Assembly (NCBI GenBank): GCA_022453515.1
Contig: JAJNNY010000062.1
Location: forward strand, 1 to 64,000
Length of the DNA stretch: 64,000 bases
Direction of reading: 5' to 3'
DNA from: Astrocystis sublimbata
Lineage: Eukaryota > Ascomycota > Sordariomycetes > Xylariales > Xylariaceae
The position numbers and the translations under genes are program-made. Positions 1-64,000 of this stretch are shown piece by piece; the stretch's first letter is position 1, and every line of letters begins with the position of its first letter. The notes beneath the pieces are model-generated. The model saw nothing but the letters and a program-made list of their open reading frames with translations, had not been told where the DNA came from and made no database searches.

Positions 1-30
1 GCATATGTACCGGCTGATTTTGGTTCGTGC

Positions 31-366
31 TCAGATGGCAGTGGTCTGGTCCTGGAATGGCCGGCGGAGTATCTGTCGCACAACCCCGTGTGCTTCGTGC
101 AGTCGCTTGAAAGTCGCACCCCATTCGCGTTGTCGATAAAGCAACTGGAACATGACGGCGATCCAGAGTCCGGTCGATGTCATCGCTTCTAGCAGGGTTC
201 GATTTCTGAGATTGAGATTACGCCCTCGCGGGTTGACGAGTGAAAGAAGCTTCGCGCAGCAGATGACAGTGTACTGCGTCGCGGCAGCCATGACGGTGAT
301 GAAGACGAGTTCCCAGAGCAGACCGACGGGTGAGTTGATAGGCATGATTATTCTCATGGTTGACAT
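31..366 (-). CDS. small hypothetical membrane protein
   Basis: This is an unrecognised single-exon reading frame of 111 residues from its first ATG; a longer reading would need a TTG start. The first half is hydrophobic, with a stretch around residues 8-38 that could span a membrane and a second around residues 60-75. The C-terminal third is basic, rich in Arg and Gln. No family is recognised. It lies at the window edge and could also be the last exon of a longer gene. The divergent HET gene downstream gives no functional hint. Real coding status is uncertain, because hydrophobic frames of this length also occur by chance. Confidence 0.35.
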   Translation of the reverse strand: MSTMRIIMPINSPVGLLWELVFITVMAAATQYTVICCAKLLSLVNPRGRNLNLRNRTLLEAMTSTGLWIAVMFQLLYRQREWGATFKRLHEAHGVVRQILRRPFQDQTTAI

Positions 367-1098
367 TTTGTAGTTACTGCTGGACAACTGTTGGGCTGAA
401 AGAACAGTAAGTAGTTGATTGCGGATGTCGAGTGGTATGTAGGAAGGAGCAGGAGAAATGATAGCGAGTGGCTTGTGGAAGTTGGCGAATGTCTAGCCAG
501 TCAAATGGGGATTGCGACATATGCGTGGTACCTACTTACCTATCGATGTTGTAGTTAAGAAGATGGTGAATGATACATACCTACAATCTGTGCTGTGAGT
601 GCCGACAGACCAAGAGGGAAAAGTCTAGCCAAGCTTATTGTGGCTTGCCACCAACAACATGTCTGTTGGTGCAACTTGGCGGCACAGCAAAGCCAAGGTA
701 AAGATACAGGCCAACAGGAATTTCATGATCCTGCCAGCCCTTGCATCTGTCTGTCTGTATTATTATCCTGTGGCACGAAATCTTCTCGTCGGCTTCGTCA
801 ATTTAACTATAGAACTTTCGTTATTATTCCTACGATGTTGAGCAATGTGTTGCTGCCACTGGCCGAGTCAGTATCAGCTCAGTAGCTTGAACTTGGCAAG
901 ACGCAACATCGTGTGGAGTTATTGATGCTATTGTCAGTTGCCAAGGTCTCGCACAGCTAAACAAGTAGCTACGAACTCGACTTCTATATTGCCAACACGT
1001 CGTGATCTCAAGTTGAACCTACTCTTCCCTCCATGTATGGAACCCCTGACAAGATTGCATATCTCGTCAAACGGCGAATGTCGGGCTTCATGCAACTA
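367..1098. other. intergenic, no gene seen
   Basis: Only short, compositionally random open frames are present. The right half would serve as the 3' flank of the HET-domain gene that ends at 1099. Confidence 0.6.
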
Positions 1099-2907
1099 CT
1101 AACACAAACTAATAACCTCTTCATCCACATTCCATCTTATCCAATCTTTACTCTCTTCGCGACCAAGCATGGCAAGTCCCCTAAACTGTTGCTCGTCGAC
1201 CTGCAATGTCGTACCGGTAACATATGCAGCCCCCAGGAGCCTGTACGAGTTTTCGACATCTTCGGCTTTGTCTAGTATGGAAAGCGTCTTGCACCCAAAG
1301 ATGATACCGCACCAGTCTCCTTTGCGAACGGTGTAAGCAGTACCGATCAGGCCGCGTCGAGTAAGAAATATCCTCTTGCCTCGAAGTAGCAGTTGAAGCA
1401 TAGAGCTGTATAACTCCACGTCTCCGCCTGTTGCTACTTCCTCCCAGTACTGAGAATCAATTGCCTCGGCTGCTCCAGACCTGTGATGGATGTCAAGCAA
1501 GTATGCCGCTTGCGCACGCCGCTGTGCCCCAAAGTCTTGGCGGTACGAAAGACCACCGTACAGAGTTTCGATATATGCATGCAAACGGCATAGTTCTGGA
1601 TACGGCGAGGCGTCGAACTGGGTTATAATCTTCCATATGTCTGCAATGACTTGGAGTGTTATCCCCCCGGTGGGCGGAGCTTCTGACACATACATGACCG
1701 AGTCTAAAATGACAGCTCCGAGACTCAATTCCGTATCGTTCAACTTTGGATCGGCAATCAAGGAGTTCCGGTCAGTCAGCGCGGGCCACGAGGGAAGATA
1801 CAGTCTGCTCCCAGCTTCGGGCCGGACATCCCATCGTGGGACCCATGATGGGAGTTTGGCGTGCATCGTGGGCCTGACCTGTTGCACATAGTCGAGCAGC
1901 TCGGTGTTTCGCTTAGCACGAATATACATCCTAGCAAAATCCTCGTACGCCCTGAAGAAATCCTGCTCGTAATTTGGATGCAGCTGCAGTCCCTCGCTCT
2001 CGTCATCGGACCGCATCAGCTCGAGGAAGGCGTAGATCCTGTCCCTGTGGTCTGTCAAATCCAAGAGCCTCGCAGCCTCCAAGGTGCTTAGCAGGTACAG
2101 ATTCTCGGGAACTTTGAGATCGGAAATCATGGACATCTCGTTTTGATGTCGAGCAAAGTACCCTTGCCAGTGCAAAGCAGGCCCGCCCAGGTTGAAAGTC
2201 TGCGAGCAGCTCGGCGCACACCAGACGACCCATACATCGACTCGCATGAGCTTTGCCCAGCTGGTCTCGTACTGGCCCCAGATGATCCGGCCGTCTTGCG
2301 CAAGCCACGCTTCTTGGACGACCCAGCCGCGACTGAACCAAGCGGTGCTATAGAGGGCAGCGACAGATTCCCAACGTGCGTCAGTCTGGATGGGATCACC
2401 GGGATCCAGGGGTGGGAACACAGCCCAGGATCCATCGACTTTCTCACAGTTCTCTTCAATCCTCCGATTCGTCTCCTCAATCATCTCGAAAGCCGCTTTC
2501 GCATGCCCCTCGCTGTTGTCTCCCAGATAGATCAAGGTCCGCTTCGCTTGCTGGTAGATCTTGGCCATCAGGCCGACCTGATGCCCCTTCTCTGTGTTGT
2601 CTTTTTGATTGATGCATATGGAGTCGGCCCACAGAAAGCGTGGCTCGCTCGGCAATCTCAGTTGATTCAAAACATCGGTGAGGCTCGGCGTGATCAGGAG
2701 AACTCTGCCGTGACACATGATGGTCCGATCGCGGGTTGGCAAGCCCCAGACATACGAGATAGCCTCGTAGTCAGGGGCCTCGCTGATGAGGGAAGTATAG
2801 AGACTACATTGAAGTCTTGCTTTCCCTTGGCCGGGATGTAGGACCAGGTATCTGAAAACGTCGCCTGGTGGAAGGCCCGTGTATTGATAGTGCTGGTCGG
2901 ATTCCAT
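1099..2907 (-). CDS. HET-domain (heterokaryon incompatibility) protein
   Basis: This is a 602-residue single-exon protein of the fungal HET family (PF06985), whose members act in non-self recognition and programmed cell death after hyphal fusion. The three family blocks are visible near the N-terminus: YEAISYVWG (about residue 48), FLWADSICINQKD (about residue 92), and an AKIYQQAKRTLIYLGD block followed by WFSRGWVVQE (about residues 118-197). The C-terminal part has the usual RGLIGTAY...GDWCGIIFGC element that ends most HET proteins. There is no NACHT, ankyrin or WD40 extension, so this is a stand-alone HET protein. The ATG at 2907 is used, because the two upstream codons lack an ATG. Its partner and allele specificity cannot be read from sequence. 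Confidence 0.93.
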   Translation of the reverse strand: MESDQHYQYTGLPPGDVFRYLVLHPGQGKARLQCSLYTSLISEAPDYEAISYVWGLPTRDRTIMCHGRVLLITPSLTDVLNQLRLPSEPRFLWADSICINQKDNTEKGHQVGLMAKIYQQAKRTLIYLGDNSEGHAKAAFEMIEETNRRIEENCEKVDGSWAVFPPLDPGDPIQTDARWESVAALYSTAWFSRGWVVQEAWLAQDGRIIWGQYETSWAKLMRVDVWVVWCAPSCSQTFNLGGPALHWQGYFARHQNEMSMISDLKVPENLYLLSTLEAARLLDLTDHRDRIYAFLELMRSDDESEGLQLHPNYEQDFFRAYEDFARMYIRAKRNTELLDYVQQVRPTMHAKLPSWVPRWDVRPEAGSRLYLPSWPALTDRNSLIADPKLNDTELSLGAVILDSVMYVSEAPPTGGITLQVIADIWKIITQFDASPYPELCRLHAYIETLYGGLSYRQDFGAQRRAQAAYLLDIHHRSGAAEAIDSQYWEEVATGGDVELYSSMLQLLLRGKRIFLTRRGLIGTAYTVRKGDWCGIIFGCKTLSILDKAEDVENSYRLLGAAYVTGTTLQVDEQQFRGLAMLGREESKDWIRWNVDEEVISLC

Positions 2908-3589
2908 CCTCAAGTGGTATGGCTGTTTGATACTACAGTTGAGTGATCGAACGGCGAGCTAGCCAACGTTCGACATGCTAGGTTGATAATGGGTGGTGTA
3001 TTTACAATACCTGGGTGGGTTTTATTGGAGAACTTAGGATACAAGAGGTTCCATTCTTGTTCACCCCCTAGATCTTGAAAAGCCCCATAACCTACATCTC
3101 CATGCGCCTCCAACTAATCCAGACACCATAGTTACCCCCCATGTTCATGCAGGTCAGATGTATCATTTCCTTTGAATCAACCAATCGGATCTCTGCACTC
3201 GCAGTATGCATGTCTTACTGTAGCATTCTACCTCGCCTGTAGTGGTGAAGTTTTTCATCACCCTTGAATGCGAGAAAATGTGTTGATACCAGACGATTAG
3301 GTGATAGGCCCTTAGCGGGATCCTCTCGGCTCGCACTGTTTGTTTCTATTCCAAGAGCCAATACTTGGCAATGGGATCAAAGGCACTTTTACCCCCTAGG
3401 CTTCTACAGAAGGGAAGCTGTCTGGACAGCCATACAGAAATTAACGTATATTCCATATGACTATAGTAACATTTTGTCGAGCATGCCGACCATTCTCCTC
3501 TCTGTCTTCATATCCAGCAGTAGGAAAGACTCTCGGAGAGCATGTGTATCCAGCCTACTCTTCTTCATGCGGCTGCTACCTACTATCTA
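2908..3589. other. intergenic, HET gene promoter side
   Basis: No supportable reading frame is seen. It holds the upstream region of the HET gene and the 3' flank of the small gene ending at 3590. Confidence 0.55.
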
Positions 3590-4009
3590 TCAATCTTGGT
3601 AGCTGTACTTCGTAGCGATGTACAAGAAGGGCCCCGGACCACGTTGCCCACAATCGGCACAGACAGGGGCTCGAGTGTTGCCGGCGGCGCCGGCGCTCGA
3701 CGCGATGATGTTGTCGCTCAACATGATGTTCTTGATGAATTCTTTGTTGTGGATCTTCAGCGCGGCAGTGATCATGTCCAGCGTGTTGTATTGGCGGTTG
3801 CAGGCGGGGCAATGCTCGTCCCCGTTGGCGAAGCGAAGAGTCGCTTGGTCGAGCTTGCCTTCCTCGAGACCGAGCAGGCTTTCGGCGCGTCTCATGTCGG
3901 CGGCTGGGGTCTCGCGGATGATGACGAAGTCGGGTGATTTCGTGAGGATCTTGGCCCTGATGGTGTCGTGTTCCTCTTGGGTGATGACTCTGTTGTGTGC
4001 GCTCGCCAT
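3590..4009 (-). CDS. small protein with two Cys pairs (zinc-ribbon-like)
   Basis: This is a 139-residue single-exon protein with no recognised family. It opens with an acidic, helical-looking segment (residues 8-60). It then has CPAC (about residue 71) and, some 45 residues later, CADC (about residue 118). This is the spacing of a possible two-knuckle zinc site, with His residues between the pairs. The segment between them (NTLDMITAALKIHNKEF and onward) looks helical. The start context (ACCATGG on the coding strand) is good and the composition is that of a real protein. Zinc binding is inferred from the Cys pairs only, and function is unknown. Confidence 0.65.
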   Translation of the reverse strand: MASAHNRVITQEEHDTIRAKILTKSPDFVIIRETPAADMRRAESLLGLEEGKLDQATLRFANGDEHCPACNRQYNTLDMITAALKIHNKEFIKNIMLSDNIIASSAGAAGNTRAPVCADCGQRGPGPFLYIATKYSYQD

Positions 4010-5852
4010 GGTGCTTGAATTTTGGGTTCAGGCAAGGGGAAGGAGTAGGAGGTTTGGGTCTTGATGGAGTGCTGAATAGGAACGTCAATGAGACGAAGCT
4101 TGCCCCTATTTATTATACTTGAAGTAGGGCCAGGGACGCCCACACAGGATCACTACATTGATACTTACAAGTCATTACAGGCAACGCAGCCTTTGGGCAA
4201 CAGGCATGCAGTAGTACCAAAATCATATACATGTATAGTCCTAGAGCAATGTTACGTAGGTAGGTTTTATTGGCCCCCATTCTCTTGGAATCTTGCATTT
4301 ATGAGGGTTGTTGCTCTCCTATTTGTGGCAAAAGATTTTTAGCCGAAAGTCCTAGGTCAAGAGTCAAAGTGCCAGTATGAACGCTTCATCTATGTGTCGC
4401 GCTGGCGAGTAGGATGGGTATGATTGACTCCAAATGAGGAATGTTACAAGTGATAAATGCAGTGGCCGAAGATCGCGATGAGAAAGTCCTACATCAGACA
4501 CCAATCGTCGACCGAAACGTGCTGCATACCCATGGCCAGGTAGCTCACGCTGTCTAGTTCATCTTTGCCGAACAGCTATGTTATAAGCGCACAGTTACAT
4601 GCTACGTGGTGGACGCGTCATGTTCCTTGGTTACAGCGATACTCAGCCTTAAGCATGCATGCAGATATTAGAGACATTGAGCATGCACGTCTGACACATG
4701 CCTAACCGTGAAGACATGCTCAGACAAGCGAATGTTGCAGTTCATTTGGTTCATGCAGGCTTTATCCGTCCGAAGCCCCCAGTCTTTTACATCGAAAGGG
4801 ACCTCTACATATGCCGAAGTGACATTTATGATGCATGTTCAGCTCATGCAACATCATCTTGGAAGGCCCTAAAAGGCAGGTCGTCTTCCAGCTGACAAAC
4901 TTACAACGACTACTCAACGTAATTGGATAGAGGACTCTACGATCTGTTCACCGGACCTCATGGCCTAGCAGTTAATTATGAATCCATGGTACTAGGCTGA
5001 GATATTGACTAACCTGCGAACGTATCTAAGCAACTTGGCCTTCCTTGTTTGCCAGTGCTCTATCAAGAGACAGAAAGAATAATATACGGTAGTATCAGAG
5101 GTTAGACACCTGATGTAAATCTCTAAACATATGTACAAAAGCGTTATATAGCTCTAATCGCTGTCTGAAAAGTCTGATTTGTCAAAATCACAACTAATTC
5201 TATTGTTTTGACCGTGTTCCTCAAGAAATTAGCATCAGGAGGTGATCCATGGCGTGAAGAGACTGGATCCCTACGGCATTCCCAGACGTCAGTTTGGGGG
5301 CTACGACAGTTCGACGAGGACGCGTAAGACCACACGTAACAGAAAGTCACGGCAATGCTAGAAACGGCATGCCAAAGTTCGGGTTATTTCCGAAAATGCA
5401 AATTTTCAGCTTTGAGCGGAATGCCGGAAGACCTAGAAAGGGCAAAGGCCGTCCTAAAAAGCCTGATTCACCACATACTCACGTCTGGAAATGCCGCAAT
5501 GCTCCAGATACATTCATTTCAGCTGCAAGGGTACCCTTGAAAGCGTGCGATATTGAACGATTTTGGTAGGTGGTAATGATGTAGGTGCTATCACAACCCT
5601 ATTCGCTGGAGATGCGTCTTGAAGGCAACAATCAACGGTTATGGAAGATGACTCGATAGCCTGGGCGATCGGAGGGTGGTTGTTAAATTCTTTCATATGC
5701 TAATAATCGAGGAAACTCTTCGCACATCTTTTCCATCTTCTCTAAGCTTACAAAACTCACAGGGTCGTGCGATTCTAGCAAGCAGCCAAGTACATCGGAT
5801 ATAATTACCTGATTAGGCTGGGAATAGGTGAATTAGAACTCCCTTTTTCATC
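4010..5852. other. intergenic, contains a MITE-like element
   Basis: No convincing gene is seen in these 1.8 kb. The only structure noticed is the inverted-repeat element at 5274-5496, listed separately. The right end is the promoter side of the lectin-like gene. Confidence 0.55.
5274..5496. repeat. MITE-like element with 22-bp imperfect terminal inverted repeats
   Basis: The left end starts CGGCATTCCCAGACGTCAGT. The reverse complement of the right end (5475-5496) starts CGGCATTTCCAGACGTGAGT. About 19 of 22 positions match. The 223-bp interior has no reading frame worth calling. A clear target-site duplication was not seen, so this is either an old MITE or a large imperfect palindrome. Confidence 0.4.
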
Positions 5853-7015
5853 ATGTCTCCCTACCTACCTGACACTGCTCTGACTACACTGTCGGTTGGA
5901 AAAGATGTTTATACATACGCACAAACTGACGAAGGTGTTCTGATCGAATGCCGAGGACAGCTGAAGACGGTCCGTGGAACTCCTGATCTATACTCCTACT
6001 CATTCCAAAACCATGTTCTTGCTCGGTATGAAGATGATGAGGTGGCTTCCGGAGCGCCCAAGCTATTCACTCCGTTGGCCGCGGCCTATATTGGATCTCA
6101 CAGGGTGCGCAGGGCATTTCTTGCCGCCCCTTTCCGTTCCATAGACAATATAGCTCACATTGTGTAGTGTCTATTCTACGTTGACGATGACAACTACGTT
6201 CGCGGGGTTCGATCAACAGCCACGCCTTGGACAGCCGAGACCAGCCTCTTGCAGCTCAATGTTCGCTGCGCTCACTATTCCCAACTCACGGCTATCACCA
6301 TATCGAAGAACAATTTTCAAGCCATTTGCCTCTACTACCAGGTTCCAGACCGGAGCGCAGCTATCGAGATGTTAGCCATATCGACCAAGAATAATACTTG
6401 GGTCAAAGGGGTGCCGGATATGACACCCAATCCACCACCGCCACCACCTCCCGTCAGTGTCCGCGATCCTCCTCTGTACGGCACATCCATCACCGCCGTC
6501 CCCTACCGTAGTGGGCTCGAGGTCATCCCTAACAGCACACTACCCGTGGTCTACCTGCAATGGGACAGCCTAGCCCTGGCTCACAGCCAAGAGTCCAGCA
6601 AGTTTCTCCCCCTTTATAAAAAAAATTTGACTTAAGTCAGAGCTGATCGCTACATAATACAGAGGTCGAGAATATCCAATCACTGGAACTCCGCTTCGCG
6701 CCTCACACAAGCCTAACCACCGTCGACGACGGCACCAAGCTGTACTGTTTCTACACATCCTCCCAGAACAATCACATCAAGATGATCGTTATCGAGAATG
6801 GAAAGGCGTCGGACCCCCATACGGTCGCGACGCCTACCCCACGGAGCGCAATTGCCGCCGTGATGCCCACGCATGATCGAATCGTGCTCTTCTACCAGGC
6901 TTTGAACTTCACGGTCGGGACCGTCGAGCTCCAGGGCATGACCTTCTCCAGGAGCTCAACGGCGACTACGAATCCTTGGACTAGGGCCCCGCCGGCTTCT
7001 ACTAAGCTTGGTTAA
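5853..7015 (+). CDS. fucose-specific-lectin-like beta-propeller protein
   Basis: Three exons (5853-6104, 6168-6597, 6663-7015) give a protein of about 344 residues, close to the 310-350 of fungal fucose-specific lectins of the AAL/FleA type (PF07938). Repeated blade-like stretches carry the family flavour: AYIGSHR joined to CLFYVDDDNYVRGV, later TKLYCFYTSSQNNHIK and RIVLFYQ. There is also a Pro-rich loop (PNPPPPPPPV) in mid-protein. No signal peptide is seen, as is usual for these lectins. Intron 1 (63 bp) removes an in-frame TAG. Intron 2 must use a GC donor (GCAAGT at 6598) for the reading frame to continue. Sugar specificity is inferred from family resemblance, and the blade residues are too divergent to confirm fucose binding. 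Confidence 0.7.
6598..6662 (+). other. GC-AG intron in the lectin-like gene
   Basis: No GT donor near the end of exon 2 keeps the frame of exon 3. The non-canonical donor GCAAGT at 6598, paired with the acceptor ...TACAG ending at 6662, joins the exons in phase and keeps the blade sequence intact. GCAAGT is the usual consensus of GC-AG introns. Confidence 0.6.
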
Positions 7016-7502
7016 GCATGTTGAAGTGGTATTAGGTCAAGGGGTCACTATACTATTATAAGGCTATCTATAGTATGGTTAAGGCATATTCGAATCTGGA
7101 ATTTATTATATATCTACTGCAATTACTGCTAGGGTAGATGTAGTGCTAAGATGGGGTCTGATTAAGTCGAAGACAAGGGTGGAATCCCTTGTCTGCAGTC
7201 TATCTACTTGTACACCTAAGTGCAGCGGGGCGCAGGGTGTCCTGGATACCATTTACTACCTTTGTCAGGGGGTCACGGTAGCTACTTAGCTACCAGGCAG
7301 CACTGCATCTCACCCCATGTTGCTATCATAAGATGTCACACAGTACCTACTCTCTAATTCTAAGTCGATGATTGATCGACTAGTCCTTCGACTTCGATCT
7401 CTTCCTATGCTGCCCCTTCTTGTAGAGCCTGGGCTTGACTCGGCTCAGATATTCCCACATTAACTTTTTTTTGTGAGACCAATCCTCACTCGTCCTTCAA
7501 AG
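7016..7502. other. intergenic between lectin-like and ankyrin genes
   Basis: No gene is seen. A T-rich run lies at 7465-7472, just upstream of the ankyrin gene start. Confidence 0.5.
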
Positions 7503-8591
7503 ATGATGGAGATGCAGACCGATAACCCTCGCACTCCGTATACCGATCCGGTAGCAGCGCCGGGTTCCGATATATCTGCCGAGAGCCTCGCCCTGAATGG
7601 AGCCGCAAATGCGGGCGACGTATCCCGGGTGCGCGCGCTTCTTTCGTCTCTCGCCGATGAGGTTCACCTTCCGATCCCATCGGCGCAATACCTTAGAAAC
7701 GCGCATCTGCGATCCGCAACCCACGACTTGCAAGACGCGAGTGGCGCCGGGGATGTTGACGGCGCGCGTTCCGTACTGCACGCGTGGAAGGCCGATCCCT
7801 CGTTGAAGAATCCGACTCCTGAAGACATGGATATGGCTCTCATCAACGCGGCTCGAAATGCCCATGGCGCCGCCGTCCGGCTGTTGCTGGACGAGGGTGC
7901 ACTGGTAGGCTTGACCGCCCCAAAGCTTGCTGCGAAGGAAGGAGACGGTGCGATCGAGGTCTTCCAGGCTTTCCTCGATCACGGCTGGGATATCAACTCC
8001 TTTGACCGGATTCCCGCCCTTCAGTACAGTATCACTGCCACTTTTGTTGGGGACCCGTCTCATCTAATTTCTGATTCCTTAGTTCGGCAACGAAATCGTG
8101 CAGCATGACAAAATGGTTCCTGCGTCACGGGGCTGACCCGAACCTCGTCAGCAAAGACGGCCACACTCCGCTCGATTTCGCCGTTACGTATATAATGCCC
8201 ACAACAAATGACGTGGTCGATCTTTTGATCTCTTCGGGCGTCATTTTGACGCAGAGTAACGCATTACACAATGCACTCGTGAGTGTCCAATCAGACGACG
8301 AATGTAAGACGATAATGCAACAGCTTCTGAACAGAGGATTCGACATAAATTCTCTGTCCTTTAGAAACCAGCCTTTTCCAAGATCGGCTTTCTAGTACCC
8401 CCTTGCACTGGGCGGTTACGCGGCATTGTGCCCGGAGAGGTCGAAGAAGAATGCTGGCTCGGATAGAGTGGCTGCTCGAGCATGGAGCCGATCCTGGAAT
8501 CAAAGACTCCAGGGGTAAAACCCCTATGGACGAGGCAAACGAGGAGGCTTTAATTTCGCTTTTGAAAAGCAAGATGGAAAATCACTTATAA
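7503..8591 (+). CDS. ankyrin-repeat protein
   Basis: About 329 residues from three exons. Exon 1 is 7503-8023 and exon 2 starts at 8083 after a 59-bp intron; the join restores an ALHSA ankyrin start. Exon 3 starts at 8396. Recognisable ankyrin units are: residues around 105-125 (AAVRLLLDEGA), MTKWFLRHGADPN, DVVDLLISSGV, IMQQLLNRGFDIN, TPLHWAV and IEWLLEHGADPGIKDSRGKTPMDEA near the end. These repeats bind partner proteins, and no catalytic domain is attached. The second junction is awkward. It needs either a very short 40-bp intron (8356-8395) with a weak GTCCTT donor, or a one-base frameshift. GTG at 7473 is not a likely start, so ATG 7503 is used. The partner is unknown. Confidence 0.75.
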
Positions 8592-9995
8592 GACATTATT
8601 TAAGCTGAGCTCACTTATCATGGCCATATATTATTAACATTGCACTGTCCAGCATTCTATTATACTATACTTTAACTACCCCGCAATAGCGGCATGGGAT
8701 ATAACCACGGCAGCCCTAACCAACCGACGCTACAGACAATCCAATTCATATATACACGTCATTCGATTAATACTGCTCGAAATCCATGATGAGAATGTTA
8801 AGTAATTATAACGAAGTGAAACGCGTTCTACGTGTTAATGTGCCAGCTTCCTGTCCCGTATTCTACCTAGGTTATTAGATATTTTGTGCTTACATCGAGC
8901 AAAACGGACAAGCTTTCTTTACTCACCAGCTACCATGGGACGATGATGCCGTGCATCTCAACTCGACTCTATTCGTGACACAATTGAACTGCGTGTGCGT
9001 ATTTCCATGCTAATGCGATAACCACCTCCGGGCTGTATATTCGTGTTGTGAATCCCGAGCAACGGCTATTTCATTTGCAATCTGATTATATGGGGGGGTG
9101 GAACTGTGAGCTTTAACACTAGTCTCTGCTGATGCAGATATGTAGTAGCATAGCTAGTCACGAAAGGAAAAGATTGCCTGATTGATAGATCCTATTCTGA
9201 ACATGCGCATCTATATTCCACATGCGAATTCCGTTTCTATTCTAGTCGCGATGGACTAATGTATTCTCCATGGAGTCAGCCCCTCGCGATCTACCCTTAT
9301 CGGGGATCTTGCAGTGGTCCACAATGCCAATGTACTAGTAGAAGATCAGCGGTGGGATTTGGGCCCCTGGGCTCGCCTGGGGTCGGTACTATACCCGGCC
9401 CGACCCGTTGCCCGGAAAACACCTGCTTTAGGTATTAAAACCATAAGGCAATGGTCTTTTGCTGACGCTAAAAGCTCAGCTGACACGGGCACAAACAATG
9501 CTAAGGACTTGTGCCCAGTATGTATGAGACTTTGCGCCCCGCGAACCTTGGCGTTGGGTCGCCTGTATTCAGCGATCGCCCCTAGTCTATAGAGGCTAGT
9601 GGCAACTCGCACGTAACAGAAGGTAAACTGATGCAACCAGTAACGTCCTGGCATAGGCTCAAGCATAGATGCGTGGTGAATCGCGTAAGTACGTAGAGTT
9701 GTATTACACGGGTGCATTGGCTAGTAGAAATCTGATATACTTTCCGAGACTGAACAAAAGGAAGGGAAAGGAGGGCTCCAGCCCAAGGGCCCTGGAGGCT
9801 GGAGTTTTAGGTGTAATTACCCTGCACCTGCCGCCTCTGACCCGACGGGTATCATCACAATTGAAAGATTCTAATATATGCTTATTGACATTAATAGCTA
9901 CTGGTACTGGACCACTACCAAAGGCGTCTGATGCCCTAATGGCCAGATTACTTCTGGCGTGACGTTTTGTCTCAATATGTGCTTCTGCCGACGCA
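8592..9995. other. intergenic, two small perfect hairpins
   Basis: No gene is seen in these 1.4 kb. Two perfect 8-bp inverted repeats stand out. One is GGGCACAA/TTGTGCCC at 9487-9516 (14-nt loop). The other is CTCCAGCC/GGCTGGAG at 9776-9804 (13-nt loop). They may be remnants of a repeat. This gap marks the left border of the terpene cluster. Confidence 0.45.
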
Positions 9996-11271
9996 TCACT
10001 GAGTGAGTTTGTTACTTAACTCCCAAAGCTTCTCCGCCCCCTGCTTGTCGAGGGCGTATGCCTTGATGTCCGGATGAACTTGTCCCTCAAACAACAATGT
10101 CGGGGATTTACCTGCGTATGAACATGTCAGGCCAACTGTGGCGTAGGTCACGAAGTACAATGATAGACTTACCTCGAAGGCTAGGGTCCAGTGCGGCAAG
10201 AAGCAAGGTTGCAGAACCTTCCTGGAGGGAACGCGGTGTCGGAGGCGGGATATCGTTGCCTATAGACGTGTCAACAGTGTCTTGGTCATGCTTGTAACAC
10301 TTTTGCAGAAATGTAGTCATACCATTGTTGCGTGCAACGGACAGTTTGTAACCTTCAATCATCAGGTCTTGATCTACCCCGTTTGTCGCAAGAAGCTGAG
10401 ATTCAGGCACGACTGTGCATTATGTCAGTTGAGGGAACAAAAGGTGGGATAATATGAGTCCAAAGCGTAACTTACAGCCAGGATGAACTGCGAATGATGC
10501 TAGATTCTTGCTGCTGTATTTGCCGTGCAGACCAACGACGTGTAGGATGTTGGCCGTCTTCGCTTGGCCATATGCGACCCAGGGGTCGTAACTCTTCCCG
10601 TCCTGTTGTGGTACACACCAACATCAGTCACGTCCAGATCTCACGCAATGCCGAGCAAAAAGCCATTCTGCTTACGTTGAAGTTGACATCGTCAAAGAGA
10701 ACCTCGCTCAACTCGTAGCCGGTGCTGGTTAGATTGACAACAGTCGGGGCAGGCGATGCCAGGATCTTATCTAGGATGAGCTTCGTCAAAAGGAAGTGGC
10801 CGAGATGGTTGGCGGCGAACTGTAGCTCGAAGCCGTCGGCAGATGGCTGGAAGTTCCGCACCGCCATATTTCCAGCGGCGTTTATGACAATGTCGATGTG
10901 GTCCAAGCCAGGAAGCCCGTTGATTTTGGTGGCCGCTTGGCGGATGCTATCATTGTCGGCCAGGTCGGCCTGGACGAATGCAGTCTTTCCACTGGGGTTG
11001 AGCTTGCGAACTTCGTCGAGGACAGGCGCTATCTTGGCTTCATTGCGACCTGCGAGGATGACATACTTGGCCGAGGCTAGAGACTTTGCTGCCTCGGCAC
11101 CCAAGCTGCCCTGGCTTGCTCCAGTGATAAGTACTGTTTATGACCTAGGTGAGCTGCTGGAAGACCAAGGTTCTAGATGAACGCCAGGGGCTCACCTGTC
11201 TTCGTCGGAATTTCCTTCGCAAAGGCTGTGACCACCTCTTGTGCCGTAGTGTTACCTGTGAATGAAACCAT
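9996..11271 (-). CDS. short-chain dehydrogenase/reductase (SDR-1, retinol-DH-like)
   Basis: Six exons (11271-11196, 11133-10676, 10602-10476, 10412-10323, 10259-10173, 10111-9996) join in phase to a 317-residue classical SDR (PF00106). The cofactor motif TGASQGSLG follows VLI near residue 28, and LAGRNEAK suggests NADP(H) use. NAAG (about residue 101), a Ser in NLTST and the catalytic pair in YGQAK are all present. It would interconvert a hydroxyl and a ketone on a small hydrophobic substrate. It is the leftmost gene of the putative eremophilane cluster and is transcribed with the neighbouring FAD oxidoreductase and SDR-2. Such enzymes are found beside aristolochene synthases in PR-toxin-type clusters. 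Substrate is inferred from context only. Confidence 0.88.
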
Positions 11272-12104
11272 GTTTGGAATTCTCGAAATCGAACAAGTGT
11301 GTATGTCCTGTTGCTGTATTAGTGGATTGGGGATGACGAGATGTTCATGATAGAAAGAGCTGACTTGCAGGTGGGCGTTAGGTTATTAATACCCAATAGG
11401 TCATTCTGCCTCTTGAAGATGACATCCTGTTACTAGATGTTTCATTTGGTCTTTGTGTCTTTCATGGGCGCTGGTTGTACTACCCACCCCCGCTCCGTGA
11501 GAATGTGGCGCGAAGCCAGACTGCGTCGGTCAAAAGTAGTACTGTACCGAAAGGGGAACAGATATAGATGGCTTGTGAATGTTCTGATACGGGTGCAGCA
11601 CTTGCAGCACATCACAATTCGACCGATCTAGACCATTGCTAGGTAGTGTGCCGATTTGGGGATCTATAAAAACATGCACTTTGGGGAAATGTCCCATGGA
11701 TCTCGATGGCAAATGTACATTTCTGATCTGACATGCATGCATCGGATGACTGCCTAATTGGTCGCATCGCTCCGGCAGCCCGGAACTATGACTGCGCATC
11801 ATTACAGGCTACCACCAGGGTATCACAGTCCTATGGCACTGCACGGCCCAGCCCCTTAACAGTGTAGACAAACTTGGCACACCGCTCTGTTCTGATATTA
11901 TTTACAACGTCTAATGGAAAATGTGACAGTAAGTATATTAGCGGTAGATAATGAGAGTATGTACACTGTGAAATGACGAATAGAAATGTTGCATCCTTTT
12001 CCGGATACATTAGGTACAGAACAATCGTAAAGTGAGATGGCTTGGCAAAAAGCCCTGCAGCATAGCATAGCATTGCAGTTGACAGCTGACAAGCCCACCA
12101 TGAT
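11272..12104. other. intergenic within the cluster
   Basis: No gene is seen. It holds the promoter side of SDR-1 and the 3' flank of the FAD oxidoreductase. Confidence 0.55.
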
Positions 12105-13900
12105 TTATCCAAGCTTGAAGCCACCAGAAACCAAAGTCTGGAAATAGTGATGCGGGTCTGTTATTCTATCAGTATTGTAATGCAATTGCCAACACGACTT
12201 GAACCCTCTGCATGCAGCACAGCGAATGGGCTTTCAGAAGGAGGTACAAAAACAACGTCGCGAGGTGAATTGGACTCACCATATCTGTCGCGAATAGCTC
12301 GCATTCTCTTGATTGACCTGCCATTACCGTACAAGCCGAAAGGTTTCTGACCTGGGCCAGCATCGTTGATATAGATGAACTGGCGATCCAGCTTGCGTGC
12401 CTTGCTCGCCTTGTCCAGTTCGGCAATGAACCTGTTGGTAAACTTGTATACAAGCTGATCGTCCTTGGCTTCCTCCCAAGCGGCACCGATCAAGTGGACT
12501 ATAGAAATTAGCGAAAGAATGATAGACCGGAACGTAATTAGCACTTACATATGAGACCGTTTCCAGGCTCGATATCCATGGGGTCGCCCCCTGAGGCTCG
12601 CGCCACCTCTAGCCATGAGCGGCTAATCATTTGAGGTGTCGAGGTGATCACCAAACCTTTCAATTTCTTGAGTTCCGGCATTGCGTTATAGATCTTGAAG
12701 AGGGTGGCATTGGCTAGCAAAACCGACGCCGGATCTGCTTTCAGACCTGTCGCTCGGAATACTTGTCTGTGAAATACTCACCTCAGTCTTGAAGATTGAA
12801 ATACATGCATAAGGGATAATAACGTACCTGCCGTTCCGGGCCGAGAATGCCTCCGTGTCAGTTGTTGTTGAGAGCTGCGCCAAGTTCGGCATCACCGCGT
12901 TGTTCGAAAATAGCGTTGGGATACGAGTGAAGTTTGCAAAGGCAGCCGGGTTCGTATTCGCGTCCTGGTAGGCGCACCATGAAAGTAGAGTAATCTTGCC
13001 TGTCTTGGCTTCAATCTGCACCGAAGGGTTGTAAGACGCATTGAGGTCGTCTGACCCGCCACCCAGAGTAGAGAAATAAGCGGCAGCATTAACAAAGTCG
13101 TTTAGATATTGCGGCTCGAAGATCGAGAGGCCACCATAGACCTCACCCAAGGGAAACGTCTTGACATCGAAGCGAGTGACGATGCCGTAGTTGTTAGAAC
13201 CTCCTTTCAACGCCCAGAACAAGTCCGTGTTCTCCTTCGCGTTCGCATTGAGGATGGAGCTGTTTGCCAGGACCACTTCGTAGTTCACCACCATGTTAGT
13301 AGACCAGCCATAGCGAGACCCAAAGAAGCTGATGCCTCCGCCGAGGAGGTATCCTGGTACTCCAACCGGAGCATAACGCCCACCGGAGACGGCTAGACCG
13401 TAGGTGCTTGTCCAGTTGTACACCTCATGCCATCGCAGGCCTGGACCAAGCTGAGCCACCGTGTTTTGCTTCGTCATTTTCATCATTGTGAATTTGTTGA
13501 GAGACATCAGCACACCGTTATCAATGTTGGCGGCCCCACGGACCGGCATGTGCCCTCCGCCACGAATAGCGAATTTGGTCTTGTGCTTAACCAGAATACG
13601 TACGCCATCGGCAACATCCTGGGCTGACTCCGGTTCAAATACGCAGTTAGGAGACAGCTGCGCTGTCTCTGACCAATTTTCTTTTCACAATTAGCTGATG
13701 ATCTCTATGGAAACGTCAGGGGAGTTTCACATACCCGGGGCCACAGTAACATACTCGGCACTTCGAGGCAATGAAACTTTGTCTCCAAAGACCTTGACTA
13801 GCTCATAGCATGTGTTGGTCCTGCCCGTAGTGGCTGCATTGATACATGAAATAAAGGATAATATGAAATAGAGCGACGAGAAGAGCCGAAACCAAGCCAT
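12105..13900 (-). CDS. secreted FAD-linked oxidoreductase, berberine-bridge-enzyme type
   Basis: Five exons (13900-13735, 13680-12828, 12766-12549, 12498-12280, 12157-12105) give 502 residues. It starts with a clear signal peptide (about residues 1-22: MAWFRLFSSLYFILSFIS then CINA). A PCMH-type FAD domain (PF01565) follows, with the covalent-flavin histidine in AIRGGGH and the PGYLLGGGISFFGSRYG loop. That loop has no Cys at the second attachment site, so single covalent linkage is expected. The BBE C-terminal block (PF08031) is carried by the last two exons: YINDAGPGQ followed by a final FQTLVSGGFKLG. Enzymes of this class oxidise alcohols or form bonds in terpenoid and alkaloid pathways. Several N-glycosylation sequons fit passage through the secretory path. 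It is probably a late oxidase of the cluster. Confidence 0.9.
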
Positions 13901-15059
13901 GATGGGAAATCAACGAACAAGAGGAATGACGATAATATTGACAAGACTCTGATGTGTTTAGAAAACAGGACAATCCGATGATAACGGATAGATTTTAGAA
14001 GATGTAGGTATTTTATGAAATGGTTTTTATACCTGATGTGTCGCATTGTGATGTATCTCGTACTCACTGTCCTGCGTCTAAGCCTCTCTCGACTGATTGC
14101 ACTCAGAACAATGGTTTGCCTCTTAGCCAATTCGGCCGATAACTTCATCGGGCCTGGTTCCATTACTGAACACTAAAATTACCAAATGTCGACGCCTCTA
14201 TTGCCTCGTGAATCCTTCAAAGTCCCAGCTGAGAGGTGAGGCCTGTACCAACGGCTTATCAACCCCCAATCACACCCGGGGACAGCCGAAGGACTCGATT
14301 GGGACACATAGAGCTGAGATAATACGGACTTGTTGCCAAGTGGACTCGGGATGGTTGTTCGTTTCACACTCGGAGCGAACACAGCACTAGCAATCAAATG
14401 AAGTTGAAAATGATATAAAATATTTATACTGCAAATTATTATAATGCCCAGCTTCTTATGTTTACATTGAATAAGAATGGCCAGTCGTGGAGATGCGGGC
14501 GGGTATCCTGCATCTGCATGCAGGTACTGTGCAGCGAATACCATGTGCAAACAAGGTACGTGCATAATGCCCACCTTGGCCCAGAGAGTATTAATAGATG
14601 TTTTTGAGACACGGTAAGCAGCCCAGAGATGCCCGAAAGAGTCATGGTGTCTCCGAGTATCATAAGCCTCCATTTCACGATACTCCATGCCTAAAGGTTA
14701 CCTTGACGTTCGTTGATTAGCACTGAGCTGTGGTTCTGAAATTCAACAAAACAACGTAATGCATTTGAACTGAATCTTATTATGATACAATAACATATTT
14801 TTCACGCGTGGAAATACGAACTAATCCATTGGTAACTCTATACAGAATTAAGTAGACTCAGACATTCATACTAGGATTGTAATTATTTGCATACAACCCT
14901 ACCAGATAGTAAATTTGTTCTCAATTCCCTTTCAGCACGATAGTTCGCAAGATAACTTCAACATTTCAACTTGTGCGTTTAAAAGTGTCGCTTCGCATAC
15001 TTCTTTCATGCGACTACTGATGCGAGCATTCTCTGTCTTTTTCTATCAACACTCAACGT
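13901..15059. other. intergenic within the cluster, AT-rich
   Basis: No supportable gene is seen. It contains the promoter side of the FAD oxidoreductase and the 3' flank of SDR-2. AT-rich patches lie near 14400-14450 and 14750-14830. Confidence 0.55.
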
Positions 15060-16144
15060 TCAAATCTTTCTGAAGTCTGTGACGGTCTGCTGCTGCTTCG
15101 TGAGATCCGAAGTCTTCCATCCCAACCAGAACGGCTGCAGAGTCGCGTGAGGCTGTTCTAGCTCAACATACTCGTCGGCTAAGGTGAGGATCGTCCTGCC
15201 GTTCCAACGGCCTGGCCCGTCATTCAGAGGAGAGTCTTTCCCATAATTCTCCACACGCCGCTTCTGCTTCGCTGTAGCTGAGTACACTAGGGCTCTACCG
15301 ACGAATTCGGCTGAGCTCACGGGTAAACCTGCGTTGATCATCGGTGCTGCGAGATCTTGGGGCAGCAACTTTGTCACTGTGGCGGCGGGTGCAACGCAGT
15401 TGATTGTTATATCGTCCATTATGAGCTGACTCCGAAGACCGCGCATGAGGCCAATTGTCTATTTATCGACTGAGAACGCTGTCAAAGTTTTTGGGGGGGG
15501 GGGGGCTTCCGGGTCACTGACTGCAAATTTCGAGGCACTGTAGACAGGCAGGTTATGCTCAGGAGCATAAGCGGTAGCGCTGCTTGTGATGACGATGCTA
15601 CCGCCGCCCAAAATGCCAGCTTCTCTTTGTTTCCTAATGTGGCTGACAGCAAGCTTTACGAAGCTCACGACAGATCGGAAGTTAACATCGATGACGCCAA
15701 AGGCGGGCTCAAGAAGTTCACCCTCCACGTCTCGTCGATCCTCAAAGTAGTCATATTCTTCACTCACGCCGGCGTTGGCGATCGCGATATCGAGACGTCC
15801 GGTCTCTGCGATACATCTCTGAAATGCTGCATTCAGGTCACTCCATCTGGCTACATTACACGGGATGAAAGTTGTCGTCTTTGGAAGCACAGGCTCATCC
15901 TCTGGAGGCTTGGGTATCGACTCGGCATCTGGGGGGCTCAAATCCAAGATATAAACTCGAGCGCCCTTACGAGCCATGAGACGAGCTGCCGCAAGCCCTA
16001 TTCCCGAACTGCCCCCTTTTGAGTAGCCCAGAATTAGTCGCGATTCATTGAGGAAGTCGAGGACTGGCAATTGGTACCTGTGATCATGGCTACTTTGTCA
16101 TCTAAACGAGGGATATCCTCATCTGTGAACTGTAGTGAGGCCAT
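15060..16144 (-). CDS. short-chain dehydrogenase/reductase (SDR-2)
   Basis: Three exons (16144-16078, 16015-15522, 15458-15060) encode 319 residues. The Rossmann motif TGGSSGIG is split by intron 1 after the first Gly codon base. [13 protein letters not shown] suggests NAD preference, because an Asp sits at the end of the second strand. NAG (ANAGVS), a catalytic Ser in SSATAY and YSASK are all present, so the enzyme should be active. Overall it resembles the 15-hydroxyprostaglandin-dehydrogenase-like SDRs common in fungal clusters. It is transcribed divergently from the aristolochene synthase across an 860-bp gap. It would oxidise an alcohol introduced by one of the P450s. Intron 2 carries a run of 13 G (C on the coding strand). 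Confidence 0.9.
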
Positions 16145-17004
16145 GGCGAAAACGAAATGCTTAGAATTTGAGACTCCTGGGACGTTGAGTGTAAATGGGC
16201 TGTACCAATGCCCCAGCTGCGACGTAGGTTTTAAGATGCATGGGATGAATCTCGATCGCGCCGCAGGGAGTCCGATGACAACGAATTGCCTAATTAGGAA
16301 CTTTCCTGCAATGTCATATTGCGACCAGCAGGGAAAGTAACCGGGAAAGTTCGCTCAATTGGAGAAGCAGATCAAAGGAACAAGTTCTATAGACTCATTC
16401 GCGAGTTTGCTGTGTCGTTGCCGAAATGTGACTCGCATGGGGCCTCTCTGTCCGTTAGAACCTCATATTACTCATTCATACAGCCGGGTGAGATGAGATA
16501 TCCCTCACATCTCTCCTCCCACTCTGCCACCTTAAGAAGTTGCATGCCAAACCGGGACGTTGCCCCTTTGAGCCATTTCCTCGGTTGGGTTCACTGGATT
16601 TGCGAAAATTCACGGTTCAAACGGGTCATCTGAATTCAGTGACCAAGTTGTGGTCAAGTGTGCTCTCGTCGCGGATGCTTTCTTCTCTCGGAATCTATTC
16701 CACCTAGGAGGTGAAGGGAGTGCTTGTTGAGATTCGAGCAACGGAGCTTGGGTGGTTACTAATGTTGCCCTGTACATTGACGTAGGTAGATGAATGTTGT
16801 GTTGCGAGGAAAGCCCCACCAACCACGAGAGATGAAGAATGGTCATTAGTTAGAGGCAAGGATTTTGAAACATAAAAGGCCGGTAGGTCGACAGAGATTG
16901 AATAGAAGCCTAGTAGAACAGGGTCTCTAACACAGCAAGCAGAAGTGTCTTCATCCAAGCCAGTCGCGACTTAACAAGCTTACCTTATAACACTATCATA
17001 CACA
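16145..17004. promoter_or_regulatory. divergent promoter region, SDR-2 / aristolochene synthase
   Basis: These 860 bp separate two genes that start outward. A TATA-like TTATAA sits about 20 bp before the synthase ATG, which has the good context CACAATGG. Shared control of both genes is plausible. No TCGN5CGA (AflR-type) site was found here by eye. Confidence 0.5.
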
Positions 17005-18159
17005 ATGGCAGCCATTCTAAGCCCAGTCCAGTCAATGGACATCAAGAAAGACACAATTTCCATTACATCCCAGGAAGCCAGGATTCCTAGTCCTCCGATC
17101 TCTGAGGTTTCAAGAGAGGCAGATTGGACCCCGCTATGCCATCCCAAAGTCGACGAGGTGTCGCGTGAAGTCGACGACTACTTCCTACAGCATTGGAACT
17201 TCCCCGGCACCAAAGCACGACGCACCTTTGTGAACGCTGGATTCAGCCGCGTTACCTGTCTCTACTTCCCCCTGGCGAAGGATGACAGGATTCACTTTGC
17301 CTGTCGTTTGTTGACAGTCCTGTTCCTTATCGATGGTAGGTAGACCCTGCTCATAACGAAGAAGCAGACAAGGCCAAGCTATGGGTTCTGGCTCGCTTCT
17401 AGATTTGCTCGAGGACATGTCGTTTGAGGATGGCTCCTCCTACAACGAGAAGCTGATCCCCATCGCTCGCGGCGACGTCCTCCCTGACCGCAGCGTGCCT
17501 GTCGAGTACATCACATATGACTTATGGGAAAGCATGCGCGCTCACGACAAGGAACTTGCCGACGAGGTGCTAGAGCCTACCTTCACATTCATGCGTGCGC
17601 AGACGGACAAGGCCCGCTTGACAATCACCGAGCTCGGCCACTACCTCGAGTACCGCGAGAAGGACGTGGGCAAGGCGTAAGTGAAATTACTCCTAATCTG
17701 AGGCATGTGTGTCTAGAGTAGACGGCTAACTGACCAACCATACCCAGTCTTCTGTCCGCACTCATGCGATTCTCGATGGACCTGCATCTCACGCCGTCGG
17801 AGCTTGTCCGCATGAAGCCGCTTGAGCAGAACTGCTCGAAGCATATTTCCATCGTAAACGACATTTGGTCATATGAAAAGGAGGCCCGCAGTGCTCAGAC
17901 AGGGCACAAAGAGGGTGCATTCCTCTGCAACGCAATGTCGGTGTTCGGAAACAGCACGTCGCTCGACATCGACGCTTCTCGGCGAGTGCTGACATACATG
18001 ACTTGGGAGTGGGCTAGGGTGCATGACACATTGGTTGCCGAGGTCGAGGCTACAGGCTGCCATGAAGCCGTAGGGGAGTACATGAAGGGTCTCGAGTACC
18101 AAATGAGTGGCAACGAACTTTGGAGCAAGACGACGCTCCGATACTCACAGGTTGAATGA
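17005..18159 (+). CDS. ari1: aristolochene synthase
   Basis: Three exons (17005-17335, 17403-17676, 17748-18159) give 338 residues, matching the roughly 320-342 of fungal aristolochene synthases (class I terpene cyclase). The protein closely follows the known Penicillium/Aspergillus enzymes, for example CLYFPLA.DDRIHFACRLL, LIPI.RGDVLPDR, GHYLEYREKDVGKALLSAL and KGLEYQMSGNE.WSKTTLRY. The magnesium motif is complete: Asp110-Asp111-Leu-Leu-Glu114-Asp115, whose second Asp codon spans intron 1. The NSE triad is N239, S243 and E247 in NDIWSYEKE. It converts farnesyl diphosphate to (+)-aristolochene in the cytosol, the first committed step to eremophilane sesquiterpenoids. The first 30 or so residues vary, as in the family. 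It is the anchor of the cluster. Confidence 0.95.
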
Positions 18160-18845
18160 GTGCCAGCCGGCCCCCACTGAAAGCGATGTTGTAGCGCTAG
18201 CTCTAGGGAGTTGAATTAAGTATTCGTTAGCCAGATATGCAATTACTGGATATTGTTGTTTTGATCTTGAATGCATGGTCCTATCTGTCACATCCACGTT
18301 TAGCTCTGCCTGTCTGGTCTCATAGACTAACAATGTTCTGTGCAATAATTGTCTCACCAGGTCATCCAATGTACGTAGTTTAGAACTCTGTATGTCAATT
18401 ACAATGCTGATTTAATTTGGAATGTATCCGTTGAAGATGACTCTATCCAGCCAAGTCCTCCGTGGACTCTAGCGCAGCTGAACGGTCTAGGCGTGCCGAT
18501 CCGGCCACCATCCGCCGCCTGCCTTATTCCAGATAGATGCCAATGCCGCCCGCTCCATTTCCTAGAACAGACAAATGTTGCGATGTAATGCCTTTTAGGA
18601 TTAGGCAAGTTAACAGCAGTCTAGATTCGTCTTCTCGGTTGGGGCCTATCTGGGCAACATGGCAAGCCCTTCCTCGCGTATAGGATGCTTCATCAGCGTT
18701 TTCTCTGTGCAGCTTAGCTTGCCTGAACATCAGACAATGAAGGTTCTTTCAAAATACAGCTGATGATCCCATAACAACTTCCCTTGGAGTGAGTTCCTTC
18801 GAAGTAGCAGAAATCTAAGAACGACTGAAGAAAAAAGACCCAGTC
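18160..18845. other. intergenic between synthase and P450-1
   Basis: No gene is seen. It serves as the synthase 3' flank and the P450-1 promoter. Confidence 0.55.
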
Positions 18846-20869
18846 ATGGACATGGACGTATGACAGGGGGACAGTATTCGCACGGTGCACATCGTGGCCC
18901 TGGTAACGGTAATATACCCCTGAGCCTCCACTAAGATATAGTTAGTGATGTTGAGAAACAGGTCATTGCAGTCATACTCCGCACTGTCTACAAGCATTAT
19001 ACCCACCCTCTCTACCACATTCCCGGGCCCTTTTTGGCGGCGTTATCCAATGCAACATACAGTCGCATGTTCCTCGGTGGGCGCCAGCCCTATGACATTC
19101 TAGCCCTCCACGAGAAGTACGGCCCTGTCGTCCGGATTGCCCCTAACGAGCTCTCCTTCTCGTCTGCTTCGTCATGGGATGACATCTACGGTTTCCGCCC
19201 CGGGCACAGAACATTCATCAAGAGCGCGTTCTACGATGGGGGTAGCTTTGCTGACCAAGCCCACTCCATTGTGAGTGAGAGAGATCCGATCGAACATGGA
19301 AAGAGTACGTGCACCACTGCATCTAGCCATGCAGGCCTCCTTCTATCAGCTCAACCCGAATTGACTTTGCGGACAAACAGTGCGAAAATACCTCAGCCAC
19401 GCCTTCAGCGATAGCAGTCTCAAGAAACAGGAGGAGCTTGTCGCGCAGAATGTCGACCTACTGATGACCAAGCTTGGTTCGATTGGCAACAGCCCCAATG
19501 GCGTGAACATAGTCAAATGGTTCAATCTAGCGACATTCGACATCATTGGCAGCTTGGCATTCGGAGAGTCCTTCGGCGGCCTGTCGACAGGTGCGCTTCC
19601 CAGATCATATTAACTGTGAGACACATTCATCGATACTGACTTGGCAGAACAAACTCACTTTTGGATTGAGAAGGTGATGAAAGCGCTGCGACAGGGCGCT
19701 ATGGCCGATACTATGAGCCGGTTCCCATCTCTGGCCTGGCTCTTCAAGACCCTAGCTCCCCAGCGCATCGAAGAATTCAGTAGAGATACGCGAGAGCATG
19801 AGGCATACACTATGGCCCTAATCAATAAGTGAGTGATTGTCTTCGACAGTTTTGATGGGCGTAACGCGGTCAGCATAGAGCTATAACTAACTGTATATTC
19901 TCTAGCCGGCTGTCCAAGCCTGATTCCCGTCCCGACTTCCTTACCCGCACCTTGGAGCAAAAGTCAAACATCACTGCCGTGCAGCTTGCAGCTCATGCAT
20001 CGGACTTCGTGTGAGTGAATGCCCACGTGTGTATACAAGCGCTTTCATGGAATGGCACCAGTCAACCTCGAATGTGCTAAAGGGATCTATGCATGTCACT
20101 AATTCATCACAGTACTGCCGGCTCTGAAACTACTGCCACGGCTTTGAGCTGCATCGTGTACTACTTACTTAGGACTCCCCTTGTGCAGCAGCGACTCAAA
20201 AACGAGATTCGAACGAGGTACGAGAGATATGAGGAGATCGCCTCGCAGACGGCAGTTCAGCTTCCGTACCTTCGTGCCGTATGTCTAGAGGGGATGAGAA
20301 TATATGCACCGCTCCCCTTGGGTCTTCCCCGGGTCGTTCCTGAAGGCGGTGACACAGTTGATGGCATCATGATACCGGCTGGCGTAAGTCAATGTGAACC
20401 CACCGGCTGTTTTCCTGTGATCCTGACTTTGTGATGCGGTACAGACAGTAGTATCGACGAACCCAGTAGCTGCTGGTCTATCATCGGCAAATTGGACCGA
20501 TCCGCATGAGTTCAGACCGGAAAGATGGCTTGGCCTGAATAAGGAGGACATTTCGGATGCATCGCAGCCCTTCTTACTCGGCCCTATGGGCTGTCTAGGT
20601 CGCAAGTAAGTCCTTCATTGCCAAAACCGCATCCATGAGGCATATGCAATACGGGGCAGTTCGCTGACATATCACATCTATCAATCAGCCTGGCTTGGAT
20701 GGAGATGTCCACTATCCTCTCAAAACTGCTTTTCAAGTTTGATCTTGACCTCGTTAACAAAGAGGTGGATTGGCAGCGAGACTCGCGCATGGCTACCCTC
20801 TGGGTGAAACCCGAACTTTACGTGCGTATTCTGCCACGTGCGAGTGGCTGGACAGGGATCGGCCGGTAG
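18846..20869 (+). CDS. cytochrome P450 (P450-1, CYP65/TRI11-like), in-frame stop in exon 1
   Basis: Eight exons (18846-18902, 18962-19304, 19381-19590, 19648-19828, 19906-20010, 20113-20383, 20445-20605, 20689-20869) join in phase to about 502 codons. Landmarks are: HPLYHIPGPFLAALS after a short N-terminal anchor, I-helix TAGSETTATAL, EGMR of the K helix, FRPERW, and heme loop FLLGPMGCLGR with the axial Cys near residue 439. The type resembles CYP65-class hydroxylases such as those of trichothecene clusters. Exon 1 reads MDMDV and then meets a TGA (18861-18863). The hydrophobic anchor (HIVALVIAVIL) continues in the same frame after it and across the first intron. So the gene is either silenced at its 5' end, started elsewhere, or affected by a sequencing error. 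It probably hydroxylates the terpene skeleton. Confidence 0.85.
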
Positions 20870-22394
20870 CGTGGATGATGCACTTCGTCCAGATTTATGG
20901 GTGTCATCCAATGCAATTACCTGGGTAGTCAGCTGACAAGTCATGGCAATCAAAATACTTGTGGTGCGCTGCGACGATGGGGTGATACGCGCGGCCATTG
21001 GCCTACGAACCGGGGGCTCCGGGGGTTCGGGGCTATCCAGGGACAGGAGAAGTCGGCCGAGAGTGATCTGTCATGTTTAGCCAGATATTTTGCATAGAAT
21101 CGATTGGCATGAAGTTGAGATGCATGCTTGGAAATTGTGTCAGCTGAGGCCACGTGAGTATGTGTATCAATTACGGAAGAGAGGTGAAAAGAAAAAAGTG
21201 GTTAATGTAACGAACCAGTGGCCCAAACGCCTGGCGAGCTTGGTGCGAGTGATCTTTATTAGGCAATCGGGCTTGGTGTTGGGTGAAAATGGCTGGCGCC
21301 TTGGAAGAATCGCCATCCCCAACATGACCGAGTTCCGAAAGCCCTTTCCACACGCTCCAAGTTCGTACACTTGCCTGCAGACCGATTGAAAAAGAAAAGT
21401 GAGATAACCAAGCCCGATGAGAATAGTCCTATTGATATGAATAGAGAAGTTTAACAGGGGGGCGCGTAACGGGCGTGTGAGAGTTAAGCAAGGTATCATG
21501 ATGCGAACGGGCTCGATAGGTAAGCAGGCGGGCTGTATTAGCGGTCTGTGACGGTCATGCTCGCCCACTACAACAAGCACTGCGTAGGCTTATGCAACTC
21601 TGGACAGCAGTCGATCGACGATCGATCGATCGATCGAGTGCATTCAGCCGGGGCTTATATATGTTTCGTCTTACAAAACTCTTGGTTCTGGCTTACGTCC
21701 CTCGACGTCCTCCGCACCATGCCTCAATGGCCGAGCTTACCGTTGAGCTATGTCTGAACCAGATCGTGTTTCTTCTTCTTTCCCGAAGAATGCGGTCAAG
21801 AAATATCCTGGCAACCCACGCCCAATTAGAACATCTAGCAGCGTTGCACTGCGTGCTAGACTGATCGCCTAGGGCTGACCATGGGTCAGCTGAGGCCCAA
21901 GCTTGGCATCAAAAGAACACTCTCCTATTTTGATTACCCATGTATTTGATGCGATTTATACGATGCAGTGAGATGCAATTCTTTACATTTCCATCTTGAC
22001 ATCATTGCCTAACAGGGCGCCATCTCAATCTCACTGCCCTCAAGCCTCATCTGAGTTGATGCTGCCATTACGGCTGATGGGCGTTAAAGCAGTCACACGG
22101 CGCACACTGATGGAAGTCCAACGTGCATACAATAAGTCCGAGGTCATGAATCGCCCGAACTTGCGGGAGCCTATCTTCGGAGCCAAGGGGAGCCAAGGGT
22201 AAGCATAGTAGGAGTGCCAGAAAGGCGATGCGGACAACACGCGATATGTAACCTTCACACCCCGTGAAAACACGTCTTGGAAGCAGGGACCCGAACCCAT
22301 GCAACATCGTGGCTGGAGTTCTAGTGATCAGCCTCCTATCCTTGAGGTTGGACCCAATCCGAAATTACGCAATAGCCAACTTACGTTCTGTATC
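20870..22394. other. intergenic upstream of the cluster regulator
   Basis: No gene is supported in these 1.5 kb. It contains a GATC/CGAT simple repeat at 21611-21637 that includes an AflR-type half-site palindrome. Confidence 0.5.
21611..21621 (+). promoter_or_regulatory. TCG-N5-CGA motif
   Basis: The sequence TCGATCGACGA fits the palindrome bound by AflR-class Zn2Cys6 proteins. It lies about 0.8 kb upstream of such a regulator. It sits in a short CGAT simple repeat, so it may be fortuitous. Confidence 0.25.
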
Positions 22395-23889
22395 ATGTTC
22401 GGCACTTTGCGACTGAACCAGCAGTCCAACAGCGTTGACTTTGTCCAGCGAGCGGACGGCAAGGCCTTCTGCGACGCAGGGAGCATCATCCCGCCCCATT
22501 CCGCCTGTGTTCATTGCAGAGCCAAAAGGGTGGGTAATTTCGTGCCGACCATGGCATTTTCTATTTCCCAACCTCTTATCGATCTCCCAGCGTCTTACGG
22601 GTCATGTAGCTCCCGCTAATCCTTATATGTCGCCTTCGTATAGTTGCGGTGCGGTGGACAAAAGCCCGAATGTTCTCGCTGCAAATCGTCCTCCCTCGCG
22701 TGCGCGTATGCCGCCGTAGACGGCACGGAACGGCGTCGAGCTCATGGCACTAGCCAGAAGCGAAACCATGGTGGACAAGTCGTAGTCCCCCCGGCCGCTG
22801 CCTCGCCCTCGTCTTCCCCTTTTTCCTCGAGCTCCGACGTCACATGTGGAGATGGGAACAGTAGCTCTTCGTCAATCTCCACATGGCCACCAACATCTGC
22901 CCCCAGCTCGGCTTCTTCCAGTGTCAGTGCCCGGGCCCCGAAAAACGCGGGGAACGACGCTACAGCTGCGGACAAAAGCACCGACTCATCCGACCATCAC
23001 GGCGCTTGCTCGGATGCAGATCCTTTTGACGTCACGATTGGATCGCAATGTGCCAGTTTGGATCTCTCCTACTTCACGAATACAGCAGCTGCATCGGGTG
23101 AGAATGCCACCACCGATAACATCGGTAGCGAGGGGCCTTTTTCGACGACGTTTTATGTGAGTCGACACAGATACGTTCCAAAAATGAACGACAGACTTGA
23201 AGAGCGAGCTGTACTAAATCTCAGATCAAGGTACACCCTGGTCTCTTGTTTCAACAGACTTATTGAGCTTTCCAGACTTACGAGCCGCTACATCACGGGC
23301 AGACTCCCGCATCTTCGCCTCTCTGCTAGCCCCTTATGACGACCCGGCGCTCTTTCCGACTGAGCTCGCAACCGGCGCAGACAGCGGCACCAGGCGTGAC
23401 TGCCGATGTCTTCACACCATCACGCCCCTACTTGAGGAAGTCGAAGAGCGCATGCACACTATGAGACCCCCGAGGCTCGAAGGCATTCTGGCATGGCAAA
23501 AGAATGCCTGCGTTAAATGCGCCCAAGTCCTGGGCTGTCCGGCGTGTTACGCGAGCTCAGAGCACATGATGCTACTGATCATGTTCAGCGACAAGCTCGT
23601 CATCTTAACCCAGAAGTTGATACAGCTCACGGCAGTCGAGTCAAGCTTCCAGGGCACAATACTTCCGGTGCGGGATTACGAGATCTGCGATCCTGCGGAA
23701 GTCGTGGGCCTGGTGAGGCTCCTCGGCGGCATGTGCATTAAACATGTAGCGAAGCTCCTGGTGTGTATCAAGGTGAGCCCGGCGGTGGAGGGAAGACAGG
23801 TGCAGATGATGCTTATTCGGAGCATAGAGCAGCGGATAGATAAAGTCATTTCAGGATTAAGGGAGTCAATAGGGTCGCTATTACAATAA
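22395..23889 (+). CDS. Zn2Cys6 transcription factor with AflR-like C-terminal region
   Basis: Exons 22395-22529, 22644-23124 and 23258-23889 give about 415 residues. The zinc cluster is complete: C-x2-C-x6-C-x6-C-x2-C-x6-C, starting SACVHCRAKR and continuing LRCGGQKPECSRCK after intron 1. A Ser/Asp-rich linker follows. The C-terminal half (RCLHTITPLLEEVE, then CPACYASSEHMMLL and LIQLTAVESSFQG) resembles the AflR domain (PF08493) of pathway-specific regulators. An upstream in-frame ATG (22299) would add 32 residues. The second intron is uncertain. The strong GTGAGT at 23157 gives the wrong phase, while GTAGCG at 23125 fits. Its position inside the gene group suggests that it switches on the cluster in the nucleus. 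Confidence 0.83.
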
Positions 23890-24506
23890 ACAAATTTCCA
23901 GCCACTACCTATATCTGGTTACTCTACAACTAGCTACATAAAGCAGGTAGGAATGATTACCCCGGGATCCGAGATCGACTTCCATACTCCTCACTTTCCT
24001 ACCCATCGGCATCAAACGTGTATTTTGAGGCACGCCTGTTTATTGGAAGATCCGTCGACCTACTTACATGTGATATTGGTACCCTCCTAGCAAAACTTTG
24101 TACATAATTTAGGCAAGTTAATATTTTCTATTAATGGCTAATGAATCTGGTTTCTGGTCAGCATGTGAGTCTTACTCTACGGAGTAGGAGTATCATCAAT
24201 CTGGGGTTATAGTAGGACTTTAGTTTCTATGTGTCGCCGTTGGGAGCGTGAGCCTTTTTCGGTTAGCATACGGGTCGGAAGCGATCCGGGTAGCCTGGAC
24301 TAGTACGGGGTACATGCTGCATTTACTCATAGCTCTTCACGCCAAGCTTGTATGCAATGCACGACTCTAGTAGAATCCTGAAGTGATATACCGAGCTGTA
24401 AAATTCTAAATCAACGACTAAGATTGAGCTCATTCTAAAGAAGTAGGTCCATGAGCAAGAGTGAGGTTCTGAGTGGCCCTTGCAAGCGACACAAATTTCC
24501 CGATCC
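23890..24506. other. intergenic between convergent genes
   Basis: No gene is seen. It holds the 3' flanks of the regulator (+) and P450-2 (-). Confidence 0.55.
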
Positions 24507-26417
24507 TCAGGTTCTGCGCCTGCGAAACTCGACAACGGCATCCATGTTCGGCAGATACTGCGTCTCAAAGTTTAGGCTTGGGGGTCTGTTCTCGAGACCA
24601 GTCTTGCCACCTGGAAGACGGAACTCATAATTTTCGAGAAGGTGCACCATGATCATCTTGATCTCGTTGCTTGCAAACCAGCGACCGGGGCAGGCATGCC
24701 GGCCGTAGCCGAATGCCATGCTCTCGTGAGTAGAGCTTGAATAAGCCAGTTTGCCCAACTCTGCCGCGTTGTTGTTGCTATTGCTAGTTTTGGGACCGCC
24801 ACGGGCTTCGATAGAACCCCGCAGCTTTGAGAAGCGGAAACCGTCGAACCTTGTCGGCTCCTCGTAGAACGCCGGATCCATCGAGATCGCCTGCGTCGGA
24901 ACTCCGATTTGCGTGTTGCCGGGGATGCGGAACCCATCCGAAAACGTGTATGGGCGGTGGATAAACCGTTCAAAAGTGACTTGCATCCGTACTCTCAATC
25001 AGCGATTGTCTGGAGCACACTATGTGCATGGGGGAGTGAGGATGAACTAACCAAGAAGAAGGGGGTTGAAGCGCTGACTCTCCTTCATCATGCTATCCAG
25101 CTTCTCAAGTTTCATCAATGAACGCTTGTCAAAGCCGTATTCGCAGAATTCTCTTCTGACGTCGCGAATCTCAGCTAGCAAAGGCTCGACATACTCAGGC
25201 ATGGCACACAGGTCGTAAAGAAGCTGCGTTGGGGCGGCGGCACTAGTGTGAATAGCGGCAAAGCTCAGCTTCAGCTGAATCTGTGCCAGAAAGCTATCTT
25301 CCTTCTCTTCTCCCTCGGCATTTTCAACCATCCACTGGAGGAAGTCAACTGGAGCTTCTCCGTCGGTATCCGGCCAGCCTGCTGCTGCTGCTGCTCGCCT
25401 AGCGCGCAGGATTGGGACAATGACTCTCTGTGCAGTGGCATGGTGCTCTTTGATTTTCCCCAGAGCAGGGATGAACATGGCAACAAGAGGCCGGATGATC
25501 TCGGGGTACTGCTTGATAGCTTGAGCTCCCATGAAGCCGTCTAAGGCAAAGTTGATAGTTGCATCGACCCATGGCTGGTTACGCGATAAGTCCGTGCCGC
25601 CAAACATGCGAGATGAAACGCGTGCTACGATCTGCACCATGGCATGGTGAGCGTTGATGGGATGCCAATCTGGTGCCTTGTCAGTTATAGTAGACTCATG
25701 TTACGGCATATTGCCAGTCAGCCAAGAGACAGGACACTCACCATCTGTCGCTGGAATGTTCAAGTCAAAGACTTCTCCTATTTCGTCTTTCACCGGCTTC
25801 AAGACTTTCGCTATAACCCAGGTATTAGTTACGAACTCGCCGTGGTCAATTTGTGCCCGTTGATTATACGTACCCATGTAATGATTGAGGTCCTGTTTTG
25901 CTGTTCGCGGATGCAGTGTTGACCGACTACCCATCGTGGTATACCTGCCTTCGAACATTTCAAAGAAGGTCGCAACAAAGTCGACTTCGTCGACGGGAGC
26001 TGTCTTGAGCTCCTCTATATATCTACTGGGCAGCATCAAGCGCTCTCCCAAGGGGCTTGGGACATACCAGGGACGGCCCTTGAAGGTCTGGTATCCTTGC
26101 TGGAGCATTGTGACGGCATCGGTCCTGAACCGCAACCGGGCCGTTCTCAATGTCTTTTTAAGATCCTTGGGGTCGACGCAGGCTATAGGTGCGTCTGCGT
26201 ATCTCTGCTTGACTGGCAACGAGGTCCAGAGTGTGTAAATAGATCCTATGATTAGAAGGACGACAATGACCATTGCTCGCACGGGCACCTCATTGTATCT
26301 GAGAACGAGGGTTTCAAGAATATGCGATTTCGGGCTACTGAGTTGTCGAGATGGGGGATCGACGATGTATGCCGCCAGAGCGTGCTCGGCGGCAATCGGT
26401 GTTGTATGGCCTGCCAT
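24507..26417 (-). CDS. cytochrome P450 (P450-2, ent-kaurene-oxidase-like type)
   Basis: Four exons (26417-25874, 25810-25742, 25669-25052, 24979-24507) encode 567 residues. The N-terminus is unusually long. About 45 polar residues precede the membrane anchor (AMVIVVLLIIGSIYTLW). The K helix has ESQR, and the heme loop is FGYGRHACPGRWFA with axial Cys near 507. That loop and the non-standard I-helix (FAAIHTSAAAPTQ instead of AGxETT) are typical of the fungal CYP503/CYP68-like group that includes ent-kaurene oxidase. The group often performs multi-step oxidation of a methyl on a terpene. The long His/Asn-bearing insert before the heme loop (TSNSNNNAAE) is a variable loop. It lies back to back with P450-3 on the same strand. 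Substrate is inferred from cluster context. Confidence 0.9.
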
Positions 26418-27056
26418 GTGGTTATGACAACTTTGTATGCTCTAGGGAAATTTGTGCTAAACTCATTCGCTTCAGAAAAGGATCAAAACTTGGAAAGCGA
26501 TGTCAGATATCATGTTTTCGTTACAACTGATAAGCTATGGGCCGTTTTTCACAGCAGCTGTGTTGATCAGATAATGATTACTATGGTCTACACCAGGAAC
26601 TTCGATCTGATCTTGGCGCGACTAACTCGCGGACGATAGATTCCCTTTCGTTCTTCGACGAGTGAGATCATCTAGGTCTGTATCTCGAAGCAGACAGGGG
26701 GGGCTGAGCTAAGGCGTCGGATAGCACCCTTCCACAAATGGCATCTATCCGAAATCTCACCGTCGACCACCCCTAATAGGCTATCGTCCTGGACCAATTA
26801 GTCTGTGAGGACCACCAGCACAACTGCGAGAACAGGAAGTTTCAATTTGTCAACAATCAAGGAACAGTGGTACTGCTAATCAACAGCTTCATCTCTCATG
26901 CTACGCAGTTGAGTCTCGACAATGTCCCTAGCCTCCCCTCGTGCACTAATAATATTATGATAGCATTCAGCATTTCAATTATAGCACTTGTCAGCGAATG
27001 TTACGCTTATCTCGCTTTATGTATATTTCTCTGTGATCTAGGTAGAATAGGCACAA
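26418..27056. other. intergenic between P450-2 and P450-3
   Basis: No gene is seen. It holds the promoter of P450-2 and the 3' flank of P450-3. Confidence 0.55.
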
Positions 27057-29073
27057 TCAAGCTCTATGGTCCGATGTCATTCTCTCACGCTCACAAAACT
27101 CGACATACAAATTTGGTTTCCACCACATCACATGGCATTGGCTTTCATTGAGCCATTTTACATCCGTATTGACAATCCTCCAATCATACCTGAATATCAT
27201 TTTCGCCAGAATGAGATTAATCTCCATGATGGCAAAGCTAGAATAGTGTCGTTAGCTAACTACCTACTGTATGATTCTAGCAGTGGAGGAAAAGACTAAG
27301 TACGTACTTTTGTCCCAAACAGCCCCTAGCCCCGAGGGAAAAGGGCTGACTAGCTTCCTTTACGCTCTTGCTTTCAGGGTCTAGCCAGCGGTCTGGTAGG
27401 AAGTTGTAAGCATCCGGAAAGTATTTCTCATCGTGGGTGACGGTATATGCGCTGGTGTAAACCTCGGCCTGTGATACCTCATTAGATTTCGCCTCGGAAT
27501 TCTCAATTTAGACATACCCCTTGGGGAACCCAGTAGCCATCCACGTGTGCCCCAGGCGAGACACGAGGGAATCCCTGTGAGCCTGGGGGGTAGATTCGTA
27601 GACCCTCACTGATCACGGCTTGAAGGTAGGGGAGCTGCTGAGCTGACGTAGCGGTGATCTCTTCATACGAAGCAAAGCGACCTCGGACTTCCTGACACAA
27701 TCTCTTCCAGATCGCTGAGTTCTCAGATTGAAGAAGAAAGTATGTAGTGGCAGCAAGGAAAGTCGCAACGGTTTCGCCACCAGCAATCCTATATGAGCTT
27801 GAGTGATGGATGTTCCGCCGTTATAGCATATAAAAACTTACACAAACGTCGAAGCATGTGCTGTCATTTCCTCCTTCACAATCTCACCTGACTCGACTTT
27901 TGCCACGAGATTTGACATGAAGTCCTTGTGGTTGGCCTTGCTTGAGAGGCGCCTGGTGAAATGTTATTTGCGAACTTCAAACATCTAGATCAGGAATGAG
28001 CATACTGTTCTACCTTCTCCCTTGTATACCCAGTATGTTTGTTCTTGATAGAGGAAAGGAATGGGAACACCAATTTAGCAAGTGTTGGAATCAGGGGAAA
28101 GCGACGTAGATTATCGGCCACCGTGATAAAGAAGAGATGATCGAGGATGAGTTCTTGCCAAAAGTGTGGTTTGCCTGGTCATGATAAGCATCACACGTTG
28201 CGTCAGACTTTGTCGGATAAGTACGGAAGGGCTCACCAGCGTCGACGCAACCAAAAGCTTCCCCGAACGCCATCTCGCCCAAGATATCAAATGCAAGCAT
28301 CTCATACCATTTGGTCATGTTCAAGCCTTCCGAGCCTGGCTGTCCAAGCTTGCCGATTTTCTCAACAAAAATGTCAACATGTCTTGCGACCACAACCTCT
28401 TGCTCTCGGAGGGCCTTCGTAGCGAATGCGGCCGATAAGGACTGCTTCATCTTCCTGTGCTTCTGGGGGTCGCGTTCACTCCCAATACAGAGGGAGTTGA
28501 ACCCAGACCCGTACATGTCGTAAAACTCACCCTTCGGCAGCGTCTTCCTTTGGCCAACCGCATGCCCGTATATGTCCTTCCATGAATCGACGGAAGCGAA
28601 AGACAGCTCATTGGGCGATACTCGGAAGACGGCACCTCAGAACAAGCATTAGCTATATTGAAGATATTGCAACCTAGCAAGATGCACAGCTTACCGTATT
28701 TACCATGCGCATCGTCAATTGCAAGATGCAGCCGACCTCTTAATGAATACCAGATACGCCATAACTACGAAAAACGAATTCTGTGAGTTCAAAACTGACA
28801 AGACCACGGGTTAAGGGCCAATCTGCATTACGTACTAGAGTAGATCGCGCTAAGAACGGGCCGGGATACGACGCGAGAGGGTGGAAAAAGACGTTGTATA
28901 GAGCCGCGCCAACTATGTAGATGAAAGCCTATGTAGCAACGCGTTAGCACTTACCAACTACAATTAAGTGACGAGCTTACCAGGATGAGAGTTGCTTGGA
29001 GAGCCGATAGCAGCGAATGGCTAGCGCCATACATGTTCATCATGCCCTGCCTGTATTCACGGTCTCCTTCCAT
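27057..29073 (-). CDS. cytochrome P450 (P450-3, CYP65-like)
   Basis: Nine exons (29073-28981, 28928-28836, 28764-28695, 28635-28237, 28174-28030, 27952-27842, 27788-27518, 27468-27308, 27237-27057) join in phase to 507 residues. An N-terminal anchor (ILAFIYIVGAALYNVFF) is followed by HPLASYPGPFLARS, HGKYGAVFRVSPNELSF, EGLR in the K helix, DRWL in place of PERW, and heme loop FSLGARGCLGQ with Cys near 444. The I helix reads IAGGETVATFL, with Val where the second Thr usually is. It is the same broad type as P450-1, with matching intron positions around the heme loop and I helix. The pair therefore probably arose by an old duplication. It is an oxygenase of the terpene scaffold by context. Confidence 0.88.
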
Positions 29074-29608
29074 CGTTCAGTTGCGGTTCTGTTGATACGA
29101 TTACGTCCAACTGCCTTCATCTAGACCTAATTGTTCTTCTTAGTTTTTAAAAACATTTTTCTCATCTTTTGTTGCCGGTACTACATTCCTGGACAATGCT
29201 ACAGTCTCAATATGGCCAGCCAAGACTTGCAACTTATTTAGCCCGTGTACTTGGACCAGCTTATTTTAGGAAGTAGCCCGGCGCCAGCCACCTCGCTACA
29301 GTACTGGATTAGTGCGCAGTATCCTTCCAGGGCACTCGCTGGCTGTAAGCCTACGAACCCAACCGCATTCGGCCTGCAACATTGAGTCGATACGGTGCTG
29401 CATGACGATTGACGCGATTTATGAGTTTTATAATAAGACTCACATAATCGAAGATATACTGAAATGTATATCTATCTGCAGCCCCTAGCCAATTTTGTGA
29501 GACGTTGGTTGTTGCAACTAATTATTGTTTCCTTGTTCACTAATATCGGATCGAAAGGGCGTGATGCGTACCTAGCTACACCGTGCAGAAATCACCATCT
29601 CAAAGATC
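29074..29608. promoter_or_regulatory. divergent promoter region, P450-3 / P450-4
   Basis: A 535-bp gap lies between outward-facing P450 genes, and shared control is plausible. No gene and no clear factor site were recognised. Confidence 0.4.
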
Positions 29609-31612
29609 ATGATGTTCACGCCGCCTATGGTGCTAGCACTGCTGGTCCCCGTCTCTCTATTGTATAATACTTATCAACTAGCCCGCCACGTACGGGCGGC
29701 TAGGCATACTGGTCTGCCGTATCGTATCGTCCCATTCCTCGAAACCGAGATAGTAGCACAGCTTTTGACGCCCCTGCTTCGATGGCTATATACGGCGCAA
29801 TTGAACGACGGTCACGGATGGCCGCAGTGGTGCCGATTCATGATCAAAGATTGGTCATGGGAGGACAAGCGTCGCGCACATGACCAGTACGGTGATGTCT
29901 TCCTCGTGGTCTCCCCTCGAGGTATCATTTGCTACTCTGCCGATGCTACCATGGGTTGGGATGTGATGAACCGACGATACGACTTCACGAAGCCAAGGGA
30001 TAAATACAGTATGTTCTGAGCCTTGAAGAACATTCGAAAACTAATCTTTGCATAGAGATCCTAGAGCCTTATGGACCGAATGTGGTAACCGCAGAGGGTA
30101 GTACCTACAGGTTCCATCTCCGCATGACTGCACCGTCGTTCTCAGAAGGCACGGGCGTAAATACCCTGGTATGGGAAGAAGCGACACGCCAGACCAGTCT
30201 CTTAATGGACAACTGGCGCAAAGGGCTCACAGAAAGTCTCGAGGAGGATATCGGTGCCATGACCCTAGGGGTAATCTCACTAGCAGGCTTTGGGAAGCAG
30301 ATTGGGTCTGTTCACGAACAAGCTCAGGACGTAGAAACTGGATTTGAGATCAGTTTCCTGACCGGGCTCCAGACCATTGCTCGTCATATCCTTGCAATCT
30401 TGGTATTTCCTTCTTGGTTCTTAGACTGGACACCATGGGCGCGTGCGAGCATGGCGAAGAGGCAGTTGGAGATGTATCTTCGAGCCATGATCCGCCGAAA
30501 GAAGAACGCCATGGGATCTAGCATCAAGGCAGAGCGAAACGCCTCTACCACGTTACTCGACTCTGTTGTTGAGGCAGCTCTCGAGGAAGCGCAAAGCCAA
30601 GAGGAGGGGGACTCGAAAGCTAAGAAGCAAGGGCTCACAGAAGACGAAGTTATGGGCAATCTTTTTATCTATTTGCTTGCAGGTGCGTACATTGGGACCA
30701 AGCCGATGAGTGATTTCGCTGACCAGTCCAAGGATACGAGACAACGGCGAATAGTATTCATTTCGGCTTACTCGCACTTGCCACAAATCCTGAGATTCAA
30801 TCGAAGGTTATAGAGGAGATAGATAATGTCTGGGAGCAGGCACATGCTGAAGGTCGCACCGAGCTTACATACAAAGACGACTTCTCCAAGTTGGAGTATA
30901 CGTTCGGCTTTATGGTAATTACATTTATTTGTCGTTCGGTCTGCCAAACCATTTTCCGTTCCCGGGGGGCAACATTCTCACAGTGTAGTGTGAAGCTACT
31001 CACCTCCACTCTACAGCCAGTACACTGACTTGTATCTTGACACAGTACGAGGTGTTCAGATTGTATCCTTCCGTGGTGCTCATTACAAAGATGTGCACGG
31101 AAGCACAAACGATTCAAGTCAGAGATGAGAAGACCAACATGGTCCACACGCATTCGCTACCGGCGGATTGTCGAGTATATCTATCTTCTCCAGGTGTGCA
31201 CTACCACCCACGGTACTGGGAGAATCCATACGAGCTACGACCCGAGCGATGGCTTACCGACAAGTTCTCGCACATTGGCAACGGAGCCGCGCAGCGAGAC
31301 AAGCAGGTCGCTGCAGCCGACAAGACGCGACAGATGAGAGGCACCCTGCTAACATTCTCGGACGGTGGGCGGGCGTGCTTGGGCCGCAAGTTCGCTCAGG
31401 CTGAATACATGGCCTTTCTTGCTGCCCTACTGAGACAGTTCCGCGTTAGATTCGCAACTGATGTCAATGTTGATTTGGCAGCCGCCAACCTTAGAAACAA
31501 ATGCGGTGGGAAATTGACATTGACCCCAATAGAAGGCTTCAGACTGGAATTGGAAGCGAGAAAACCAAACAGCTCCTTTGAAGGCACTAGTACTAGAGGT
31601 ATCTGCGTATAA
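29609..31612 (+). CDS. cytochrome P450 (P450-4, divergent type)
   Basis: Four exons (29609-30008, 30056-30682, 30733-30914, 31046-31612) encode 591 residues. The N-terminus is hydrophobic (MVLALLVPVSLLYNTY). The I helix is intact only if the 50-bp intron 30683-30732 is used, giving LLAG|YETTANSIHFGLL. The K helix has EVFR, then ELRPERW, and the heme loop is FSDGGRACLGRKFAQAE with Cys near 514. It differs strongly from P450-1 to P450-3 and has a charged insert before the I helix (EEAQSQEEGDSKAKKQ). The loop resembles the fungal P450s of secondary clusters that act late on terpenoids. It marks the right edge of the cluster, because the next gene is a DUF3433 membrane protein. Confidence 0.9.
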
Positions 31613-31692
31613 CTCCTGAATTTGCCTTCTTTGATATACCTGATGTACTTTTTACTTCTATAAAATAATAATTATTATTTTAATTATTTTTC

Positions 31693-34600
31693 CTAGTCTA
31701 CTACGTAAATTCCAAATTGACTTACCCCCGCCTCATTTTCCCCTCCCATAAGCCGCCCTTCTTCGTCCGGTAGATTTCCCCAGCCCATCCGAAACCGGGC
31801 CTCCGCATTATTGCCTGCGGCCGCGGTGATTTCGTCGCGGGAAATTCGTTGGGCGTTGCTCGGCAAACGACCAAGAATATTCCCTCCGGCGAGCAGCGCC
31901 GCAATCGACGCAATGCTAGTAGGGCTGCGTGGCAACACGTCGGTTCTGGGCCTGGTCACCCAGCCTACGACAAAGAGTACGAGAGCGGTGGAGAGAAGCG
32001 CCGCTAGGATATGTGTTGACGTCGGGTCTTGGACCACGCGACGCCGGCTCGTAGAGTCGGTGACTGTGCCCTTGTACGTCGGCTGTGCATCATTGTCCTC
32101 TGGTCTGATATCGTTGGCCGCAAGAGTCGCGTTGGTCATGTTTGCAGGGACCCGTAGCACCGCAAGAGCCTGCACCTCGAGAATCTGCTGCTGAAACTAG
32201 ATGGCTGCCGAGATTTTGTCATCGGCAAATGGCTGACCCAAATCCAACAAGGGCACAGCCCACGGGGAGGTGACTAGCGCAGAGAAGAAGTTGTCAAGAA
32301 ATGGTTCTCCAGTGTCAAACCCTGGCAGTATGTGCACTTGACCTGCCGGTTTTGCTCCAAAGTAACGCACTGGGTCATCGAAAGCCGAGCGTGTTTCTGT
32401 GTTTGCCAGTATACGGGGTGGGTTCTGGGAGTCGAGATCGAAGCGAGAGCCGACGAAGGTCGTGTTGACATCGACCCTTTCGAATGTCACGTTGCATCCG
32501 AGTGTAGCAGCGTGGCTGAATGAGTTATTTCCTGTGTGATCTATTTTACCCCAAAGATACACCAGTTCACTGCAGATTCCCTCCTGGTTCATTGTTTGAC
32601 CTATGTATGATGCGTTCACAACAGGTCCGAAGGCCCAATATGAGTCTGGGTCACAGCTCTCTGAGTCAACCTGGACACCTAAGGTAGGCCCGAAGTCCGA
32701 GTCCTGCCAGACAATTACATCAATATTGTCCAGCCCGCTCAAACGACATACCAGTTTTGGGCGGACCGCAGGGACCACAGCATTGATAGACGCAGTAGAT
32801 GCGTTGAGGGTGGAGTTTGTAAACAAGTTGTCCATATATTCAAATTCAGGGAAAGCCAAATCCTCATGTGTAAATCGAGGAAAGAAATAGTTACTCCCAA
32901 GGATCAAAGAGGAAATCGTTTCAACATCTTGGCTAATAGCAAGATTGGTGAGACCAAAAAGAAAGGATTGGTTAGCTCGTAGTGTAACAGGGGCCTTGAC
33001 GGGCACAGAGAGTTCCTGAAACAGCGAAGCGGAGAATGTTGTGAACAAGGATGCAACAAGAAACGCTATTGATGGAGCGACAGCCCAGATTCTTCGAAAT
33101 TTGATCGTTCGATATAACGCTATTGGTATAGTCGCATCCAAGAGCTCAAAGTCCGTGAAAATCGAGCTTGGGGCTTGCTGATTCAGTGCCATATATGGTG
33201 CTAGGCTTCTGACCGCAAAGTCAATTGAGGAAAATGCCATGGACAAAAGGCCAAAAAAGAGAGCCGGAACAGCTGTCCACAGATAGTATACGTAAAGGTT
33301 GTGGACAACGTTTCCGTGTCCGTTCTTACGGTCTGACTTGAATAAAAAGAATTCCAAAAGAATTATGGTAGCTTTGAGGATAACACACAAGGCTAAGCTA
33401 GCCGCAGGGTGGAGGGCGATAGGGTGGAAAGCTTTGGAGCTTATTTGGGGGATGTGAACTGCTTTTTCATTGTCTGCGTCAGCGTTGACGAGTCGGAAGA
33501 TTCGTGTCTTCGAAACAGGATCCCTAGCCTCTTCAGATTTAAACTTCGATGTCTCGAGGTACCGCGTGAGATGCTTAATATCTGCCGCTCCAGCACAACG
33601 TAAGCAGGCCAGTAGCTCATCGCTATGTGACAAAATGGAGCACAGATCTGGCATAGTCGTCGGGCTTCGCAGTAAAAAGCCACTGCGTGGAGCGGTGAAG
33701 TGCGCCGTCATTATGAGGAGCACACAAGTAGCAGCCAATGCAACTATCGATTGACTTATCCAGGGATGCACGACAAGACGATTCTCATTTGTTGTGGTAG
33801 AGATTGTTGCTTGGATAGTAGCGGGCTTCATAAGGAGCTGCTTCGCAATGATGGCTGTGACATGGCAATAATAATCTGTAACTGTTTGCTGCAACACCTC
33901 AGGGTGGTAAAGGTCGATGGCCCGCGTACCTGGGGGAAGATAATAGCTGAGCGCCAAGTCCATCGGAGCATCAACGTCTACCGGAACTGTCGATACATTT
34001 GTGTTATACCCCCAGATAGTAGCACTAACCGCTAAATAAGTTTCACTTTGTTGGATAACAGAATCCATTATGTCCCACTCAGTAACAGATTCAAGTTTTC
34101 TTTTAGGCGTCTCCTTTAGTGGCAACACGCTTTCTATTGACGTGCCGTTCTGGGTAACTACCACTCTATCAATGGAGTAGCTTGGGTAACAGAGCAGTTG
34201 GGTGGAATTACTGAGGGTTCCGACTTCTAATGGGCTGTAGGGACCATTCCCTAGTGTTGCATTCCTCGAATAGTCGAAAGTGTATGTTAAATTTCCGAAT
34301 ATTAACAGCATTCGTTTTCCCTGATCGCCAACACTTCGATCACATTCGACCTGGCTGAATCTCGCAAATAACGTTGTTTTTAAGGATAACGATGGTTGGA
34401 CACCTATTGGGCTCGCCGACGTTACATTGCAACTGGCAGATGACAATGTGAGGGTCAGGGACCTTAGGCTTGAAGGTATAAGGGGGTCTGGAGCTTGGGC
34501 CGCTACTAATGTTATATCGACTGTCTCGCAATGGATATCGGGAACTAGGCCGTCGACGGTAAACTCCATCTTTACGTTGTCAGGTAGATCTGTCTGAGCC

Positions 34601-35400
34601 GTCTGAAAGGCGTAGTTGTCGCTTATTCCATTCGGGAATGTGAGGTTTCGACTCCTCAAGCCTTTCAAGACAAACCCAGAAATGTCAGTCCCTCCGTTCA
34701 ATCGTGCCGCATCCCCGACAAAGGTGTTTTGCAAGACAGCGGGGTAGTTGTCACGGCTGACAGCTGTTAACGAGAGGGATATCAAACTACCGGACAGGAT
34801 AATCAGAACTATGATGATCAGCGATACAGTGATCGCGATAGAGACAAAGAAATCTCTCTGGCGTACGGATGCGACCAAGGCAACTATCGAGAACTGAGAA
34901 ACATAGTCGAGCAATAGAGTCGAGGAAGCAAGAGCTGCGTTCTGCTGACACAAGCGAACCCAGGGTGCTATCAGCTTGCTCTGATACTCGGTACGCGCCC
35001 AGAGCGCCGCAATTCCGGTCAAGAATGCGGTTGGTCCATATGTCCAAATATAATGCATCGCAGGGCTACTCGTGGCAATGCCGACATTTTTCTGTGAGAT
35101 GACAAGGAGTGCCTCGGTGATCGCAATTATGAAGACGAAGACGAAGATAAAGCCCAGCAATACACGGCGTTGTAGATATGGTGCCCTCCAGGATAACAAA
35201 TCTCCAGCAGAATCGAAGGCTTTATCGTCCAAGTCATGAGAGAGAAAAGGGGAGGGTGGCAGATCGTGACATGAGGCTGGCCTATCTGAACTGCTTTCGT
35301 GAGGTGAAGGAAGTTGCGAACCCGTTGATATTCCAGCACTATCATGAGTTCCCTGCGAAACTAAGTCGGAGCAGTCCCTTTGATCAAGGTTGGCCTGCAT
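31693..35400 (-). CDS. DUF3433 multi-pass membrane protein, interrupted by one in-frame TAG
   Basis: This is a large protein of the ascomycete DUF3433 family (PF11915), with two copies of the domain. Copy 1 starts near WRAPYLQRRVLLGF (about residue 77), and copy 2 near FHPIALHPAASLAL (about residue 660). Each has a pair of membrane helices and a long, Asn-glycosylated outer segment. The frame is open for 1067 codons from ATG 35400 to TAG 32197-32199. It then continues in the same frame for 168 more codons to 31693, with a further membrane segment (HILAALLSTALVLFVVGW) and a family-like tail. The family's conserved stretch runs straight across the stop, and no in-phase intron removes it cleanly. 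A premature stop by point mutation is therefore likely. Function of the family is unknown. Confidence 0.85.
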
Positions 35401-36089
35401 GCTGATTGTGTAAAACAAGCCTTATTTCACATCATGAAGCATTGCTAGGTATGAAAGAGGGAAGGTCGCTGACTTCAGGAAGGCAGAATGTGGCAGTAAA
35501 GAAGATATCCATAGGATAAACGTCAACCTACGGCTATAATTTGGACCCCAATGTTGCATCTATGAATAGCTACAGTCTAGGAGGGCAAGCCAATGAAAGT
35601 GAATGGCCGCCACAGACCCCCAACTCTGCAGGTCTCCGAGTCAGCCTCGGGGGCCAACTGTCATACATAAGAAAAATGCACAGAATGCCCAAGCTCATTA
35701 AGTCCCTAGCCAATACCATATCGCATTGATAATCAACCGTCATGTATAAGGAAGACGCCATTCCCAACACCACATATTATGTACCTAATCGCATCACTTC
35801 CTCAGTGTACCTGCCTCAAGGTGGTATACCCCAAGTAAGCCAAGCCAGTAAGTGAGTAGAAACAATATTCTCTTCGTTATACACAAATCATCGCGATACC
35901 ATGCCATGGCCCATACCATACCATACCGTCCGGTATCTACACGTACCCGTGCGTCGAATTGGATTCTTTCAACCCGTAGCACGGTACTGATTGCTAAACT
36001 CATTACTCATATAAGACCTTTCTGCCTTCATTCTCTCACTTTCTCTCCCACCCCCTTCCTTCCCCTCCTACTTCCTCCCCTCCACTGAC
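35401..36089. other. intergenic
   Basis: No gene is seen. A short CCATACCATA simple repeat lies at 35908-35927, and a pyrimidine-rich run at 36026-36085 lies just past the GH16 stop codon. Confidence 0.5.
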
Positions 36090-37630
36090 TCACAACCAAA
36101 GCATAGCCGACACAGCCACCAGCGCCGCAAAAGCGCTGGCGCCCAGCCCCTGCTCCCGCCGGACTCCCATACTCTTATCACCGTCACCCCCATTCGCGCC
36201 AGCGTTGCAGTTCTGCGAGAAGCCATCATTGCAACTCGACGAGCCGCCATCCGCAGGCGCACCGCCACTCCCACCACTGCCTCCATTGCCACCATCATCA
36301 TTGCCTCCGTGCGCATTGCCAGCCGCCTGACCATTAGTGCCGGGGCCACCACCGCTGAGGCCCGGGATGACTTCCATATTCGACTGGGTGGCGGAGCCAC
36401 TCGCCTTGGGGTAATCCGCGTCCATATCCAACCCGGAGCCCAAGAGGGACTTCAGGACGGTTTTCTTGCCGCCGGCGACAACGGTATTATTGGTGCCAAG
36501 CCAGTTATCATACGTATAGCTGGTTCCATCATTCGAGCCGGGCTCGCCGTCTTTGGCCTTGTAGCACTCGAGGCTGACCTCGCCGACCGAAGCATAATAA
36601 TACTTGTCCTTCTTGATTGTCGCGCTATCCCAATCAATCGGACCGCCCGCCCAGTCGATGGTGCCTTTCCCGTTCGACGCCGCGCCGCCCGGCCAGATGG
36701 ACAGCTGCACGCGCGCCGGCGTCTGCGGGAAGTTCCACTGGTTCGCCGTCGCGTTCCACGTGTCGGCTTTTTCCTGCGTGCGCCCGAGCTTGCCGTCGAC
36801 GTACCACTCGATCTTGTCCGGGGACCAGCGGATCTCGTATTCGTGCCATTCTGAGTTGGTGTTGGAGAGGCCGGTGATGTTGCCTGCGTGCATGTCTGTG
36901 AAGCCGTTATTAGTACCATTTTTTACGTAAGTGAGTTCGTGTAAGTCGTGTAGATCGTGAGGAGAGAGAGAATGAAAGAAGAGAGAAAAAGCATACAGTT
37001 GGGGATGCCTTGGAAGTAGTAGTTGGTCTGCGCAATATCGAGCTCGGTGCCGACCCACTCGTAGTCGATCTCGTCCTTCACGTCGCTCAGCAGGATGAAG
37101 GCGGTGATGACGCCGGCGTCCTTGGAGGTCTTCATGCGGGCCTTGACGTTGCCGTACCACATGTAGGTGGTCGAGGCCAGCACGGTGCCGACAGAGTTGG
37201 GGGCCATGGTGAGGATGACGTTGTCGTTGTAGGTCAGGGGCACGCCCTGGGCGACCCAGTCGGCGGTGGAGGGGTCGCCGAGGTACTTGCCGACGTCGAC
37301 GATGCCGCTTGTGTCCGTCATGGACAGCGTCTTGTCCTTGCACACGGGGGCGGGCACGCAGGCGTCGAGCGAGAAGGACATGCGCGGGTCGCAGCCGCCG
37401 AGACAGTAGGCGCCGGTACCACACTGGCCATATTCTAGATGCGCCGCCGACCTCGATTAGTTCTGGTGGTCATTGATGGGAAGGCGGACAGGCAGACAGG
37501 CAGACGTACGTGAGCAACAAGGGGCCGACTCAGGGCACTTTTGTGTCAGAGAGCAGGTCGGATGATCTTGGGCGACGACGACGGAGGCGCCGAGGCAGGC
37601 CAGAGTGGCCAAGGTCGAGATGGACGGCAT
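36090..37630 (-). CDS. CRH-like GH16 cell-wall transglycosylase, GPI-anchored
   Basis: Three exons (37630-37510, 37434-36997, 36895-36090) encode 454 residues. There is a signal peptide (about residues 1-20), then a Cys-rich chitin-binding-like start (CSLTQKCPESAPCCSQYGQCG). The GH16 domain carries the catalytic EIDYEWVG signature, with the nucleophile and acid/base Glu residues both present. Members of the CRH/UTR family cross-link chitin to beta-glucan in the wall. A Gly/Asn/Ser-rich linker and a hydrophobic C-terminus (FAALVAVSAMLWL) behind small residues mark a GPI signal. Intron 2 has a perfect branch site (TACTAATAAC) close to its acceptor, so a longer unspliced frame there is not the real product. 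It is a housekeeping wall gene, unrelated to the cluster. Confidence 0.93.
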
Positions 37631-40600
37631 CTCGTTTCTATTAGAGTATTAAGTTGGTGTTATTAATGGCCGGAGAATAGTATCTTGTTGTTAGTTGGTG
37701 CAACGACGGGGTGCATGCATATGCGCAGGCAGCCGGGGTTGTGTCCGGATTCCTCGGTGAGTGAAGGAACACACAGACAAGCGAGAGGCCTGAATGTGTC
37801 ACGTCACCACTGGCGATATTTGAGTTCAGCGCAGCAGGTCGGGCGATGGGGCGTCAAACGACCGAATGCCGTGAGTTATATACAAGGCAACTGACGCAAG
37901 TGGTATGGTATCGTAATGCTGCGAACTTGAATGCCTACTGGAAACAATGTGCGGCGGTTGTCAACGAGAGATAGAGTGTCGCTTGGGCTGAAACGATTGA
38001 CACGAAGCGCAACAAAGGCCTCGAAGATGGGTGGCGGATCAAGAACAGCCGGGAGGGCGCAGCGAATGAATACTCTCAACGTCGTCTTTGATATTGACCA
38101 GATGAGATTATTATGGCCAAGGTCAAGGCAGGTCGGAACATGCCAAGACGCTAGAAAACCCGGGGGTAACGACTGTAAGTGTAAGTGTGGGTGTACGTGT
38201 GAGTGTAAGTGCAAGTGGACGAGGGGAGAAGAGAGGGAGAAGGAGGAAACAACGCGCACGTGTGCGCATGGGCTTTTTTGCCAGTTAAAGCAGGGACTTC
38301 TCTCTCGTGGGCGGCACGGCCCATGGCCCACGTTCACAAGGTACTTCGAAGAGTGTACCTACTACAGCTCACTCATTCAAATCATCGTCAAGGACTTGCT
38401 TGTCGGATAATAAGCATCCATAAGAGCTACGCATTATGGCGCCAATGGGGAGCAGATCAACGGCGTCGCGGTACTTCCTGAAGGCAGTAGGTACTTTAAT
38501 ACTGCGGTTAAACAAGCTGTAAAGATAAGTACTAGGTATAGTTGAGAAACACACCTAGCATTTTAGCGAAACAGTCGCAACGCTGATCGGCGCCAGCTAA
38601 AGTGCATCTGTCTCCACTATCATGCATCGATGTCGTGTCTGGCGCTCTCTAACTGGATGACAGCTGACAACCTTAGTCTGCTATCAGCAAAGTTCAAGCT
38701 CAAGGTCGCTAGAATGCACTTAAGCAAAGCTTGCGCAGGTCCAGGCTCAGCTGGGCAATCTGCATTTCCCTTTTCTTCTACCCCAGATGACGCTGCTTTC
38801 TAGGGCATTACACTAAAAATGCTTCTATCGGTGGGATGCGAGCTTAGGGCTGCTAGTTCTGTACCTGCTGAGCCTTTAGCACAGAGTCTAATGGTTTATA
38901 ATACAATAACAGATAATTACATAGAATGGCATTCGTGAAAGTGGTGTGCTCGTATGTTCCTAGGGGAATATTCTGTCGTACTGTTCCTCTCTAAGAGCAA
39001 ATGCGGTACTGGATGCAGATAGCTTCTCTTTCAAGCAGGTGGGTGGGTGGCTCGAGAGGGTGCGTCACAATTCGTATTCTCAGCTCCCATCTCCACTTTC
39101 TTTTTGTCATACCCAATCCGCTGGATATAAAAGAAGCAACACCCCATCTCGTGCGGTGGCTGCGCATCCAAGTTGACTCCAGATCGAGACTAGCCCATCT
39201 CACATCAGAGACCATGCGCTACCGACTAAACCTTAGTCGCCTTAGTCTGTGAGGCTTGCGTGGGACCTCTTTGGAGGACCCTTATCCTAACCCCTTATCC
39301 TGGAGAAAAGTTGCTCAACAGCAATCAATCACGGAGTCTGAATATTGATATCGCAACTCGGTGAGCGAGACGCTCCGGACTTTTTATCCTCCGCTACACA
39401 CCTAACTAGGTAACTACCCTCGAATATCTGCTCGCTCTACTTATATAGAGGATCAGACGCGCGCGTAGACAACCGTTTGTTACCCATACTTACAAATGCG
39501 CAACCGAATAACCAAATGCAGGTGGTGGCCTAGTGTAACCACTATTCATTATGTGACACAACCTTGGGATTGACTCGTCCTGCCCGTCTATTCATAATAA
39601 TCATAGTTTACTTCGGCTATTCTTTTTAACCAACAGACCAACTTGAAGCAGAAGCTACCAAAAACGACATTGTCCCTTTGTGTTCGTGTTTCCACTTTTC
39701 CGTATCCTAGTATTAGCTTATTGCGCTTCCCGCAACAACTCCAACAGTTGACTGCCGAGACTGCAACAACTCAAATCAAGAGATGCTCCAAGGATGGATG
39801 CAAAGAACGATTAGTGCTTTATTTCAATCCTATCTGTCGATCCTATTCGTGTGCACTGCCTGTCGCTGTTGTTCCAGCTTCACCACAGGCTTCGGGTAGG
39901 CAAGTAAGTGGTAGATCACTTATTAGGTAAGTATGCAGGTATGTAGTTCAGATTTATTATTAAACACCGTCTCGACCGTGACACAAACACGGATTTACAT
40001 GCATATATCGCAGTGGGGGGGCTATGCATCATGCATCTTTCCGCCGTGGCTCGCGTGGTACTCGGTAAAACGGGGGCAGGGGGGCCGGGTCCTGCGGTGA
40101 GTGCTCCCCAAGAGTCTGGACTTCCAGTTTGTGCCAGCAGCATGGGTTCTGCATAGAAATCGATGCCATCTCCACAGCATTATATAGTTTTATGCCAGCA
40201 GCCGAAAGACCCGAACGGCCATTTGGGCAGTATGGAGTCCGAAATTCGCGAATTATGCGTTGAATTTATCTTGTATGCCCAAGTAATGCAACTGTGAAGA
40301 ACCTTGAAGCCACCCATGCAATGCATGTATAAGTTGGTGATCCGCCTGGAATTTTGTTGCCAACGCGAAGCCATTCACGATAATGCACATTCTCGCAATC
40401 CTGAGTTTTCGTCTGAGTTCTCGTCCTGAGCAACGCTTCAGACGGCACATTAGACAATCTGAATGACTGGGCTGGGATTAGGATGATTGTCCTCAGAAGT
40501 TTGATCATTCCGGATTTCACAAGCAGGAGAAGTTGAAGATAGACAAGACAGGCCAAGTGCTGCGCCTACCAACGTACCTCCTTACCGTAGATCCGCGAAG

Positions 40601-41387
40601 CTTAGCATAAACCTCTAGCAGGCCCCGGAGTCCGGACGCGTGTGTAAAGGCCCTCCGGAAAACAAAGAGCACTCCGTCGAGATCGGAGAAGCTTGGTTCA
40701 CGCTTTTCTGGAACCTACACATTTTGCATAATAAGGTCCCGGTAATCTCAATCCTTGCGGCACAGACTGCGGCACGGGCAGCACCCCAACCCCAGACCGC
40801 CCCAATCGAGGGATATGCCGTTCAGCCCTCCGCCTTAACCCCCTGGTGGTATCTCGCACTCGGAAGACTGCGAGGTCCCCGTTCCCGCCCGTTGACCGCC
40901 TGTTAGTCAACATGGTTGTGTAGTATGAACCACGATAGCTACGAACCGCGATTACTCGCCCAATGAGAGCACTCACTTCCCTATCGATTCCATGCCCTAT
41001 GGATTGTGATGGACACAGCCCTCCTGCCGTTGGTAACGGAATTATCCGTCTATTACAGATAGTCTTGGTGTTGACGACGAAACAGACTCAGGAGCCCTCG
41101 GGGTGCGCGTCGATGAAGACTTTTTGTGAGATATGCATTCATTAATCACATCTCCAAAGGGGCGGTGTATCTCCAGGGGCACCCACGTACTTGTCGTCGG
41201 GACCAACTTGGGATATATAGAGTTGCTCGGTCCGCTCATTGAACAGATCTAAGTTCACACATACACACAACTCTCATCCCAACACCATCAACATCAAGAA
41301 CAACCCCTAGCCGCAACTCAACACTTGAACGCAAGCTCAACAACACAACCACCCAAAGCAAAAAGAAGAACAAGAAAAACCGCCACC
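37631..41387. other. long intergenic region, no gene seen
   Basis: In 3.76 kb only short random frames are found on both strands. A GTAAGTGT-like degenerate tandem run lies at 38177-38217. A region with small unrelated open frames lies around 39000-40900. Nothing resembles a known protein or tRNA. Confidence 0.5.
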
Positions 41388-41882
41388 ATGCAAACCGCCA
41401 CCATCCTCCTCACTCTGGGCTCCCTGCTCGCCACAGGCGCCACAGCGAAGTGCCCGACGAGCGCCGCGCCCGCCAGCTCGAGCGCGACCTTCACAACGGA
41501 CCCGTCGTGCGAGAGCTCGCTTGGCTTGCTCTTGGCCGGCGCGCCCGAGTTTCCCGACTTCCTGGCCCAGGCCGACTTCCCCGCCGCGGCCTCGCTGCTG
41601 AGCGACCCGGAGGCGTATGCCAGCGCGCTCTGCTCGGCGGCCGCCAAGCTGCCGGCCTCGGATCTCGACGGCTTCCAGACCTACGGCGCGTCGCTGCTGC
41701 ACTTCGCCAGCGTCGAGATCCAGAGCTACGACGAGCTCGTGACCAAGTGCTTCGTCAAGGGGCCCCAGGCCACCGTCGCCACCGACTACATCCACTCCAT
41801 CGTCTCCACCCCGGACGGCCTGTGTCAGCCCGCCGCGACCGCCACTGGAGGCCCTGCCGCTACTGGCACTTCCAGCCCCTAG
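41388..41882 (+). CDS. small secreted cysteine-containing protein
   Basis: This is a 164-residue single-exon protein starting at an ATG in an ideal context (GCCACCATG). A 21-residue signal peptide ends at TGATA/KC. The mature part has five Cys, in KC, SC, LC, KC and LC contexts. It has an Ala/Leu-rich helical core (LLSDPEAYASALCSAAAKLP) and a block FQTYGASLLHFASVEI. The tail is Ala/Thr/Gly-rich and lacks a GPI hydrophobic end. The pattern resembles a family of ascomycete secreted proteins often labelled 'infection structure specific'. That match is from memory and weak. High GC and strong codon bias suggest good expression. Function is unknown; an extracellular or effector-like role is possible. 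Confidence 0.75.
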   Translation: MQTATILLTLGSLLATGATAKCPTSAAPASSSATFTTDPSCESSLGLLLAGAPEFPDFLAQADFPAAASLLSDPEAYASALCSAAAKLPASDLDGFQTYGASLLHFASVEIQSYDELVTKCFVKGPQATVATDYIHSIVSTPDGLCQPAATATGGPAATGTSSP

Positions 41883-42671
41883 GTTGTGGATAGGAGGGGA
41901 TAGGAGAGGATATTAGGAGAAAATGGAATGAGGCACGCAGCTTCAGCAATGGGATTTCGAGAGGGATTTCAGCATAACTTTGAAGATAGACCTGGCGGGT
42001 TACTGTTGTCGAGCCTTCGTAGCTCGAAATGGAACTTGAGGGTTTATCAAAACCATTGTCACGATCGAGATGAAAGTAGATGACGGGATAGTATATATTA
42101 TAGATTAGGAACCGCCGAATATACGCTTTACTTGCGCTTGATGTTTACTGAATGTGAAAGAAACATGATCGAGAATGCCAGTAACATCACCTTCAACTGA
42201 GTCTCCAACTCTCAACACCCAAGACCCAACGCCGAGGACACAGGGCGACATGGAAACACTATGCTTTGCCAAAAGACTAAATAGAAAAAACAAAACTCCC
42301 ATGGTCCATTTCTCATTGCTCATTATTCATTATTCATTGCCCATTGCCCAATGCCCAATGCCCAATGCTCATCTCATATACCATAAACCAACATCCCTCG
42401 TGAATCATAATATCATAAAAGTCCGAGCTTGTAGTTACTTAACCCCAATTCGAACAACCCTCCCTCTCTTCCCAAAAAAAACCCCCCCGTCGGTAGGTGT
42501 TATGTATACCGAAAGGCAGCAAGGAAGAATGCAAGTAACAATAACAGGTAAAGACACGCGGGTAAAATAAAAAGGTAGACAAAAAGCCAGCTAAGGAGGC
42601 AGGCGAGTGAGGTAACCGTGTAAAAGAAAAGGGCAAGGGAGTAAGTAAGTCAGGCCAGACCAGACGACCCC
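41883..42671. other. intergenic with ATTCATT/CCCAATG simple repeats
   Basis: This is the 3' flank between convergent genes. A degenerate tandem of TCATTATTCATT and CCCAATG units lies at 42311-42372. Short A and C runs (42474-42488) lie near the Nudix-like gene end. Confidence 0.5.
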
Positions 42672-45600
42672 CTAAAACCGATCCCACCGATGCGAATCAA
42701 ACCAAATATGCGCCCCCCGCGCAACCTTGCGCACGTCCTCGTCCATTGTCAGCTCCGCGACGCGCGGCAGTGTCGCCCACTCGAGGGCGGCGTACTCGTC
42801 TGCTCGTATGCCTAAGCCCCCCAACCGATTCTGAGCCTGATCTTGAGCTTGAGACTGCGCGACCAGATGGCCGCCGATTCCTGAGCCTAGAGTTCTTGGC
42901 TCGGCGCCGTTTCTGTTTCTGTTTCCGTTGCTGTGAATATTGCTGCCGCTTTTGTTGCTGTGACTGCGACTGTGATTGTGACTGTGGCCATTACTGCGAC
43001 CCTTGCCGTTGCCGTTGCTGTTTTCCTTTCCCTTGCCGGTGCCGTTATTTGTACCATTGCGGCCGTCGATGTCATCGGTCCCCCCACCATCGTAAAGCGT
43101 CAGTGGTGCACCGCCCGGCTGGTCGTTGCCGAGAGGCACACCCCGAAAAGATCCAGTCGCACCCGTAGGGCTAGCCGAAGGTCCAGCCAAACCATTGTCA
43201 TAATCATCGTCATCGTAAATGCCACCACACCTCTTCACATCATAATCGTCGTCGTCGTAAATACCACCACACCTCTTCTCATCATAACCATAATCATTAC
43301 CGCCATAATCGTTGCCACCATCATCATTACCGTCGTTATCGTGACCATCATTGCCGTATCCATTATCGTCGCAAGCGTAATCATTATTGCCGTATCCATT
43401 ATCGTCGTGACCATTTTTATCGTGACCATCATCATCGTTATCGTAATCATTGCCGTCGTCGTTGTTGTCGTTATCGTCATCATCATCACCATCCCAATAG
43501 TCATCATCGCTGTAAATTCTGGCCAAAATAGCCTGCTCGACCGCCTCCTCGTCGACAAGCACGACAAAATTGAGCTGCATCTGCTCGAGCCGCACGATCT
43601 TGTAGGGGATATGCTGCCCGTTGCGGCGGTTGGACGACATTGTGGTCGCCGCCGTGGACATCATCTTCTCCTTGTCGTTATCCTCCTCCTCCTCTTTATC
43701 ATTATCATTATCACTATCCTCGTTCTTGTCCTCGTTCTTGTCTTCATCTTGACTCTTATCCTCATGGTTCGACAAAGTAAGTCCATCTATCTGCGACTGT
43801 ATCTCCTCTTCCAGCTCTTCCGAGAGCGGGCGGGATTCCTCACGATAGCTGAAATAGGGGTTGTCGCTTCGGAAATGGGAGGGAGGGGCCCAAGGTTGAC
43901 GTTCAGGTTGAGCTCGACCTCGGTTATGGTCAAGCTCATAATCATGAACCCGACTCTTAACAAACCCCCGATCTGAATGATCCGCTTCCGGCAGCAGCGG
44001 CAGCGGTCTCGGCACTACACCAGGACCAACTCCCGCTTCCACCTTAGTCTGAGACGGCAGTTTCGGCTCGCGTCGTCGGAGCTTCAGCGGAGCTGGTATG
44101 AGTGACGGTTCTATGTACTCGTCCTCGTACTTGTATTCGCCGGAGATAACGTTTCTCCTTTCGGCGTCATGGCCATCATTGCCGTCATTATTGTTGCCGC
44201 TCCGATGGCCTTCGTTGTCAATTTCTTTATCCCGGGGGTTGTTAGGGTTGTTGATACCAGCATCCCAATCGCCACCCCCATCGCCTCTGAGGACCTGATT
44301 CTCATTATACTGCAGCTCATTCCATGCCCACTTACGGCGGCCCGGGTTCTTAGCCGGCACAGTCGGCGGCGTCATCGTTGAGCCCTCGCCCGAGCCCACC
44401 GTGTCCATGTGCTGCGGAGGTGGCGACAGCGGCAACGACGTTGACCGGCAGCGCGACGAGCGGCCCTCAAGGATATCCAGAGCCTGCTGGCGGGCTTCGC
44501 GGATCCGGGTCGCTCTGTCGGAGGAGAGCGAGGTGCGGATTGTTGGAGACGAAGCCTCTCCGCCGTTCGGAGACGCTTTGCGGTCGCCGCTCGAGATTTT
44601 GTTCCCATTGCCGTTGCCGTCGCCATCGTCTTTGTCTTTGGCATTGGCATTAGAATCAGCATCAGCAGACCGAAAGCTAGCAGGGCTGTAAGCACTATAG
44701 AGGACATGGTCCTCGTCACCACCACTACCACTATCATAACTCTCCTCCTCATCGACCGCGCTCGTCCACTCAGACGCAACCACCAGCGGGGTCAGTGCCT
44801 GTCTTGAAGCCTGTGCCTGAGCCTGAGCCAGTGCGCGGTCCTGTGATATCGTCAAACTCGCACGCCTACGTGTCCGTTTTCCACCACCACCACCACCGCA
44901 AGAGCTCGAGCCCGATCCCCAACCACTACTAATACTCCCACTCCCCGCACCACCCTCAAGATAAAGCACCTTAAGCCCCGTGCTCCGCTTGACATCAGGC
45001 AGCTTATACATGATCTTAACAACCTGCAGACCGGTCGCCTCTTTCACTCGTTTCGCCAGCGCGGTAGAGATAGACACATCGTCGTCAGCGACCATGCCGC
45101 CGGGCAGTTCCCAATTACTATCGGTACTGCGCATCAGATCGTCTTGTCCGTTTTCATCCCCGTTTCCGTGTCGGAGAGAGAAGATATCATCATCAAGCGG
45201 GAAGATCTGGCGCCCGCCCGGCAGCCAGCGGCGTGGGGGGCCGCGGCCTCTGCGTTGGAGGAGCATGAGGACGGGCTCCGAGGTCTTGCTGTCGAGGCGC
45301 AGGATGCAGGCGCCGACGGAGAGTTCTTCGACGACTTCTTCGACGTGTTCTACTTCCACCTTTGCTTCTGCTTCTGGTTCTGATTCCGCGGCGGTGATGG
45401 AGGGCTTGCTGTAGTAACTTGGTTGCGTTGGGCTACTGTGATGATGAGGATTATTATTATCTGATGGTGTGCCAGTGCCATTCGCTGCTGCTTCTGCTTC
45501 TGCTTCTGCTTCCTCGGTGATGATGGAGGCGGTGGAGGGGCTTTTGCTGTGGCGACTTCGTTGCGTTGATCCATTGCTACTGTGATGATGATGATGATGA

Positions 45601-46082
45601 TTATCCGATGATGTGCCAGTGCCAGTGCCATTCGCTGCTGCTGCTGCTTCTTCTTCTTCTTCTCGTTGAACCTGAGCCTTCGCCTCAGCCCGCTGATGTC
45701 TCAGGAACTCCCCCTTCGACATAGCGACCATCAATTTCTCAGTCCACTTGAGTTCGCTCTTCAAGGCAGTAGGGTCAAGATAGCCCCCCTCTTTCTCCGT
45801 CTCCGTCTCCACCTCCACTTCCACCTCTACCTCCTGCTCCTCACTCGCAGGTTTGTCTACAGGAGGCTTAGGCTTGCTGCGGAAGCTAGGAGTTTGAGGG
45901 TAGGGCAGTGCTTGCTGTTGCTGTAGCAGTCCAACGTCTTCACCATCCATCCACCCGGGCCACGTAGGACTTGAATTTAAGGGCAGCATCGGGCTCGAGA
46001 TACAGGTAATTAGACTCGCGACCGAGCCGCGTTTGGACTTGCGTGAATATGGACGAGGCATAGTGGACATCTCCTGTCCCAT
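42672..46082 (-). CDS. large low-complexity protein with a split, degenerate Nudix domain
   Basis: This is an 1136-residue single-exon protein. Residues about 253-370 read as the first half of a Nudix fold: SVGACILRL, VLMLLQRR, then WELPGGMVADDD and AKRVKEATGLQ. The Nudix box is damaged. The usual RExxEExG is KRVKEATG, so most metal-binding Glu are missing. Later strands appear much further on: QMQLNFVVLVDEE near residue 830 and EYAALEWATLPRVAELTM near the C-terminus. Between them lie long Glu, Ser/Gly, Asp/Asn-Gly and His-rich tracts, including two copies of KRCGGIYDDDDYD. N-terminal tracts (EVEVEVE; NGTGT...HHHSS twice) are also repetitive. It is probably a non-catalytic Nudix-derived protein; its role is unknown. 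Confidence 0.72.
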   Translation of the reverse strand: MGQEMSTMPRPYSRKSKRGSVASLITCISSPMLPLNSSPTWPGWMDGEDVGLLQQQQALPYPQTPSFRSKPKPPVDKPASEEQEVEVEVEVETETEKEGGYLDPTALKSELKWTEKLMVAMSKGEFLRHQRAEAKAQVQREEEEEAAAAANGTGTGTSSDNHHHHHHSSNGSTQRSRHSKSPSTASIITEEAEAEAEAAANGTGTPSDNNNPHHHSSPTQPSYYSKPSITAAESEPEAEAKVEVEHVEEVVEELSVGACILRLDSKTSEPVLMLLQRRGRGPPRRWLPGGRQIFPLDDDIFSLRHGNGDENGQDDLMRSTDSNWELPGGMVADDDVSISTALAKRVKEATGLQVVKIMYKLPDVKRSTGLKVLYLEGGAGSGSISSGWGSGSSSCGGGGGGKRTRRRASLTISQDRALAQAQAQASRQALTPLVVASEWTSAVDEEESYDSGSGGDEDHVLYSAYSPASFRSADADSNANAKDKDDGDGNGNGNKISSGDRKASPNGGEASSPTIRTSLSSDRATRIREARQQALDILEGRSSRCRSTSLPLSPPPQHMDTVGSGEGSTMTPPTVPAKNPGRRKWAWNELQYNENQVLRGDGGGDWDAGINNPNNPRDKEIDNEGHRSGNNNDGNDGHDAERRNVISGEYKYEDEYIEPSLIPAPLKLRRREPKLPSQTKVEAGVGPGVVPRPLPLLPEADHSDRGFVKSRVHDYELDHNRGRAQPERQPWAPPSHFRSDNPYFSYREESRPLSEELEEEIQSQIDGLTLSNHEDKSQDEDKNEDKNEDSDNDNDKEEEEDNDKEKMMSTAATTMSSNRRNGQHIPYKIVRLEQMQLNFVVLVDEEAVEQAILARIYSDDDYWDGDDDDDNDNNDDGNDYDNDDDGHDKNGHDDNGYGNNDYACDDNGYGNDGHDNDGNDDGGNDYGGNDYGYDEKRCGGIYDDDDYDVKRCGGIYDDDDYDNGLAGPSASPTGATGSFRGVPLGNDQPGGAPLTLYDGGGTDDIDGRNGTNNGTGKGKENSNGNGKGRSNGHSHNHSRSHSNKSGSNIHSNGNRNRNGAEPRTLGSGIGGHLVAQSQAQDQAQNRLGGLGIRADEYAALEWATLPRVAELTMDEDVRKVARGAHIWFDSHRWDRF
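43195..43500 (-). repeat. Asp/Asn/Gly codon repeat inside the Nudix-like gene
   Basis: A degenerate trinucleotide array (ATC/GTC/ATT on the + strand) encodes an acidic D/N/G/Y run. It includes a near-perfect direct duplication of about 50 bp around 43200-43285 that encodes two KRCGGIYDDDDYD units. Confidence 0.6.
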
Positions 46083-48050
46083 TGGTTCAGGCGGGGGCGA
46101 GGGAAGAAGACTGGCTCTCTCCTCTCTCTGTGTTCAGAGAAGAATGGAAAAGGAGAAAAGATATGGGTGATTAAAACGGATTCCGAGAGAGTACGTCAAG
46201 GAATTAGATGGATTGATTGTGATAGAGATGAATTGATTGATAGAGATGAATTGATTGATAGAGGTGAGTATGGTGATAGAGAGAAGACGTATAGACAACC
46301 AGGACGGATGGGCAAGGAGGAAATGGTAAAGCCGGGGACGTGCCCAACGAATACCAACGGGCACAGAGATAATGATTCATCTGTGTCAAGTCGAGAACCT
46401 CGAAAAGAGTGCTTCGGACTGCAGTCCCCGCCGTACATAGCTGTGCGTACTTAGTATTTCATTGGCCCTCATTCAATTTTAAACTTCGAGTTTGCGCCTG
46501 CGTCGTGTCTCTTCTTCATCACAAACTCATATGAGCGGGGGGGGAAGCAGGAAAGTTTAATGCTTTCAAATAGGCCAGATTGAATCACATTAGCTGGGTG
46601 CATATTCATGATGAAATAAACTCTGTATGTACGTTATGTATGTATGAATACGTATATAAAAATAAGAATAGGGGGATTGATGATAAAAAGAAAGTTGTTT
46701 AAAAAGCCCAGCTGAATGACATAACTGTATACTAAAACATACTTCTATACGTATCTTATATACCTAGCTATATACGAATATGCTAGGTATATAAGAACAC
46801 GGACAGGGGAGTTGACGACAAGAGGTTTAAGGTTTCTTTCGATAGACCTATCATCATACGATACCCGATGGATCGGGTTGTCGAGTTGTGCGCTCTCCGC
46901 ATAATAACCTTGAGGGACCCCCGGATGGAGGCATAAGTTGTGACCGGCCCCGAGTCTCATACACACTATAAATAAATAAAGTATATATATATAAAATGCA
47001 CCGCAACCCGGCCCGAGCGGACACCGTGAGAGCGCGAACGTGGAAAACACCATAGAGCCTATCCCCGATATTACAAATTTTCAAGTCTTGCACTGTCCGA
47101 ACGCTGCCAAAATAAAGTCCTGCTGGACAACCAACGCCTGGCGCCTAATCCGAACATCGCATCCAACACACAAGGCTATATGGAAGGAGAATGATTCAAA
47201 CATTTTATTAGCTGCATCAGTCTGGATGCAAGGTGCAACTTTTCAACGAAACGAGAAAATCTGTTATTGAAACTGCCGTGGGACTGATCTGTCTACTTGA
47301 ACTATGTAGAACGAATAACACAATTCGATACCTTCCCATCCATCCTTGAACCTATTAGAGAAAAATCAACCCACTGGAACTTTGCCACTCAACCTAGGGC
47401 CTGAACCCCGTTCCCCCCCTTTTTCATCCATTCAATTCGCCCCTGTGTCCGTCCATACATCCATCCTCCTTTCCCTGCCGGTGCCGACCACTCTCTCGCT
47501 CGAAGCGGAGGCACCGTAACGCACAAAGAAAAAGAAGGAAAGAGGGAAAGAAAACACACAGTTGGTTCGAGCCAGGCGAGTAAAAAAGAAAAAAACCCAT
47601 CAAAGGTAGCTCTATCATCACCCCTTCAAGGAAGTCTTGATTCCGCCCTAAACGCAAAGGGGTATAGACGCAGCACGGAGAAAGTAACTTTTGTAGGAGA
47701 AACAGAGCGTAGTACAAGACCGGCGTCGAATTTCTTGACATAGGCGAGCGCAAGAGCCGAGAACCCATCAAGCAACTCTGATCAGGCTCGGTACCCTTTT
47801 GTGCAGCCAAGATAGTCTCAACTGAGGCAAAGGCATTGTAAAACACAACTCAAGTTATACAGGGGCGCAACTGGCATACAACTAATGCATAGATGATGTA
47901 TCCGCTATTACTTCGATTCCTGGACTGCCTAGGCTTCCACTTCGATAGCAGTCCAAATGTGATGTTGTAGGTACAGCGTGAGGACGGGGTCAAGCAATGG
48001 CCATCGTAGTCGGCGCCATGGGATTATATAAGGGCGAACGACAGTGATTT
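46083..48050. other. intergenic, Nudix-like gene promoter and Myb gene 3' flank
   Basis: No gene is seen in 2 kb. It contains a tandem repeat at 46221-46268: an 18-bp unit GATAGAGATGAATTGATT, two full copies plus a partial one. AT-rich stretches lie around 46610-46800 and 46970-46995. Confidence 0.5.
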
Positions 48051-49146
48051 CTAGCGAGCCTTCGGAGTGGAAAATAGATCAGGGAAGTGCTCCTTGGCAT
48101 ACTGCTCACATGCCTGGGATATGACCATATTAGCATAAGCGAGCGCGCGAAGAGCTTGAGAATGTAGTTTACGAACCTTTGCCGGCTTGCCCACCTTCTG
48201 TCCGATGGTCTTCCATTTGTTGTTCTCGTAGTCCTTGATCGCATTCAGAAGCGCTTGGCTCTCATCCTCGGCGAACTCAGCGTAGTGCATGTCCTGTGTT
48301 TGTCAGTTTAAAAGTCGGCATCCAGGAAATCTGTGGGGCCCAGTCCTACCTTGTACCAGTGCTTCTTGACACTGCCTTCAGTCCGGGTAGGAAAGGTCTA
48401 TACCGTGAGTCAGCTCGAGAACGACATGAAAGGATTGAGCACAAACGAACCTTGGCAATTTCTGCCCAGCTGCTGCCGGCATCTCGCATCTGCTTCAGTC
48501 TCAGCTCCTCAGCGGGAGTCCAAGGTGTATTTGTGCGACTCTTCTTGATTGGCGGGGCTTGGGATGGAGTTTCAGCGCTATCTGAGCCAGGCGTCGGTGC
48601 CGGAACGGGAGTCTGCTGAGCAACTGTGGGAGCAGGGATAGGGGTGGGCGCAGCAGCAGGGGTGGTGGGAACAGGAGCCGAGACCGCGGTGACTGTGGCC
48701 GCGGCGGTGGCAGGCGACGCAGTGGGGGTAGAGGCGTGCGGTTGGGCATGAGCTGGCTGTTGGGCAGCTTGTCCAGGCGCAGGTCTCTTGCGCCCTCGAG
48801 GTGCCGGGGCCGGGGTCTGCGTGGGAGTGGACTGCCCTTGAACAGGTGCCGCAGCTGGGGTTGACAGGTTGATTGGCGGAGGCACAGGTGTCGCATGGTG
48901 TTGTTGTTGGTGTTGAGGCTGCGATTGGTGTTGAGCATGTTGATGCTGCTGCGCCGGCTGTTGCTGGTGCTGAGCGTGTTGGGCATGCGGCTGATGGCCT
49001 TGGTGACCCGGCTGGTGTGCAGCATGCTGCCCGTGCGCTGGCTGCTGCTGCTGGTGGTGTTGTTGTCCGTGCTGTTGATGCGGCTGCGCCGGTGAGTTTT
49101 GGCCCGCTGCTGTAAAATTGGTCCCGTACTCGTTACGCCGGGACAT
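48051..49146 (-). CDS. Myb/SANT-like DNA-binding protein with Gln/His- and Pro/Ala-rich N-terminus
   Basis: Four exons (49146-48451, 48397-48350, 48293-48177, 48113-48051) encode 307 residues. The first 95 residues are a Gln/His/Ala prion-like tract, followed by a Pro/Ala/Thr-rich linker with a basic patch (RGRKRPAP) and IKKSR. The C-terminal third has two SANT/Myb-like repeats. The first is WTPAEELRLKQMRDAGSSWAEIAK joined to TFPTRTEGSVKKHWYK; the second is AEFAEDESQALLNAIKDYEN joined to KWKTIGQKVGKPAKACEQYAK. Each intron falls between helices. It probably binds DNA in the nucleus. The Gln-rich half would serve in activation or assembly. Similar proteins occur across Sordariomycetes as uncharacterised Myb-like factors. 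Confidence 0.85.
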
Positions 49147-52100
49147 ATCAGGTTGATATGAGTGGGTTGCGCTGCATTACATCTGTTAGGATTGTCTGAT
49201 AAACAATTCAACTTGAACGGCGCAGCAGATAGACAGTGAAACAACAGGATGCCATGCAAGCGACGGCCGCGACTTTCGCAAGACTGAGATTGCGCTGAAC
49301 TGCTTGGGCAGCGCCTAGCTTTGGGGACAAGAACTATGTGCTTCTCCTGCACGCTCGACATGGGAAGCATACATAGATATGTACTCATCAGGGCTCATGT
49401 TTAAGCATCAGTGTAGTGCTATTCCAGCCGAGCTAGTATAGTGGGGGAAGGCAGGGGAGCGCAACACGCCGCGGGGTCGTAGAGGATCACTGTCGAAAGT
49501 GATACTCGAAAGGGACACAGGCAAGGGGATATGGTAGGTCTTACGATAAAGACAATTTGGTGGTGGACATGGGCTTCAGCAAGGTGCCAAGGTAATAAAA
49601 TAATACTCACTGCATTTCATTGGGATGCTGCTGTGCGGTGCCATACAGATACTCCGGCACAGGGCCTACCTGCCATTGCTGCATTGTCTGAGAGGCGCGA
49701 AGCTGTGTCAGCGAAAGTACATTTGAATGTTTTGGAAGGAACGCGATTGAGCGGGGTCGACAGCGAACGCAAAGGCAAAGCATGAAGTGCAGGAGCAAGC
49801 AAAAGTCAAAGTGAGAAACGAGAGACTTGTTGGCGGTAACATGAATACCAGTAATGATACTCCATATGAGGGACATGATAGTGTTGTAAGATAAGATGAA
49901 GACAAAATGGCTTGTATGATTCGTTTCTCCATGGCAGACATGAGAACGGGATGGGTTGGTGGTGTGTGATTTTGAGCGTAGTAGATAGATGGCTTGTTAA
50001 TAAGCCATAGAACGCTCGCACCCATCACACATCACACGCCCGAACATGGTACATTCCATGTGATTTTGAGTTTTGTATAGCAAGCACGCCTGATCGAAGC
50101 AGGTCTTTTTTTTTCTCAAGTCCCGAGACGATACAGGAAAATGACATGAAGCAACATGTATGTACATTGTTGATGCATCGAGATTGCACACGCATAGGGC
50201 TGAATAGCGGGTGTGTATGGTAGCTGCATGCAACTCGGGCGATACGCGTTATAGCATATCGACATATAGAAATGGTGCAGCGCAGGCCATTCTGCAACAT
50301 GAAACAGCGAATTGCAATGAAACATCAATGACAAATGGCAAGATAAAACTTACGGATAGCTGTGGCACACGACGTCGATTAAGAGAGGTCTTTATGGGCG
50401 AGAGCAAGCAAGCAAACAAGCAAGCAAGCGTAAGGGGCGGCAGAGGATGTGACACGAGTCAACGATGCTGAAGGGGTCGAGGACACCAAGGTGGATGGGA
50501 TGGACGGAAGCGCAAGCGCGACGCGTCTGCAGATGGCGCGAAGACTCGCCGTGTCCCAGTCGGATCGCAGGCGAGGCGATGGATAGCAGGTACCCCACGT
50601 GTGGACGGGAGTATATCTGCGGTGAACTAAAGCCAGAGGGTTAGACGCAAGAGCACGAAGGTAGTCAAGTCAATCAGGATGGGGAGCGAGGTGGCAGGTA
50701 CACTGGAGCTTGTATAGGATGTAGAGGTCAGGTCAGGGTACAGGGTGGAGATGGCGGGAGTTTGTTTGTTGGTGGTGGTGGGTGTTGGGTGTTGGTACTT
50801 TGCGCGCGAACTGTGACGGATGCTTGGACGCGCAGGTCGCAGGCGGCAGGTCGCGTGGTACTGTTGGTACTGCTGGTACTGCTGGTGCCGTTGTTGGGTT
50901 CGGGCACGGGTGGAATATGCGCAGGCAGGGGAAATGGACGGGTACACGACGAGGAGGTAGAAGAGATCAGACGAGCTATGAGGTACAGTACTTTCGCAAA
51001 ATGGAGACAGACCGCAGAAACCAGAAACGGGCTGGGGCCGGGGTTCTCCGATCACTGGATATTGGGTTGAGGTATTGGGTATATCGATTGGTAAGACAGA
51101 CCAGCAGCGCTCGCACAGGTTCGCAAGTACGCAAGTAGTTTTCCGAGAGACGGGCAAATGTATCTCGTGCGCGTGTGTGGGTGCATGCAAAGTAGATCGA
51201 GGTAGCGCCCGAGTAGAAGAAAAGAGGGAGACGAAGTGGACAAGCCGGCAACGACAAGGTCCTGGGTGGGCGAGGAAGGGGGAAGAGGTAGGCGAGAACA
51301 GGAATGCGTGGCAAAGTGGCAAGGGAGGCAGGTAGACAGAGGTCACGCAATGTGGGCGAGACAGGCGGGGGGGTGCAGGGTATTAGGGCGCGCGGGCAGC
51401 CGGCACCCAATTGGCGTATGCAGGTGGCGAGTGGGACCCCCGCGTCGCCAAAAGAGGAGAAGTGCGGTGCACAAGCCAGCCAGCACCCAGCGAAAAAAGA
51501 ACGCACTGAATCACCTAGGCCCGCCAAGGTGTCGCGGGTCGATTGGCTATGTTACGTACTCGTACTACCTGTCTGAGGTACAAAGGTCAGCTCGGCACTG
51601 ACGGTTAGGTAGGCGCATCAAAGAGAACAGACAGCGAAAATTAGAAACTATCAAATGCGAGGTTGAGGTTCAGATAGGTACTCGGACCAAACGATGGATG
51701 CAAAGGGGTGGAGAAAGAGAGAAGCAAAGACCTCGAGGTAGACGAGGTAGAGAGGGGACAGAGGGGAGTGTAGAGTGACCTGGGCAAACCCTCACCGCCT
51801 GTCACTCTTCATTTGCGGGTGCGTACCGTTGGTAATTGGTAATCCCTAGCGTGGTACCGAACAAGTACGGTACTACCAAGAGTGGAATAGATGGAAGGAC
51901 AACCTCACACCAAGCTCAGAAAGATGGTGCTGGTGGCTCGGGTGGATTGCGAACATGCATCGTCACGGTTCGGTCGGTGGCGATTGTGAACTGGAAAAGA
52001 AAGGCGGGCCTCGGTCAAGGTCGATCAAGCCCAAGTGCATGCCCTAAGGTATTTTATCGAGTGATTGTTTTATCTGGCCCTTTCCTATTTCGTTTGTGTG

Positions 52101-55100
52101 AGACCTCCAGATCTTGGCACTGTCCACATTCCCTCGCGGTCCTGTACTCGGGTACTCTTTGCGTACTCGCAAGCGCGGCGGGATCTCCCCAGATACCTGT
52201 GATATATATGCGATTCAACTGTAGATTCACCGTACCTCGATGCCTCTGTAGCCTTGATCAAAGATCAGCCAGGGTTCAATTCTATTGGTACTAAAATATG
52301 ACACACAGTGCAAACGGATATGTCCACGCACGTGCTCTCTGCTACTAACCGAATTAGGCGATAGGTACAAGCACCTTGCTAGCGCAAGTACACCTACACG
52401 ACTGGGAACCGGTCATTCGAGGAATCAATCCATATTAGATTGGAAGCTGAATCTGAGATCATAGCAGAGGGAATAGAAAAAGGGCCTGTTATTTATGTGC
52501 TCGAAGCCCAATGCTACATGTGAAAAGCAAAGTGACAAGAGATCAAAGCGATTCAATCCAACGAATCAGGAGTCAATATGGGCGGAATGATATACGACCA
52601 ACCAATCAAAAAGCCAGCTCATATACGAGATAGAGGCAGATACCGAGGTACTTCCCAAACACAATCAGCAGCTGCGGCCAGATTGCAATGATAATTGGGG
52701 GAAGGATACGAGTGTTATCTAGCCCGTCTAGGGTAGCTGCACGGGTGAAGCTTGGTCTCAAACTTCAAACTGGCAATTGACGTTTTTGATCATGTTGCGA
52801 GCGGAATCATTGCGCCCAAGTTCGAATATACCTATAATACCTGCAACAGCATAACAAGCGCCACCACCTTCTCACACTGGAAGTTGACGTGCGCCAGTTG
52901 GATATCTGCATATACAGCAGTGCAGTAAGCACTAACTAACCTGACAAACAGAACGCAGCTGAAGAGCCAACAACTGTGTTGGTTTCAGCGAGCTGCATCT
53001 TTTGCATCTCCAATACCACCAACAGTATGACCTCAGGTCGGATCTAATAATAGCCTTGGGAGTTGGGGAGTTAACCTTGAGGCAAGGATACTTATTTAGT
53101 TGCTGCTGTGTCACTCTCAGCTGTTAGCTGGCATCTTATCGCATTTCATTCAATACCTGTCCCTTACCTGCTGTGCTCCTCGATACCCACATGCTACATA
53201 CATCACATATTCGCCCTAGGCTGTAATTCCAGTGATTGTACTCGTACATACATGCCCACTCATGCTGTACGCGATGAGGTCAGGCTAACGAACAGGCATC
53301 TTGGTGATACTCGGCCAGTTTGTACTTTACACGTGTACAGTCTAAAAACGGCGTACTCGTGCATGTGGTGGGTGGGGTCAGGCTAAGATCGGACCATGGA
53401 TGGGAATGGACTGGCTGAGGTGATCGTTAGGCGAGATAGGCTAACTTGGTACACAGGAGCAAACACGGCGTCATGCTGCGTTACCAACTGATGCGGCAAA
53501 TTTCCTGGCCACACACATACAGCAATTGACATGCCAATTGGACAAGAAACCTTCATGTTGCGATGTTGCCTTAGCGCATTGCTATTGCAGGACAGTCCTA
53601 GCCCACGCTCGCTATCCTTCCTACCTACCCGATTGTGACTGATTCGACCACGCCCCCATCTTTGCTCACCTGCCTCCCTGTGCTATTTGAATCACAGCTC
53701 GGCGGGCTACTGTAAGGCTGCAATTAAGTAATTAGAACATAACGAATAGGTGGGTTTACACTGCTTACATACGAAATAGTTCCTAGTAACCGTAACCTCT
53801 TACCTATTGTTGGTTAAATGCGTTAGAACTCTATCATATAATATAACAGCCATATGCTTACTGGAGGATGTAAGCATTAGAGTAAAGGAACGAAAGCCTC
53901 AGGTTCAAGTTAGGAAACAATTACAATAGACGAATTGTACTTCAAGAACCAAACACCTGTGTAAGATCAAATCTAACTACTAGCCACAAGTTCAGGCATG
54001 TTTGAATTACTCGTATAAGTCTGAGCAAGATACCTAGCTACCTAAATACTCGCCAAAGTAGGTAAGCATACCGTCCAATATGCAAAGCGCAACTCTATTT
54101 ACCTAGTTTAAGACCAATCACACATCTGCAACTTGTTTGCAACAAACCGAAAGACATCAGAATCAAGCATATAGATCTAGATGCCATCGAACCACCTCCA
54201 CCCGAACCCTTTTCCCACAAAGTCCTCTGTGCCAAGCCGTAAGTACTGCACGTGCCGTCGCCAGGATCCTCGAAGTCCTCGCGAGGTATCCTCCCGATCT
54301 GTACTGTACTTACTTCTCGTACCTTTTGAACAACGTCCCCGCCGTTCCCGTCCCCCCTTTTTCCCCGCAATTTCTCGATCGCAATCAGGGCTCTTCACGA
54401 TACTTGGATCTGCCCAGTCCCGCAGGTACCTATAATGAAGTTGCGTTGTAATACATACAGCTAAGTACATGGCTGTCACCTGCAGGTATTGATTGCCATA
54501 TAAGTACATGACCACAAGCATGTATGTATATGTGCTTGTTTGTTTGGCAGAGTTGGAATTCAAAGATAAGTTCTTAGAAGTATCATGCAACAACGCCTGT
54601 TGATGCAATGCAGCCTCATGTAGCTTCGACGTCGCCTACGAATCTGCAAGCAGGGACCACCACGCCACCCATCAATATCCGTCGTTCGTGCGAATAAAAG
54701 AAAAAAGAATTCATACTTCCAGGATGGCGGGTCGCCATCCATCCAACTTGGCCGGACCCAGGACAGGACAGACTTAGCCAGCGACCGACGAAACGTCAAG
54801 GCTTCCAATTCCAACTTGCAACTAACCTAATACAATTGCCTTTATGAACACGAATGAACACGAATCACTTAACAACTGGAATAGGACAGCCCAAGAGCAT
54901 ATTTTCAATCCCTGGCAACTCAACAAACCTTGCAATTCAAACAACTCTCAAGGGCGAATATTGAATTAAATTGATATTAAGATTTAGGTAATCAATTCCA
55001 TGCTTCACAACATGCCCAGGTGGTCTGTATTTATCATACAAACAGACATGGTGCCTTGAATTCAGACGCCAAAGACACTAAGACACCACGAACCAGGCAA

Positions 55101-56517
55101 CAAACCAACAGTCCAAGACAAGAAAATCTACCCTCGAAGCCTCACCTAACCCCGATCCGGATCCGAGTTTGAGTCGCCCCAAACCAAACCAAACCCCGAC
55201 CCTTTGCACCGTCCAGTCCTACTGCCAATCATCACGATCTCAAAACGAGACAAGCGACGCACACCGCACCACCTTCCGCGCCACGTTCAGTTCTGACAAC
55301 GTCTAGTAGCATTATTATCAGATAGATTGAACATAGTTCAGTATTAGGTAATGATCCTCTTCGCCTCATGATTGATTGTGATCAGGTCTTTCGCTCAGAC
55401 ATGATGAAAGATGAAATTATGTATAGAACACAAACATAAGTTATGTATTTAAGAGCACAGGACTCGGCAAAGGGCTTTCGCGCCCATATATGTGTAAATG
55501 TAAGGCTACATTATTAAAAATATATGCCTACCTGCTGTTTGCCCATCACAACGTCCGTGCCATGCCATTTGGCTAAAAAAGCGAGTGAGTTTTTTGAAAC
55601 CGGTGAGGTGCTGCGCACTCATGGGTTACCTAGATGAGTAGTATTTCATCACTGGGCACGCAATCCAATCCAACCTAAGTCGCGACTTAGTAAGTAAGCA
55701 AGTAAGTAGTATTCTGACAGACATATCGTCAGGGTCTCATCTCAACCCCCTTCCTGTCGCAAACGAGGGTGCGGATTGATTGAGACTACCTTAGGTAAGC
55801 ACTCTAAAGCGGCGACCCGGCGCTTATACCAAAATAGCCAGGTCAGGTACAGATACTGTTCCCCCCCCCCCCCCCCCCCCCCCTTTTTTTTTTTCTTTTT
55901 TTCCCTCTTTTCTTCTCACGGACAACAAGTCCTAGGCTGGTAATAGCATGAAGTGGACTATTGCGCGATTTTATCTTGAGCAGTGATGGCACACACATAT
56001 GACACGACGGGCAATTGCATGATCCGATGCGCAGCAGCTGCGAGCTCAATTACTCGGCGCTTAGTATGCTATGGATAACATCCGGATGGAATTGTTCTCT
56101 CTGTGTCGAGACTGTCATGGCTGAGGTCAAGACTGCATTCCATTTATTTCAAACTTCGCCAGACTTAGAATCGCAATTGTAAGCTTCTGTTTGGGGAGGG
56201 TAGATCTCAGCACTGTGCCCACGCCATTCAGCGCACCTCCAACACCGCGCTCTGCGGAGACAACATTGTAGTCCAACGCCAGCATCAAGTTGTCCAAGAC
56301 CGAAGCGACCCGCGTCCGAATAGGAATTGGTTCAATGTCATGATAGATTGATTGGATTGGTGGGAATTTCGGATTTCTATCGTGATCCTAACGCGACTTT
56401 TCCTTTTTGTCTTTCATAAAAGTGACCGTCCCGATTCCCTTCCCAACCGTCCTAAACACCGTCAAATGCTTAAAAATTCACCCTGTTCCATTTTTCCATA
56501 TCCTAGTCATTCGTCGC
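49147..56517. other. 7.4-kb stretch without a convincing gene
   Basis: Open frames here have random composition, and none matches a known family on either strand. The left 2.5 kb (to about 51600) is pyrimidine-rich on the minus strand. It could be a long leader or promoter of the Myb gene. Short runs such as AGCAAGCAAGCAAACAAGCA (50403-50428), many AGGTAGGT/ACCTACCT words and the homopolymer block at 55861 are the visible structures. No tRNA was found. Confidence 0.45.
55861..55894. repeat. C23-T11 homopolymer block
   Basis: Twenty-three C are followed at once by eleven T, and more T- and C-rich sequence extends to about 55915. It is a pure polypyrimidine tract that could form triplex or i-motif structure, or reflect assembly slippage. 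Confidence 0.85.
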
Positions 56518-57168
56518 TTACGGCACCAGCTCAATGACACCACCGGCCTCTGTGATCTTCTTCTCGGCCAGGGCGCTGACGTAGCGGGCGCGGACGACGA
56601 TGGGGAAACCGGGCAGGCGGCCCTTGCCGAGCAGCTTGGTGTAGCCGAGGTTCAGCAGGTCGATGACGGGGGCCGTGTCCTTGGCCTGGCCGGAGACGTA
56701 CTTCTCGCGCACGTCGTCGGGGAGGAGGGAGGGGAGCTAGAAACGGAAGAGTTGTGGTGTTAGCATGGGTTCCTTCCTTGCTGCTGACGGGACAGCACCA
56801 TCGAAGTGACTTTGTTGTTGTTCTTGTCGCATCGGGGCCGGGAGCGGAAGCGGTGGTATTGGGTTTATTTATTTACCTTGTCGAGGTTGACGATGGGGTT
56901 CCAGTAGTGGTTGCGCTGCAGGTGGAAGTGGCGCATACCGACCTTACCGAAGTAACCGGGATGGTACTTGTCGATGTTGGTACGGTGGTGGTGCTGTCGA
57001 CGAAGGTTAGCGATTCCGTAGTGACTTGGACATTGAGCATTGGATATTTCGTACCTGACCACCGGCCATACCACGACCACCAGGGTGCTTCCTGTGCTTG
57101 CCGACGCGACCTTTACCGGCACTGACGTGGCCGCGGTGCTTGCGGGTCTTGCTGAATCTAGTCGGCAT
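56518..57168 (-). CDS. rpl28: 60S ribosomal protein uL15 (RPL28)
   Basis: Three exons (57168-57055, 56993-56877, 56736-56518) encode 149 residues, the standard length of fungal L28/L27a (uL15). The start is the invariant [20 protein letters not shown]. The Gly/His-rich [19 protein letters not shown] loop and [20 protein letters not shown] follow, ending with a [14 protein letters not shown] tail. It is a structural protein of the large ribosomal subunit near the peptidyl-transferase region. The three-exon layout with early introns is usual for filamentous ascomycetes. It gives a firm housekeeping anchor to this end of the window. Confidence 0.97.
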
Positions 57169-58099
57169 CTCGAGAGTCGGTCGTGATGTCGTTGATCGCT
57201 GTCCGGTTCGGCGGCTGGCTCGAAGGTGTGCAGAATGTGTCGAGGCGTTGCTACTACCGAACGGTGGTGGGGGGAGGCCCGGCTAATCTAGGGCTAATCT
57301 GATTCTGGATTGTCAAGGTGGTCCGGTGGTGGGGCAGCCTTTCGATTGCACCAGCCACAATCAAGTGGGGCTAACGGTCTCGTTTGCGCCACAGCCACAG
57401 TAAGGTACCACTCGAGCCACTCCATCAGGTTGCCCCTCCTCAATGTATCGTCACCGGCAACAGGTGACGCTAACGGCTCATGTACCTTGACGGAGGTACA
57501 GAAACCTGGAAATCAGATAATCACTCGCACGTACTTAGGTCTACATCCACAATATGTATCTCGTACATTCATGCATATCCCAATTGTCCCTGCTCGATGG
57601 GACCTCATGGATTACCCCTGGCGAACCCCGAATAAGTACCTGAACAAACAAATCGGATTATATACATCAAGATTGGTTCACTGTCAAGTCACGATGCTCA
57701 TTTCAGACAAATCTCATGACACTTTCTTGAAACTTCTATGATATTCATATCATCGGAGTAATCCTACGGATCATAGGATAATGAACAATGAATTAAATGA
57801 TTTATCAAGTCTAAAGTGTTACTGTCTCTGGTCTGTATCTAATAGTGTTGAATCTGTTGATGATGAGGTTCAACTATCACGACTATCATCTCATAATTTC
57901 ACGGTGAAGAAGCCGTCTGCACGCCCTTGATAGGTCAATCTCCATGCGACCCACCAGAAATCTGACTTCATCTCAACCAGCTACTCTCTGTCGTGGACAG
58001 TGATGGGTCCAATCAGACAATACAGAGATGATGCCCCAAGCTTTGCGCTGTACTAATACTAGACCTGCTGTCATCTCTCTATCAATTGACTCTCCACTC
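57169..58099. other. intergenic, RPL28 promoter side
   Basis: No gene is seen. It holds the upstream region of the ribosomal gene and the 3' flank of the thioesterase-like pseudogene. Confidence 0.5.
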
Positions 58100-59005
58100 T
58101 TAGATTTTCGATGTACGCGCTGCTGCTTTCTTCTCGTCCCACTTCTGCCTGAACGCCTGCGCAGCCTCCACCGTCTTCACATAGCCTTCATAAACCCTCG
58201 ACCACCCATCACTGACGCCGCGGATATCGACAGGACGACCAGTGCCGGCATCGATGAACGTGACATTGCCTCTCGTTTCGGCCACGATAGCCTGCTGCTT
58301 GAGGGAGAACAGCGAGGTCGTGCCGAAGTAGCGCGTCGGCTCCATGCGGTCTGGCCTAGTGGTCACGATGAGCTGTTTGTTCGCATGTCAGTTATGATCA
58401 GTGAACGAAACCGATTCATCATTTTTCTATTTTTTTCTACCAGCCCAGACGGGGTGACTTTATCATCATGATATTCACAACGACGAAAGCGAAGCGCATC
58501 AGTATACAGTTACGATTCCAGCACATACCGCATCACGATACCTGACCTGCCTTCGGATCTCAAGCTCGTACCTGCGCACAACGGGGATGACGCTCTAGCC
58601 TCGGACCATGGCGTCGTACTCCCAGGTACTCGCCGTAGCTCTGCGGTGGAAGCCAATGCCGAGGAAGTGCATGAACCGGGGTGCCCGAACGGGTCCTGGT
58701 CCTCGGCCCACAGCACCCCGCGCTTGATCATCGTCTGCGCGTCGTACCCCATCGTCGAGAGCGCGCGTCCCCGGAGCTCGGCGTACGGGTCGCCCGCGCA
58801 GCACGGCGCCCCGGACTTGGAGTACGGCGAGTTGTACGCCGACTCGGCTAGTCGCGACGGCTTCTTCTTCTCCGGAGGGCTGGGCACGGTGCGGGAGTCG
58901 ATTTGCGTCCTTTTGCTTTCGGACGATCTTACGTTGCTGATCAATGTCGGCAGGTGGGATGCCGGACAGCCGTGAGGCTGGTGTTGGGATCGTGTCTTTC
59001 TTCAT
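58100..59005 (-). pseudogene. decayed thioesterase (hotdog)-like gene
   Basis: Pieces of one protein appear in different frames. From the 5' side they are: ESAYNSPYSKSG...RGVLWAEDQDPFGH, then after a frame change RFMHFLGIGFHR, then EYDAMVRG, then a TAG (58595-58597). The same frame continues with SVIPVVRRYELEIRRQVRY, a 155-bp intron (58374-58528), and LIVTTRPDRMEPTRYFGTTSLF...AIVAETRGNVTFID. The order matches fungal hotdog-fold thioesterase-like proteins. Between DPFGH and EYDAM, several residues that relatives have are missing, which suggests small deletions as well as the stop. The N-terminal exon (MKKDTIPTP... from 59005) also changes frame. A functional product is unlikely. The family call is moderately sure, the decay more so. 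Confidence 0.7.
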
Positions 59006-60450
59006 TCTCGGCTCCTCTATACTTGCTCGTTGGTGGCAAATACGGTGCCAACGGCACTCGTTGCGCGCAGTCTAGAAGCCTCATAGTAGTATAATGCACA
59101 TGCTGGACTTGGCTCTTTGTAAGTCGTACTACAATCGTGCCACACCATGTCACTTTGACCCTTCAGATGAGCGAGTGACACGCAGGCCAAAGGCTTCGCA
59201 AAATCAAGTTGAACGTATTGCAATAAGCAATATGAGACTTGAGTCACTGCGTTGAGTGGGAACCTGGTCGGTCTATGAGATTATTTCAGACTTTAGGAAC
59301 AACACTCTATCATCAAGTCGACACATCAACAAGGAGCGAATTCGATGCAACTTCCCCAACGACATAGCTAGGTAGATATTCTGCTCAAAACCTCCCCGTC
59401 TTTTTCTCCACGGTATCAACACCCCTCGCCAGCGCCGCCGATTTCCCAACCTCCGACTCCCACGCCGTGAGATCAGCATTATCATCACCACCACCACCAC
59501 CACCATCATCCCTCCCAATCAAGCTCCGCATAATAGCCTCGCGCTCCAGTTGCCAAGTGCTGATTTGGCTGACTCTATTCCTACGCTCCCGCATCCATCA
59601 TTGCAACGGTGCATTGAGGAAATTTGGTTACTCCAACTCCTCATACTGACTCTAATCAGGGCTATAGTCATTGCTGCATGTCAGGTTGCGACGACTGGGG
59701 TAGTGACTCAACATGTAGTGTATTTCCATTGCCCTAAGCATGCATGTATCTCATTGTTGTCTTGGCACCAACAGTAACAAGTTCATCGTGAGAGCGAGCG
59801 CTGGCGGGAGCGCAGCAAATACATCGCTCTTCAATAAGTCTATGCGCCGCACCTTATATCTATAATCGTCATATCTTCACTAGCAATCCTCTATACAGGA
59901 CCCGAAGATGCGAGATGGGCGGAGTTGGAAAGAGACCCGGTAAGCCATCGGAAGACATACGATAGCCTCATACCTAGGTGTGCATCGCGAGCAGATTAGG
60001 AAGGATAAGCCTAGGCTAAATATGCAAGGGACGAAAGCAGCGCCATCTACACCTGCAAGGGGAGAGTTGTCAGACGCACTATTGGATGAACAACATTTTC
60101 AAGGAAGTTCTAACGTACCATTACAAGGGATCGTGAGATTCTAGACTTCTAGCATCGTGATTGTAGTTAGTCCAGTCCACCTCACGTTGCAGTCTTGGCG
60201 CCGATACGCCGTAAGTATGACCTGCCAAGACGAGCTGATGCTGTATGCAGCCTTCCATCGAGCCTAACAATAACGCCTTTTGCAGGACTAGGCAGCATTC
60301 GTAGAACTGAAGATGCGTTTTGCGGCGTCATGCGATACATCTGCTTTAAATAGAAGGGTCGGGCCGCTTGTTTGTGCAATGTGAGGTGCGCTGTCGATCA
60401 TATGCCTGAACTTTGCTCGACGCGTTACGTGGTGAAAGTATTACAGCACC
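59006..60450. other. intergenic, ACC/ATC microsatellite, one doubtful small frame
   Basis: A CAC/ATC trinucleotide run lies at 59481-59511. On the minus strand 59594-59385 is a 69-residue frame (start MRERRNRVSQIS) with a Gly5 run made by that microsatellite. Its charged, helical-looking ends could be a short real gene, but support is poor. Confidence 0.35.
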
Positions 60451-62133
60451 ATGAGGCTCGCAGCATCCATTTACGCACTTCCCCTGCTGGGAAGAGCTCT
60501 TGCAGGTAAGTAATTGCTTGTATGTATCCGGACGCACATGTACCCATTCGCTGACTTCCTCCCAGATTGCGGTGTGGACGGCGGTACCATCGTTGTGGCC
60601 AACCCGAATTACGACATTCTGGATGAACTCGAGGCTTGCAGCACCATCTACGGCGATATCCTCGTCGACCCAGCCTTTGTATACTTCTTCTTAGACGGGC
60701 CCCAGGAAATCACCGGCACTCTCATCGCCCACGACAACTCCATCTTGAAAGACGTTTCGCTCCCCAATGCCACCCACCTAGGGGGTTTTTCGTTCGCAAG
60801 CCCGCAAATCAACGGGCGAGTGAACTTCCCGGAAGTGACCAAGATTGACAACCTTGAGTGGCGCAACATCACCTTCATATATGACGACTTTTACGAGTGG
60901 CATGCTCCGAAGCTCATCGCAGTCTCGAATCTCAACGTTGAGGCGACAGACTTGAGCGGCTTCCTTCCCGACTACCCCAGCTTCGACGGCTTCTACTATG
61001 ACGGTCTTCCGCAGTTAGAGACAGCCGACAACATCCGTGTCGTGGATAACCAACGCATGAACAATGTGGTGTTTTCCGGACTCAAGACCGTCAGCGGGTC
61101 GGTGCTCATTGGGAACAATATCGATTACAACAGCCTCGCGGGGAAAAGAGACGTCGACGAACGACTGATCTCCTTCCCCGCGCTCGAGGCCGCCGGAAGC
61201 GTGGTCTTCTACGACACGGACGCCTACAGCCCAGGGGGCGGCAGCATAGAACTCCCTGTTCTAGGACATGTCTACGGAGACTTCAACGTCACCAACACTG
61301 CTGGCTTCATGGATGTCTCTGCACCTGAGCTTACAGACATAGACGGCGGGCTATATATAACAGGGGTTAGAGCTTTGGAAACCGTCGACTTCTCGGCGCT
61401 CAAGAGGGTCGGCCACGTCGTTCTCGACGCGAACGATGAGAACAACAATGACGTGTTTCAAAAGATACTATTCCCGGCCCTGGAGCAAGTCGGCTCTTTC
61501 CGCGTGCATTCACCTGCGTCCGAGTTCGACTGCTCGTCGCTGAGCCATATCCGCGACATTGCCAGCGATTTCTCTTGCTCCAGCCCTGGGAGCGCTTCCG
61601 AGCCTGACACGCCTCCGTCGTCTAGCGAATTGCCCACCCCGGATCCGACGAGTTTCGAAGTACCGCCGCCATCTAGCGTGTCTTCTTTCCCTCCTCCTCC
61701 GCCGCCAACACCCACGAACGAGCCTATCCTCACAAGTGAACCAGCGACACTAGCCCAGCCCAGTGTTACCTCAATTGAGTCTATCGCAACGACTGAGGCA
61801 GCAGCAACGACAGCTCAGTCAAGCACTACGAGTGAGTCAAGTCGAACGACTGAGCACACATCAAGCGCTCAATCTACTGTTACCCACGAGTCTAGTCTGA
61901 CGACTGAGTCATCAACCACAGTTGAGCCCAGCAGCACCACAAGTGAGCCCATCGCAACCGTCTCGTCCACCAACACAAACGGCTCTGCCACGACTGAAGG
62001 TGCAGATTCTATCCCCTCAAGCGAAACCACTGCATACCCTTCAGCAACTATACCAGTTGTTTCGGTGTCCTCAAAACTACGATTACCTCCCGCGGCTGTT
62101 GCACTATTGGTTTCGTTGTGCGTGTTCTTGTGA
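60451..62133 (+). CDS. GPI-anchored, Ser/Thr-rich cell-surface protein (ECM33/receptor-L-domain-like)
   Basis: Two exons (60451-60505, 60566-62133) encode 540 residues. A signal peptide (MRLAASIYALPLLGRALA) is split from the mature part by a 60-bp intron. Residues about 30-370 form repeated strand-loop units of the kind found in ECM33/Sps2 receptor-L domains, such as FPEVTKIDNLEWRNITF, FPALEAAGSVVFYD and FPALEQVGSFRVH. N-glycosylation sites are frequent. A Pro-rich hinge (SSFPPPPPPTPT) leads into a Ser/Thr-rich stalk of about 130 residues. A hydrophobic C-terminus (AAVALLVSLCVFL) is the GPI signal. It is probably a wall-linked glycoprotein at the hyphal surface. The beta-helix assignment is from pattern only. 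Confidence 0.87.
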
Positions 62134-62552
62134 TGCGCACGGCATTTGTAGTGTTATATGTTTAACTATCATGTTACATAACAGTCGAATTATCAAATAG
62201 TTAGGAAGAGAAATAAGCTAATAGTACAATAATTTTTTTGAGAAAGAAAACTTGATAAAAACAGCTTTTATATAATGAAATCAATGAAGTCCAACTTCTC
62301 GTAATAACTCTATTCAGAGGCATAGTCATCGCTGCATGAGTATACTCCCATCGTAGTTTCATTTCTGTATTCAACGCGACATTTCAAGGTTTCATGTTTC
62401 TGATCTTACGTGAATGATCAAGCTTTCCAGTCTGCCTGTTTCTGCGCTAGTCCAATACTAATTACCACCCCCTTCTCTAGTGATAGGCTATCTGCTTTGA
62501 CAATTCGCTTCCCCTTTGTTGTCCCTAAGTCTCTCAAAAGCGGTAATGGTAA
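62134..62552. other. intergenic between convergent genes, AT-rich
   Basis: No gene is seen. An AT-rich stretch (62150-62290) probably contains the polyadenylation signals of the wall-protein gene. Confidence 0.5.
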
Positions 62553-64000
62553 TTATGCTGTCGCGGATCTGGAATTGGTTCGTAGCTGTAGTTGATATTG
62601 GGCTGATGGCACCGTTCTGATTGTATCTTCGTTGGCATTGGTGGTGTCGAGCTCGGGAATTATCTCATCATCTGGAAACACGGCAATGTGCGACGATAGA
62701 CTTGGGGTGGCAGACTCGATCGTGTACGGCGATTGCTCCTGGACAACTGCAGTCACTCCTCCACAGTGTTCATTTATGCGAATTTCTGGGGAGCTAGGAG
62801 TGCCGGAGTCGTCTTCGGTGTCACCGACCTCCGTCCCGTCGAGAGTCGGAGTAGTTTCAGAGACCAATGCGGTGTCTATTGCTGTTGCCGCTCTGTTCAG
62901 CTTTGGATGTGTTGGGTCTGTGATATCTAGAGCAGCCAAAGGCACCGTAGCCGAAGTGGTCGGAACTTGTTCCGTGCAATGCGACCACGTCAGTGCCTTT
63001 TCGGAGTCGTCGTCGTGCATGAGCCTATGGAGTTGTAGTACACTGTTTGCTGTCCATTCGAGGTGCGCATAGGTTGCATGACCCCGTTTTCGATGGAGGT
63101 AATCTACTAGTGGTTCAAGGGAGAAGGATATCGCTACGATGACAAGTCCTGAAATGTATGTAAAAAGAAGGGCAAAGAAGTTGAAAGACGTGTAGGCTGT
63201 GCTCCGGATTTTCTAATTATCGCACGCTACTGTTAGCCGCCGAATGGGTCTTAGGCTCACTGGATCAAACATACCTGGTTCGAACACATCTGTCTTTGCG
63301 CAGAATCGGCCGGCGCGACCTTATTAGCTGCCAGTTCCGGGTCCGTTGGTCCTCGCGCTGTCTCCACGAGAGTGGCCTGCCAGAATGCCATGGTAATGGC
63401 CCAAGCGTGCGTTATATCAATCTGCCATTGATTAAGGGGGAGTTTCCCCTGTACACTGGCGGTCAGTGTCTGTGTCGATGCGAGCGCATCTGGTCCGTTT
63501 TCAAGGAAGACGTCTGCAATGCTCGGCAGGGTCGTTCGCAGTATCGAGGCGAACCAAGAAAATCGGCTGGCCGCTGCGTTCGCTGTGGTCCCCGGCACCA
63601 GCTCCGTGTTTTCGTCCCACACGTGTTCTCTGCTGATGCCTAGTAGTTCAAAAGCCCCAGCGGACGCATCGAGGAAACCTCCCAACGGGCCACATCTCTT
63701 TGAATTGCCGAAACAGAACTGGAATTGTGCTGTACACGCCAGAGGCGAGGCGGCTTCGGCTGGACGATATGTCTGTATATGATCTTTCGGGAGTCCCACT
63801 TCCACATCATAGTCGACCGCACGATACCAGGTGTCATTCATAGGTTCCGCGTATACAACACCGTTTCCACTCAGGAAAATGAGAAACGTATCGGCATCCG
63901 TTCGCCATATTTCATCGCGGGGAACAAAGTCTGATAGGAGAGAGCCTGTACTGCCGTTCGATGCATAGGACGAGAACGCTCTGCGAGCGTCGTAAGGATT
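62553..64000 (-). CDS. membrane protein, 3' part (5' end beyond the window)
   Basis: Two exons are visible: from the window edge (64000) to 63275, and 63212-62553, separated by a 62-bp intron. The visible part has an outer segment (NPYDARRAFSSYASNG..., with SPLACTAQFQFCF and CGPLGGFLDA). A membrane segment (FNFFALLFTYISGLVIVAI) and an acidic, Ser/Thr-rich cytosolic tail follow. The Cys-containing QFQFCF..CGPLGG block is a pattern seen in a widespread, uncharacterised family of ascomycete multi-pass membrane proteins, often annotated only as hypothetical. The N-terminal membrane helices expected for that family would lie outside this window. Function is unknown. Confidence 0.8.

What the first reader, a model, noticed from the sequence alone, without database searches (positions are those of the whole stretch)
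9996..31612. Putative eremophilane sesquiterpene cluster around an aristolochene synthase
Nine adjacent genes fit one pathway: the synthase, two SDRs, a secreted flavin oxidase, four P450s and an AflR-like regulator. The enzyme set recalls PR-toxin-type clusters. Here, though, there are four P450s of at least three types, and no acetyltransferase, transporter or PKS. This predicts an oxidised eremophilane that may be new.
Basis: partly seen in the sequence, partly recalled or inferred. Interest (0 to 1): 0.8.

Follow-up and report, generated by a model that had tools for sequence, protein, structure and literature searches.

The report
Nine-gene oxidised eremophilane cluster
A fungus of the family Xylariaceae carries an intact nine-gene set that very probably makes an oxidised eremophilane terpene, much like the gene set behind a known Penicillium toxin but without the acetyl-adding enzyme; the gene set is of a familiar kind, the product is unidentified, and a related set with a polyketide synthase sits elsewhere in the same genome.

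Summary
All nine genes are present and open at 9996-31612; three models (aristolochene synthase AS, flavin oxidase, last P450) equal database proteins letter for letter, recorded as Astrocystis sublimbata (Xylariaceae). Relatives of AS, oxidase, SDR2, P450c and P450d recur in linked pairs or triples in other fungi, so a real pathway cluster is likely. Parts of the interpretation weaken. Four P450s do not separate it from PR-toxin: the published P. roqueforti list also has four, plus two SDRs, a flavin oxidase and a Zn2Cys6 regulator. The window's set matches that list by type, minus the acetyltransferase and ORF7. The regulator is Zn2Cys6, but the Pfam AflR profile misses it. New here: the genome has five AS-like loci, and one (C129) holds diverged relatives of six of the nine genes plus an HR-PKS and an acyltransferase. 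The window cluster thus looks like the unacylated sister of an eremoxylarin-type cluster. Expected product, by inference: an 8-oxo, ring-hydroxylated, side-chain-oxidised, unesterified eremophilane. Whether it is new cannot be said from sequence. New member of a known kind.

The parts
9996..11271 (-). SDR1, 338 aa, short-chain dehydrogenase, five exons; same size class as prx1 (340 aa) of the PR-toxin cluster
   Evidence: model; adh_short; YGQAK motif; only 32% to the nearest gene of C129; best other copy in the genome C188, 43%
12105..13900 (-). FAD-linked oxidase, 502 aa, hydrophobic N-terminus (possible signal peptide), GGGH site
   Evidence: model equals P0121; FAD_binding_4; PDB relatives; N-terminus and motif; contig shared with AS relatives in 22 of 120 listed AS hits
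15060..16144 (-). SDR2, 319 aa, head to head with the AS gene; candidate for the common C-8 ketone-forming SDR (inferred)
   Evidence: model; adh_short; 51% identical to the N-terminal part of two Colletotrichum records that also contain AS; 52% to a C129 gene and 45% to a C180 gene
16145..17004 (.). intergenic region shared by SDR2 and AS starts (860 bp)
   Evidence: gene models; no shared regulator motif found
17005..18159 (+). aristolochene synthase, 338 aa, three exons
   Evidence: model equals P0001; PDB aristolochene synthases 1dgp E=1.2e-136 and 2e4o E=3.8e-135; Terpene_syn_C_2; metal-binding motifs
18846..20869 (+). P450a, 487 aa; first exon uncertain; haem motif FLLGPMGCLG with Met where its relatives have Arg
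   Evidence: model; p450; 53% to a C129 gene, 44% to a C141 gene; motif
22395..23889 (+). Zn2Cys6 regulator, 417 aa (start and first intron inferred)
   Evidence: model; Zn_clus E=1.9e-8; AflR profile absent
24507..26417 (-). P450b, 588 aa, of neither the P450a/c nor the P450d type; no match in the other four AS loci
   Evidence: model; p450; other listed copies in the genome 27-40% identical
27057..29073 (-). P450c, 515 aa, nine exons
   Evidence: model; p450; 56-64% to the N-terminal halves of five database records whose other half is P450d-like; 50% to a C129 gene, 47% to a C180 gene
29074..29608 (.). intergenic region between the divergent P450c and P450d (535 bp); the same divergent pair occurs in C129
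29609..31612 (+). P450d, 591 aa, relative of a P450 named prx9; candidate ring hydroxylase (inferred)
   Evidence: model equals P0241; p450; P0293 named prx9 in another fungus; contig shared with AS relatives in 16 of 120 listed AS hits

Best explanation
The nine genes form one biosynthetic cluster of the aristolochene (PR-toxin/eremoxylarin/hypoxylan) kind in Astrocystis sublimbata. AS cyclises farnesyl diphosphate to aristolochene (inferred from close match to solved enzymes). One of P450a or P450c with SDR2 makes the 8-ketone; P450d (prx9-like) oxidises the ring, most likely C-1; the flavin oxidase, possibly routed to the secretory pathway, finishes side-chain oxidation after a hydroxylation by one of the P450s; P450b and SDR1 add further oxidation or redox adjustment. 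With no PKS or acyltransferase found in the 64 kb, the end product is expected to be a free, multiply oxidised eremophilane rather than an ester. A second cluster (C129) keeps relatives of six of these enzymes together with an HR-PKS and an acyltransferase and is the probable source of acylated congeners. Shown: gene content, open frames, recurrence of parts of the set elsewhere. Inferred: every reaction assignment, co-regulation and the product.
For: AS matches solved aristolochene synthases at E about 1e-135 and lies in a clade of 11 rows (support 100/99) with Xylaria hypoxylon g326, Xylariaceae AK1471, Fusarium redolens and others, in a tree of 68 of the 120 listed relatives. From the tables, 22 of 120 listed AS hits share a contig length with a listed oxidase hit, 16 of 120 with a P450d hit used, 6 with both (own genome included). 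Close locus tags: X. hypoxylon g326/g329, Helicocarpus 09175/09174, Monosporascus 002043/002044, Villophora 002843/002845/002840, X. bambusicola 012864/012865, Aureobasidium 06269/06262. Five records (four Aureobasidium subglaciale, one Didymosphaeria) carry P450c-like and P450d-like halves, one (A. leporis) P450d-like and P450a-like pieces, two Colletotrichum records SDR2-like and AS parts. C129 holds relatives of AS, oxidase, SDR2, P450a, P450c and P450d within about 25 kb, beside an acyltransferase and an HR-PKS. Published work assigns C-8 oxidation to a common P450 and SDR, C-1 and C-3 hydroxylation to PrL4 and PrL7, and a side-chain acid to HrL3 with the flavin enzyme HrL4.
Against: No expression or metabolite data. 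No shared regulator motif above chance. In X. hypoxylon the P450d relative (g3720) is on another contig than AS and oxidase (g326, g329), so the set is not kept together even in a near relative. SDR1, the regulator and P450b were not tested for linkage in other species, and SDR1 and P450b have no counterpart in C129; their membership rests on position. P450a has Met where its relatives have Arg in the haem motif. The PrL/HrL enzymes were mapped onto these genes by type, size and order; their sequences were not held.
Confidence: 0.7

Rival explanations
1. The cluster makes an already described compound (for example an eremofortin-, phomenone-, hypoxylan- or eremoxylarin-core-type eremophilane). 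This does not exclude the best explanation; it concerns the product only.
For: By type the gene list equals the published P. roqueforti list minus acetyltransferase and ORF7; many fungal eremophilanes are described (listings); AS groups with X. hypoxylon, a species that makes eremoxylarins.
Against: P450b was matched to no characterised enzyme, and no sequence comparison with characterised tailoring enzymes was possible, so identity of product is not supported either.
Confidence: 0.35
2. The two clusters work together: the HR-PKS and acyltransferase of C129 esterify the alcohol made by the window cluster, so the product is an eremoxylarin-type ester.
For: C129 carries an HR-PKS, an acyltransferase and a parallel tailoring set; [quoted passage not shown]
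Against: C129 has its own AS and oxidases, so it needs no supply; the related enzymes are only 34-53% identical, which points to separate pathways.
Confidence: 0.1
3. Only part of the stretch is one pathway: the core (SDR2, AS, oxidase, P450c, P450d, perhaps P450a) is real, while SDR1, the regulator or P450b belong to other functions.
For: SDR1 and P450b have no counterpart in C129; SDR1, regulator and P450b were not tested for linkage in other species; no shared promoter motif.
Against: All nine lie within 21.6 kb with gaps of 535-1525 bp between flanks of unrelated type (ankyrin repeats, HET, DUF3433, GH16); the PR-toxin cluster has same-type partners for SDR1 (prx1) and the regulator (ORF10).
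Confidence: 0.2

Closest known systems
PR-toxin cluster (ORF1-ORF11: prx1-4, prx8, prx9, ORF7, prx11, ORF9-11) of Penicillium roqueforti
   Same: AS, quinone (flavin) oxidase, two SDRs, four P450s, Zn2Cys6 regulator; sizes window/PR in aa: AS 338/342, oxidase 502/521, SDR1 338/340 (prx1), SDR2 319/329 (prx4), P450d 591/579 (prx9), P450c 515/509 (ORF9), P450a 487/480 (ORF11), P450b 588/540 (prx8), regulator 417/458; the pairing is mine
   Different: no acetyltransferase (prx11) and no ORF7 found in the window; gene order differs; the best Penicillium oxidase relatives listed are 42% identical, and whether they are prx3 was not established
Eremoxylarin cluster proposed for Xylaria hypoxylon (xhR3-xhPKS)
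   Same: X. hypoxylon proteins are the nearest relative of the oxidase (g329, 68%) and among the nearest of AS (g326, 79% over 89% of the query); A. sublimbata is also of the Xylariaceae
   Different: the published cluster has a PKS, the window has none; I could not confirm that g326-g329 is that cluster
Hypoxylan A cluster (hrTc-hrL8) of Hypoxylon rickii
   Same: terpene cyclase, P450s, two SDRs (HrL5, HrL8), flavin-dependent dehydrogenase (HrL4); no PKS or acyltransferase mentioned
   Different: encodes a transporter; contains the aromatase P450 HrL1; sequences not compared
[quoted passage not shown]
   Same: AS, SDR, three P450s
   Different: has an MFS transporter, a lipase/thioesterase and a membrane protein; no flavin oxidase named; one SDR
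Cluster C129 (105-141 kb) of the same genome
   Same: relatives of AS (50%), oxidase (39%), SDR2 (52%), P450a (53%), P450c (50%), P450d (34%); same divergent P450c/P450d pair
   Different: adds HR-PKS, PF02458 acyltransferase, another P450 and another SDR; no relative of P450b, and only a 32% match to SDR1; a regulator was not looked for there

Membership tests
aristolochene synthase | class I terpene synthase with aspartate-rich and NDxxSxxxE motifs (motifs recalled) | tested here: met
   DDLLE at 110-114 and NDIWSYEKE at 239-247; N, S and E of the second motif kept in 120, 119 and 120 of 120 listed relatives
aristolochene synthase | sequence relation to enzymes of solved structure and known product | tested here: met
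   1dgp and 2e4o at E about 1e-135
aristolochene synthase | converts FPP to aristolochene | not testable with these tools
   needs an enzyme assay
PR-toxin-type cluster | AS with flavin oxidase, two SDRs, several P450s and a Zn2Cys6 regulator | tested here: met
   against Table 3 of PMC10144355
PR-toxin-type cluster | acetyltransferase (prx11) giving the 3-O-acetyl group | tested here: not met
   none in the models scanned; PF02458 at E up to 1e-6 finds six places in the genome, none on C149. Left of the window unknown. So it is not filed as a PR-toxin cluster
PR-toxin-type cluster | one-to-one orthology of each tailoring enzyme | tested here: inconclusive
   P450d has a relative named prx9; characterised prx sequences were not held; the others were not tested
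eremoxylarin-type terpene-polyketide cluster | PKS in the cluster | tested here: not met
   the only ketosynthase match listed on C149 is at 160.8 kb, 130 of 161 candidates scored; met instead by C129
AflR regulators | AflR domain PF08493 with Zn2Cys6 | tested here: not met
   Zn_clus found; AflR absent in a protein scan at E up to 10 and not among six genome hits
deoxyphomenone (DPH) cluster | MFS transporter HpDPH6 beside AS, SDR and P450s | tested here: not met
   no transporter among the window models scanned; DPH content from PMC11980549

The most novel reading that the evidence does not exclude
One fungus keeps two old, diverged versions of the same eremophilane tailoring set: C129 with HR-PKS and acyltransferase for esters, and the window cluster, without them and with an extra P450 (P450b), for a free polyoxidised eremophilane of undescribed structure. 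This would be a paired case, within one genome, of pathway divergence by gain and loss of the acylation module.
Probability: 0.35. Interest if true: 0.5.

Novelty: new member of a known kind. Interest (0 to 1): 0.38.

Why it matters
Eremophilanes include a known mycotoxin, antibacterial compounds and a compound that affects sporulation, and published work holds that gain and loss of tailoring genes shapes such pathways. This genome offers a clean comparison: two related tailoring sets, one with and one without the acylation module, plus three smaller AS loci. It would help link P450 types to oxidation positions. The cluster itself is of a familiar kind.

Tried and rejected
Regulator motif: TCGN5CGA occurs 19 times in the window against 16.2 expected, 25 of 100 shuffles reaching 19; 126 half-site tests and k-mer sharing over the seven intergenic regions gave nothing beyond shuffles. 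No evidence for co-regulation.

AS-oxidase co-inheritance: distance correlation r=0.67 over 22 pairs, 0 of 5000 permutations as high. Not used as evidence for function, because shared species history gives the same signal.

Contig sharing: tables were transcribed by hand. The lists are capped: 120 of 384 AS hits, 120 of 608 oxidase hits. For P450d, 93 of 109 rows were used (P0245 has no contig; P0335-P0349 are distant). Several shared contigs are megabases long, so sharing alone does not prove proximity. Reading the joined records as gene-prediction fusions of neighbours is my inference; the five P450c/P450d records come from only two species.

PDB searches for P450b, SDR2 and SDR1 gave only family-level matches. 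Telomere-repeat, tandem-repeat and tRNA scans gave nothing bearing on the cluster.

AflR-type regulation was considered and rejected. Left open: which of P450a and P450c is the C-8 oxidase. C180 has a P450c-type gene with AS and an SDR2 relative, C141 a P450a-type gene with AS, and the PR-toxin C-8 candidate (ORF11, 480 aa, by my mapping) is closer in size to P450a; these point in different directions.

The gene finder is my own script; splice sites or ends of seven of the nine genes were then set by hand or by a second run, SDR1 and P450b staying as first predicted. One search scanned the first versions; the final versions of six were rescanned and the regulator. Models of C129, C141, C159 and C180 are uncurated; the extra P450 of C129 lacks a recognisable haem motif in its model.

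Full report
What was checked. I built gene models with a script and set splice sites by hand where needed. All nine are open, with GT-AG introns, and the outer ends fall exactly on 9996 and 31612. Three models (AS, flavin oxidase, P450d) are letter for letter the proteins P0001, P0121 and P0241, whose records are named Astrocystis sublimbata on a contig of 205841 bases, a fungus of the Xylariaceae. The other six models have no such confirmation; the starts of P450a and of the regulator are the least sure.

What the genes are. Pfam gives adh_short for both SDRs, FAD_binding_4 for the oxidase, Terpene_syn_C_2 for the cyclase, p450 for all four P450s and Zn_clus for the regulator. The cyclase matches the solved aristolochene synthases 1dgp (E 1.2e-136) and 2e4o (E 3.8e-135) and has both metal-binding motifs. 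The P450s are of three types: a and c are 40% identical to each other, d and b stand apart. All four have a cysteine haem motif by a simple pattern, but P450a has Met where its relatives in C129, C141 and P0332 have Arg. The oxidase has a hydrophobic N-terminus; by the same crude measure 48 of 81 relatives of at least 480 aa do too, so 'secreted' is plausible, not shown.

Is it a cluster rather than a coincidence? Among the 120 listed AS relatives (of 384 found), 22 share a contig length with one of the 120 listed oxidase relatives (of 608), and 16 with one of the 93 P450d relatives used (of 109); six have all three, the window's own included in each count. Locus tags show close neighbours in several (X. 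hypoxylon g326/g329; Helicocarpus 09175/09174; Monosporascus 002043/002044; Villophora 002840/002843/002845; X. bambusicola 012864/012865; Aureobasidium 06262/06269). Eight database records look like fusions made by gene prediction across neighbours: five join P450c-like and P450d-like halves (four from Aureobasidium subglaciale, one from Didymosphaeria), one (Aspergillus leporis) joins P450d-like and P450a-like pieces, two (Colletotrichum) join SDR2-like and AS parts. So AS, SDR2, oxidase, P450c, P450d and probably P450a recur in linked pairs or triples; I did not see all of them together in one other named fungus. Against the reading, X. hypoxylon has its P450d relative (g3720) on another contig.

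The rest of the genome. The genome is held (42.6 Mb, 189 contigs) and the window is the first 64 kb of contig C149. AS finds four further loci: C129, C141, C159, C180. I fetched 14 stretches around them. C129 (about 105-141 kb) has an acyltransferase (PF02458), an AS (50% identical), another P450, another SDR, an oxidase (39%), a P450c relative (50%), a P450d relative (34%) facing it head to head as in the window, an SDR2 relative (52%), a P450a relative (53%) and an HR-PKS whose pieces show ketosynthase, acyl transferase, dehydratase, methyltransferase, zinc-binding dehydrogenase, ketoreductase and carrier domains. C180 has AS, a P450c-type gene (47%) and an SDR2 relative (45%) near two MFS-type transporters; C141 has AS and a P450a-type gene (44%); C159 has AS and scattered weak matches. 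P450b has no match in these four loci, and the other copies listed in the genome are 27-40% identical. These paralogue models are uncurated.

Comparison with what is published. I read PMC10686045 in full, the abstract, results and discussion of PMC11980549, and the PR-toxin section plus passages including Table 3 of PMC10144355; of PMC8403587 and PMC13293291 I saw passages only. Table 3 gives the P. roqueforti PR-toxin cluster as two SDRs, AS, quinone oxidase, four P450s, acetyltransferase, transcriptional regulator (Zn2Cys6 by the text) and ORF7. By type the window's nine genes are that list without acetyltransferase and ORF7, with mostly similar sizes (P450b 588 against 540 aa and regulator 417 against 458 aa fit least). 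So four P450s are not a difference. PMC10686045 describes aristolochene clusters for sporogen AO-1, hypoxylan A, eremoxylarin D and PR-toxin: a common P450 and SDR that may make the 8-ketone, PrL4 giving C-1 and PrL7 C-3 hydroxylation, HrL3 with the flavin enzyme HrL4 giving a side-chain acid, a PKS in the eremoxylarin cluster, and transporters in all four, which the window lacks. By order I read PrL2 as prx4, PrL4 as prx9, PrL7 as ORF9 and PrL9 as ORF11; that mapping is my inference. PMC8403587 reports an hrPKS, a cyclase 66% similar to aristolochene synthase, two acyltransferases, three P450s and an FAD enzyme in Annulohypoxylon truncatum, which resembles C129.

How it most likely works. FPP to aristolochene (AS); 8-hydroxylation and oxidation to ketone (P450a or P450c, then SDR2); ring hydroxylation, most likely C-1 (P450d); side-chain oxidation (a P450, then the flavin oxidase); further steps by P450b and SDR1. 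No step is shown; all are assignments by type. With no acylating enzyme found in the 64 kb the product should be unesterified. The region left of the window is unknown.

Regulator. It is Zn2Cys6. The AflR profile is absent in the protein scan at E up to 10, and a genome search with that profile finds six places, none on C149. No shared promoter motif was found. 'AflR-like' is not supported.

Novelty. In the held library two papers name Astrocystis sublimbata, neither about this cluster by title and abstract start. Searches on eremophilane or aristolochene clusters and on xylarialean gene clusters listed none that describes it by title or abstract start; five of those six listings show only part of the hits (15 of 478, 40 of 56, 20 of 27, 12 of 374, 10 of 42; one search showed all 10), and subscription journals are not covered. 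It is a new member of a known kind. The most interesting point is the pair of tailoring sets in one genome, one with and one without the acylation module.

Noticed in passing
G000 contig C129:105-141 kb (loci L010-L013): A second eremophilane-type cluster in the same genome with acyltransferase and HR-PKS, holding relatives of six of the nine window genes.
   Followed up: partly
G000 C141:173.0-174.0 kb, C159:13.9-14.9 kb, C180:36.5-37.6 kb: Three further aristolochene-synthase-like genes, making five in one genome; C180 also has P450c- and SDR2-type genes near two MFS-type transporters.
   Followed up: partly
window 1: The window begins at base 1 of its contig, so the cluster lies only 10 kb from an assembly gap.
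   Followed up: no
window 18846-20869: P450a has Met where its relatives have Arg in the haem-binding motif.
   Followed up: no
protein P0245: A P450 deposited from Nodulisporium sp. is 65% identical to P450d; its context was not visible.
   Followed up: no
G000 contigs C31/C123, C42/C170, C113/C141, C126: Genome searches return pairs of matches with equal scores on paired contigs, or inverted on one contig, suggesting duplicated segments or unmerged haplotypes in the assembly.
   Followed up: no
window 1102-2907, 7503-8395, 32200-35418, 36090-37381: Flanking genes are of unrelated type: HET domain, ankyrin repeats, DUF3433, GH16.
   Followed up: no
window 42675-45950: A 1092-aa low-complexity reading frame with a weak NUDIX match and several short tandem repeats.
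   Followed up: no
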